NCBI GenBank assembly: GCA_024709165.1 | Contig: JANJXF010000091.1 | Coordinates: 1 to 48,457, forward strand | Length of the DNA: 48,457 bases | From: Thiobacillus sp. | GTDB lineage: Bacteria > Pseudomonadota > Gammaproteobacteria > Burkholderiales > Thiobacillaceae | Direction: 5' to 3' | Shown here: in pieces, positions 1 through 48,457 of the stretch | How the letters are laid out: every line of letters begins with the position of its first letter | Position numbering within the stretch: position 1 is the first letter of the stretch | Position numbers and translations under genes: made by a program | The notes under the pieces: generated by a model | The model's input: the letters and a program-made list of their open reading frames with translations, nothing else | Told to the model about the DNA's origin: nothing | Databases searched by the model: none

Positions 1-87
1 GCGCTCCTGCGCCAGTTCGGCGTCGATCTGGTGCAGGGTTACCATCTCGACCGGCCGATCCCCGACCACCCGGCATTGCGAAACTGA
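1..87 (+). CDS. C-terminal fragment of an EAL-domain (c-di-GMP phosphodiesterase-like) protein
   Basis: Frame 1 reads ALLRQFGVDLVQGYHLDRPIPDHPALRN*; the GVDLVQGYHLDRP stretch is typical of the EAL C-terminus; truncated by the window edge. Confidence 0.6.
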   Translation, partial: ALLRQFGVDLVQGYHLDRPIPDHPALRN

Positions 88-150
88 CCCCGGACCTGCC
101 GGGGCAGGGTGTTAAACTTGGCGGTTTTCTGCAACATCCAGGAATCTGCC

Positions 151-1743
151 GTGCTCACCGCTTCCAGCATCACCCTGCAATTCGGCGCAAAGCCGCTGTT
201 CGAGAACGTTTCCGTCAAATTCGGCGACGGCAACCGCTACGGCCTCATCGGCGCCAACGGCAGCGGCAAGTCGACCTTCATGAAAATTCTCGCCGGCGAG
301 CTCGAGTCGACCGCCGGCAACGTCTCGCTCGATCCCGGCGAGCGCATGGCCTGGCTGCGCCAGGATCAGTTCGCCTACGAGGACCAGCGCGTGCTCGACG
401 TGGTCATGCAGGGCCATGCCGAAATGTGGCGCGTGATGCAGGAAAAGGACGCCATCTACATGAACCCGGAGGCGACCGAGACGGACTACCTACACGCCGC
501 TGACCTTGAATCCCGCTTCGGCGAGCTGGGCGGTTACGATGCCGAAGCACGTGCCGGCGAACTGCTGCTGGGCGTCGGCATCCCCACCGAGCAACACCAG
601 GGCACGATGGGCGAGATCGCGCCCGGCTTCAAGCTGCGCGTGCTGCTGGCGCAGGCGCTGTTCTCCAACCCGGACATTCTGCTGCTCGACGAGCCGACCA
701 ACAACCTCGACATCAACACCATCCGCTGGCTGGAAAGCGTGCTGAACGAAAGCGACGCCACCATCATCGTGATCTCCCACGACCGTCACTTCCTCAACCA
801 GGTGTGCACCCACATGGCCGACCTCGATTACGGCACGATCAGGGTGTGGCCGGGCAACTACGACGACTACATGCTCGCATCATCCGAAGCCAAGGCGCGC
901 CAGGCGGCCGCCAACGCACGCGCCAAGGAGAAGGTCGCCGAACTGCAGGAATTCGTGCGCCGCTTCTCCGCCAACAAGTCGAAGGCGCGCCAGGCGACCA
1001 GCCGCATGAAGATGATCGACAAGATCAAGATCGAAGATTTCAAGCCGAGCTCGCGCCAGAACCCCTACATCCGCTTCGAACCGGAGAAGGCGCTGCACCG
1101 ACGCGCACTTGAAGTCGAGAATCTCGAGTTCGGCTACGACGGCACGCCGCTGCTGTCCGGTCTTGGCTTCTCGCTCGAAGCCGGCGAAAAGCTCGCAGTC
1201 ATCGGTGGCAACGGCGTCGGCAAGACGACCTTGCTCAAGCTCCTGATGGGCGAACTCGCGCCTCGAGCCGGCGAGGTGCGCTGGAGCGAAAACGCCAACA
1301 TCGGCTACTTCGCGCAGGATCACGCCGCCGACTTCGATTCCGACATAAACCTCACCGACTGGATGCACCAGTGGGCACAGCCGGGCGACGACGAGCAGGT
1401 GATCCGCGGGATCCTCGGCCGCCTGCTGTTTTCCGGCGACGAGGTGAAGAAGCCGGTGCGCGTGCTGTCCGGCGGCGAGAAGGGCCGCATGCTCTACGGC
1501 AAGCTCATGCTCGGCCGGCACAACGTGCTGGTGATGGACGAGCCGACCAACCACATGGACATGGAGTCGATCGAGTCGCTCAACCTTGCGCTCGACCAGT
1601 TCAAGGGCACGCTGATTTTCGTCTCGCACGACCGCCAGTTCGTCTCCAGCCTCGCCACGCGCATCCTCGAAATCACGCCGGCAGGTATCGAGTTCTACAT
1701 GGGTGACTACGACGAATACCTGCATTCCAAGGGGCTGGAGTAA
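151..1743 (+). CDS. ybiT: ABC-F family ATPase, YbiT-like (GTG start at 151 preferred over the track start at 109)
   Basis: Two ABC domains with Walker A ([18 protein letters not shown]) and signature LSGGEKGRM; close to E. coli YbiT from memory. Confidence 0.93.
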
Positions 1744-1855
1744 GGATTTTTCTCCTGCGTACGGGCGCGAGGGAGCGCGGGGCGACGTCGCGATTCCGCA
1801 TGCAAGGACAGGGGACAGCCGGCATGGCGGGTTGGGAAACAGCAGACAGAAACGC

Positions 1856-2737
1856 TCAACCCAGTTCAGCAAGCAGCTCGCGCGTCATGCGCTGAGCCTG
1901 CGCGGCGTAGCCGCCGCCGAACATGTTGGCATGGTTGAGCACATGATACAAATTGTAGAGCGTGCGCCGCACGCGATACCCCGGGTCGGGCGGCCAGGCC
2001 TCGCGGTACGCGGCATGGAAGGCCGGGGCAAAGCCACCGAACAGTTCGGTCATCGCCAGGTCGCATTCACGGTCGCCGAAATACACCGCAGGATCGAAAA
2101 TCACCGGTGTGCCGTCGCCGAGATAGCCATGGTTGCCGCCCCACAGGTCGCCGTGCAGCAGGCTGGGGCGTGGGCGGTAACCGGCGAACAGGCCATCGAG
2201 CCGATCAAGCAGGGTGGCACCGTCGCGCTGCAGGGCACCGCCGTGGCCGTTCTCCCGCGCCAGACGCAGCTGGACGCCGAGCCGCCGCTCGTGCCAGAAC
2301 GCGATCCAGTCGTCCATCCAGCCATTCTGCTGCGCCGTCGAGCCGATCCAGTTGTCGTGCTGCCCGCCGAAACCCGCCGCGCTGACGCGGTGCAGTTGAG
2401 CAAGCTGTCGACCGAGTTCCGCCGCGTCGCCGCGCCCGTCCAGCGACAGCGCCTCCAGCACGAGAAAAGCCCGCCCGCCGGCAACGCCATGGCACACCGC
2501 TTGCGGCACGCGCACCGCATCCGCGGCGGCGAGCTCGGCAAGCCCCGCGGCCTCTGCGGCGAACATGTCAAACCGGTGTGCCGGCTGGACCTTGAGAAAA
2601 TAGCGGCGCGCACCATCGGCAATCACGCTGGCGGCGCTGATGTCGCCGCCGTGCACCGTGCACGTATCGCACGTGTTGAAGGGAACACCCGTTGCGGCGC
2701 CTATGGCTGTGCACACGCCGCTGAGCAGTTCGCTCAT
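1856..2737 (-). CDS. Fructosamine kinase family protein
   Basis: MSELLSGVCTAIGAATG...HGGDISAASVI...LLHGDLWGGNHGYL...FDPAVYFGDRECDLAMTELFGGF motifs. Confidence 0.88.
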   Translation of the reverse strand: MSELLSGVCTAIGAATGVPFNTCDTCTVHGGDISAASVIADGARRYFLKVQPAHRFDMFAAEAAGLAELAAADAVRVPQAVCHGVAGGRAFLVLEALSLDGRGDAAELGRQLAQLHRVSAAGFGGQHDNWIGSTAQQNGWMDDWIAFWHERRLGVQLRLARENGHGGALQRDGATLLDRLDGLFAGYRPRPSLLHGDLWGGNHGYLGDGTPVIFDPAVYFGDRECDLAMTELFGGFAPAFHAAYREAWPPDPGYRVRRTLYNLYHVLNHANMFGGGYAAQAQRMTRELLAELG

Positions 2738-2756
2738 CGCCGCGGGTGCGCCGCGT

Positions 2757-3155
2757 TTACTCCGGCTTGACCTGACGCTCGAACACCTTGGCGATGCCCG
2801 GATCGCGCGAGGCGCCTGCGGCCTCCATGCGGCGCAGATACTCTGCCCACATCGCCTTCTGGTTCGCACCCAGCTCGTACAGGTATTCCCAGGAGTAGAT
2901 GCCGCTGTCGTGGCCGTCGGAGAAAAAAAGATTGATGGCGTAGTGGCCGACCGGCTCGGCAGCGCTGATGCCCACCTCGCGCTTGCCGATCTGCAGCGTC
3001 TCCTGTCCTGGCCCATGACCGCGCACCTCGGCCGAAGGCGAATACACGCGCAGAAATTCGAAGGGCAGTTCGAATCGCGCACCGTTGGCAAACGCGATCT
3101 CCAGCTTGCGCGAAGCCTGGTGCAGCTTGATTTCGGTGGGGACGGGCAAGGCCAT
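2757..3155 (-). CDS. DUF971 / gamma-butyrobetaine hydroxylase-like N-terminal domain protein
   Basis: MALPVPTEIKLHQASRKLEIAFANGARFELPFEFLRVYSPSAEVRGHGP...; family pattern. Confidence 0.85.
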   Translation of the reverse strand: MALPVPTEIKLHQASRKLEIAFANGARFELPFEFLRVYSPSAEVRGHGPGQETLQIGKREVGISAAEPVGHYAINLFFSDGHDSGIYSWEYLYELGANQKAMWAEYLRRMEAAGASRDPGIAKVFERQVKPE

Positions 3156-3375
3156 GCGGGCACCTTCTTGCGAGAATGACGACGCTGCAAGTCTAAACCA
3201 TCATCCCGCAGGCAAAAACCTTCGCGAGACAGGGGCAAGCACGAAAACGCTTATGTACGCACTGCAATTTGCGCCTGGCGCCCTTCATGGACGGCCCAAC
3301 TGCCCCTGGCCTATTACTCCGTTTGGCTTGCATGCGAGCGTCGTCCGTTATCATGGAACATTTTTCGGAGACTCC

Positions 3376-4137
3376 ATGCGCACGCACACCGTATTCATAC
3401 TCTTGATACCCATCATCCTGGTGGGCTGCGCGACGCAGCAAACGCAGGATACCCAGGCCGACGCTGCCATCAACCAGATCAATACCCTCAGGCAGGCGAA
3501 TGAACGTCTCGCCGCTGCGCAGCAGGCCATGGAAGCGCGGATGTCTCGCCTGGAGTCCGAGCAAACCCTGCTCGCAAACCGCCTGAGTCACACCGACACG
3601 GCCGGTGCTGTGACGGCCCGCGACATCGAGGCACTGCGTGCCGAGGTAGGGGCCACGCAGGCAGCGCTTGGCACCCTGGGCAGCAGGCTCGACAGTCAGT
3701 CGGCGAGCGTCGCCAGCGCCCAGGAAACCGCGAACGATGCCGTAAAGATCGCGCGCGACAGCCGTCTGGTCAGCGGCAAGGTGGTCGACACCCTGCTGCT
3801 GAACGAGAGCATGGTGTCCTACGGATACGAGCAGCCCGAACTTACCGCTCCCGGCCGTGACGCGCTCGACCAGTTGATTGCCAGCGTGCGCCCCAAGCTG
3901 CCGCATGTGTTCGTCGAGATTATCGGGTTTACCGACAGCCTGAGCCTGGACAGCCAGAACCGGCGCATTGCACTGGAGCGTGCCGAATCGGTACGTCGCT
4001 ACCTGCACGAAACCGGGGGCATCCCGCTTGATCGCATGTCGACCATTTCTTACGGTGACGCCAGGCCGGTCGCCAGCACCAGAGTGTTCAGTGGGCAAAG
4101 CGAGAACCGGCGCGTGCTGGTGCAAGTGCTGAAATAG
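3376..4137 (+). CDS. OmpA-family lipoprotein
   Basis: Lipobox LVGC after the signal peptide; coiled-coil middle; C-terminal OmpA-like domain (FVEIIGFTDSLSLDSQNRRIALERAESVRRYL). Confidence 0.85.
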   Translation: MRTHTVFILLIPIILVGCATQQTQDTQADAAINQINTLRQANERLAAAQQAMEARMSRLESEQTLLANRLSHTDTAGAVTARDIEALRAEVGATQAALGTLGSRLDSQSASVASAQETANDAVKIARDSRLVSGKVVDTLLLNESMVSYGYEQPELTAPGRDALDQLIASVRPKLPHVFVEIIGFTDSLSLDSQNRRIALERAESVRRYLHETGGIPLDRMSTISYGDARPVASTRVFSGQSENRRVLVQVLK

Positions 4138-4221
4138 GGCCGTCCGCCGTCCGCTGCCGATACTGTCGCTCGAAGCCGATCAGCTCGTCTCCTTACCGAG
4201 AGCGGCGTTGTGGCAAATCCA

Positions 4222-4334
4222 CGAAGCCCCGCCAGAACTGGCGCTATGGGCAGACGTGAAAAAGCCCGGAGCATGTCCGGGCTTTAGAAATGGTGGTGGC
4301 GGGTAGTTTACTACCGAACTCCGGGCTATTGGGG
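4222..4334. repeat. Left element boundary (attL-like): hairpin AAAGCCCGGA-GCATG-TCCGGGCTTT plus GTAGTTTACTACCGAACT
   Basis: 30-bp perfect direct repeat 4257-4286 = 37439-37468; 18-bp motif 4303-4320 = 17576-17593. Confidence 0.75.
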
Positions 4335-4433
4335 TCAATGAGCACTGATGAGGGTTGCTGCGGTCTTGCGAGGGGCTGCGGATCTTCAACCTGCGTGACC
4401 GTCAGAGTGCGTGTCCAGTCAGCAACCTGATGC

Positions 4434-4877
4434 CTACAAGAATTCCGCATCAATCAATGTCTGGCATTGAGGGCATGAGAATTGCCCGTTGCCGGTATCG
4501 ACGAAGCGTAGCCCGATATCTTTGAAATCTTGCGAGTCCTTGTTGATAGTCATCAGCCGACCATCTGCCTGAATATCCTCCTGCAGGCCGCATTTCGGAC
4601 AAATCAGCAACTCACGGTCGTTGGTGAAAATGCCGAGCGCCTCCGCTTGCCGCTTGATGCGATGCAGCTCCTTGCAGAGATCGATCAACGGTGTATCTGT
4701 CTTGTGATGTTCGCCGGGGGCATCATTGGCTGGCAGGATACATTCGGCGGCACGCACGGCGGCATCGACCACGAACCGGGACATCGAAACCCCCGCTATC
4801 GCAGCGCCCAGTTCAATGGTTGCCCGCTCCTCAGCGGATACGGTCATCGAGATTCGCTTGGTTTTGCTGGGTGCCAT
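4434..4877 (-). CDS. RHH (DUF1778-like) N-terminus fused to C-terminal zinc-ribbon domain; putative DNA-binding regulator
   Basis: RISMTVSAEERATIELGAAIAGVSMSRFVVDAAVRAAE followed by CPKCG...CPQC; no adjacent acetyltransferase toxin. Confidence 0.65.
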   Translation of the reverse strand: MAPSKTKRISMTVSAEERATIELGAAIAGVSMSRFVVDAAVRAAECILPANDAPGEHHKTDTPLIDLCKELHRIKRQAEALGIFTNDRELLICPKCGLQEDIQADGRLMTINKDSQDFKDIGLRFVDTGNGQFSCPQCQTLIDAEFL

Positions 4878-4992
4878 ACAGTCGCGTGTCCTTTCCGGAC
4901 CCGATATTGCCATGGCTCCAGATGTTCGATGCCAAAAGAATGTCATCTTGGGCGGACACAGCCAAGCGGATTACGTCCCAGAACTGTGGCTG

Positions 4993-5055
4993 GTTTCACT
5001 AAACAGGCAGGATAGTGAAACTGTAGTTGCACTATTTTGGCTTCGGAGTGCAACT
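4993..5055. promoter_or_regulatory. Two tandem dyads GTTTCACT-N13-AGTGAAAC and AGTTGCACT-N13-AGTGCAACT, candidate operator
   Basis: Perfect inverted repeats at 4993-5000/5014-5021 and 5025-5033/5047-5055, upstream of the minus-strand RHH gene. Confidence 0.55.
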
Positions 5056-5154
5056 GACCGGTGGCGCGGGGTTATTGCCCCTTCTACGTTCACGTAACGT
5101 GAACGGCGGCAATTCCTGAACGCCGGGTCGCAACCCGAATCACGGCCAGCAATG

Positions 5155-8100
5155 TCAGTGATACACCCGCGCCTCGCCGCCGATGCCGGACGTGTAGAGG
5201 TGGGTAAAGACCAGATTGGCCTTCAGCGTGATCTCGTCGGGTTCGTAAGACCCTGGAGGCAGGGCCGCATACAGGTGCTTGATGATCTCGGCCTTGATCT
5301 GCGCCTGGGCCGTCGCCTTCTCACGCCAGTGGTCGATCTGCAGTTTGTCGGAGATCAACTTATCCAAGAGTTCCTTGGCGATCTGCTTGATGCGGTCGCG
5401 GTTGCCTTTGGTCAGTGACTCCTTCTGCAGCAGGTCGAAGACGGCTAGCTGATCGTCGTTTTCCAGCCCCTCGCGCAAGTACCGTTTCTCTTCCTCGTTG
5501 AGCTTGTCGTTGAAGGCGAAGAGGTCGTCCATCACCTTCTGGATTTCGGCGGCATCCTTGTCCTTGTTGTATTCCTTGACGATCTCTTGGTAGCGCTCGT
5601 AGAGATCGACGCGGGTCGGATTGCGCGCCAGCATCATCGCCAGCCGCTCCTCGATCTTTTCCTTGAGGTTCAGCGTCACCACGTTCTTGAACGGTGACTT
5701 CTCGAACTCTGCACGCAGGCGTGTGAAATCAATGTTCGACAGGTCATATTGCTTGACCGGCTGGTTGCCGACCAGGCGCGTGCCGCCGCCATCGGTGGTC
5801 AGGGCGGTATCCACCACCTCATAGAACGACTGCAGCAGCGCGCTGACATCCGGCGTCGTGCGAGCATCCTGCAGCTTGTTGTAAATGGCGCTGACTGCGC
5901 TCTCTTCGGCATCGTGCGCAAATAGGCCGGGGTGCGGGAACAGCCCGCGATGCCGTGCCTGCACATCCTCGACGATGACCTGATAGGTCTTGCGCCGCTC
6001 GTCGGTCTCGCAGAGCAGATCGACGGCCCGCAGGATCAGCGACTGTTTGTCGAACCCCTGGGCGGCAATCAAATCGCCCACGTCGTAGCCGAGATCGCCG
6101 AGAAATTCCGTGGCCTGCTTGAGGCTGTTTGCGTATTCGGCCAGGGCCTCGATGTCGTCGCGCAGCGCATCCGCCTCGCCGGCTCCCTTGCCACCGCTGC
6201 GGTCCCCCTGGGCGAAAGTAGCCAGGGCACGCCGCAGGCTCTTGAGCATGCCGTTGTAGTCGATGATGAGCCCCAGCTTCTTGCCGCCGCCGACGCGATT
6301 CACCCGGGCGATGGCCTGCATCAGCGTGTGGCCCTGCATCGGCTTGTCCAGATACAGGGTGGCCAGGCATTTGACATCAAAGCCGGTCAGCCACATGGCG
6401 CAGACGATGGCCACACGGAACGGGTGGTCGGCCTTCTTGAACTCCTTTTCCAGATTCCGGGTCACCATCTTTTCCCGGTGCGGCGTGATGTCGAGCGGTG
6501 CATCCTGCCAGTTCTTCCACTTCTTGAACTCGGCCACCTCGCCCTGCTCCTGCGAGACCACCACACACATCTCGGTGGCCTTCATCCACTCGACCTGCTC
6601 GCGCCGAATCTGCAGCAGTGCATCGGGCGTCTTGCCCTTGGCGGCGAACAAGGCCTCCTCGGTGGCCACCTTGGTTTCCAGTTCCTCGATCTTGGCCTGC
6701 CACTTCGCCACGATCAGATCGTGCATCTTCACGCAGGTAATCTTGTCGAGGCACACCAGCATCGCCTTGCCTCCGCCATTCTCGACGACTCGCCAGCGCT
6801 GGTGGTAGTGGTCGACAAAATCCTGCGCCACCTTGTCCAGCCGGGTGGGCGAGGTCAGGATCGGGTAGTCACGCGACAGCTCGCGGTAGAGCTTTTCTTC
6901 CTTTTCCTCCGTCCACGGATCGTCCAGCGTTGCCGTCTGCCGGGCCGCCTCGATGCGCTGTTCGATACGTTCATTGACGGTGGCGTCGACGATCCGCAGC
7001 TTCTCGCCGCGATTTTCATAGAACAAGGGCAGGGTCGCCTTGTCGGCCACGGCACGCTGAAAATCGTAGATCGACACATAGTCGCCGAACACTTCGCGGG
7101 TCAGCTGCTTTTCGGCGGTATCGATCAGCGGCGTGCCGGTGAAGCCGATGAATTTCGCCTGCGGCAGCGCCTTGCGCATATTGAGCGCCAACCGGCCATA
7201 CTGTGTGCGGTGCGCCTCATCGGAGATGACGATGATGTCGGAACGCAGAGAGTAAGCCTCGGTCACCAGCTCACGGTATTTCTGCACCAGCGCGAACACA
7301 TAGCGCCGGTTTTCCTCGCGCAGCATCCGGCGCAGTTGTTCGCCGTTCTTGGCCTGGTCGGTCTTGCTGTCGGCCTTGCCACAGTTGGTGTAGGTCGCGG
7401 CGATCTGGTCGTCCAGTTCGGTGCGATCGGTGATGACCACGAAAGTCCAACTGGCCGAGAGTTTGCGGTGAATCTTCTCGGTGAGAAACACCATCGAGTA
7501 AGACTTGCCCGAGCCCTGGGTATGCCAGAACACGCCGAGCCGGCCCTTCGCCACATCGTCACGCACGGTCGTGTCGCCGGAAACCAGCCGCTCGACCACC
7601 CGGTTGACGCCAAGGTACTGGTGATTGCGGGCGACGATCTTGTGCACCTCGCCCTCGCTGCGGTCGAAGAGGATAAAGTTTTCCACCAGATCGAGCAGGC
7701 GTTCCCTGGCCAGCATGCCGGAGAGCAGAATGCGCAACAGTGGCTGATCGGATGGCGGTTCCGCATCATCCTCGTCGAGGCGCTTCCAGCGGTAGAAGTG
7801 CTCCATCGTCGACGTGATCGAGCCGTACTGGGCATCGGCGCCATTGGAGATGACGATCAGCGCGTTCCAGTGGAACAGGTGCGGAATGGTGTCGAGGTAG
7901 TCCCGATAGTTCTTCTTGTAGGCGTTGTCGATGTGCACCTCGAAACGCTTCAGCTCGACGAACACAAGCGGCAGGCCATTCACAAAGCAGACGATGTCCG
8001 GTCGGCGCAGCCACAGCCGGCCGCGCACCCACAGTTCGCGCACGGCGATGTAGGTGTTGTTGCCGGGCACGTCGAAATCAATCAACCGCAGCCGCTTGTC

Positions 8101-8445
8101 TGCCAGCCGGCCGTCTTCGCGCAACTTCACCGGCACGCCATCTTTGAGCAGGCGGTACTTCTCCTCGTTGCTCTGCAGCAGGGTCTTGGTCACGTCCTCC
8201 TGGAGCACCTGCGCCAGTGCTTCGGCATACGCCTCCTCGGGCAAGCCGGGATTGAGCCGTCGCAAGGCCGCGTCGGCATCGCGCCGCAGTACGGTCTCCC
8301 GGTCCGACAACCGGCCCAACAGGCTATCCGGGCCGAAGTCCTCCTCGTCGTGGGCGAAGACGGACTGCCAGCCGAGTTCCTTTTCCAGGAATTCGGCGGC
8401 GGGCGCCTGAATCAGCAGGTCTTCGGAATAATCCTTCTTGGCCAT
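5155..8445 (-). CDS. hsdR: Type I restriction endonuclease subunit R (system A)
   Basis: N-terminal nuclease region, GVFWHTQGSGKSYSM Walker A, ISDEAHRTQYG DEAH motif, GFTGTPL, ARVNR. Confidence 0.93.
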   Translation of the reverse strand: MAKKDYSEDLLIQAPAAEFLEKELGWQSVFAHDEEDFGPDSLLGRLSDRETVLRRDADAALRRLNPGLPEEAYAEALAQVLQEDVTKTLLQSNEEKYRLLKDGVPVKLREDGRLADKRLRLIDFDVPGNNTYIAVRELWVRGRLWLRRPDIVCFVNGLPLVFVELKRFEVHIDNAYKKNYRDYLDTIPHLFHWNALIVISNGADAQYGSITSTMEHFYRWKRLDEDDAEPPSDQPLLRILLSGMLARERLLDLVENFILFDRSEGEVHKIVARNHQYLGVNRVVERLVSGDTTVRDDVAKGRLGVFWHTQGSGKSYSMVFLTEKIHRKLSASWTFVVITDRTELDDQIAATYTNCGKADSKTDQAKNGEQLRRMLREENRRYVFALVQKYRELVTEAYSLRSDIIVISDEAHRTQYGRLALNMRKALPQAKFIGFTGTPLIDTAEKQLTREVFGDYVSIYDFQRAVADKATLPLFYENRGEKLRIVDATVNERIEQRIEAARQTATLDDPWTEEKEEKLYRELSRDYPILTSPTRLDKVAQDFVDHYHQRWRVVENGGGKAMLVCLDKITCVKMHDLIVAKWQAKIEELETKVATEEALFAAKGKTPDALLQIRREQVEWMKATEMCVVVSQEQGEVAEFKKWKNWQDAPLDITPHREKMVTRNLEKEFKKADHPFRVAIVCAMWLTGFDVKCLATLYLDKPMQGHTLMQAIARVNRVGGGKKLGLIIDYNGMLKSLRRALATFAQGDRSGGKGAGEADALRDDIEALAEYANSLKQATEFLGDLGYDVGDLIAAQGFDKQSLILRAVDLLCETDERRKTYQVIVEDVQARHRGLFPHPGLFAHDAEESAVSAIYNKLQDARTTPDVSALLQSFYEVVDTALTTDGGGTRLVGNQPVKQYDLSNIDFTRLRAEFEKSPFKNVVTLNLKEKIEERLAMMLARNPTRVDLYERYQEIVKEYNKDKDAAEIQKVMDDLFAFNDKLNEEEKRYLREGLENDDQLAVFDLLQKESLTKGNRDRIKQIAKELLDKLISDKLQIDHWREKATAQAQIKAEIIKHLYAALPPGSYEPDEITLKANLVFTHLYTSGIGGEARVYH

Positions 8446-8939
8446 TATTGCGCCGCCCCCAAAACGAATTTTGCTTTTTCGATACGCAGCATCTGGTAGG
8501 GCGTCATGAAGCGCAATCCCAGGCCAATGCACACGTTCGGGATCTTGATCCGCTTCAATGAGTTCTCAGGCTTCTCATGCGTGACGACGACGTGTCCGCC
8601 CGCCAGTGCGTGGGCGACGAGGTAGAAATCCGCCACTTGCAAGAAGGTATTGATTGCAGCGGGTTCGTACTGTTGTCCTGTCACCCAGGTACTGACCTTG
8701 CCGAACTGTGCGGCGACAGCCGTATCCGTCTTGCGGAAGAGACCGTTGCCGAATTGATCAACCCAGTCCGTCAACTCATCGGCGCCGGCAGCAATTTCGT
8801 CGGACACCTTGTCGATGCTGAAAACACGCCCATTGGCATTGTTGTCGATCAGCCATTGCCAGAACGCGGGACAGAAATCCAGGCCGTAGTGCAGATTCTT
8901 GGCCTGGATGAACACGTTGGCATCGAGCAGATAACTCAT
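8445..8939 (-). CDS. DUF4411 PIN-like protein, candidate toxin
   Basis: MSYLLDANVFIQAKN...FYLVAHALAGGHVVVTHE; PIN-like start and family pattern. Confidence 0.75.
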   Translation of the reverse strand: MSYLLDANVFIQAKNLHYGLDFCPAFWQWLIDNNANGRVFSIDKVSDEIAAGADELTDWVDQFGNGLFRKTDTAVAAQFGKVSTWVTGQQYEPAAINTFLQVADFYLVAHALAGGHVVVTHEKPENSLKRIKIPNVCIGLGLRFMTPYQMLRIEKAKFVLGAAQ

Positions 8940-10087
8940 GCCATCACCCCCAGCTCGCGTGCAGCTTCATAGAAGGTGGCGGTCTTACGCACACCCAACA
9001 TGCGGAACGCATCCTGAAAAAGCGTCTGCCCCTCCAGCGTGCTGGTTACGATGGCTCGGGCAAAACGCTTGCTGGTACGGGCGCCGAGCGTACGGTAGAA
9101 ATCCCCGCCGCCTGTGCCGTGGCGCTCCAGGCCCCGCAGCCGGGCCTGCTCCTCGCGGTAGTGCTGCCACAATCGCGCCTGGTCGATGAACCCGGCATCG
9201 AACAGGCGACGCAGGGCTACCAGGGTGCTGACCTTGAATTCGCGCGCCAGCCGCTGAATTTCCTCGGGGACCGGAGTGCCCGCCTGATAGGCCGCGCGTA
9301 CCGCCTGCAATGGCATCAGCAGTTCAGCCGCCACCTGATTGCACCAGCGCTCGGTGTGCTGCTCCGGCACCTGGCCGGCCTCGGTATCCGATATGCCAGT
9401 GGCGCCCAACCACAGATGCGCCAGTTCATGCGCCAGCGTAAACATCTGGGCGGCCTTGCTGTCTGCACCGTTCAGGAAAACCAGCGGTGCCAGTTCATCC
9501 GCCAGCGCAAAACCACGGAACTCACCGACGTCCAGCTTGCGGTGGCTATTGCTGCCGACGATGGAACTGGCCATCACCATCACGCCAGCGTCTTCGGCTT
9601 TGGTGATCAACTGGCGCAGCGCTTCTGTCCAGGTCGACAACTGGCGCCGTTCCTCGGCGGACAGCCCCAGCATTTCGCGCATCCGCTGTGCCACCGCTTC
9701 CGACGACTCCTGAGTGCGGGCGCTGCCGACAAATGCCAATGGTGCAAGTCCATGCACACGGGCGTAGTCGCGGTACCAGTCTTGCCGCTGCTGGCACAAA
9801 TAGAGCGTGTCCAGCAATTCGCTGCTGGGCTCGGCCAGTGTCTCGTCGCGCAGGGTGCGGAAATCGGGTACCGGCAGGGCCAGTGTTGGCGGCTCAGGCA
9901 AAAAGAAGTAGCCGATGGCGGTGTGTGTCAGGCGCGCGAAGTCTTCGAGTTGCTTGAGCGTGGGCTGCGCCTCGCCGTTGAGCCATAACGGCCATTTGCG
10001 GAAACGCACGGCCAGGTCATCGTCGTGCAGGCGCGCACGATGGGCCGCCCAGCGCAGCACGGCGATGGAGGCCGGTACCGTGGTCAT
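8936..10087 (-). CDS. Xre-like/ImmA-IrrE family metallo-endopeptidase
   Basis: HTH-like N-terminus and FTLAHELAHLWLG HExxH motif; overlaps both neighbours by 4 nt. Confidence 0.85.
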   Translation of the reverse strand: MTTVPASIAVLRWAAHRARLHDDDLAVRFRKWPLWLNGEAQPTLKQLEDFARLTHTAIGYFFLPEPPTLALPVPDFRTLRDETLAEPSSELLDTLYLCQQRQDWYRDYARVHGLAPLAFVGSARTQESSEAVAQRMREMLGLSAEERRQLSTWTEALRQLITKAEDAGVMVMASSIVGSNSHRKLDVGEFRGFALADELAPLVFLNGADSKAAQMFTLAHELAHLWLGATGISDTEAGQVPEQHTERWCNQVAAELLMPLQAVRAAYQAGTPVPEEIQRLAREFKVSTLVALRRLFDAGFIDQARLWQHYREEQARLRGLERHGTGGGDFYRTLGARTSKRFARAIVTSTLEGQTLFQDAFRMLGVRKTATFYEAARELGVMA

Positions 10088-11352
10088 GCCACCGCCTCCT
10101 CAGGTAGGCGAATACCGGAGACGTCTAGTTGACCAGACATCAGTTTGGGCAGAAGTAGATCGCGGGCCTTTTCCAACGATGCGTTTGCCTTGCTTAACTG
10201 CTCGGCTTGATCGAGCATGGGCCACACAAGAGTATGGAACTCTCGCCGAAGATTTTCAGGTGGTAACCAGATTTCCATAGCCGCCATATCTGCGCGACTC
10301 AGTTCGAGCTGGTTGGTAGCACCTTTGCCCATGTCCGAGAACTTGGGTTCCAAATTCAGCAGAGACAGGCCAAAGAAGGCAAACGATTCTGTATCTACTG
10401 GCCGTGCAATTGTGACGTGTGTATCTACGGTGCAATCATCGAGAGCCGCGCGAACCAGCGCTGCCCGGCCGAGCGTGCCTGCGCCAGTGGAATTGATCAA
10501 CACGTCCCCGACTTGAACCAACCGCTCAGGCTTCACATCCTTGGATTGGTGGCGGGCCGGCCCCATAGAAAGCCTGCCATCACGAATGCACTTTTGGTTG
10601 ATAACCCACCCTTTGGCGGCATCGTCGTATTTCGGTGCGATCCCACGATTCAGAAACGACGACTGATCGGCAATAGTGGTTTTCTTCCACCCCTCCGGAA
10701 CCCCATCCCGCACGGGCACCGACTCGTGGCCGGGGAAGCGCAGATGCACGAACCACTCGCGGTAGAGCAGCCGCGCCGATTCTTCAAGGAGCTGGATGCG
10801 GCGCTGGTTGGTGGCGATCAGGTCGTCGTAGGCTTGCGCAACTTCCGCGATGGCCTGTTGAGTGGGAAGAGGCGGAAATGGAATCTCGAGCGATTTGAGA
10901 ATGCCGAGATTGATATGGGGCACGCCCGCCGTGATGGTTCGATTCAAGATTTCCTGAATCGTGGATTCAAGGCGAAAGTACTGGTACACGTACCGGGCAT
11001 CTACTTTGCTCGCATCGACAGTGAGCTTCATCTGGCTTTGAGACACCACGTACCTGTCGTACTTCGAGTCCTTCGGGATCAAACCGACCTGACCTAGTGT
11101 GCCTCGTTGCGTGAATAAAACATCGCCGCGGAAGGCTAAATTGGGCCGAAGCTGATCAGCCTTCTCCGGTGTAACGAAAACGAAGCCGCTTTCGTCAAAG
11201 CATCCAGAGCCACCGAGATTCTGGCCACGAATAACTGGTACGCCTTCATCTACATAATGCTTCGATGTCAGGTTCGAACCGAAAGGCCCGCCGACGCACG
11301 CGTAAGGCACGTCGGCCTTGATACTGTCCAGAGTGACTACCGGCCAGTTCAC
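10084..11352 (-). CDS. hsdS: Type I R-M specificity subunit S (system A)
   Basis: Two target-recognition-like halves with conserved IPFPPLPTQQAIAEV region; position between hsdM and hsdR. Confidence 0.9.
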   Translation of the reverse strand: MNWPVVTLDSIKADVPYACVGGPFGSNLTSKHYVDEGVPVIRGQNLGGSGCFDESGFVFVTPEKADQLRPNLAFRGDVLFTQRGTLGQVGLIPKDSKYDRYVVSQSQMKLTVDASKVDARYVYQYFRLESTIQEILNRTITAGVPHINLGILKSLEIPFPPLPTQQAIAEVAQAYDDLIATNQRRIQLLEESARLLYREWFVHLRFPGHESVPVRDGVPEGWKKTTIADQSSFLNRGIAPKYDDAAKGWVINQKCIRDGRLSMGPARHQSKDVKPERLVQVGDVLINSTGAGTLGRAALVRAALDDCTVDTHVTIARPVDTESFAFFGLSLLNLEPKFSDMGKGATNQLELSRADMAAMEIWLPPENLRREFHTLVWPMLDQAEQLSKANASLEKARDLLLPKLMSGQLDVSGIRLPEEAVA

Positions 11353-13592
11353 GCCAGCAACCCCTCGAAGTTCAGCCGAATCCGCTCAGCCAGTTCCACC
11401 GCCTTGCCGTTCAGTTCCTCGATCTCGGCGTGAATCTCGGCCAGTCGTTCCTGGAAGTCATCTTCGTCTTCCTCGGCGGCAGGCGCGACACCGACATAGC
11501 GCCCGGGCGTCAGGCTCCAGTCGTTGGCGGCGATGTCGGCGCGGGCGACCTTCTTGCACAGCCCCGGCACATCGGCGAAGCGCCCCTCGGGGAATCGATG
11601 GTGCAGCCAATGCACTTGCTGGATGAAATAGGCCGCCTGGCGAAAGCCCTCGAGGGCGAGGTCGCGGACGGTGGGGTCTTCGTCCTTCTTCGTGTCGGCG
11701 GCGGTCAGCGCCCGTTTCAGCTCGCGGGCACGGCGGCCATCGAAGGCAGCCGACTGGCGGGCACGTAGCGGCTTCTCTGCGGTGTCGAGCAGTTTGAGCC
11801 AGAGCTTGTGGCGGGCTTCAACGTCCTTCTGCGCGGTCTTGAGCGTGCCGAGCAGCGGTTCGATGGTTGCCTGCAATTCGCGTTGGGCAACGTGCGTGGA
11901 AAAGTCGGCGCTGGCGAGACGGCGCTGGGCGGCGGTAAGTTCGGCCAGCGTGGCATCGAGCCGGTCGGTAATGGCGTGCGTTTCTGTCGCAGCAGCGGCA
12001 AGGTCGGCACGGAAGGCATCGAGTTGTTCCGGGCGCACTTGCCGAACATCCTCTTCGGCCGGTTCCGGATTCGGCGCGCCATCGACCACGGCAGGCTGTG
12101 GCGCCTGGCCGTTCAGTTCGTAGATATTGGTCTTGTCGGCGAAGCCCTGAAGCAGACCGGCAAGCGTACCCACCGTATCGGTATCGGCCTGGATGCGCGC
12201 CGGGATGGCGCCCAGCCAGTCGGCCACCTGCCGGAGGTAGCTGGCCACCAGGGCGACGAACTTCTCGTGCTGCCCCCGGTAGAGCCAGACGATGGCGTTG
12301 AGGTTGGCGAGTTGTTCTTCGGTGAAGACGTGCGAGCGGGCCGAAACCACGTGGTAGACGTTTCGGGCGTCGATCATCAGCACGTGGTCGTTTAGCGCCT
12401 TGGGCTTGCCCTTGTCGAAGAACCACAGGGTGCAGGGCAGGCTGCGGGTGTAGAAGAACTTGGTGCCGATGGCGACCATCACATCCACGTCGCCGCTTTC
12501 CACCAGTTTCTGCCGGATGTCGCGATCCTTGTTGGCAGCGTCCGATGCGCTGGAGGCCATGACGAAGCCGGCACGGCCCGCCGCGTTGAGGTAGCTGTAG
12601 AAATACTGAATCCACAGGCTGTTGGCATTGGAGATGGCGCCGGTCTTGGCGTTGGTGCCGGTCTTGGCGTTGGTGCCGGGCAGGCCAAAGGTCAAGCGGC
12701 CACCGACCTGGGGCTCGACCTTCTTGGTATCCACCGAATCGACGTTGAAGGGCGGATTGGCCATGACGAAGTCGCACTGGCCGACGAGATTGTGGTGATC
12801 CTCGTAGAAGGTATTGCCCTGAATGATCTTGCCGTCGAGGCCATGCACGGCGAGGTTCATGCGCGCCAGCTTGGTGTTGGTGTCGGATTTTTCCTGCCCG
12901 AAGAAGGTGACCTTGTCGTTCGGGTTCTGGTGGCGCACGCCCTCAATGAAGTGGCCGGTCTGCACGAACATGCCGGCCGATCCGCAGGCCGGGTCGAGCA
13001 CGATGCCGTGATCCGGTTCGATGACATTGACGATCATTCGCACCAGCGAGGGCGGCGTGAAAAATTCGCCGCCTTCCTGGGCTCCGCTCTGCGCAAACTT
13101 GTTGAGGAAGTATTCGTAGATGCGGCCGAACACATCGCCCGTGGCGCGGCGCAGGGATTCGCGGTTGAAGATCTTGATCAGCTCGGCCAGCAGATCGGGC
13201 TCGAAGGCGGTGTAGCCACGAGGCAGCGCACCCTTGAGAATTTCGACTTCGTCCTCGATGCGCTGCATGGCGTCGTCGATGGCCTGGCCGACCTTGGCGC
13301 CCTGCGGCAGTGCCGCCAGCGTTTCGAATCGTGCCTGCGCCGGGAGGTAGATGGCGGCCTTGCCCTGGAAGCCGAGGCGGATTAACTCCTCGCGCTGCGC
13401 GGCCGGCACCTGCGGCGGAATGTCGGCCTCGATTTCCGGCAGATAGACCTTGAAGCGATTATCGGCATGGCGCAGGAAGATGAGGCCGAGCACCGGCATC
13501 GAATATTCGGCAGCGGTCAGCTTGGAGTTGGCGCGCAGCTGGTCGGCGGCCTCCCAAAGTTCTTTTTCCAGATGATGCAGGTTAGTCGTCAT
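11349..13592 (-). CDS. hsdM: Type I DNA methyltransferase subunit M (system A)
   Basis: DPACGSAGMF and NPPF motifs, EFFTPPSLVRMIV. Confidence 0.95.
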   Translation of the reverse strand: MTTNLHHLEKELWEAADQLRANSKLTAAEYSMPVLGLIFLRHADNRFKVYLPEIEADIPPQVPAAQREELIRLGFQGKAAIYLPAQARFETLAALPQGAKVGQAIDDAMQRIEDEVEILKGALPRGYTAFEPDLLAELIKIFNRESLRRATGDVFGRIYEYFLNKFAQSGAQEGGEFFTPPSLVRMIVNVIEPDHGIVLDPACGSAGMFVQTGHFIEGVRHQNPNDKVTFFGQEKSDTNTKLARMNLAVHGLDGKIIQGNTFYEDHHNLVGQCDFVMANPPFNVDSVDTKKVEPQVGGRLTFGLPGTNAKTGTNAKTGAISNANSLWIQYFYSYLNAAGRAGFVMASSASDAANKDRDIRQKLVESGDVDVMVAIGTKFFYTRSLPCTLWFFDKGKPKALNDHVLMIDARNVYHVVSARSHVFTEEQLANLNAIVWLYRGQHEKFVALVASYLRQVADWLGAIPARIQADTDTVGTLAGLLQGFADKTNIYELNGQAPQPAVVDGAPNPEPAEEDVRQVRPEQLDAFRADLAAAATETHAITDRLDATLAELTAAQRRLASADFSTHVAQRELQATIEPLLGTLKTAQKDVEARHKLWLKLLDTAEKPLRARQSAAFDGRRARELKRALTAADTKKDEDPTVRDLALEGFRQAAYFIQQVHWLHHRFPEGRFADVPGLCKKVARADIAANDWSLTPGRYVGVAPAAEEDEDDFQERLAEIHAEIEELNGKAVELAERIRLNFEGLLA

Positions 13593-13602
13593 CGATGAAA
13601 TG

Positions 13603-14016
13603 CTACGTCCTCGCCTCGGGGGCGATCAGGGTGACATTGGCAAAGTAGGAGGCGTAGCGCCGGGTATCCCGGGTCAGGATCGGATAGCGCGACACGGCGG
13701 CATGGGCGCCGATGAAGAAATCAGCGAGCACGTTCTCTTTCTTGCCACCCTGCCGGCGATAGCGCACGAAGGCCTTGCCAGCGAGGAACAAGGCGGGCCG
13801 TGGAATCTCGATCACCGCCAGGCCCAAATCATCGACAGCACGGTCCAGGGCTTCGACCGTCGAAAAAGTCAGCGACAGTTCGGAGTAGATGATCGGGTTG
13901 ATGGCGAGGCGGTGAATCTTGGACTGCGCCCGCAGCTGGCCGATGGACCAGTCCGCCCATTCCGGATCGTCCTCCAGAATGTCGACCAGCACATTGGTAT
14001 CGACCAGCAGCATCAA
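13603..14016 (-). CDS. PIN-domain toxin, VapC-like
   Basis: MLLVDTNVLVDILEDD...ADFFIGAHA...ILTRDTRRYASYF. Confidence 0.88.
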   Translation of the reverse strand: MMLLVDTNVLVDILEDDPEWADWSIGQLRAQSKIHRLAINPIIYSELSLTFSTVEALDRAVDDLGLAVIEIPRPALFLAGKAFVRYRRQGGKKENVLADFFIGAHAAVSRYPILTRDTRRYASYFANVTLIAPEART

Positions 14017-14253
14017 TTATTCACCGCGTAACAGGGCCATCAGATCGTCGGTGCGCCATTTCACGTCGGCCTTGCCACGGGCCGCCTCGAAGCGGTCCGG
14101 CTTGCGACTGGGCCGTGCGCCGACCTTGTGAATCACGACATCGCCTTCACGATTGACCGCGAAATCAACCGAGCAGCCCGGGGCCAGATTCAGCGCGTCG
14201 CGGATCTGCTTCGGGATGGTGACCTGCCCTTTGCTGGTGAGTGTGGTTGCCAT
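14017..14253 (-). CDS. AbrB/SpoVT-like antitoxin, VapB-like
   Basis: TLTSKGQVTIPKQIRDALNLAPG motif; adjacent to the PIN toxin. Confidence 0.88.
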   Translation of the reverse strand: MATTLTSKGQVTIPKQIRDALNLAPGCSVDFAVNREGDVVIHKVGARPSRKPDRFEAARGKADVKWRTDDLMALLRGE

Positions 14254-14265
14254 GATGCCTCCTTC

Positions 14266-14292
14266 GTATTACATCATCGTCCATTGTAATAC
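14266..14292. promoter_or_regulatory. Dyad GTATTACA-N11-TGTAATAC, candidate VapB-like autoregulatory operator
   Basis: Perfect 8-bp inverted repeat directly upstream of the antitoxin start. Confidence 0.55.
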
Positions 14293-14399
14293 CACGAAAG
14301 AATGCCTGCAAACCCCGCCGAGTTGATCAGATTCAGCTTGGCTTCCTGATCGAACAGCGCCTGAATGGTGGCGTCGTCAATCACATCACGGAGCCCCCG

Positions 14400-14600
14400 A
14401 TGAACGCCAAACCAACCACCATCGACGCCTACCTAGCCCGCACCGCCGCCATCCACGCCAAGCTGGAACGGTTGCAGCAACTCGCCGACGACCACTTCGG
14501 TCATGACCCTGATGCCATCCATTGGGGCCACGTCGGCGACCTCGGGAGAGTGGAGGCCGGGCTGGACGAACTGCTGGCGATCTTCGGCGGCGACGAGTGA
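14400..14600 (+). CDS. Small conserved backbone protein (66 aa), unknown function
   Basis: Near-identical paralogue at 28118-28318. Confidence 0.75.
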   Translation: MNAKPTTIDAYLARTAAIHAKLERLQQLADDHFGHDPDAIHWGHVGDLGRVEAGLDELLAIFGGDE

Positions 14601-14628
14601 CGACGCCCACCAACCAGCGGAGATCGAC

Positions 14629-15147
14629 ATGACTGCCCAAGCCAAACTCACCGACACCCAGACCGCGATTCTCCAGGCCGCCGCTGGCCGCCCGGACGGC
14701 AACATCGAACCCCTGCCGACTACCCTTCGCGGCGGCGCCCGCACCAAAGTGATCGAGGGCCTGCTCGCACGAGGGCTCATCGTTGATGCCGATGGCCGCC
14801 ACCTGCTTACCGATGCCGGCTACGCCGCCGTCGGCAAACGTCGCCCCGTCTCCAAGGGTGCCCGGAATGCAGGTATCTCAGATGCCCTCACGAAACGTGA
14901 CCCCACCGGTGACCTCCAGAAGTTGGAGACCACCCCGCCCACCATCCGCCCCGACACCAAACTGGCCGCGATCATCGAAGCGATGCGCCACCCTGGCGGC
15001 GCGACCATTACCCAAATGATGGCTGGCACCGGCTGGCAGGCTCACACCGTTCGCGGCGTGATCTCCGGCATGGTCAGGAAGCGCCTCGGGCTGAACGTGG
15101 CGCTGGTACGCAACGATTCCGGCGAGCGGGTGTATCGGGTGATCTGA
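14629..15147 (+). CDS. DUF3489-like backbone protein
   Basis: MTAQAKLTDTQTAILQAAAGRPDGNIEPLP...MMAGTGWQAHTVRGVISGMVRKRLG; paralogue at 28347-28856. Confidence 0.8.
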   Translation: MTAQAKLTDTQTAILQAAAGRPDGNIEPLPTTLRGGARTKVIEGLLARGLIVDADGRHLLTDAGYAAVGKRRPVSKGARNAGISDALTKRDPTGDLQKLETTPPTIRPDTKLAAIIEAMRHPGGATITQMMAGTGWQAHTVRGVISGMVRKRLGLNVALVRNDSGERVYRVI

Positions 15148-15175
15148 CCCGCTGCCAAGGGTGTCCAGTCAGATA

Positions 15176-15257
15176 CCACCGGCAAAGCCGGTGGCTTGAG
15201 ATTGTGAGCGCCTCAAAGGCGCCCATGAAATCGTGAGCCGCCCTTGGCGGCTTACCC
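15176..15257. repeat. Three consecutive short hairpins next to an IS200-like remnant
   Basis: CCACCGGC-AAA-GCCGGTGG, GCGCCT-CAA-AGGCGC, AGCCGCC-CTT-GGCGGCT. Confidence 0.6.
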
Positions 15258-15453
15258 CATCGCGAGCTTCATCTGATCGTACCGCTCGTCTTCGTCCTCC
15301 TGGTTCCGGATGTACGCTCGAACCATGTTCTCGTCCAGTCCAACCGTGGAGACAAAGTACCCTCTGGCCCAGAAGTGCTCGCCCGTGAAGTTCTTCTGTC
15401 GCCCGCCAAACTTCCGTGCAATCTGGATCGCACTTTTCCCCTTCAGATACCCT
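15252..15453 (-). pseudogene. 5'-truncated IS200/IS605-family TnpA (Y1 transposase) remnant
   Basis: Minus-strand reading YLKGKSAIQIARKFGGRQKNFTGEHFWARGYFVSTVGLDENMVRAYIRNQEDEDERYDQMKLAMG*; N-terminal HUH half absent. Confidence 0.8.
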
Positions 15454-15738
15454 CACCGTTTTCCCCACTTTCGACCTCCAGTAGCAAGCAGACCCGCGCC
15501 AGTGCTGGCTTTTCAACGGTCACCTTTTCCTCTCACTCGTTGGCCGAATTCCCTGATCCCGGCGGCGAATCGGACACAACCCCGTGCCAGCATTGAGTTT
15601 TCGCTCTCGGCCGTTTTGTGTGCTCGGGGTGCGAACCCGCGAACCCGGTACGCATCGAGGTTTGCGCCTTCGCCATTCCAGATCAAACCGTCCAGTCCCG
15701 TGCTGATGCGGCATTTAGCCGACGGGCGCACGTCACCG

Positions 15739-15839
15739 GGGTGCAAACCGCAAACCCTGCAAACCTCGGTTTGCACCCTGACGCTATCGAAGCGCCGCGC
15801 TCGCGCCCCCCGCATTGGAATATCGCCAGGAAGGACCCC
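15739..15839. repeat. Conserved non-coding hairpin block, copy in element A
   Basis: GGGTGCAAACCG (15739-15750) inverted at 15767-15778, followed by sequence nearly identical to 29079-29139. Confidence 0.7.
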
Positions 15840-16166
15840 TCAGCCTTCAGGTTCCTGCATCCACGCCGGGATGTCCCGCTGGCCGTGCAGCACACGCCAG
15901 ACATCGATGTGATCCGGGCGCTCCACGTAGAACACGAGGTACGGATAGCGCGTCAGCGGCCAGGCGCGTAGGTCGGGCAGATTGAGTTCATGGGCGTAGC
16001 GAGGGAAGCCAGTGGCGGGGTGGTGGCCGATGTGGGCGTAAGCCTGTTCCAGCGCATCAATGAAGCCGAGCGCGACAGCCTCGGTAGCTTCGTTCAGGTA
16101 GTAGGCAACAACTTCGTCCACATCCCGGTTGGCCTGCTCGCGCGGGACGATGGGCTTGCGCTTCAC
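15840..16166 (-). CDS. RelE/ParE-family toxin
   Basis: REQANRDVDEVVAYYLNEA...LRAWPLTRYPYLVFYVERPDHIDVWRVLHGQRDIPAWM. Confidence 0.88.
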   Translation of the reverse strand: MKRKPIVPREQANRDVDEVVAYYLNEATEAVALGFIDALEQAYAHIGHHPATGFPRYAHELNLPDLRAWPLTRYPYLVFYVERPDHIDVWRVLHGQRDIPAWMQEPEG

Positions 16167-16414
16167 GCTCGGGCTGCGGGTTTGGCTGCCATGCGCACCC
16201 GGTCACGCAGTCCGTCGAAGTAACTGGCGTCCGCTGGCGCTGTCGGAGCCGAGGCCGCACCGGCCAACAGCAGGTTGCGCAGTTGCAGGCGATCCTGATC
16301 CTTGCGGATCAACTCGCGCACGTACTCGCTGCTCGTGCCGTAACCGCGCTGGCTGACCTGTTCATCGACGAAGGACTTCAGGGCGTCGGGGAGAGAAATG
16401 TTCATCGTGCTCAT
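16163..16414 (-). CDS. ParD-like RHH antitoxin
   Basis: MNISLPDALKSFVDEQVSQRGYGTSSEYVRELIRKDQDR; overlaps the toxin by 4 nt. Confidence 0.88.
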   Translation of the reverse strand: MSTMNISLPDALKSFVDEQVSQRGYGTSSEYVRELIRKDQDRLQLRNLLLAGAASAPTAPADASYFDGLRDRVRMAAKPAARA

Positions 16415-16506
16415 ACCAGCAGCCTAGTCGTTTTGACAAAATTTGGCAAGAATGGCGAGGTGCAATGGCGAGGTGCAAGAGTTGCATCCCATTTTCCGCC
16501 GACCAT

Positions 16507-16585
16507 AACAATAGAGGCCGACCGTCACCATCATCACAATCGCCACCGGCAGCGAGATGGTCGTGACGATGCTCTTTCTTTGTTC
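16507..16585. repeat. TCAC/GTGA palindromic array, degenerate copy in element A
   Basis: AACAATAGAGGCCGACCGTCACCATCATCACAATC...GATGGTCGTGACGATGC matches 29171-29254. Confidence 0.6.
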
Positions 16586-16694
16586 GGCGCTCAGCACGCA
16601 CATATCCCGTTGCGATGGATCGTCACCGGTATGACCGGTAACATCACGGTTTGTCCATTTCCATTCCAAAACGTGCGGAGGCGTGCAGTCGGCG

Positions 16695-17309
16695 ATGAGC
16701 TACTGTCGGCAATTCGACCAGTTCAACCCATTGACCGGTGCGGCACCTCGCATCCCGTTCGTGGCGCTGGGCGAGATTGTCGGACGCGCCCGCCGTTTGC
16801 TGCGCGATGCCACGACAGCGCAGATCATCGAATTGGCCGAAACCGTCGAGTGGATCATCGACAGTGCAGTGCTCGATGCTACCAAGGAAGCCGATGCCGA
16901 ATGTATGCCCGTGCTGGAACGCGTCCAGCGCAGTGACGGGCAATGGCTGCGTGACAGCATCTTCTACTACGACATCTGCCCCAAGCCGGGTGAGAGCTTT
17001 CCGCACTACCACCACGCCTTTGAGGTGCTGGCGTTGTGGCTGGTGGCGGCGCTGGCGCGGGCGTTCTTCTGGCAAGAGATGCTCGACTCCGGTCGGGTGA
17101 AGAATATGACCGAGCTGGCCAAGGCCGAGAAGATCGGCCTGGCGCGAATGCAGAAGATGCTCAAGCTCGCCCGGTTGTCCCCGGACATCGTCGAGGACAT
17201 TGCCCGTGGCCGGCAGCCTGTGGGGCTGTCGTTGTTGTTCTTCGTGGGGAACCCGTTGCCGGATGACTGGAACGAGCAGCGGGCAGTGATTGGCGGGCTG
17301 GCAGGTTGA
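16695..17309 (+). CDS. Chimeric protein: unknown N-terminus joined to the backbone HTH C-terminus
   Basis: C-terminal ALARAFFWQEMLDSGRVKNMTELAKAEKIGLARMQKMLKLARL...NPLPDDWNEQR matches 36505-36966; N-terminus does not. Confidence 0.65.
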   Translation: MSYCRQFDQFNPLTGAAPRIPFVALGEIVGRARRLLRDATTAQIIELAETVEWIIDSAVLDATKEADAECMPVLERVQRSDGQWLRDSIFYYDICPKPGESFPHYHHAFEVLALWLVAALARAFFWQEMLDSGRVKNMTELAKAEKIGLARMQKMLKLARLSPDIVEDIARGRQPVGLSLLFFVGNPLPDDWNEQRAVIGGLAG

Positions 17310-17334
17310 CCGTGAGAGCACGTTCGAAACCCGA

Positions 17335-17605
17335 CCGCTATGCGTTGTGGGGTGCAAACCACCGCCCGAAAACCCGCATGAATACAGGGTATCGAGCCTT
17401 GACCGGGCTAGACAAAAACAGAGAAAAGAGAGGAATTTGGGTGGCCGGCAGGGCGAAATCAGAGCCTTCCGGCGATCATCGAAATTCGTACCGCCTGCGA
17501 AACCCCGCCGGTGCTGGCCCTTCGCGGGGCGATAAAAAAGCCAGCGCATGGCTGGCTTTGGAATGATGGTGGTGCGTAGTTTACTACCGAACTACGTGCT
17601 ATTGG
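17335..17605. repeat. Internal element junction (right end of A / left end of B)
   Basis: 17335-17530 parallels 37253-37440; hairpin 17537-17559; GTAGTTTACTACCGAACT 17576-17593 shared with the left boundary. Confidence 0.75.
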
Positions 17606-17701
17606 GGCCAGAGGGTAATAGAGTGTCTTTCTGCGGGGCATTGCCAATCGAGTAACCGCGGGCGGACAACGATGCGTAGGCCGGCCTTCGCAACGACCAG
17701 A

Positions 17702-18403
17702 TCATACCCGATCATACTCCCGCGTTGCCTCCAGCAGCTTAGCCTTTCGGTCCGCGTAATCGGGCATCAATCCCTCCAGACGGCGCCAATACTCGTCGTT
17801 GTGATGTGGCTCCACGAGATGAACCAACTCATGAGTAATCACGTAGTCGATCAGCCGAATTGGGAACTGAAGTAGTCGCCAATTGAAATTAACCCGGCCA
17901 GCAGCGCTGCAGGAGCCCCAACGGTTGCTCAGGTCGAGAATCTCTACGGTGCTCGGCAAAAGCCCATACCGGTCGGACAGCAGCTTCACCCGTTCCTTGA
18001 TCCAATGCCCGCCCGTCACCTGAAACCACTCCTTGATCCGTGTCTCGGCGTCGGCCTTATCCGACAACCTCAGTTCCAGCCATCCCGCCCTGCAATGTAC
18101 TGCCCCGGTCTGTTCAGTAACGAAACGAATACGGTAACTACGGCCAAGGTAGTAAACAGCGTCACCGCTCACATACCCTGCTGAGCGAGGGATCGGCCGG
18201 GATGCCTCCTTAATGGCGAGCTTCTGATACACCCAGAGCAGGCGGCTTTTCGCCCATATTTCCAGTTGCTCACGAGGCGTCGCCTCCGGAGCGTAGAGCT
18301 TCAATTCACCAGAGCGATCAACGGTCAGCCCAAGAGTCTTGCGCCGGCTGCTACGCTGGATCTCGAATAGCAGATCACCGACCGAGAGCGTTTCCGTGCT
18401 CAT
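17702..18403 (-). CDS. YgjP-like zinc metallopeptidase domain protein (DUF45/WLM type)
   Basis: RWGSCSAAGRVNFNWRLLQFPIRLIDYVITHELVHLVEPHHNDEYW with HExxH. Confidence 0.85.
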   Translation of the reverse strand: MSTETLSVGDLLFEIQRSSRRKTLGLTVDRSGELKLYAPEATPREQLEIWAKSRLLWVYQKLAIKEASRPIPRSAGYVSGDAVYYLGRSYRIRFVTEQTGAVHCRAGWLELRLSDKADAETRIKEWFQVTGGHWIKERVKLLSDRYGLLPSTVEILDLSNRWGSCSAAGRVNFNWRLLQFPIRLIDYVITHELVHLVEPHHNDEYWRRLEGLMPDYADRKAKLLEATREYDRV

Positions 18404-21400
18404 CCCACCAGTACCTCATGATTGTGCTTTGCAAGCGCCACCAGTTGGAAGGCAAGGTCTCGGGCAGCCTGGGCTTGCAGCCCGCCCGTGGTCATTAGCT
18501 GGCGCACCAGATGTTTGGTCAGCATGTCGCGAGCGTGAGCATTCTTCCAAAATCCGATGCGTTTGATCTCCTGCCGGATATGGTCGACGAGGTCGACAGT
18601 CATGCCAACAAGTTGTTGTTCCCGTGACGTATCGAACGCCGCATTCTTGGATGCCACTTCCAGCACCAGCCGCACGAACGGAACCTGGACATCCGGATCG
18701 AGTCCCGGAAAATCGTTGCGGTCGCCCTCCTTTAGTTCTTTGATGAACTGCTTCAGCGCCTGTTCCAGCGCCTCCCAGTTGTCCTTGAATGACTTGAGAA
18801 TCTCCTCCAGCTTTTCGCTCATCTTCTTGGCGTAGGCCGGATTTTGGAGTTCGAAGCTGACGATGTGATACCGCGCTGCGTGCTGCATTTCGGCCGCCCG
18901 GGTCTTCGAAGATTTCTGACCGGCCACCACCTTTTCGAAGTCCGTGTCGGTAATCGTGATCGGTGGAATCTTGGGATCTACACCCCTGGCCGCGACGTGC
19001 TTGTCGATCAATGCACGGACACGTTCCGGCACGCCAAGCAAATTCAGCGTCGAGTCACGATACAGGTTGGCAGCAACCTTGTTGATGAAGCCCAGCAGCT
19101 TGGCATCGCGGAACATTTCCGGCGTTACCTCCGGACGGTGTTCGAGGATGCTCAGCGTTTCGTAGAAGAGGCGCAGCTTGTTGATGAAGTCGGCACGTAT
19201 TTTCAGGTCGGCGAGCAAATCGACCGCAGCCTGGACACCTCCGAGCAAGTCCGTAATTCCCCGATCCGAGAACACCGCCATCACCCGGGCGTGGCGGTCA
19301 CGCAGCTTCGGCAACTCGGTGTTGATATCGAGGCCGATGCCCTTGAGATCGTCGGCGTCGTAGTCACCCAATGCATCATTCAAATGGCGGGCCACGCCGA
19401 TGTAATCCACCACGTAGCCGCGAGGCTTACGGCCACTGGTGCGGTTCACGCGGGCGATTGCCTGCAGCAAGTCGTGCGCGATGATTCTGCGGTCGAGATA
19501 CATCACCTGCTCGACGGGTGCATCAAAGCCCGTCAGCAGCATGTTGGTCACGATCAGGAGGCCCAGGGGGTCGGTCTTGTCCGACTGGGCCGGTGCCAAG
19601 CGCCGCTTGAACCGCTCGACCAGTTCTTCCTGCTTCTCCTTGTCCGTCCACTGTTTCCACGATTCGGGATCGTTGTGATTGCCGGACATCACGACTGCAA
19701 ATTCGAGTACCCGAATCAGGTCAAGCTTCGGATGCACATCGATCAAGAATCGCGTCTCGGCATCAAGCTTGGCCTGGTCATCTTCGGGCAGGGCAAGAAT
19801 GGCGGGCGACACGGCTTCCAGTTGCGCTACGAGAGTAGCCCTAGCGGCCATGAGTTTCTCGTAATAGATCACCGCCGCATTGCGGCTGGTGGCGACCACC
19901 TGGCCCTTGTATCCCTCTGGTAGCACTACGCTCGCATAGTGCCGAAGTATGTCGGCCGCCTTCTTCTCAATCAGTAGCGGTGCCTCAAGCACATCTCCCT
20001 GGGTGGCGTACTTGGCCTTGATGATGGCGAGTTCGGTATTGGTGTACCCCCGGAACAAGTCCTCGAATACCTGATCGAGGCTGGTTGCGTCCTTCACCAT
20101 GCCGTCGGCAGTACGACCTTCATACAAGATGGGCACGGTAGCGCCATCCATCTCCGCATCCTGGAGCAGATACCGGTCGATGTAGTCGCCAAAGATTTCC
20201 CGCGTCTCCGTTTTTTCCTTGGACAGAATCGGCGTGCCGGTAAATCCGATGATGGCGGCGTTCGGCAATGCCTTGTGCAGGTTCCGGTGCAGCGTCCGGG
20301 TATGGGAACGGTGCGCCTCATCCACCAGCACCAGGATGTTCTCCGAGTCGTTCAGCTCAGGGAACTGTTCGAACTGGATGGTTTCCTCAAAAGTGACCTG
20401 TTTGATTTCCTCGACACGTTCCGGAACCTTGTCTTCACCCTGCTCGGCGACGCGGATTTCCTTGCGGGCGATGGTCAATTTGATCTTGTCCGCCTCGCGT
20501 CGGGCTTCCTGATCCTGGTATTTCTGGATCATGGCGAACAAGATATCGGGGGATTGCTCACTCAAAATCCGCTGTGTTGCTGCAGTCGCCGATTCCCTGC
20601 GTTGCTTGTCGCTTTCTGATGGGCGCACTGTCTCGCCGGTAAGGGAGGCTGTTTCGCGCAGCTGCTTCTCCAGATCACTCCGATCCGTAACCACCACGAT
20701 CTTGAACTTTCGGAGATCGCCCAGCGTGCGCATCTTGCGCACCAGAAACACCATTGTCAGGCTCTTGCCCGAACCCTGCGTATGCCAGACGATGCCGCCG
20801 CGTTCGTCCCGTTCTGCGCCTGCTACGCGACTGCGGCCGGTATTGAGGCGCTCGATGGCCTTGTGCACGGCGCGGAACTGCTGATAGCGCGCCACCACCT
20901 TGCGCGTCTTGCCCTCTCCTGACTGGAACAGGGTGAAATTGCGCATCACATCCAATAGATGATCGGGGCGCAGCATGCCCGCAACCAATATTTGTTGGCT
21001 TGCCAGTCCCTTGCTGGAGGCGACCGGCGCTGCGGATTGCGCGGTGTCGGCCGCCCCCTCGGCATCCCTCTGCCGATAGAACAACGGCGTCCCGGCCCGA
21101 TCCGCCTGCTCTGGCCCGAGCGCACGCAGTTCGGTGGACGCCGCCACTTCGGCTTCGGCAATTTCCTGCGTGCGCGGAATCAACCCGACTTCCTCGCCTA
21201 CCTGCGACATCGGCACCGGGCTGGTGTCGGCCCACTCCAGATAGACCTCGGGCGGGGCACCAATGGTCGCCGCGCGGGCCTCGAAGAAATTGCTGACGAT
21301 CAGCAACTGGTTGGAATGGAACAGTCGCTCGGCCCCTTCGTCTTCGGTGTATTGCTCAGGGTAGAGCTCCTTGCGCTGATTGGTGTAGCGAAGCAGCTGG

Positions 21401-21960
21401 TTGATCGCCTGGGCAATGGGTGCCTCGATGCCAGGGCTCTTGAATTCCGCCACCACCAACGGGATGCCGTTCACGAACAGAACTGCATCCGGAATGATGT
21501 GGCCTCGTCCGCTGGTCAGTTGTACCTTGAACTGGTTGATGACCAGAAAGTCATTGTTCTCTGGGTGGTCGAAATCGATGTAGCGCAGCGGCTGCTGGCG
21601 ACCGGCGTCCCATCCGGGCAAACCATCGGTCACCGTACCCTTGAGCAGCAGTTCGGTAACCTGCCGATTCGCCTCCATCAAACGCAGGCCAGCGGTCAGT
21701 TCCAGTTGCCGAATTGCCCGCTCGATGCGCGCATCATCCAGCCAGGGCCGCCCGTCCGGGCCGAGGTTGATCTTGTGCAGCGCCTTGGCCAGCCGATCCT
21801 TGAGCAGCACCTCACGGAAATTTGCACGCTCGGTGAGTTCGGGGACATCAGTGTCACCGGTCAGCCACTGCCAGCCCATCTTTTCGAGCTGCTGACAGAA
21901 GGGCTGCTCGACCAGCAGTCCCTCCCATTCAATCTTGTTGTTTCCGCTGCTGTAAGCCAT
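18400..21960 (-). CDS. hsdR: Type I restriction endonuclease subunit R (system B)
   Basis: GIVWHTQGSGKSLTMVF, ILVLVDEAHRSHT, GFTGTPI, ARVNRTSG. Confidence 0.93.
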   Translation of the reverse strand: MAYSSGNNKIEWEGLLVEQPFCQQLEKMGWQWLTGDTDVPELTERANFREVLLKDRLAKALHKINLGPDGRPWLDDARIERAIRQLELTAGLRLMEANRQVTELLLKGTVTDGLPGWDAGRQQPLRYIDFDHPENNDFLVINQFKVQLTSGRGHIIPDAVLFVNGIPLVVAEFKSPGIEAPIAQAINQLLRYTNQRKELYPEQYTEDEGAERLFHSNQLLIVSNFFEARAATIGAPPEVYLEWADTSPVPMSQVGEEVGLIPRTQEIAEAEVAASTELRALGPEQADRAGTPLFYRQRDAEGAADTAQSAAPVASSKGLASQQILVAGMLRPDHLLDVMRNFTLFQSGEGKTRKVVARYQQFRAVHKAIERLNTGRSRVAGAERDERGGIVWHTQGSGKSLTMVFLVRKMRTLGDLRKFKIVVVTDRSDLEKQLRETASLTGETVRPSESDKQRRESATAATQRILSEQSPDILFAMIQKYQDQEARREADKIKLTIARKEIRVAEQGEDKVPERVEEIKQVTFEETIQFEQFPELNDSENILVLVDEAHRSHTRTLHRNLHKALPNAAIIGFTGTPILSKEKTETREIFGDYIDRYLLQDAEMDGATVPILYEGRTADGMVKDATSLDQVFEDLFRGYTNTELAIIKAKYATQGDVLEAPLLIEKKAADILRHYASVVLPEGYKGQVVATSRNAAVIYYEKLMAARATLVAQLEAVSPAILALPEDDQAKLDAETRFLIDVHPKLDLIRVLEFAVVMSGNHNDPESWKQWTDKEKQEELVERFKRRLAPAQSDKTDPLGLLIVTNMLLTGFDAPVEQVMYLDRRIIAHDLLQAIARVNRTSGRKPRGYVVDYIGVARHLNDALGDYDADDLKGIGLDINTELPKLRDRHARVMAVFSDRGITDLLGGVQAAVDLLADLKIRADFINKLRLFYETLSILEHRPEVTPEMFRDAKLLGFINKVAANLYRDSTLNLLGVPERVRALIDKHVAARGVDPKIPPITITDTDFEKVVAGQKSSKTRAAEMQHAARYHIVSFELQNPAYAKKMSEKLEEILKSFKDNWEALEQALKQFIKELKEGDRNDFPGLDPDVQVPFVRLVLEVASKNAAFDTSREQQLVGMTVDLVDHIRQEIKRIGFWKNAHARDMLTKHLVRQLMTTGGLQAQAARDLAFQLVALAKHNHEVLVG

Positions 21961-22004
21961 TCGCCCCCCTGCCTGTTACGATCCGCCCCAGTTCAGGGCG
22001 AGGA

Positions 22005-23054
22005 TCAATGCATCCAGCCCCTCTGTGCCAACTGCATCCAGGCCGCGCGGATATGATCCGGCTTGAAGATATTCTGTTTGCGCGGGTTCCAGGCGTGCAC
22101 CACGTTGGTGGCAGCATCTACATCGGGAGCAGGCGCTTCGCCCTGACGACCACCGTAATGCGCAACCCAATGCACGGTGGCCAGCAGTTCCATGCCGTAG
22201 GGGGTTTCGAACCCCTCGATCAGGTCGGCAACCTGTTCGAGACGGGTCAAGGAATCCCGTTTGTCGGCGAGGAATGCCGAAGCTTCATCAACGGCACCCG
22301 GCAACAACTCGATCTCGGCATCCGGCTTCTGGCTGTCCCCATAGCCGCGAATGAAATGCCCCTCCATGACCTCCAGCACCTTGTTGAGGTTGGGTGCATA
22401 GGGACCGTAATGCCCGGCTTCGTAGTTCAGTCGCAGGGGCTCACCGGCTTCCTGCAGGAAATAGGCGAGCTTCTGCACTTCCAGCAGGGTACGGCTGTAG
22501 TCCAGGGCCGAATAGGCGTCCATCAATCTGATGAACAAGGCTCGCGCCGGTGTCATGTGCGGGCGTTCCGTCCGTACCGGCATCGCCTTGGCTTCCGGAG
22601 CCCCCGCAGGCTCGAACAGCAACACTTGCACATCCGGCAGACTCGCGAAGGCCTGCTCGATCATCGGCCGCACCACTCTCCATTCCAGCCCGCCCAGACC
22701 GCAACCCAGCGGCGGCACCGCGATGGAGCGGATACCCAGCCGTTGCACATCGGCCACCAATGCACTCAGGCCGGATTCGATATCCTCGATGCGCGACTTG
22801 CCCTTCCAATGCCGCTTGGTCGGGAAGTTGATGATGTAGCGCGGATTCACCAAGCCGCCGTTATCGTGGATCATCATCTTGCCCGGCACCATGTCGCCAG
22901 CGTGGCAAGCCGCCTCGTAATGCTTGAAGTTGGCCGGGAAGGCCTGCTTGAATTGCAGGGCGATGCCCTTGCCCATGTAGCCGACACAGTTGACCGTGTT
23001 CACCAGCGCTTCGGCTGGTGCTTCCAGCAGGTTCCCACGGGTGAGTTCGATCAT
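22005..23054 (-). CDS. darG: DarG-like macro-domain antitoxin
   Basis: N-terminal macro domain (GNLLEAPAEALVNTVNCVGYMGKGIALQFK...PPLGCGLGGLEW) plus C-terminal domain; adjacent to the DarT-like gene. Confidence 0.88.
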   Translation of the reverse strand: MIELTRGNLLEAPAEALVNTVNCVGYMGKGIALQFKQAFPANFKHYEAACHAGDMVPGKMMIHDNGGLVNPRYIINFPTKRHWKGKSRIEDIESGLSALVADVQRLGIRSIAVPPLGCGLGGLEWRVVRPMIEQAFASLPDVQVLLFEPAGAPEAKAMPVRTERPHMTPARALFIRLMDAYSALDYSRTLLEVQKLAYFLQEAGEPLRLNYEAGHYGPYAPNLNKVLEVMEGHFIRGYGDSQKPDAEIELLPGAVDEASAFLADKRDSLTRLEQVADLIEGFETPYGMELLATVHWVAHYGGRQGEAPAPDVDAATNVVHAWNPRKQNIFKPDHIRAAWMQLAQRGWMH

Positions 23055-23067
23055 CGAACGCTCTCCT

Positions 23068-23724
23068 CTAGTAATACCAGCCCGTCTTGACGGCGACCTG
23101 GGGTCGCGCCCGCTGCGGGAACTGGTTCAATATGTTTTCGACACGCTGCTGCATCGCAGCGTTCAGTACTACGATGCCACGAATCAGGGACCAGTCCAGC
23201 GACTGCCAGACCAGGAATTCGGCCTGCTTGCGGCGCTGCCGGTCGTTGTCATCCGGCTGATCTGACCAGTAACGTTCCCCGACGATATCCCAATCCACTT
23301 GATCGAGTTGTGCCAGATCGTCGTACCAGTCCGTGAATCCCGCCAAGCCATGACCATCCGAGAATACGAACCGGCACCCCGCCTGCTGGACAGCCTGCGC
23401 CGTGGTCACCAAATAGACCAGCGGCTCCTGACCCTCGGTGTAGCCAGGCACCCGCCCGGTCTTGAGATTGAGCAGCATCACCGACAACGGGCCGAAGTAG
23501 AACGGCAGGTAGTCATGAATCGTCCCGCCCGGGCCGCAGGGAATCTGCCTGACGTGGCGGCTTGCCTGCACGCTTACGTTGTGGATGGGACGGTAGGGCA
23601 AGCCGTCGTTCGGCGTTGAATGCGGCGCGTGCAACACGCCCCGAGTCAGCAACGTGGCAAGGTTGTCCACATGCACCAGGCGGTACAGCCAGGTTGGGCT
23701 CGGAGGTGCGGCGGGTGGCATCAC
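23068..23724 (-). CDS. darT: DarT-like (DUF4433) DNA ADP-ribosyltransferase toxin
   Basis: LYRLVHVDNLATLLTRG...HDYLPFYFGPLSVML...RRKQAEFLVW with the putative catalytic Glu retained. Confidence 0.87.
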   Translation of the reverse strand: MMPPAAPPSPTWLYRLVHVDNLATLLTRGVLHAPHSTPNDGLPYRPIHNVSVQASRHVRQIPCGPGGTIHDYLPFYFGPLSVMLLNLKTGRVPGYTEGQEPLVYLVTTAQAVQQAGCRFVFSDGHGLAGFTDWYDDLAQLDQVDWDIVGERYWSDQPDDNDRQRRKQAEFLVWQSLDWSLIRGIVVLNAAMQQRVENILNQFPQRARPQVAVKTGWYY

Positions 23725-24971
23725 GCCATCTCCAATTCAGCCGGAACACGGACGCGACCGGTAATCAAGTCGTCAGTCAGACCTACTTTTATTGATCGCA
23801 ACGTTTGCAAATATGCGCGCTGAGCAAGAATTTCAGCCTCCGCCGCATCTAGGATTGATGCTATTTCAGACTGCTCGTCGGGAGTCGGAGGGATATCTAC
23901 TGCATGCCGGTCAACCAAACCCTTGTTGAGATTCGGTTGTCCTGATCCCTGTATTGCAGAAATCAACTTGTCCGAATCGAATCGCAATCGCCAATACAGC
24001 CACCGTGCATCAATAGCTGAAGACTTGGGCACGCAGGCAAGCACTGCCTGATTTGTCGTGGCTTTAACTGTTAGCCAGCCCACGGCGCCTGCAGTGGCAC
24101 CGTACATCGCAACAAGTGGCACATTGGCGGGCACCCATTTGGCTGATGATGCGGCTAAGCCAAGCTCGGTAATTGTCTCCTCGGTAGATGTAATGCTGCC
24201 CTTACCGAGTTCACCTGACTTAACCCAAAGAATGCCGCCCCCATACATCCCGGAGGCCGAACGCGGTGGGGTGCCGCCGGCGTATGTTTCACATATATCT
24301 CCAACTATGCGCTTCAGCAGTCCCCTAGCTAATCCCGGCAAACCGAGCGTTAATAGATCATGCAATAACCCAGCTTGGGCTTGATTGAGTTTTCCAATGA
24401 GTGTTTCCGTTTGCACGATAGAGAGATCAAGTTGCCGGAGCACGTATCCGATTCGACTCTGCTCAACTTGTGGAGGAAGCCAGATGGGAGAGTCATCGAT
24501 TGCACCAATGGACAGCCCGTATCGGGTAAGCCCGTTCGCCATCCGCGCAAAATATCCTGCCAGCCGGGCATGTCCTAGCTGCTTGCTCAGATAATCCGGA
24601 TCGACCACCTCCTGGTTCGGGCGCAGCAACGCAAGGTGATAGCCGCAAACCAGATCGTCCGACGCGCAGTCCACACGTGCTGGAATGCCGATATCGTAGG
24701 GTGTCTCGGAATCCTTGGTGATGATCACATCGCCAACCTGAAGACGGAACTTGTCGATCTCCGGTTGCGCCGCGGTGGCCTCCATGAACTCGATGTCTTG
24801 CGTGATGTAGTCGTTGTTGTAGACATCGGTGTAGTTGCATAGACGCACCGGCCGTTCTCCAGCCTTGGTGAGCTTGTCGACATTGCTGAATCTGGTGTCG
24901 GTCACCGCGCGCAGCGGCACTTCCTTCCATCCAGCGGGTGGTCGTGCGGGCAAGCGCGAATCCATCAGCAT
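23721..24971 (-). CDS. hsdS: Type I R-M specificity subunit S (system B); exact start uncertain
   Basis: Two TRD-like halves; starts immediately after hsdM; alternative ATGs at 24965 and further upstream. Confidence 0.85.
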   Translation of the reverse strand: MLMDSRLPARPPAGWKEVPLRAVTDTRFSNVDKLTKAGERPVRLCNYTDVYNNDYITQDIEFMEATAAQPEIDKFRLQVGDVIITKDSETPYDIGIPARVDCASDDLVCGYHLALLRPNQEVVDPDYLSKQLGHARLAGYFARMANGLTRYGLSIGAIDDSPIWLPPQVEQSRIGYVLRQLDLSIVQTETLIGKLNQAQAGLLHDLLTLGLPGLARGLLKRIVGDICETYAGGTPPRSASGMYGGGILWVKSGELGKGSITSTEETITELGLAASSAKWVPANVPLVAMYGATAGAVGWLTVKATTNQAVLACVPKSSAIDARWLYWRLRFDSDKLISAIQGSGQPNLNKGLVDRHAVDIPPTPDEQSEIASILDAAEAEILAQRAYLQTLRSIKVGLTDDLITGRVRVPAELEMA

Positions 24972-24975
24972 GGAT

Positions 24976-27630
24976 TCAGAGCACATAGCCCAATCCTTGA
25001 AGCAGTCGACCAACGCTGTCTCGCAGCGCTTGCTGCGTCTGCTGCATTTGAAGCAGGGTAACGCTGTACTTGTCCCACAGCTTTTCGACGCAAGCAACCA
25101 GCATCTGCCGCTTTCTTGCTACAGCCCCATCCAATGATGCCTGTACCCGCTCCTCCAACAGCCGCAATACCAACTCTGCAGTCTGCGACTCGCTCATATC
25201 GTTGCAGCGCTGGGTCAGGGTATCGAGAAACTGATTCAACAGTTCCCGATAGCGGGCGCGGGTGGCAGCCAGGTCGGCCTTGATCGTCTCGTAGGGTTCA
25301 AGCTCAGTTTGCAGCGCCCCAATCTGGTCGAGCATCGGCGCGAGTTGAACCCTGAGGCCCGCGTGCTCGGTGGCGAAGGCCGCATTGCCGGCATGCTTCT
25401 TCATGCCGAGTTTCTTCTCCAGTTCCTTGAAACGCTTCAAGTCTTCACGGATGCTGTCCTTGATCTCCTTGATGCGGCGCTCCAGGTCCTTGGCGTAGTT
25501 CCAGCCTTCGACCTCCTCCTCGTCTTCGGGCGGGTTCTGGGCTTCCCACGCTTCCTTCTCGGCCCGCAGGCGGGTGATCTCCTGGCGCTCGGTCTCGATC
25601 TGGGCAAGGTAGTCCTGCATGGTGTGCTGGACCAGCGGATGGGCGAAGGGATCGAACAGGGGACCGCTCGCTTCATCATCTTCCAGCGCGTCGGCGATGG
25701 CATCCAGCCAGCCATCGATGACGCCAGCGAAACCGCGCTCCATCAAGGTCTTGAGGTCGGGAAGACTGTCGCTCCACCAGCCGGCCACCACGCCGGCAAG
25801 CTGGAAGCGGTCCAGCGCGCCAATCGGCGACAGTGCAGTGCCAAAGGTTTCCAGGAACTCGTTGCGCACCCCATTGAGGTCACGGCGATTGGGCAGATCG
25901 GCCAGCCGGTGGCTGTGGGTGGCCCACCAATCGTCGCAGGCCGCGAATATCTGTTCGCGCCTATCGCGGATGCCGGTGTCGGCCTCGATCACCCGGCGAA
26001 TGGCAGCGCGGCTATCGAGCACCTCGGCAAAGTCTGCATAGCCGGTTTGGGCGGCGAGGTAATGCGCCGAGGGTTCGCGCACACCCAGCACACCGTGCGC
26101 ATTCGTGGCACCGGGACCGTTGCGATATGTGAAAAGATGCTCCGGGTTCAGCCCGACTGCCTCGAATAGCGAACGCTTGGCTTCGATTTCCGCAACCGGC
26201 ACGCCACCTTGCAGGTGTGCCCTGACATCGTGGGGCTCCGGCGGCGGAGCGTTGTCCACGTAACGGCGGATGTTGAGGTTGTAGTCGTTGTCGGCCAGTT
26301 CCTGCACGCTCACCGCGCGAGCATAGGCCGGCACATTCTCGAAACGCTCGAAGGTAGAGATGATCTTCTCCACGTGTTCGGGCTTGAGGTAGTTCTGGGC
26401 GCGCCCGGCGTGGTATTCGGCATCGGCGTTGATGAACAGCACCTGCCCGCGCCGTCCTGTCGGCTTGCGGTTGGGCTCCGGGCGCAGCACCAGGATGCAG
26501 GCGGGAATGGTGGCGCCGTAGAACAGGTTTTGCGGGAGTCCGATGACGGCCTCGACCAAATCCTGCTCGATCCACTTCTGACGAATCTTCTTCTCTTCGC
26601 CACCCCGGAATAGCACCCCGTGGGGCATGACTGTCGCAACCATGCCGGTCGGCTTACACACCGCCAGCATGTGCTGGGCGAACATCAGGTCGCCCTTCTT
26701 GCCGGTTGTCGGGCACCACCCCCAACGGAAGCGCTCGGGGAACTCCATGTTGGTTCGGGAGTAATTCTGGCTGAACGGCGGATTGGCGATCACCCGGTCA
26801 AAGCGCTCCAGTTCGCCGGCCTCGCGATGTAGTGGGTGCAGCAGGGTGTCCTCGCGCTCGATATGGGCGTCGGGGATGCCATGCAGAATCATGTTGAGCT
26901 TGCATATGGTCCAGGCGGACACGTCGAGCACCTGCCCGGCGAGGCGCATGTCGGCGCTGTCGCCGCCGCACTGTTCCACATACTCCTTGGAGAGGATGAG
27001 CATGCCGCCCGAACCGCAGGTCGGGTCGTAAACGCTCATGCCCTGCTGCGGCTTGAGCAGACGAACCATCAGGCGCACCACGTCGCGCGGCGTGTAGAAG
27101 TCACCACCTTTTTTGCCCGCCGATTCGGCGAACATGTTGATCAGGAATTCGTAAGCGGCGCCGAGCAGATCGGAGAACTGGAAATCGCCGTTACGGAAGC
27201 GGTAACGATTGAAATGTCGCGCCAGTGCCCGGCAGTCCTCGTCGTTGATGACGCGCTTGTTGCCGACCTGCTTCATGAAATCGATATGGTCGAGCACGCC
27301 TTCCAGCGGGCCGTTGTGCTCGCCCAGCTTGGTCAGTGCCGTGTTGAGCAGCGTCGCGTAGCGGTCGGCATTGAGGTTTTCGATCAGATATTGCCAGCGT
27401 GATTCCGAGGGGACGAAGAAGCTGTCGTAGAACATCGGATCGTCGGCCATCGCCACACCATGATCCGTGATGACCTTCTCGCGCTCGGCCTCGAAGACGT
27501 CGGAGCAGCGCTTGAGGAACAGCATGCCGAAGATGAAGTCCTTGTACTCCGACGCATCCATCTTGCTGCGCAGAATGTCTGCTGCAGCGTAGAGGTGCCT
27601 TTCAAGCTTGGCGAGTGATAACCGTGCCAT
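24976..27630 (-). CDS. hsdM: Type I DNA methyltransferase subunit M (system B)
   Basis: [33 protein letters not shown]; long coiled-coil C-terminus. Confidence 0.95.
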
Positions 27631-27642
27631 TCAATCTTCCCG

Positions 27643-27897
27643 TCATGCCGCGCGCTTCGCGGCCGCCTTTCTCGTTTTCCTGACCGCGCCCTTCGGTTTC
27701 GTGGCCGGTCGCTTTTCGTTGTCGTCCTGGGCGCCGCCGCCGCGTACCCAGTCGTCCACCTCTGACAACTTGAACTTCCAGAGTCGGCCGATCTTGTGGG
27801 CAGGGAGCCCTTTGGCGTCGATCCACCGATAAATGGAATCCCGGACAACGCCGAGATGCTCGGCGACCTGCTCAACAGATACCCAATGCTCGTTCAT
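27643..27897 (-). CDS. Helix-turn-helix (excisionase/MerR-like) protein with basic tail
   Basis: MNEHWVSVEQVAEHLGVVRDSIYRWIDAKGLPAHKIGRLWKFKLSEVDDWV. Confidence 0.85.
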   Translation of the reverse strand: MNEHWVSVEQVAEHLGVVRDSIYRWIDAKGLPAHKIGRLWKFKLSEVDDWVRGGGAQDDNEKRPATKPKGAVRKTRKAAAKRAA

Positions 27898-28117
27898 CGG
27901 CAGTTCCCGCACCAATTGCGTAAAAGGCAGTTGGTCACAGTCGGATCAAGTCGTAAAGCTGACACTTTACCAACTCTTGGGTGGATAGGACAGAGGGCAG
28001 CCCGATTGCATAGTTGAGAGATCCAACAATCCCTAGCGTTATTGCGCGATTCAGCTTGGCTTCCTGATCGAACAGCGCGTTCATGGTGGCGTCGTCAATC
28101 ACATCACGGAGCCCACG

Positions 28118-28318
28118 ATGAACACCAAGCAAACCGCCCTCGACGCCTACCTCGACCGCACCGCCGCCATCCACGCCAAGCTGGAACGGCTGCAGCAACT
28201 CGCCGACGACCATTTCGGTCACGATCCCGATGCCATCCATTGGGGCCACGTTGGCGACCTCGGGCGGGTGGAGGCTGGGCTGGACGAACTGCTGGCGATC
28301 TTCGGCGGCGACGAGTGA
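28118..28318 (+). CDS. Small conserved backbone protein (66 aa), unknown function
   Basis: Paralogue of 14400-14600. Confidence 0.75.
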   Translation: MNTKQTALDAYLDRTAAIHAKLERLQQLADDHFGHDPDAIHWGHVGDLGRVEAGLDELLAIFGGDE

Positions 28319-28346
28319 CGACGCCCACCAACCACCGGAGATCACC

Positions 28347-28856
28347 ATGACCGCCCAACCCAAACTCACCGACACCCAAACCGCTATCCTCAAGGCCGCC
28401 GCCGGCCGCCCGGATGGCAACATCGAACCGCTGCCTCCCAACCTGCGCGGCGGCGCCCGCGCCAAGGTCATCGAGGGCCTGCTCGCCCGTGAGCTCGTGG
28501 CGGATGCCGATGGGCACCATCTGCTGACCGATGCCGGCTACGCCGCCGTCGGCAAGCGGCGTCCCGCCCCGAAGGGTGTCCAGAAAATGGATGCCCTAAC
28601 GAAACGCGAGGCCACCCACGCTCTCCAGAAATTGGAGGTCACCGCACCCTCCATCCGCCCCGGCACCAAGCTGGCCGCGATTATCGACGCGATGCGTAAC
28701 CCCGATGGTGCAACCGTCGCCCAGATGATGGCTGGCACCGGATGGCAGGCCCACACCGTTCGCGGCGCGATCTCCGGCATGGTCAGAAAGCGCCTTGGCT
28801 ACGAAGTCGCGACCGAGAAGGGGAAGGACGGGCAGAGGGCTTATCGTATCGCCTGA
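28347..28856 (+). CDS. DUF3489-like backbone protein
   Basis: Paralogue of 14629-15147. Confidence 0.8.
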   Translation: MTAQPKLTDTQTAILKAAAGRPDGNIEPLPPNLRGGARAKVIEGLLARELVADADGHHLLTDAGYAAVGKRRPAPKGVQKMDALTKREATHALQKLEVTAPSIRPGTKLAAIIDAMRNPDGATVAQMMAGTGWQAHTVRGAISGMVRKRLGYEVATEKGKDGQRAYRIA

Positions 28857-29034
28857 CTGCAAACCGCCCAAGGGTCTGCGCGCACCGCAGGCCCTTTTCT
28901 TCGGCCAAACTCCAAGGGTGGCCGTTTTGCTATTTTTCGACCCTGAAATCGCTGGAAACCCGCGCCAGCACTGGCTGGAATAGGGGTGACCGTTTTCCGG
29001 TTTCAAGGGAGTGAATTCAACGCACACCCTTGGC

Positions 29035-29139
29035 CAGGGTGCAAACCGTAAACCCTGCAAACCTCGGTTTGCACCCTGACGCTATCGAAGCGCCGCGCTC
29101 GCGCCCCCTGCATTGGAATATCGCCGGGAAGGACCCCTC
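29035..29139. repeat. Conserved non-coding hairpin block, copy in element B
   Basis: CAGGGTGCAAACCG (29035-29048) inverted at 29065-29078; downstream sequence conserved with element A. Confidence 0.7.
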
Positions 29140-29170
29140 TTGCCGGGGCATCCCCTTTCCCGCCGACCAC

Positions 29171-29254
29171 AACAATAGAGGCTGACCGTCACCATCATCA
29201 CAATCATCACCGGCGTGATGGTTGTGACAGTCGTGACGATGCCTACCTATTGTT
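29171..29254. repeat. 84-bp imperfect palindrome rich in TCAC/GTGA
   Basis: 40-bp arms 29171-29210 and 29215-29254 around CGGC, 28/40 positions complementary by eye; AACAATAG...CTATTGTT termini. Confidence 0.7.
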
Positions 29255-29316
29255 TACATCGGCATGGAAGGGATGTTCCGTCTCCGGTAAGATTTCCATA
29301 CTGGAACTCACCACCG

Positions 29317-30207
29317 ATGAACTGGCCGAACAACACTTGCGATCCGATCTGGGAACATGCCGACTGGCTACCGCCAGAGTACATCCTCGACCGCTGGTGC
29401 CAGCAAGATGCACGGTGCCGTTACGCCAAGCAGCAAGCTCTGCTCTCGGCCTGCGAGCGGGGTGAGGTTTACTACCGGCGCAGCGACGGTAAAACCTTCG
29501 ACGATCCGATTCACGAACTGTCTGCACGCGGCATCCTACTGATCGACCGGGACAGCTTCGTTGCCTGGGTCACTACGATAGAAGGTCAAAGTCCGCTACC
29601 AGCGCGCCCGCCTGCGCAGCCACCCTATCCCGGATGGGCACCGCCGGGCGCCTACCGGTTTGATGAAGAGCAGTGGGACTGGGTACCCGTCACGCCACCC
29701 ATCAAGTCAACCGCACCAGCCCAGCCCACCAATACAGCGCCGCCCCCCTTTGATCCCCCAAAGTGGGTGAAGGAAATGTACGCCGCCGAGGCAGCCGCCA
29801 CCGCATCTGTCGATGCCTCCCCATCGGAGTCAGCGCCTGAGGAGATCGTTGAGGTGGCTGACGAGAAACCCAGCTACGACATCTACCCATCGGAAGATGA
29901 GTTGCGCAAGCTCGGCGTGCCTGCCGACGAAATCGTTGCCGCTTTCCAAGTCGAACCTACGCGCCAGGACAACGCGAAGTGGTGGCGAGAGCGTATGGGC
30001 AATGTCTCGCGCGCCAACAAAGCTCTCGGCGAAGCGTGCGTCCAAAAGGGCCTGCAGAACCGTGGTAGCGAACGATTCCCCTCGTGGTGGCGGCCCGATC
30101 TGGTCGCACGCTGGCTGATCGATGCTCGGCACATGCCCGTTTATCGGGTAGCGCCCATCCTGCGCAAGGAATTCCCGGCTTGGGCCAAGCACTTCGACGC
30201 TGAATAA
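29317..30207 (+). CDS. Backbone protein of unknown function with Pro-rich central linker
   Basis: MNWPNNTCDPIWEHADWLPPEYILDRWCQQDARCRYAKQQALLSACERGEVYYRR...; long coherent ORF. Confidence 0.65.
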   Translation: MNWPNNTCDPIWEHADWLPPEYILDRWCQQDARCRYAKQQALLSACERGEVYYRRSDGKTFDDPIHELSARGILLIDRDSFVAWVTTIEGQSPLPARPPAQPPYPGWAPPGAYRFDEEQWDWVPVTPPIKSTAPAQPTNTAPPPFDPPKWVKEMYAAEAAATASVDASPSESAPEEIVEVADEKPSYDIYPSEDELRKLGVPADEIVAAFQVEPTRQDNAKWWRERMGNVSRANKALGEACVQKGLQNRGSERFPSWWRPDLVARWLIDARHMPVYRVAPILRKEFPAWAKHFDAE

Positions 30208-30382
30208 CCGTCCCCGCCGTAGCCCCACCGTATTTCCGGTGGGAGCGCATTCCGATTTCCCCACCGTAAAACTCGCCTGAAACCCGCGCCGTTACGGGAT
30301 CGCCCACCGTAGGGCCTTCCTACGGCGGGACTCGGCCTGCCAACCTCCATCGCATTCCAACGCGAAACAGGAGGTTCATCCG

Positions 30383-30598
30383 ATGTCCAAAACGATCCAG
30401 CCCCGGCTGATAGTGCTACGCCGCCGCCAGGTCGAGGCACGCACCGGGCTTGGCCGCAGCTTGATCTACGCCCTGATCGCCGACGGGCAGTTTCCGGCAC
30501 CGATCCGACTGTCCGCCAATACGGTCGGTTGGCTGGAACACGAAATTGATGCCTGGATTGCCGAACGCACCAAGGCATCCAGGACGGTGATGTCGTGA
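30383..30598 (+). CDS. AlpA-family transcriptional regulator
   Basis: VLRRRQVEARTGLGRSLIYALIADGQFPAPIRLSANTVGWLEHEIDAWIAERTK. Confidence 0.88.
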   Translation: MSKTIQPRLIVLRRRQVEARTGLGRSLIYALIADGQFPAPIRLSANTVGWLEHEIDAWIAERTKASRTVMS

Positions 30599-32445
30599 TG
30601 GCCGACACCACCCTTTCCCCGGCCCGGTCAGTAGACAGCGAGCATCACGATCATCACCACTGTCACATCGGTGACGTTCGTGATGGTGGTGACGATGCCT
30701 CTCTATTGTTGCAGTCGGCAGCAGAGGGTATCGCGGGTGAACCAACCCTCACCGACGACCCCATCACCATCATCGAAGCCGCCATCGAGCGCCTGCGCGA
30801 TGACGTCGGTGCCATCGTCGAACCTGCCGTGGTCGCTGCTTTCTCCATCCTGCGCGCCACTGACCTGCCCAACTACCTGCGCCTGCGGCACAAGGCCAAG
30901 GAGGCCAACAAGGGCTGTCTCGTCACCGAACTGGACAAGGCCGTCCAGCAATCGCTACCGGGTGGCGGCGACGAACCTTCGGCCCTCGACGAACTGGTGA
31001 CGCTGGCCAGAAATCAATGCCAGCTCAAGCACGACGCCGACCGCAACGCCGTCGCCGTCATCCCAATGCCGGGCCGGCAGGAAGTCTGGCGCGTCTATTC
31101 CACCGGCTACGAGGAATGGTTGCGCACCGCCTACTGGCGGGCCAAGGAAGCCGGGGTTCCCGAAACCACGATGAAATCGGCACTGGCGACCATTGCTGCC
31201 GCCGGCATCAATGATGGCGAGCAGATCGACCTCCACGTTCGTGCCGCCAAGGATGACGCGGGCTACCTGATCAATCTCGGCGATGAGCAATGGCGCGCAG
31301 TACTGGTCACGCCGACCGGCTGGCAGGTGCTCGACCATTCACCAGTCCACTTCACCCGCACCCAGTCGATGCGGCCGTTGCCGGAACCGCAACGTGGCGG
31401 CGACATCGGCCTGCTCTGGCAGCACAGCAACATCCCGGGCAACCGCCGCGTGATGGTGCTGACCTGGCTACTCGACAGCTTCCGCCCCGACACGCCGTTC
31501 CCGGTGCTGGAACTGGTCGGCGAGCAGGGCTCGGCAAAGTCCACCACTCAAGCCGTGCTGCGCAGCCTGGTCGATCCGAACAAGGTGATGCTGCGTGGTC
31601 GGCCCAAGACGGTGGAGGACATCTTCGTCGCCGCTGCCAACAACTGGCTGGTCAGTTACGAGAACCTCTCCGGCCTCACCGCCGAGCAGCAGGATGCCTT
31701 CTGCACCTTGAGTACAGGCGGCGGTTTCGCTTCGCGTCAGCTCTACACCAATGGTGAAGAGCACATCATGGAAACCAAGCGGCCCGTGGTGCTGAACGGC
31801 ATCGCCGTGGTCGCCACACGTCCCGACCTGATCGACCGGGTGATCCACGTCGATATGCCGACGATCCCGTCCGAGGCCAGGAAGGACGATGCCGACACGT
31901 CGGCGGCTTGGGAGCGTGACCGACCGATGGTATTCGGCGCGCTGCTTGATCTCTTTGCCAATGCACTGCGCCTCCTGCCGTCGGTGAAACTGGCCCACAA
32001 ACAGCGCATGGCCGACTACGAACGATTCGGCGAGGCCGTCGCCCGCGCCCTCGGGTTCGAGCCCGGCGAATTTCAGCGCCAGTACGCCGAACTGGTGCGC
32101 GCCGGCATTGACCGCGCCCTGGAGAGCAATGCCGTCGCGCAGGTGCTCGACAAGTATTTCGAGGAGCGCATCTCGCCGTGGAACTGGCAAGGCACCGCCG
32201 GCCAACTCTACGACCTGCTCAACAACCAGATCATCCCAGATCGCAGTACCTGGCCGAAGTCGCCCAAGGGTCTGGCCGACCAGCTGCGCCGCATCGCCCC
32301 GGCCTATCGCGCCAAGGGCATTGAGATCAGCCATCTCGGCCACAGCCGGGAAGGTGCCCTGTGGCGCATCACCCCCATCCGTTCTTCAACCGCCACGCCG
32401 CCCGGCGTCGAGGGTGGCATTCGTTATGGAGCACACCGTGAATAA
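30598..32445 (+). CDS. P-loop ATPase/helicase-like protein of the element backbone
   Basis: LELVGEQGSAKSTTQAVLRSLVDP Walker A; WLVSYENLSGLTAEQQDAFCTLSTGGGFASRQLYTNGEE; start overlaps the AlpA stop. Confidence 0.75.
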   Translation: MADTTLSPARSVDSEHHDHHHCHIGDVRDGGDDASLLLQSAAEGIAGEPTLTDDPITIIEAAIERLRDDVGAIVEPAVVAAFSILRATDLPNYLRLRHKAKEANKGCLVTELDKAVQQSLPGGGDEPSALDELVTLARNQCQLKHDADRNAVAVIPMPGRQEVWRVYSTGYEEWLRTAYWRAKEAGVPETTMKSALATIAAAGINDGEQIDLHVRAAKDDAGYLINLGDEQWRAVLVTPTGWQVLDHSPVHFTRTQSMRPLPEPQRGGDIGLLWQHSNIPGNRRVMVLTWLLDSFRPDTPFPVLELVGEQGSAKSTTQAVLRSLVDPNKVMLRGRPKTVEDIFVAAANNWLVSYENLSGLTAEQQDAFCTLSTGGGFASRQLYTNGEEHIMETKRPVVLNGIAVVATRPDLIDRVIHVDMPTIPSEARKDDADTSAAWERDRPMVFGALLDLFANALRLLPSVKLAHKQRMADYERFGEAVARALGFEPGEFQRQYAELVRAGIDRALESNAVAQVLDKYFEERISPWNWQGTAGQLYDLLNNQIIPDRSTWPKSPKGLADQLRRIAPAYRAKGIEISHLGHSREGALWRITPIRSSTATPPGVEGGIRYGAHRE

Positions 32446-32605
32446 GCCTTCTTCCATTTCCAAAAACCTGCACCCCGTCTGGCAGCGCCATTTCGGCATT
32501 CAGGCCATCGAGCCCACGAAGCCCGTGGCCAAGCCACGCAATGCCGGCGAAGCGTTAATCCAGGCGGTGCAGAAGCTGGCTGCCGCTCACCACAAAACCC
32601 GATAG
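32426..32605 (+). CDS. Small hypothetical backbone protein
   Basis: Overlaps the end of the ATPase gene; MEHTVNKPSSISKNLHPVWQRHFGIQAIEPTKP... Confidence 0.5.
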   Translation: MEHTVNKPSSISKNLHPVWQRHFGIQAIEPTKPVAKPRNAGEALIQAVQKLAAAHHKTR

Positions 32606-32617
32606 GAGAACACAACG

Positions 32618-33463
32618 ATGAAACTGAACCCGTTCAACAAAAAGTCCGCCGGCTATTTTGACAAGGTCAAGGCCGACCACGACCAACTGAGCCGGCAACT
32701 GGCTGCCGTCAAGAAGGAGCTTATCGAGGCCGAGGCGCAACTTGCCCGGGAACGCGAGAAGCAGACACGGCTGCGTGATGCCGGCGGTTCGATGTCCATG
32801 AACGTGCCCCCGGCGGCCAGCGCACACTGGCCTGTGTTCACTGCAGCGCACCAGCGTGTGGATCACCTCAAGTCGCAGGTAAGCAGCCTCGAAAGCCAGA
32901 TGCGTCCACTCCAGCACGTACTCAATGCTCCGGAGGCGTTCGCCCAGGCCCGCAAAACGCTGGATGAATTGATCGCTCAGAGTAAGGCATCCACCGCCAA
33001 TGTCGAGGCGACCGATAGCCAGATCGCCAAGCTCAACAAGCGGATTGCCGATCTCGAGGCACGCATTGCTGCTGAAACGAAATCGGCATCCCAGACGCTG
33101 CTGGAGGGCGAGGGCGAATTCGTTGTACCCGAATCCCTGACCAAACTCGAAATGGAGCTTCGCATCGCCCGCTCTTCACTGGTCGACCTGCAAAGCGAGC
33201 GTGACAAGGCCAGCGCGAATTTGGGCGACTTGCCGGCGGCCATTCGCGATGCTGAACGCACCTTCATTCACTGTCGAGCCGATGTCGCCGAGATCGATCT
33301 CTACGAGCAGCTGATGCCGGTAATGAACGCGGTTGCCCGCGCGTCGGCGGCCAAGCGCGAAATTAGTTATCACCACAACGAGACCCGATTCGAGATCGAG
33401 ATTCCACGCGAACTGGTGGAAATCGCGCAAGCAGCACTGGCCGCCGAAGTGCCAGCGAGCTGA
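32618..33463 (+). CDS. Coiled-coil hypothetical protein
   Basis: RBS-like AGGAGA upstream; heptad-rich sequence. Confidence 0.7.
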   Translation: MKLNPFNKKSAGYFDKVKADHDQLSRQLAAVKKELIEAEAQLAREREKQTRLRDAGGSMSMNVPPAASAHWPVFTAAHQRVDHLKSQVSSLESQMRPLQHVLNAPEAFAQARKTLDELIAQSKASTANVEATDSQIAKLNKRIADLEARIAAETKSASQTLLEGEGEFVVPESLTKLEMELRIARSSLVDLQSERDKASANLGDLPAAIRDAERTFIHCRADVAEIDLYEQLMPVMNAVARASAAKREISYHHNETRFEIEIPRELVEIAQAALAAEVPAS

Positions 33464-33631
33464 TTCATGGCGGATTGTGGCGAGTCTCGGCATAGCCACC
33501 GTCCGCCCTGGCGCATCAAGGGAACAACGTGCGTCAGATGCTCTGTGTAGCCATGCCGCGTAATGCCCGCCGGCGCTGACTGCGAAAGGCATCGCAGAAA
33601 GCCGGCATCCCTCAACAATCAGGAGAGATCA

Positions 33632-34072
33632 ATGGAAATCAAATCCACCCAATTCGACATGACCAATCCCTTCGCGCCGCTACAGCAGCGAGTGCATCAG
33701 GTCGAGACTGTGCTGCGGCAGATGCCATCCGCGCAACAGGAACAACTACTGGCCGAGATGCTGCCACCGATGCCAATGCACCGGCCAGCACCAGCCATTG
33801 AGCAAGCCGTGACGATGGGGTCAGTCAAGGTCGAGGAATGGGATGGCGGGCCGGTGACGCAGCAACGCTACCCCACTACCGCACTCCGGCCACGGCGAAT
33901 CGTCGGCTACATACCCTGGCAGTGGCGCTGGATCGTCGCCGGCATCAGGCTGACCCGGATCGTGCGCAAGTCGGCCAAGCAGCAAATGAAGCAGTTCAAC
34001 AAGCTGCAGCGCCAGATGATTCGACGGGTCCTTCCTCGCCACAAAGCCATGCGGGGGGCGCGAGTGCGCTGA
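33632..34072 (+). CDS. Hypothetical protein with basic C-terminus
   Basis: AGGAGAGATCA upstream of ATG; ends QMKQFNKLQRQMIRRVLPRHKAMRGARVR. Confidence 0.55.
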   Translation: MEIKSTQFDMTNPFAPLQQRVHQVETVLRQMPSAQQEQLLAEMLPPMPMHRPAPAIEQAVTMGSVKVEEWDGGPVTQQRYPTTALRPRRIVGYIPWQWRWIVAGIRLTRIVRKSAKQQMKQFNKLQRQMIRRVLPRHKAMRGARVR

Positions 34073-34098
34073 CCCGCCAGCGACAGACCACGAAACGA

Positions 34099-34159
34099 GG
34101 TTACCAGGGTTACCAGTTACCACCCTGGTTACCACCCTCGGCGATGTGCCGGGTTACCA
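34099..34159. repeat. Iteron-like GGTTACCA direct repeats (five copies, one lacking the first G)
   Basis: 34099-34106, 34108-34115, 34116-34122, 34127-34134, 34152-34159; intergenic. Confidence 0.7.
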
Positions 34160-34186
34160 CCCCTATCACCCATTCAAGGAGATGAA

Positions 34187-34624
34187 ATGACCATCACGAC
34201 GACCAACAGCAACACCACCGGCCACCTGCCCATCGAGCGGCTCTCCCACTTCGATCCGGAAGTCCACCAGCGCGTGCAGCAGTGGCTTGCCAGCGGGCAG
34301 CTGCTGGCCTGGATTCCCATCCTCTCCCACGAGAACTTCCCGGACGTGCCGCCGCAAATCTTGCAGTTCGCCGATCGCTATCAGGAGGCGATGCGCTGGC
34401 CCATCCACTGCCCGGAGGACCTACTGGCCTTACCCGATGGCATCACCGGCTGGTTGCTGCCTGCCGACGCCGACGACACCGACGTGGCCTGCGGCGTCTG
34501 GAACGGCGAGGTCTACATCCTCGGCGTCAAGGACAAGCGCACCGGCAGAAAGCAGACCCTGCTGGGCGAGCGCTTCGATATTGCGACTGGGCAGGTCGAT
34601 GACCCCGAACAGAGCGCGGTTTGA
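34187..34624 (+). CDS. Hypothetical backbone protein (145 aa)
   Basis: AAGGAG ahead of ATG; MTITTTNSNTTGHLPIERLSHFDPEVHQRVQQWLASGQ... Confidence 0.65.
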   Translation: MTITTTNSNTTGHLPIERLSHFDPEVHQRVQQWLASGQLLAWIPILSHENFPDVPPQILQFADRYQEAMRWPIHCPEDLLALPDGITGWLLPADADDTDVACGVWNGEVYILGVKDKRTGRKQTLLGERFDIATGQVDDPEQSAV

Positions 34625-34682
34625 CTTGGCTTCTGCCCGGGAAGAAGCGTTCATACAAACCCCTTATGACATGGAGTTTGCG

Positions 34683-35138
34683 ATGACCCGATCAACATCT
34701 GTGGCCGCCCAGTTGGCGGCCCTGCCCACGATGCCGATGAAAGAATTGTGGGCGCTGTGGGACGTACATTTCCCCCGCCGGCCCGGTACCTGGAACCGCG
34801 ATTACGTGGCTTCCCGCGTCGCCTACAAGATCCAGGAGACTGCCCACGGCGGTGTCGATCCCGACATCCGGCGGCGACTGGTGAGCCTCGGCGAATCCCA
34901 ATCGGCGTTCGGCAAGCGACGGCCGGAAGTGCATCTGATGCCGGGCACGGTGCTGCTGCGCGAGTACGAATCCAACGAGTACCGCGTCACGGTCACGCCG
35001 GAGGGCTTCTACGATCTGAATGGCAAGGTGTTCAAAAGCCTGTCGGCGGTGGCGCGGCACATCACCGGCGTCAATTGGTCGGGGCCAAGGTTCTTCGGCG
35101 TCGAACCGAGCGCCGGGAAAAAGGGAGGCAAGAAATGA
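34683..35138 (+). CDS. DUF2924-like protein
   Basis: VAAQLAALPTMPMKELWALWDVHFPRRPGTWNRDYVASRVAYKIQE...; immediately precedes the recombinase. Confidence 0.82.
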   Translation: MTRSTSVAAQLAALPTMPMKELWALWDVHFPRRPGTWNRDYVASRVAYKIQETAHGGVDPDIRRRLVSLGESQSAFGKRRPEVHLMPGTVLLREYESNEYRVTVTPEGFYDLNGKVFKSLSAVARHITGVNWSGPRFFGVEPSAGKKGGKK

Positions 35139-36508
35139 AGGCGCCGATGGTTCGCAAACGCTGCGCGGTGTATTGCCGCGTCTCCACCGACGAGCGGCTT
35201 GACCAGTCGTTCAACTCCATCGATGCCCAGCGCGAGGCGGGGCAGGCTTTTATCGCCAGCCAGCGAACGGAAGGATGGATTCCGGTGGTCGATGATTACG
35301 ACGATGGCGGTTTCTCCGGTGGCAATATGGATCGGCCTGCTCTCAAGCGGTTGCTCGCCGACATCGATGCTGGGAAGGTCGATATTGTGGTCGTGTACAA
35401 GATTGACCGCCTGACCCGCAACCTGGCGGACTTCGCCAAGATGGTCGATGTGTTTGATCAACGCGGTGTCAGCTTCAGTGCCGTCACGCAGCAGATCAAC
35501 TCGGCCACCTCGATGGGCCGATTGATGCTGAACATCCTGCTGTCGTTTGCCCAGTTCGAGCGTGAGGTCACTGGCGAACGGATCAGGGACAAGATCGCAG
35601 CATCCAAGGCCAAGGGAATGTGGATGGGCGGCACACCGCCGCTGGGCTACGACGTCAGCCATCGGCAGTTGGTCATCAATGATGCCGAGGCCAAGATCGT
35701 GCGCGGCATCTGGCAGCGGTTTGTGGAACTGCGGTCGACCACGGAACTGGCTAGAGAACTGAATCAGCGTGGCGTGACGACCAAGGCATGGACAACGCAG
35801 GATGGCACCTTCCGTCCTGGCCGTCCGATCACCAAGCAGAACCTCTACAAGATGCTGCGCAATCCCCTTTACATCGGCGTGATCCGACACAAGGGCAAAG
35901 ACCACCCTGGCGAGCATGCGCCAATTCTGGATCAGGCGTTGTGGGATCAGGCGCAAGCCATTCTGGCCGACGATGCGCACTTGCGCGCATCGCAGACCAT
36001 GACTCGCCACGACCATGAGCCCATCCTGCGCGGCCTGCTCTTTGCCCCCGACGGCGACCGGATGCTGCCGACGGCCACCAAGAAGAAGTCGGGCAAGCGC
36101 TATCGCTACTACCTGCCGTACTCGGACAAGAAGTTCGGACGTGGTACCCACCCCTTCGGCATCGTGCCTGCCGAGCAGATCGAGGCGCTGGTGCTGGAGC
36201 AGGTCAAGTTAGCCTTGCAGGCGCCGGAGATGATTCAGGCGGTGTGGGATGAGGTCCAGAAACTGGACGCCACGGTGCCGGAGCCCGCTGTAGTGCTGGC
36301 GATGCGCAATCTGTCGGTGGTGTGGAACGAGATGTTCCCGGAGGAGCGGTGTCGGCTGGTGAAATTGTTGATTGCCCGGGTGCAACTCAAGGACGAGGGC
36401 ATCGATATCGAATGGCAACCGACCGGGTGGTCGGCGTTGATGGCGGAACTGGCACCGAACAGCATTGGGGCGGAACTGAGGGAACTTGAGATGGAGGAAA
36501 TGGCATGA
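35135..36508 (+). CDS. Large serine recombinase (resolvase N-terminus, recombinase domain, C-terminal extension)
   Basis: RCAVYCRVSTDERLDQSFNSIDAQREAGQAFI...VYKIDRLTRNLADFAKMVD...LLSFAQFEREVTGERIRDKIAASKAKGMWMGG. Confidence 0.94.
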   Translation: MKAPMVRKRCAVYCRVSTDERLDQSFNSIDAQREAGQAFIASQRTEGWIPVVDDYDDGGFSGGNMDRPALKRLLADIDAGKVDIVVVYKIDRLTRNLADFAKMVDVFDQRGVSFSAVTQQINSATSMGRLMLNILLSFAQFEREVTGERIRDKIAASKAKGMWMGGTPPLGYDVSHRQLVINDAEAKIVRGIWQRFVELRSTTELARELNQRGVTTKAWTTQDGTFRPGRPITKQNLYKMLRNPLYIGVIRHKGKDHPGEHAPILDQALWDQAQAILADDAHLRASQTMTRHDHEPILRGLLFAPDGDRMLPTATKKKSGKRYRYYLPYSDKKFGRGTHPFGIVPAEQIEALVLEQVKLALQAPEMIQAVWDEVQKLDATVPEPAVVLAMRNLSVVWNEMFPEERCRLVKLLIARVQLKDEGIDIEWQPTGWSALMAELAPNSIGAELRELEMEEMA

Positions 36509-36966
36509 GAGGACTGGAGCAAATCGGTCGGGCGCAATCGAGCACGGCCAAACTCGACAAGGGCATCAAGCTGACGACGTTCATCCCGGTGCGCTTCGTT
36601 CGGCACAAGGCGCGGAAGGTGGTGGTCGAGCCGACAACGCCGGGACGGATGGCATCGCCGCTGAATCCCGGTCGTCCGACATCAGTGGATGAGAATCTGA
36701 TGAGCGCCTTGGCCCGAGCCTTCTTCTGGCAGGAGATGCTCGATACCTGCCGGGTGAAGAACATGACTGAACTGGCCAAGGCCGAAAAGGTCGGACTGGC
36801 GAGGATGCAGAAGATGCTCAAGTTGGCGCGGCTGGCTCCGGACATCGTCGATGACATTGCGCGGGGTCGGCAGCCGGTCGGGCTGTCGCTGTTGTTCTTC
36901 GTGGAGAACCCGTTGCCGGATGACTGGAACGAGCAAAGGGATGTGATTGGTGGTCTGGCAAAGTGA
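36505..36966 (+). CDS. Recombinase-associated HTH protein
   Basis: 4-nt overlap with recombinase; KNMTELAKAEKVGLARMQKMLKLARLAPDIVDDIARGRQPVGLS. Confidence 0.75.
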   Translation: MRGLEQIGRAQSSTAKLDKGIKLTTFIPVRFVRHKARKVVVEPTTPGRMASPLNPGRPTSVDENLMSALARAFFWQEMLDTCRVKNMTELAKAEKVGLARMQKMLKLARLAPDIVDDIARGRQPVGLSLLFFVENPLPDDWNEQRDVIGGLAK

Positions 36967-37002
36967 TGGCCTACAATCGGCCAATCACCCTTGGAGATCG
37001 CC

Positions 37003-37215
37003 GTGGAGCCCGTACTCGATTCGACACTGACCTGCCCGGTGTGCGGGCACATCAAGACTGAGCGGATGCCCACGGATGCGTGCCAGTGGTTCTACGAGTG
37101 CGAGGGCTGCCACACGGTACTCAAACCCAAGCCGGGTGATTGCTGCGTGTTCTGTTCTTACGGGACGGTGCCGTGTCCGCCGATCCAGGTTTCCGGCAAC
37201 TCGTGCTGCGGGTAG
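37003..37215 (+). CDS. GDCCVxC-type small cysteine-rich protein (Cys form)
   Basis: LTCPVCGHIKTERMPTDACQWFYECEGCHTVLKPKPGDCCVFCSYGTVPCPPIQ. Confidence 0.8.
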   Translation: MEPVLDSTLTCPVCGHIKTERMPTDACQWFYECEGCHTVLKPKPGDCCVFCSYGTVPCPPIQVSGNSCCG

Positions 37216-37252
37216 CGTCCTGAGGGTATGTTCGTATCCCGTTTGGTAGGCG

Positions 37253-37468
37253 CGATGGGGTGCAAACCACCGCCCGGAAACCCGCATGGTTACAGGGTGT
37301 CGTGCCTCGACCGGGCTAGACAAAAACAGAGAAAAGAGACGAATTCCGATGGCCAGATGGGCGAAATCAGGGCCTTCCGGTGATCATCGAAATTCGCACC
37401 ACCCGCGAAACCCCGCCACTGCTGGCCCTTCGCGGGCATGAAAAAGCCCGGAGCATGTCCGGGCTTTA
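37253..37468. repeat. Right element boundary (attR-like) including the tRNA-Ala terminator hairpin
   Basis: Parallel to 17335-17560; 37439-37468 identical to 4257-4286. Confidence 0.75.
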
Positions 37469-37474
37469 AGGTAC

Positions 37475-37550
<76 letters not shown>

Positions 37551-37573
37551 AAATGTGAGGGCGGATTATAACG

Positions 37574-37966
37574 TCAGCGGTGCAAAGCGGGAAGCGCGGC
37601 GAGGCGGGCGGGCAAATTGGGGGAAAATCGGGCGGCGAGCCAGCCGAGCAGGACGCCGGCGCTGTTGGCCAGGGCGTCGAGCGCATCGGGCTCGCGATTG
37701 GGACTGAGGCCCTGCAGGCCTTCGACGGCGATGCCGAACAGCGCCACCGCGACGGCGAGCCGCCAGCGCCGCTCGGTCACGAGCTGCGCCCACCAGAACA
37801 TCAGCAGCGCATAGCCGGCGAGGTGAGCGAGCTTGTCGGCTTGGCTGATGCCTTCGTCCAGCGGCGGTGGACCGAGGGAGAAAACAAGCGTGAGGGCGAC
37901 GCCGAGCCAGCCCCCCACGCGCCAGAGGCGCACGCAATCGAGCCGGCGCCACAGCCGTTTGGTCAT
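37574..37966 (-). CDS. VanZ-like membrane protein
   Basis: [20 protein letters not shown]...[31 protein letters not shown]. Confidence 0.85.
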
Positions 37967-38745
37967 GTGTGGCGCTGCGCCCAGCGCAGCATGACGATGC
38001 CGGCGGCGATCATCGGCAGCGAGAGCCATTGACCCATCGAAAGTCCAAGTCCCAGAAGACCAAGGAAGGCGTCAGGCTCGCGTGCGAATTCGGCGAGGAA
38101 ACGCAAGGTGCCGTAGCCGATGAGGAAGACGCCGGACACGGCGCCCACGGGGCGCGGCTTGTTCGAGTATATCCACAGGATGACGAACAGCAGCAGGCCC
38201 TCGCCGGCGAACTGGTATAGCTGGGAAGGGTGGCGCGCAATGCCGTCGCCCGCCTGCGGGAAGAGCATGGCCCACGGCAGATCGGTGGCGCGTCCCCACA
38301 GCTCGCCGTTGATGAAGTTGCCGAGCCTGCCGGCAGCGAGCCCCAGCGGTACCAGCGGAGCGATGAAGTCGGTGACGGCGAGCCAGCGCAGGCGATGCCG
38401 CTGCGCGAACAGCGCCATCGCGATGATGACGCCGAGGAAGCCGCCGTGAAAGCTCATGCCGCCTTCCCACACCTTGAACACGTCGAGTGGATGCGCGAGG
38501 TATTCGGTGGGCTTGTAGAAGAGGATGTAGCCGAGCCGGCCGCCGAGGATGACGCCGAGCACGCCATAGAACAGCACGTCGTCGAGCATCTTCGCGTTCC
38601 AGCCGGTCCACGGCCGGTGCGCGATGCACCAGCGCCCGAGCAGGATCACCTGGACGAAGGCGACCAGGTACATGAGTCCGTACCAGTGAACGGCGACGGG
38701 GCCAAGCTGCAGGGCAACGGGATCGAATTGCGGATGAACGAGCAT
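37963..38745 (-). CDS. lgt: Prolipoprotein diacylglyceryl transferase
   Basis: [11 protein letters not shown]...[12 protein letters not shown]...[12 protein letters not shown]. Confidence 0.96.
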
Positions 38746-38793
38746 GAGGGGTCAAGGGTCAGGGATGGAAAAGCACGGGTAAAATGGCCGGCG

Positions 38794-38886
38794 TATTATC
38801 GAGCCGAAACGCAGAAATCTTGTTGACGGAAGGGCGTTTGCGTCATCAGTGTCTCGCAAGCCCCGTGACGTTTCGGCTCGATAATA
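38794..38886. repeat. 18-bp perfect inverted repeat TATTATCGAGCCGAAACG with 57-nt spacer, between divergent lgt and ilvD
   Basis: Arms 38794-38811 and 38869-38886. Confidence 0.8.
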
Positions 38887-38965
38887 ATCAAGCTTGGCTT
38901 TGTGTCGACGAGAAAAGCCAGGTCTTTGGATTTTCCCATCAATACAGATTACCCGAGTGACCATC

Positions 38966-41743
38966 ATGCCCACCTACCGTTCCCGCACCACCACCCACGG
39001 ACGCAACATGGCCGGTGCACGCGCCCTGTGGCGCGCCACTGGCATGAAGGACGAGGATTTTTCTAAGCCGATCATCGCCATCGCCAACTCGTTCACCCAG
39101 TTCGTGCCGGGCCACGTGCACCTGAAGGACATGGGGCAGCTGGTGGCGCGCGAGATCGAGGCGGCGGGCGGGGTGGCGAAGGAATTCAACACCATCGCGG
39201 TCGACGATGGCATCGCGATGGGCCACGGGGGCATGCTGTATTCGCTGCCGAGCCGCGATCTGATCGCCGATTCGGTCGAATACATGGTCAACGCCCACTG
39301 CGCCGATGCGCTGGTGTGCATTTCCAACTGCGACAAGATCACCCCCGGCATGCTCAACGCCGCGCTGCGCCTCAACATCCCGACGGTGTTCGTGTCCGGT
39401 GGACCGATGGAAGCCGGCAAGGTGGTGTGGGAGAAGCAGACCATCAAACTCGACCTGGTCGACGCCATGGTATCGGCGGCCGACGCCGCGTACAGCGACG
39501 AGAAGGTGAACGAGCTCGAACGCTCCGCCTGCCCGACCTGCGGCTCGTGCTCGGGCATGTTCACCGCCAACTCGATGAATTGCCTGACCGAGGCGCTCGG
39601 GCTGTCGCTGCCGGGCAACGGCTCGCTCCTGGCGACCCACGCCGACCGCCGCAACCTGTTCCTCGCGGCGGCACGTCTCATCGTCCGCAACACACGGCGC
39701 TACTACGAAGAAGGGGATACGCGCGTACTGCCGCGGGCAGTCGCCAGTTTCGACGCTTTCGAGAACGCCATCGCGCTCGACATCGCGATGGGCGGCTCGA
39801 CCAACACCGTGCTCCATCTGCTCGCCGCCGCGCACGAGGCCCACGTCGACTTCACGATGGCAGACATCGATCGCATGAGCCGGCGCGTGCCGCACCTGAG
39901 CAAGGTGGCTCCGTCGATCCAGACCTACCACATGGAAGACGTGCACCGTGCCGGCGGCGTGATGGCGATCCTCGGTGAACTCGAGCGCGGCGGCCTCATC
40001 CATCGCGATGTGCCGACCGTGCTGATGAAGACGCTTGGCGAGCAGATCGACGTCTATGACATCCGCCGCAGCAAGGCCTCCGACGTCAAGGAATACTACC
40101 GCGCCGCGCCCGGCGGCGTGCCGACGCAGACCGCGTTCTCGCAGGACCGCCGCTTCGCGAAGCTGGATGACGATCGCACCCATGGCTGCATCCGCGACAT
40201 CGCCCACGCCTACTCACAGGAAGGCGGACTTGCGGTGCTGTACGGCAATCTCGCGGAAGACGGCTGCATCGTCAAGACCGCCGGCGTCGACGAGAGCATC
40301 TGGAAATTCTCCGGTCCGGCACGCGTGTTCGAGTCGCAGGACGCCGCGGTCGAGGCCATCCTCGGCGACCATATCAAGCCCGGTGACGTCGTCGTGATCC
40401 GCTACGAAGGTCCGCGCGGCGGCCCCGGCATGCAGGAAATGCTCTATCCGACCAGCTATCTGAAGTCGAAGGGACTGGGCGCGGCCTGCGCGCTCATCAC
40501 CGACGGCCGCTTCTCCGGCGGCACCTCGGGCCTGTCGATCGGTCACGCCTCGCCGGAAGCGGCCGAAGGCGGCACCATCGGCCTGGTCGAGGACGGCGAC
40601 ATCATCGACATCGACATTCCCGCGCGCCGCATCAACGTGCGCCTCGACGACGCCACGCTGGCGCGCCGTCGCGCCGCGATGGACGCCCGCGGCGCGCAGG
40701 CGTGGAAGCCGGCGAACCGCGTACGCGAGGTGTCGGCCGCGCTGCGCGCCTATGCCGCGATGACGACTTCGGCCGCCTTCGGCGCGGTGCGCGACGTCAG
40801 CCAGGTCGAGCATCCGACCGAGGCACAGGCACACGCCGATCCGCTGGCACGCTTCGCCATCCCCGGCCAGCTCTGCTTCAGGCAGGGCGCGGGCGGACTC
40901 ATCTACGTCGACATCGACAACCACGGCGGCCGCGCAACGCTCTGCCTGCAGGGTGCGCACGTCGTGAGCTTCCGTCCCAAATCGCAGCGGGACCCGGTGG
41001 TGTGGGTGTCCGATGCGGCGAAATTCGCGCCCGGCAAGTCGATCCGCGGCGGCGTGCCGGTGTGCTGGCCGTGGTTCGGCGCGCACGACGCGGAATCGGG
41101 CTACCCCGCCCACGGCTTCGCCCGCACCGTCGCCTGGGACGTGATCGGCACGCGCCGCCGCAACGACGCGCGCACCGAAATCACCCTGCAGCTCGCCGAC
41201 AACGAGCAGACCCGCACCCAGTGGCCGCATGCCACGCGGCTGACGCTGACCGTAAGCGTCGGCGAGAAGCTCGAGGTGAGCCTCGCCACGACCAACACGG
41301 GCGATGCGCCGGTGAAGATCGGCGAGGCGCTTCATACCTATTTCCACATCGGCGACATCGGCGCTGTGGCGGTGGCGGGGCTCGAAGGCTGCGACTACCA
41401 CGACAAGGTCGACAATTTCGCGCGCCGGACGCAGGTCGGCAGCATCGGCTTCAGCGGTGAGGTCGATCGCGTCTACGTCAACACCGCGACCGACTGCATC
41501 ATCGTCGACCCCGGTCTCAGTCGTCGCATCCGCATCGCCAAGACCGGCTCGCAGTCCACCGTGGTGTGGACGCCGTGGACCGAGAAGGCGGAAAAGATGG
41601 GTGACATGGGGCGCGGCACGTCGGGCGCCGGCTGGCGCGAGATGGTCTGCGTCGAATCCGGCAACGCGATGGACAATGTCGTCACCGTGGCGCCGGGCGA
41701 GACGCACACGCTGGCCGTGACGTACAGCGTGGAACCTTTGTGA
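38966..41743 (+). CDS. ilvD: Fusion: dihydroxy-acid dehydratase (IlvD) joined in frame to D-hexose-6-phosphate mutarotase (YeaD-like)
   Basis: IlvD motifs [32 protein letters not shown] to about 40808; then [11 protein letters not shown]...[13 protein letters not shown]...YPAHGFAR...[11 protein letters not shown], mutarotase-like. Confidence 0.9.
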
Positions 41744-41980
41744 TTGCTTGATCCGCGAAGGGCCGTTGTCCGTGCGCTGCGGACAATCGCGGCGAGGGCG
41801 CCGCTCCCACAAGGCAGCGCCGTCGCAGGAGATCCGCCCTCGACCGGATGGGATGGCGGTTCGCCGCCCGGTTCGCACCGCTTGCGGTGCTCCTGCCAGG
41901 CCGCACGCATGCCAAGGGTCAATTCAGATTGGCGTTTGAAGATTTTCTTCGCGCCCCTTCGCGGATGAATATTTCAGGTC

Positions 41981-42002
41981 ACCCGGCGCAAGCGCCGGGT
42001 TT
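41981..42002. terminator. Bidirectional intrinsic terminator-like hairpin
   Basis: ACCCGGCGC-AA-GCGCCGGGTTT between convergent genes. Confidence 0.6.
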
Positions 42003-42007
42003 GGCGG

Positions 42008-42586
42008 TCAGTGGGCGGCCGGCTTCATCAGGTTGACCACGTGCGGCTTCACCACGCTGCGGGTCGACGAACAGCTGCCTTCCTCGGTCACGCCGAGCTG
42101 GTGTTCGGCTTCGTTGAGCAGGTTGATGACGTCGACATAGAACTTGTCGTTGGCCATCATGCGCGCGGTGCGCCCGCCTTCGTTGCTCGCGAGCACATCG
42201 GCACCGTTGTTGATCAGCCATTCCACCACCGCGGCGTCGCCGCCACCCGCGGCGAGCATCAGCGGCGTGATGCCGAAGAAGATGCGGACGTCGAGCGCAG
42301 CCCCCGCCCGATGCAGCGCCTCGATCACCTCGACATAACCGCGACCGGCGTCGCCGTTATAGGCGGCTCGGGCGAGGGCCGTCCAGCCCTGGGGGGTGAC
42401 GGCATTGACGTTGGCGCCGGCGGCAATGAGCGCCTCGACAGCCGCGGCGTGGCCCTGCTGCGCCGCGTGCATCAACACCGTTTCGCCTTGCTCGTCGGCG
42501 CCGTGCACATCGGCGCCCGCTTCGACAAGGCCCTTGATCCGCGCCGCATCGCCCGCGCGCGCCGCGGCAAACAGTTCCTGGGACAT
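42008..42586 (-). CDS. Ankyrin-repeat protein
   Basis: GADVHGADEQGETVLMHAAQQGHAAAVEALIAAGANVNAVTPQGWTALARAAYNGD repeats. Confidence 0.92.
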   Translation of the reverse strand: MSQELFAAARAGDAARIKGLVEAGADVHGADEQGETVLMHAAQQGHAAAVEALIAAGANVNAVTPQGWTALARAAYNGDAGRGYVEVIEALHRAGAALDVRIFFGITPLMLAAGGGDAAVVEWLINNGADVLASNEGGRTARMMANDKFYVDVINLLNEAEHQLGVTEEGSCSSTRSVVKPHVVNLMKPAAH

Positions 42587-42803
42587 GGATTTCTCCTGCA
42601 TGCTTACAAGCGATCAGGCTACAATTGTTGACGGATTTGGTCAACTATTATTTTGCGGCTTTGCGTGGCCGCAACATACTTCTATCTGCCCTGGTAGCAA
42701 AAACCCACACCGCCGTCTTGCCAGGCGGACGTTTTCCCTTAAGATGGCAAACGCGACAAACCGGGCTTGCGCTCGACCGATTCCCTTAACGGAGACTCCA
42801 GAC

Positions 42804-43115
42804 ATGAAAACCTTGATTGCAATGAGCGCAGGCGCGGCCCTCTTGGCCTTCACCGGCGCCGCTTCGGCCAACCAGGCGCTGGCCCAGAAAAACGCCTGCA
42901 TGGCGTGCCACGCCGTCGACAAGAAAATCGTCGGCCCATCCTACAAGGACGTGGCGAAAAAATACGCCAGCGACAAGGGCGCGCACGACAAGCTGATGGC
43001 CAAGGTCAAGGCCGGCGGCAAGGGCGTGTGGGGCGAGGTGCCGATGCCGCCCAATCCGCAGGTGAAGGACGCCGATCTGTCGAAGATCATCGACTGGGTG
43101 CTCTCGCAGAAGTAA
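42804..43115 (+). CDS. Periplasmic c-type cytochrome (cytochrome c8/c551-like)
   Basis: Signal peptide then NACMACHAVDKKIVGPSYKDVAKKY; MPPNPQVKDADLSKIIDWVLSQK. Confidence 0.93.
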   Translation: MKTLIAMSAGAALLAFTGAASANQALAQKNACMACHAVDKKIVGPSYKDVAKKYASDKGAHDKLMAKVKAGGKGVWGEVPMPPNPQVKDADLSKIIDWVLSQK

Positions 43116-43240
43116 TCCGCAGCGCGCTCGAATCCGGGCCGGCCGTGTGCCGGCCTTTGTTTTTGGTACGTCCGCCCCCCGTTTCCGCGGCAAGTTTGCT
43201 ATCGTTGCGGCTTACAATAAGCAAGAGGGGAGCCGACACC

Positions 43241-44755
<1,515 letters not shown>

Positions 44756-44936
44756 AAAGGCGGGTAAACCAGGCGGGTGAAACGTACGGAGGCCGGGTGG
44801 TATTTTCGGCCAAGGCTGCGTTTTATTCATCAGAAAGCGCTAATATTCGATCCCGCTGCGCATCCCTGGTTGTGGCTACGCAGCCTGGCGTCACACCGAC
44901 GCTTCCGTTTCCCCGTCATTTACCAGGAGATCTCTC

Positions 44937-45650
44937 ATGAAACTCACTACTCTCGCCGCAGCGCTGATCGCCGTCACAGCCACCCCGTTCGCCTTCGCCG
45001 CCGATCCCGCCCCCGCCACTCCCGAAGCCTGGGCTGGCAAGATGCTCGACCCGACGCAGAACGCCTCCGCATTCAAGGACCCCAAGGCGTTCGTGCCCTG
45101 GATGAACGCCGTGGTCGACCCCGCCACCGCCATGGCGATGAGCCAGGCGATGATGAACCCCAACACCAGCGTGCGCATGATGAGCGGCATGATGTCGCCG
45201 GCCGCGTACCAGAACTACATGCAGTTCCTCGACCCGGCCGTGTCGATGAAGTGGATGGGCGCGATGATGGACCCGAACTTCTACACCGCCGCGATGATGC
45301 CCTTCATGAACCCCAACACCTACATGAAGTGGATGATGGCGCCCATGGATCCGCGCATGTGGAATCTCGGCATGCAGACGATGAACCCCGGTCTCTACGC
45401 CAACTGGATGATGGCGCCGATGTCGCCGCAAGCGATGAACGCGATGATGATGCCGATGAATCCCGCTACCTACACCAACATGATGGGCGCGGCGATGAAC
45501 CCGCAGACCTACGGCATGCTGGGCGGCTTCATGGACCCCAACGCATACAACACCATGATGCAGGGTTTCAATCCCATGACGATGATGGCACCGATGACCG
45601 CCCCCGTCGCTCCGGCCGCTCCGGTCGCTCCGGCTCCGGCGGCACAGTAA
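44937..45650 (+). CDS. Secreted methionine-rich tandem-repeat protein, unknown function
   Basis: Signal peptide MKLTTLAAALIAVTATPFAFA; 44 Met in a mature region of about 216 aa; M-[DNS]-P-x2-[Y/M] repeats. Confidence 0.9.
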   Translation: MKLTTLAAALIAVTATPFAFAADPAPATPEAWAGKMLDPTQNASAFKDPKAFVPWMNAVVDPATAMAMSQAMMNPNTSVRMMSGMMSPAAYQNYMQFLDPAVSMKWMGAMMDPNFYTAAMMPFMNPNTYMKWMMAPMDPRMWNLGMQTMNPGLYANWMMAPMSPQAMNAMMMPMNPATYTNMMGAAMNPQTYGMLGGFMDPNAYNTMMQGFNPMTMMAPMTAPVAPAAPVAPAPAAQ

Positions 45651-45677
45651 GTCCCGCACGCGCCCCGCTGGGGCGCG

Positions 45678-46274
45678 CTATGCCTGCAACGCCGGCGCGC
45701 CGAAGCGCCGCAGACCCGTTTCGGTCAAAACCGCGTCCAGCGGCATGTCCCACGGGTCGTGCGGCAGTGCTTCCACGCGCTGGCAGGCATAGGCGACACC
45801 GATCAGGCGCGGCTTGCGCCACAACCGGCGATGACGCATGAAGGAAAGCGTCGCGTCGTAGAATCCTCCCCCCATTCCCAGCCGGTAGCCCCGGTCGTCG
45901 AATCCCACCAGCGGCATGAAGAGCAGGTCGAGCTGGCGTGCGCGCAAGGCCTTCGCGTCGACGGGCTCGGGGATGCCGTAGCGATTCGTGCGCATATGCG
46001 TCTCTGTGACGACGCGCCCGAAGCGCATCACCCGCCCGCGTTTGGACAGCACCGGCAGGTAGCATGCGGTGCCCATGCGCCGCGCGAGTTCCAGCAGTGG
46101 GCGCACGTCGAATTCGCCACTCTGCGGCAGATAGAAGCCGATGCGCCGCGCGCGCAGCAGCAGCCCATGGCGCAGGGCGTGGCGAAGCGCGGTGCGCGCC
46201 GCGCGGTGGCGGGCAGGCAGGGGAATCGCGTTGCGCGCCGCCTTGAGCTGGCGCCGCAGGGCGTGTTTGTCCAT
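45678..46274 (-). CDS. 5-formyltetrahydrofolate cyclo-ligase
   Basis: MDKHALRRQLKAARNAI...GYRLGMGGGFYDATLSF; located in the zapA-ssrS-fau context. Confidence 0.92.
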   Translation of the reverse strand: MDKHALRRQLKAARNAIPLPARHRAARTALRHALRHGLLLRARRIGFYLPQSGEFDVRPLLELARRMGTACYLPVLSKRGRVMRFGRVVTETHMRTNRYGIPEPVDAKALRARQLDLLFMPLVGFDDRGYRLGMGGGFYDATLSFMRHRRLWRKPRLIGVAYACQRVEALPHDPWDMPLDAVLTETGLRRFGAPALQA

Positions 46275-46349
46275 CAGGTGCAGTGTACCGGCTCGGCAGG
46301 AGGTGAAGGTCCTGCGCGACGCATCGAGAGGCACGAACCGGAACGAAGA

Positions 46350-46533
46350 AAGGCTCCCCGCCTGTGCCGTGACCTGCCGCGGAATCTTGAACCGGGGTTC
46401 AAGATGGCCGCAGTCCGAGGCGCTTCGGGCACATGAGACGGGTCACGCGCACACCCGCACCGGGGTAGACCGCAGCCGTGCACGCATGCATTGGTTCAGA
46501 AATCGCAACCGGCCTCGAGCACCGCAGGGAGCG
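46350..46533 (-). ncRNA. ssrS: 6S RNA (ends approximate)
   Basis: Between zapA and the cyclo-ligase gene; closing stem GCTCCCTGC/GCGGGGAGC, CTTGAACCCCGGTTCAAG hairpin, TACACT -10-like box upstream. Confidence 0.85.
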
Positions 46534-46578
46534 CATCCAGTGTACCCGATCCGCACGATAAGGAAAGCGCGACCCCGA

Positions 46579-46881
46579 TCAGAACAAACGGTCCTGTTCT
46601 TCCAGAACCGTATCGAGTAGCACGTTGCACTGCGTGAGCCGTGTGCGCGCCTCTTCGATGAGACTGCCGCCGCCCTGGGTGAGGAGATCGTGGGCGAGGT
46701 TGAGCCCGGCCATGATGGCGATACGTTCGGCGCCGATCACCTTGCCGCTGTCGCGGATCTCGCGCATTTTTTCGTCGAGATAATTGGCCGCGGCGATGAG
46801 TGCGGATTCCTCGTCGCGCGCGCAGGCGACCTTGTAGCTGCGGCCGAGAATGCTGATTTCGATCGAGCGCGGACCGGCCAT
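46579..46881 (-). CDS. zapA: Cell division protein ZapA
   Basis: IEISILGRSYKVACARDEESALIAAANYLDEKMREIRDSGKVIGAERIAIMAGLNLAHDLL. Confidence 0.92.
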   Translation of the reverse strand: MAGPRSIEISILGRSYKVACARDEESALIAAANYLDEKMREIRDSGKVIGAERIAIMAGLNLAHDLLTQGGGSLIEEARTRLTQCNVLLDTVLEEQDRLF

Positions 46882-47078
46882 CAGACATCCTCCGGCAGCG
46901 TGTCGAGCAGCGCCTGCAGCCGCCCTTTCGCGGCGTCGAGCCGGGTGGCGAGCTGCCTGTTGTCGTGCTGCGCCGCGACCAGTTGCTGGCGCAAAGCGAC
47001 GTTGTCACGCCGTAGCTGCTGGCACAAGTCCGCCACCTGGTGCAGTTTGGCTTCGAGGGTGTCGAGTTCGGCGCGCAT
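46881..47078 (-). CDS. Small coiled-coil protein upstream of zapA (ZapB-like/TIGR02449-like)
   Basis: MRAELDTLEAKLHQVADLCQQLRRDNVALRQQLVAAQHDNRQLATRLDAAKGRLQALLDTLPEDV. Confidence 0.75.
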   Translation of the reverse strand: MRAELDTLEAKLHQVADLCQQLRRDNVALRQQLVAAQHDNRQLATRLDAAKGRLQALLDTLPEDV

Positions 47079-47130
47079 GGCGCGACTATAGAAGGCGGCG
47101 CGCACATGGTCAATCGCCTTATAATGGTGG

Positions 47131-47310
47131 CCTTCAGGTGCCGACGCGGCGTTCCGCCGCCGAGGATAAACGGGAAACAGGTGCGCGATTTTTCGCCAGG
47201 CCTGTGCTGCCCCCGCAACGGTCAGCGCTAAACGGTGTATCACACACGCCACTGGGTTCGCCCGGGAAGGCGATGCACTTGAGGCGCAAGCCCGGATACC
47301 GGCCTGAGCC
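47131..47310 (+). promoter_or_regulatory. Cobalamin riboswitch
   Basis: AAACGGGAAACAGGTGCG...GCCTGTGCTGCCCCCGCAACGGTCAGC...GCCACTGGG...CGGGAAGGCGATGCA...AAGCCCGGATACCGGCCTG. Confidence 0.93.
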
Positions 47311-47378
47311 CTGCCGCACGCGGCAGCGGATCGTGCAATGCGCCCGCGGGGACCCGGGCGCCCAACCGGACCTTCATC

Positions 47379-48457
47379 ATGCGTCAAACCCTTCTCGCGC
47401 TCGCCCTGGGCGCCGTATTCGTTGCTTCCGCCCGCGCGGAGATCCTGCCGGAATTCGTCGGCGAAACCATCGTCGTTACCGCCACGCGCACGCCGCAGCC
47501 GCTCGCCGCGCCGCTGCAGCACACCAGCGTGATCACCCGTGCCGACATCGAGGCCTCGACCGCAACCGACCTGCCCACCCTGCTGCGTCGGGAGTCCGGC
47601 GTCGAGATTGCGTCGACGGGGGGGCTCGGTGCGCAAAGCGCGCTGCGCATCCGTGGCTCGGAAGCCGACCATGTGCTGGTGCTCGTCGATGGTGTGCGCG
47701 TCAGCTCCGTCACCGCCGGCACGACGGCGATCGACCAGATCCTGCTCGACGAGGTCGAACGTGTCGAGATCGTGCGCGGCAATGTGTCGAGCGTGTACGG
47801 CTCGGAGGCCATCGGCGGCGTGGTGCAGATCTTCACCCGGCGCGGCGCGGGAAAAACGGGCGCATCCGCCACGGTCGGGTACGGCAGCGACGACACCAGG
47901 AAGTTCGCCCTGTCCCTCGGCGGCGAGACCGGTGCCACACGGTTTCATTTCGGTGCCGCACACACGCGCACCGACGGTTTTTCCAGTGCCGATCCGGCTT
48001 TCGTGCCCACGCCGTGGACGTTCACGCCGGCCGATGCCGACGACGACGCCTACCGCAACACCACGCTGAACCTGGCGCTGTCGCAGCGGCTCGCGGCCGG
48101 ACACGAAGTCGGACTGACCGCGTTCCGTTCCCATGGTGACATTGAGTTCGACGGCAGCCTGCAGAACGCCAGCGAACAGACGCTGACCACGCTGAGCGTC
48201 TATGGCGAGAGCCGCTGGCATCCGGATTGGCTGAGCCGCATCCAGCTCTCGCAGGGCCTTGACGATCTCACCGCCAGTCTCGACGGTACGGTGACGGACC
48301 GCTTCCGTACCCGCAACCGCCAGATCGACTGGAGCAATACCGTGGACACCGGTCGCGGCACGCTCCGCGTCGGTCTGGCCGGGCTGTGGCAGCGGCTCGA
48401 CAGCGCCGCCGCCTACGCCGAGGACGCGCGCCGAGTGGCAAGCGTGACCGCCGGCTA
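47379..48457 (+). CDS. btuB: TonB-dependent vitamin B12 receptor, BtuB-like (truncated by window end)
   Basis: TonB box region ETIVVTATRTPQPL, plug domain RIRGSEADHVLVLVDGVRV, downstream of the cobalamin riboswitch. Confidence 0.88.
   Translation, partial: MRQTLLALALGAVFVASARAEILPEFVGETIVVTATRTPQPLAAPLQHTSVITRADIEASTATDLPTLLRRESGVEIASTGGLGAQSALRIRGSEADHVLVLVDGVRVSSVTAGTTAIDQILLDEVERVEIVRGNVSSVYGSEAIGGVVQIFTRRGAGKTGASATVGYGSDDTRKFALSLGGETGATRFHFGAAHTRTDGFSSADPAFVPTPWTFTPADADDDAYRNTTLNLALSQRLAAGHEVGLTAFRSHGDIEFDGSLQNASEQTLTTLSVYGESRWHPDWLSRIQLSQGLDDLTASLDGTVTDRFRTRNRQIDWSNTVDTGRGTLRVGLAGLWQRLDSAAAYAEDARRVASVTAG

Follow-up and report, generated by a model that had tools for sequence, protein, structure and literature searches.

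Toxin-Antitoxin Modules between hsdS and hsdR in Two Unrelated Type I Restriction-Modification Operons of Thiobacillus sp.

Results

Two Operons with a Module in the Same Gap

The window analysed here, a 48,457-nucleotide stretch of Thiobacillus sp. (contig JANJXF010000091.1), contains two unrelated type I restriction-modification (R-M) operons in one defence island, and each carries a complete toxin-antitoxin module in the gap between hsdS and hsdR (Table 1). By Pfam and PADLOC, both have HsdM, HsdS and HsdR in a single operon. All genes lie on the minus strand, in the order hsdM-hsdS-(IrrE/M78-DUF4411 PIN)-hsdR in operon A and HTH-hsdM-hsdS-(DarT-DarG)-hsdR-ygjP in operon B. A sequence-only reading had placed a toxin-like pair in this gap of both operons, and Pfam and PADLOC support all the genes at their places. 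Absent from that reading was the AbrB-VapC pair heading operon A, in which the VapC stop codon lies approximately 12 nt ahead of the hsdM ATG. The 757 bp upstream of operons A and B are duplicated at 86%.

Table 1. Genes of the two operons and their positions in the window
Operon	Gene or feature	Position	Strand	Support and remarks
A	AbrB antitoxin + VapC/PIN toxin, heading the operon	13603-14253 (AbrB 14017-14253; VapC 13603-14016)	-	AbrB: NCBIfam TIGR01439 E=9e-12; VapC: weak NCBIfam match, E=7e-6, under family cut-off
A	hsdM	11349-13592	-	N6_Mtase 1e-71, HsdM_N 8e-17; PADLOC MTase_I
A	hsdS	10084-11352	-	Methylase_S 2e-20; 4-nt overlap at each end
A	IrrE/M78 antitoxin, VapB52-like	8936-10087	-	Pfam Peptidase_M78 E=6e-20
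A	DUF4411 PIN-domain toxin, VapC52-like	8445-8939	-	DUF4411 E=9e-56
A	hsdR	5155-8445	-	HSDR_N 3e-37, SWI2_SNF2 3e-68; ATG start at 8445
B	Excisionase-type HTH regulator, heading the operon	27643-27897	-	HTH_17 6e-16
B	hsdM	24976-27630	-	N6_Mtase 2e-97
B	hsdS	23721-~25013 (start uncertain, overlapping hsdM end)	-	Methylase_S 4e-20
B	DarT, DarT2-type by homology, putative ssDNA thymidine ADP-ribosyltransferase	23068-23724	-	DarT E=9e-56
B	DarG macro-domain antitoxin	22005-23054	-	Macro 1e-24; NCBIfam DarG equivalog 3e-141; PADLOC DarG
B	hsdR	18400-21960	-	HSDR_N 2e-37, SWI2_SNF2 1e-71
B	YgjP-like metallopeptidase, last gene	17702-18403	-	YgjP-like 2.5e-49

Reading the sequence also bears out the gene overlaps listed earlier (11349/11352, 10084/10087, 8936/8939, 8445/8445, 23721/23724, 18400/18403). 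In operon A the overlap is 4 nt at the M/S, S/IrrE and IrrE/PIN junctions and 1 nt (TAATG) at PIN/hsdR; in operon B it is 4 nt at S/DarT and at hsdR/ygjP, and short gaps separate DarT from DarG (13 nt) and DarG from hsdR (44 nt). From these overlaps of 1-4 nt it is very likely that modules and hsd genes are transcribed together and coupled in translation, and the modules would thus share the expression of the R-M system. We do not regard the overlaps as a special sign of coupling, since such overlaps are common (89 of 152 junctions in the occupied slots of other operons).

Could the likeness of the two slots stem from one duplicated operon? This is ruled out: the subunits of A and B are only 24-31% identical (HsdM 25%; HsdR 31%; HsdS 24%, over a short stretch). 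The operons belong to different type I families, and the likeness therefore does not come from a single duplication.

Operon B Resembles a Published Island

The arrangement of operon B is already known. The RRDM island of enteropathogenic Escherichia coli (EPEC), which consists of RptR, a type I R-M system, DarTG2 and an M48 peptidase, has been published as a functional island that protects against phage and is induced upon infection (PMC12255303). Operon B, compared with the E. coli copy L229, has the same gene order (regulator-M-S-DarT-DarG-R-M48), with DarTG likewise between hsdS and hsdR and a YgjP/M48 metallopeptidase as the final gene; the identities are 35% for DarT, 43% for DarG, 36% for HsdM and 26% for HsdR. 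The first gene differs. In operon B it encodes an excisionase-type HTH protein non-homologous to RptR, and an RptR identity is ruled out by the lack of similarity to the 79 amino acid RptR-like protein of E. coli and of any TAGCTA operator upstream of operon B, where L229 has two. The HTH protein scores 65 bits against MAD1, under the cut-off of 80, and is 69-70% identical to the HTH protein preceding hsdM in two A-type operons (L008 and L224).

An ADP-ribosyltransferase (ART) domain in DarT and a macro domain in DarG lie in adjacent genes, as in DarTG2, with NCBIfam equivalogs over the cut-off. Among solved structures, the best match of DarT is the Thermus DarT 7omv (3.7e-48), with Glu at the aligned catalytic place. 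HsdS adjoins DarT in 6 of the 20 DarT loci fetched, and ygjP is the gene immediately after hsdR in 22 of the 76 type I operons surveyed.

The Pair in Operon A Is of the VapBC52 Kind

In Mycobacterium tuberculosis VapBC52, the HTH/IrrE-protease antitoxin VapB52 cleaves itself on single-stranded DNA (ssDNA), the known trigger of the module, and VapC52 is a DUF4411 PIN tRNase (PMC13273310; PDB 9vzy). The pair in operon A has the same domains, an HTH + IrrE peptidase antitoxin beside a DUF4411 PIN toxin, although the sequence similarity is remote (IrrE to 9vzy_A, E=1.8e-21, or 7.5e-28 by profile search; DUF4411 to 9vzy_D, 1.4e-6). The IrrE protein consists of an HTH domain, a DFR linker (F76 R77), the HELAH motif (H220/H224) with E246, and a C-terminal domain. 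Among 81 IrrE relatives, F76 is kept in 78, R77 in all 81, and the zinc site H220/E221/H224/E246 likewise in 81. The acidic residues of the PIN domain are present as well (D6, E48, D104, E122). By its domains and residues, then, the operon A pair is a toxin-antitoxin module of the VapBC52 kind, for which self-cleavage and tRNase activity are predicted.

Apart from its place inside a type I R-M operon, the pair differs from VapBC52 at the proposed cysteine switch (VapB52 C229): the aligned residue is Ser in 78 of the 81 relatives, including the operon A protein, and the ssDNA switch of this type may therefore work differently or be missing. AF2 models of the two proteins (pLDDT 82.8 for IrrE and 89.5 for DUF4411) have their best fold matches in CapP and IrrE/PprI and, weakly (E>=1.7e-3), in VapC/FitB PIN toxins, respectively; neither model matched 9vzy in the Foldseek library (to April 2026). 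The anti-phage system RosmerTA also pairs an IrrE-type antitoxin, the ImmA/IrrE protein RmrA, with a non-homologous, variable toxin, RmrT (PMC10440598), but the operon A toxin is a DUF4411/PIN protein and the RmrA profile match is only moderate (best 3e-16).

The hsdS-hsdR Gap Is a Hotspot

We surveyed the slot in 76 type I operons of Pseudomonadota, anchored on gene families, which gave 91 guest places; 101 flanking genes served for comparison, and PADLOC guest tallies were discarded because one family swamped the counts. Extra cistrons occupy the hsdS-hsdR gap in 54 of the 76 operons and the hsdM-hsdS gap in 23 (discordant operons 34:3; sign test, p=1e-7). The guests, one to five per occupied slot, are very varied: Fic (9), YhcG (7), AAA_13 (6; a family that we take to include PrrC), RhuM (6), Abi_2 (4), AbiEii-like (4), and TIR, SIR2 and zeta (2 each). 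Fic, YhcG, RhuM, AAA_13 and Abi_2 each have fewer than two members among the flanking genes. With these families absent or rare nearby, the hsdS-hsdR gap is a general hotspot for toxin and abortive-infection (Abi) genes; the lack of toxin enrichment that would have told against the sequence-only reading is not what we see. In one slot (L262), DarTG and IrrE are stacked together.

The variety and number of guests, stacking of this kind, the plentiful toxin-antitoxin genes nearby (ParDE, AbrB-VapC) and the mobile flanks would also suit a passive explanation, in which the gap merely tolerates insertions and the modules selfishly stabilise the operon, playing no joint part in defence. The guests are enriched for Abi and toxin families rather than being random cargo, and the EPEC island is phage-protective and infection-induced (PMC12255303); we regard the passive explanation as very improbable indeed.

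IrrE-DUF4411 Recurs in R-M Operons

Manual tally of the 80 nearest DUF4411 loci, 66 of them with readable context, places the gene between hsdS and hsdR (either order) in 29, between hsdM and hsdS in 2, near type I genes in 5, inside an Eco57I-type R-M operon in 20, and elsewhere in 10; 56 of the 66 near relatives are thus resident in R-M operons. In the M218/Eco57I context the pair does not split a single MTase: the empty MTase-Eco57I sites of pDrdVI and Rhizobium phaseoli are already two separate genes each. Antitoxins of the carriers are 66-82% identical while their HsdR proteins are often just 20-32% identical, and among carrier pairs with IrrE at least 65% identical, HsdR is below 35% in 111 of 156. 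As these identities indicate, the pair has repeatedly been acquired by the slots of unrelated type I operons. Standalone copies exist too, IrrE-DUF4411 and DarTG each being found without R-M, and in one locus (L078) IrrE-DUF4411 lies beside lexA-imuB.

That the pair recurs in restriction operons of two unrelated kinds bears on a possible relay, in which translocation, breaks and exonuclease processing by the type I enzyme would make ssDNA that activates IrrE self-cleavage and feeds DarT; the pair would then act as a second tier that fires when restriction is heavy or failing. ssDNA would be the cue or substrate for both pairs (PMC13273310; DarT2 homology), the IrrE fold matches are the ssDNA-sensing CapP and the ssDNA-bound PprI, and the lexA-imuB neighbourhood is in line with it. 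The Cys-switch residue is not conserved, though, and standalone copies work, if at all, without R-M, which leaves the relay quite unlikely.

Discussion

The sequence-only reading had proposed that the toxin fires if the R-M subunits are lost or inhibited. The precedent is prrC, a gene lodged within a type IC operon; EcoprrI keeps it silent and T4 Stp activates it (PMC2610378, PMC3874165, PMC12707154). On this guard model the Hsd complex would silence the slot toxin, and R-M loss or a phage anti-restriction block would release it. The AAA_13-type guests at 6 of the 91 slot places and the persistent R-M residence of IrrE-DUF4411 agree with it, and PrrC, too, is an RNase toxin encoded within a type I hsd operon. 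Yet PrrC, an ABC-ATPase/ACNase homologous to neither pair, comes without an antitoxin and relies on the Hsd complex for silencing (PMC2610378, PMC3506569), whereas both toxins here have an adjacent, dedicated antitoxin and both modules exist without R-M. Moreover, the HsdR and HsdM of the carriers are often just 20-32% identical to those of operon A, with no obvious conserved silencing surface; the Hsd partners of so conserved a pair are too divergent, and a conserved silencing contact is therefore unlikely. We judge the guard model very unlikely. What stands of the proposed coupling is the shared, operonic and enriched slot and the recurrent residence of IrrE-DUF4411; firing upon R-M loss is not specifically supported.

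We consider it fairly probable that the pairs are self-contained modules lodged in a hotspot gap, with their own antitoxins, co-expressed with R-M and released by an infection cue. Both are probably autonomous, infection-triggered abortive-infection modules, with ssDNA as the cue in operon A. In each module the antitoxin, rather than the R-M enzyme, would hold the toxin in check until a phage survives restriction and an infection cue releases the module. In operon B, DarT would modify thymidines in the ssDNA of phage DNA under replication, outpacing the reversal by DarG. In operon A, ssDNA would cause the IrrE-type antitoxin to cut itself at the Phe-Arg linker, by homology with VapBC52, and the freed PIN domain would cleave tRNAs, so that growth stops.

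The overall layout holds up and is for the most part of a familiar sort. Toxins inside R-M operons are the general idea of the immunity-suicide coupling hypothesis (PMC3506569) and, as far as its citation in PMC12255303 conveys, of a guilt-by-embedding survey (Payne et al. 2024, preprint). According to the former, typical antitoxins are missing from immune systems, whereas operons A and B embed full toxin-antitoxin modules. For the recurrent residence of IrrE-DUF4411 we found no report: the papers within reach of our literature search gave no link between IrrE-DUF4411 and type I R-M, and an earlier report is possible.

Given residence in 56 of 66 loci, to call IrrE-DUF4411 fully independent of R-M would seem to understate the link. 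It is tempting, if on balance unlikely, to see in the pair a dedicated second tier of restriction, in the form of a mobile module that senses ssDNA through its protease-antitoxin, has a tRNase as its toxin and repeatedly inserts into restriction operons, at the MTase-Eco57I gap or between hsdS and hsdR of type I operons, because restriction makes its trigger. If so, failed clearance would convert DNA cleavage into growth arrest. With one gap holding passengers in approximately 70% of the type I operons sampled from Pseudomonadota, and Abi and toxin families heavily represented, an arrangement known from anecdote (prrC, RRDM) becomes measurable, and IrrE-DUF4411 is one transferable cassette that makes immunity-suicide coupling testable.

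Two type I operons with a pair between hsdS and hsdR

Both type I restriction-modification (R-M) operons, each described in the sequence-only reading as carrying a toxin-like pair between hsdS and hsdR, are confirmed in gene content and order by ORF calling and profile searches (see table). The junction overlaps quoted there are present, while two junctions of operon B are gaps (DarT-DarG, 13 nt; DarG-hsdR, 44 nt). By sequence, operons A and B belong to separate type I families, and their hsdM genes are the only two N6_Mtase genes found in this incomplete genome.

Features of the two operons and their surroundings (operon genes by ORF call and profile search)
Feature	Location	Coordinates	Strand	Remark
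hsdR	operon A	5155-8445	minus	
DUF4411	operon A	8445-8939	minus	
IrrE/M78	operon A	8936-10087	minus	
hsdS	operon A	10084-11352	minus	
hsdM	operon A	11349-13592	minus	
AbrB-VapC (PIN) pair	upstream of operon A	13603-14253	minus	stop ~12 nt ahead of hsdM
ParD-ParE-like pair	between operons A and B	15840-16414		ParD by profile; ParE by position only
ygjP	operon B	17702-18403	minus	
hsdR	operon B	18400-21960	minus	
darG	operon B	22005-23054	minus	
darT	operon B	23068-23724	minus	
hsdS	operon B	23721-~25013	minus	
hsdM	operon B	24976-27630	minus	
HTH	operon B	27643-27897	minus	
Serine recombinase with DUF2924 gene		34701-36508		

Occupancy of the slot

Using the HsdR N-terminal family as the search target in 249 Pseudomonadota genomes, we fetched 100 regions, mainly from the strongest matches and several from some genomes; genes came from a codon-based caller, with hsd genes labelled by iterated profiles. 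In 76 operons the M, S and R genes stand in that order, and 54 of these hold at least one extra cistron in the S-R gap. The M-S gap does so in 23/76, an upper bound because two of its apparent guests are HsdS pieces, and discordant operons favour S-R by 34 to 3. Which families fill the slot? Among 91 S-R guests, Pfam assigns Fic (9), YhcG/DUF1016 (7), AAA_13 and RhuM (6 each), Abi_2 and AAA_21 (4 each), Abi_C and Schlafen (3 each), and TIR, SIR2 and zeta (2 each). None of Fic, YhcG, RhuM, AAA_13 and Abi_2 has two or more members in the 101 genes flanking the same operons; the slot is thus enriched for toxin and Abi families. Neither DUF4411 nor DarT was found in any of the 76 surveyed slots, making each an infrequent occupant of a slot that is commonly filled. 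A YgjP-like metallopeptidase lies immediately 3' of hsdR in 22/76.

Contexts of the two pairs

A GTDB-wide scan with a DUF4411 alignment gave 80 loci, nearest relatives only; context was readable in 66 and tallied manually. The IrrE-DUF4411 pair lies between hsdS and hsdR in 29 (S-R order in 26, 6 of them at contig ends, and R-S order in 3), between hsdM and hsdS in 2, near type I genes in 5, in a second kind of operon in 20, in a lexA-imuB-type cassette in 1 and elsewhere in 9. In the second kind (locus L055, 8125-14668, and 19 others) the pair is always flanked by a small MTase on one side and an Eco57I MTase on the other, and a GIY-YIG/ResIII helicase comes after the Eco57I MTase; Eco57I-type sites lacking the pair occur in Deinococcus pDrdVI and Rhizobium phaseoli. 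In the cassette (locus L078, 7407-14576) the pair has a lexA-like gene on one side and, on the other, an imuB-like polymerase gene, which is followed by a 1036-aa gene, possibly dnaE2. Of the remoter plasmid copies inspected, four are standalone, whereas the near-identical copy occupies the slot.

On a quick antitoxin tree with several long branches, 9 changes suffice to explain the distribution of the three context classes, whereas shuffled labels require 26.6; the Eco57I context forms a single derived group, the type I contexts being scattered across the tree. HsdR is often only 20-32% identical in carriers whose antitoxins are 66-82% identical to the window's, so the pair has moved among unrelated type I operons, each time into the same gap.

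DarT adjoins hsdS in a type I operon at 6 of 20 fetched loci. Locus L262 (4610-10772) reads hsdM-hsdS-darT-darG-IrrE-type gene, with darT directly after hsdS and a transposase-like gene at the end: both pair types are stacked in one slot. Another contig, L079, carries both IrrE-DUF4411-hsdR and DarT-DarG-hsdR. Together these loci indicate that either pair can fill the same slot and that both can be stacked in it.

Identity of the pairs

The closest solved relative of the operon A pair is PDB 9vzy, an HTH protein complexed with a DUF4411 protein, which we infer from residue and domain agreement to be the VapBC52 complex (PMC13273310), a paper whose text does not mention this PDB code. VapB52, which carries an IrrE-type peptidase, cleaves itself at an FR linker when ssDNA is present, freeing the PIN tRNase VapC52, whose overexpression shields M. 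smegmatis against phage D29 (PMC13273310). The window antitoxin family shares the FR linker and zinc ligands with VapB52 (ligands and Arg invariant among 81 relatives, Phe in 78/81), whereas the switch cysteine is mostly replaced, by Ser in 78/81. AF2 models the window antitoxin as an HTH domain, a linker of low confidence at the FR site, a peptidase domain and a further domain at the C terminus, with best fold matches to CapP, IrrE and ssDNA-bound PprI.

The operon B pair is DarTG by NCBIfam equivalogs, its DarT nearest to Thermus DarT (7omv). Judged by its genes, operon B is an RRDM-type island that has diverged and carries a different regulator, an HTH near MAD1 in profile search. This HTH is 69-70% identical to those heading A-type operons in two other loci (L008, 5220-5456; L224, 4383-4604); the window's own operon A lacks such a regulator.

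Surroundings

With the AbrB-VapC pair directly upstream, missed in the sequence-only reading, operon A may encode a second PIN toxin besides DUF4411. A related arrangement, AbrB-VapC right ahead of IrrE-DUF4411, is present on a Sphingomonas plasmid (L228). A 757-bp direct repeat (86% identical; 14330-15086 and 28048-28795) holding a DUF3489 gene precedes both R-M operons, and shorter repeats occur at 17053-17542/36710-37448 and 15736-15841/29034-29139. The repeats suggest cassette exchange between the duplicated flanks. The serine recombinase and DUF2924 gene are probably the island's mobility module.

Mode of action

The S-R slot has already been suggested as a hotspot (PMC12255303), and embedded defences are the topic of a preprint that it cites. 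In the literature searched, which did not extend to that preprint, we found no report of recurrent embedding of a VapBC52-type module in restriction operons, nor earlier slot occupancy and enrichment figures.

The proposal that the toxin fires when R-M is lost or inhibited is the model for PrrC (PMC2610378, PMC3506569), and it finds no specific support here: PrrC has no antitoxin, whereas the toxins of operons A and B each bring their own, and both pairs occur without R-M. A relay in which ssDNA made by restriction triggers the modules is attractive, if conjectural, given the link of each toxin to ssDNA. The data fit autonomous abortive units; in each operon such a module, expressed together with the R-M genes, would act on its own.
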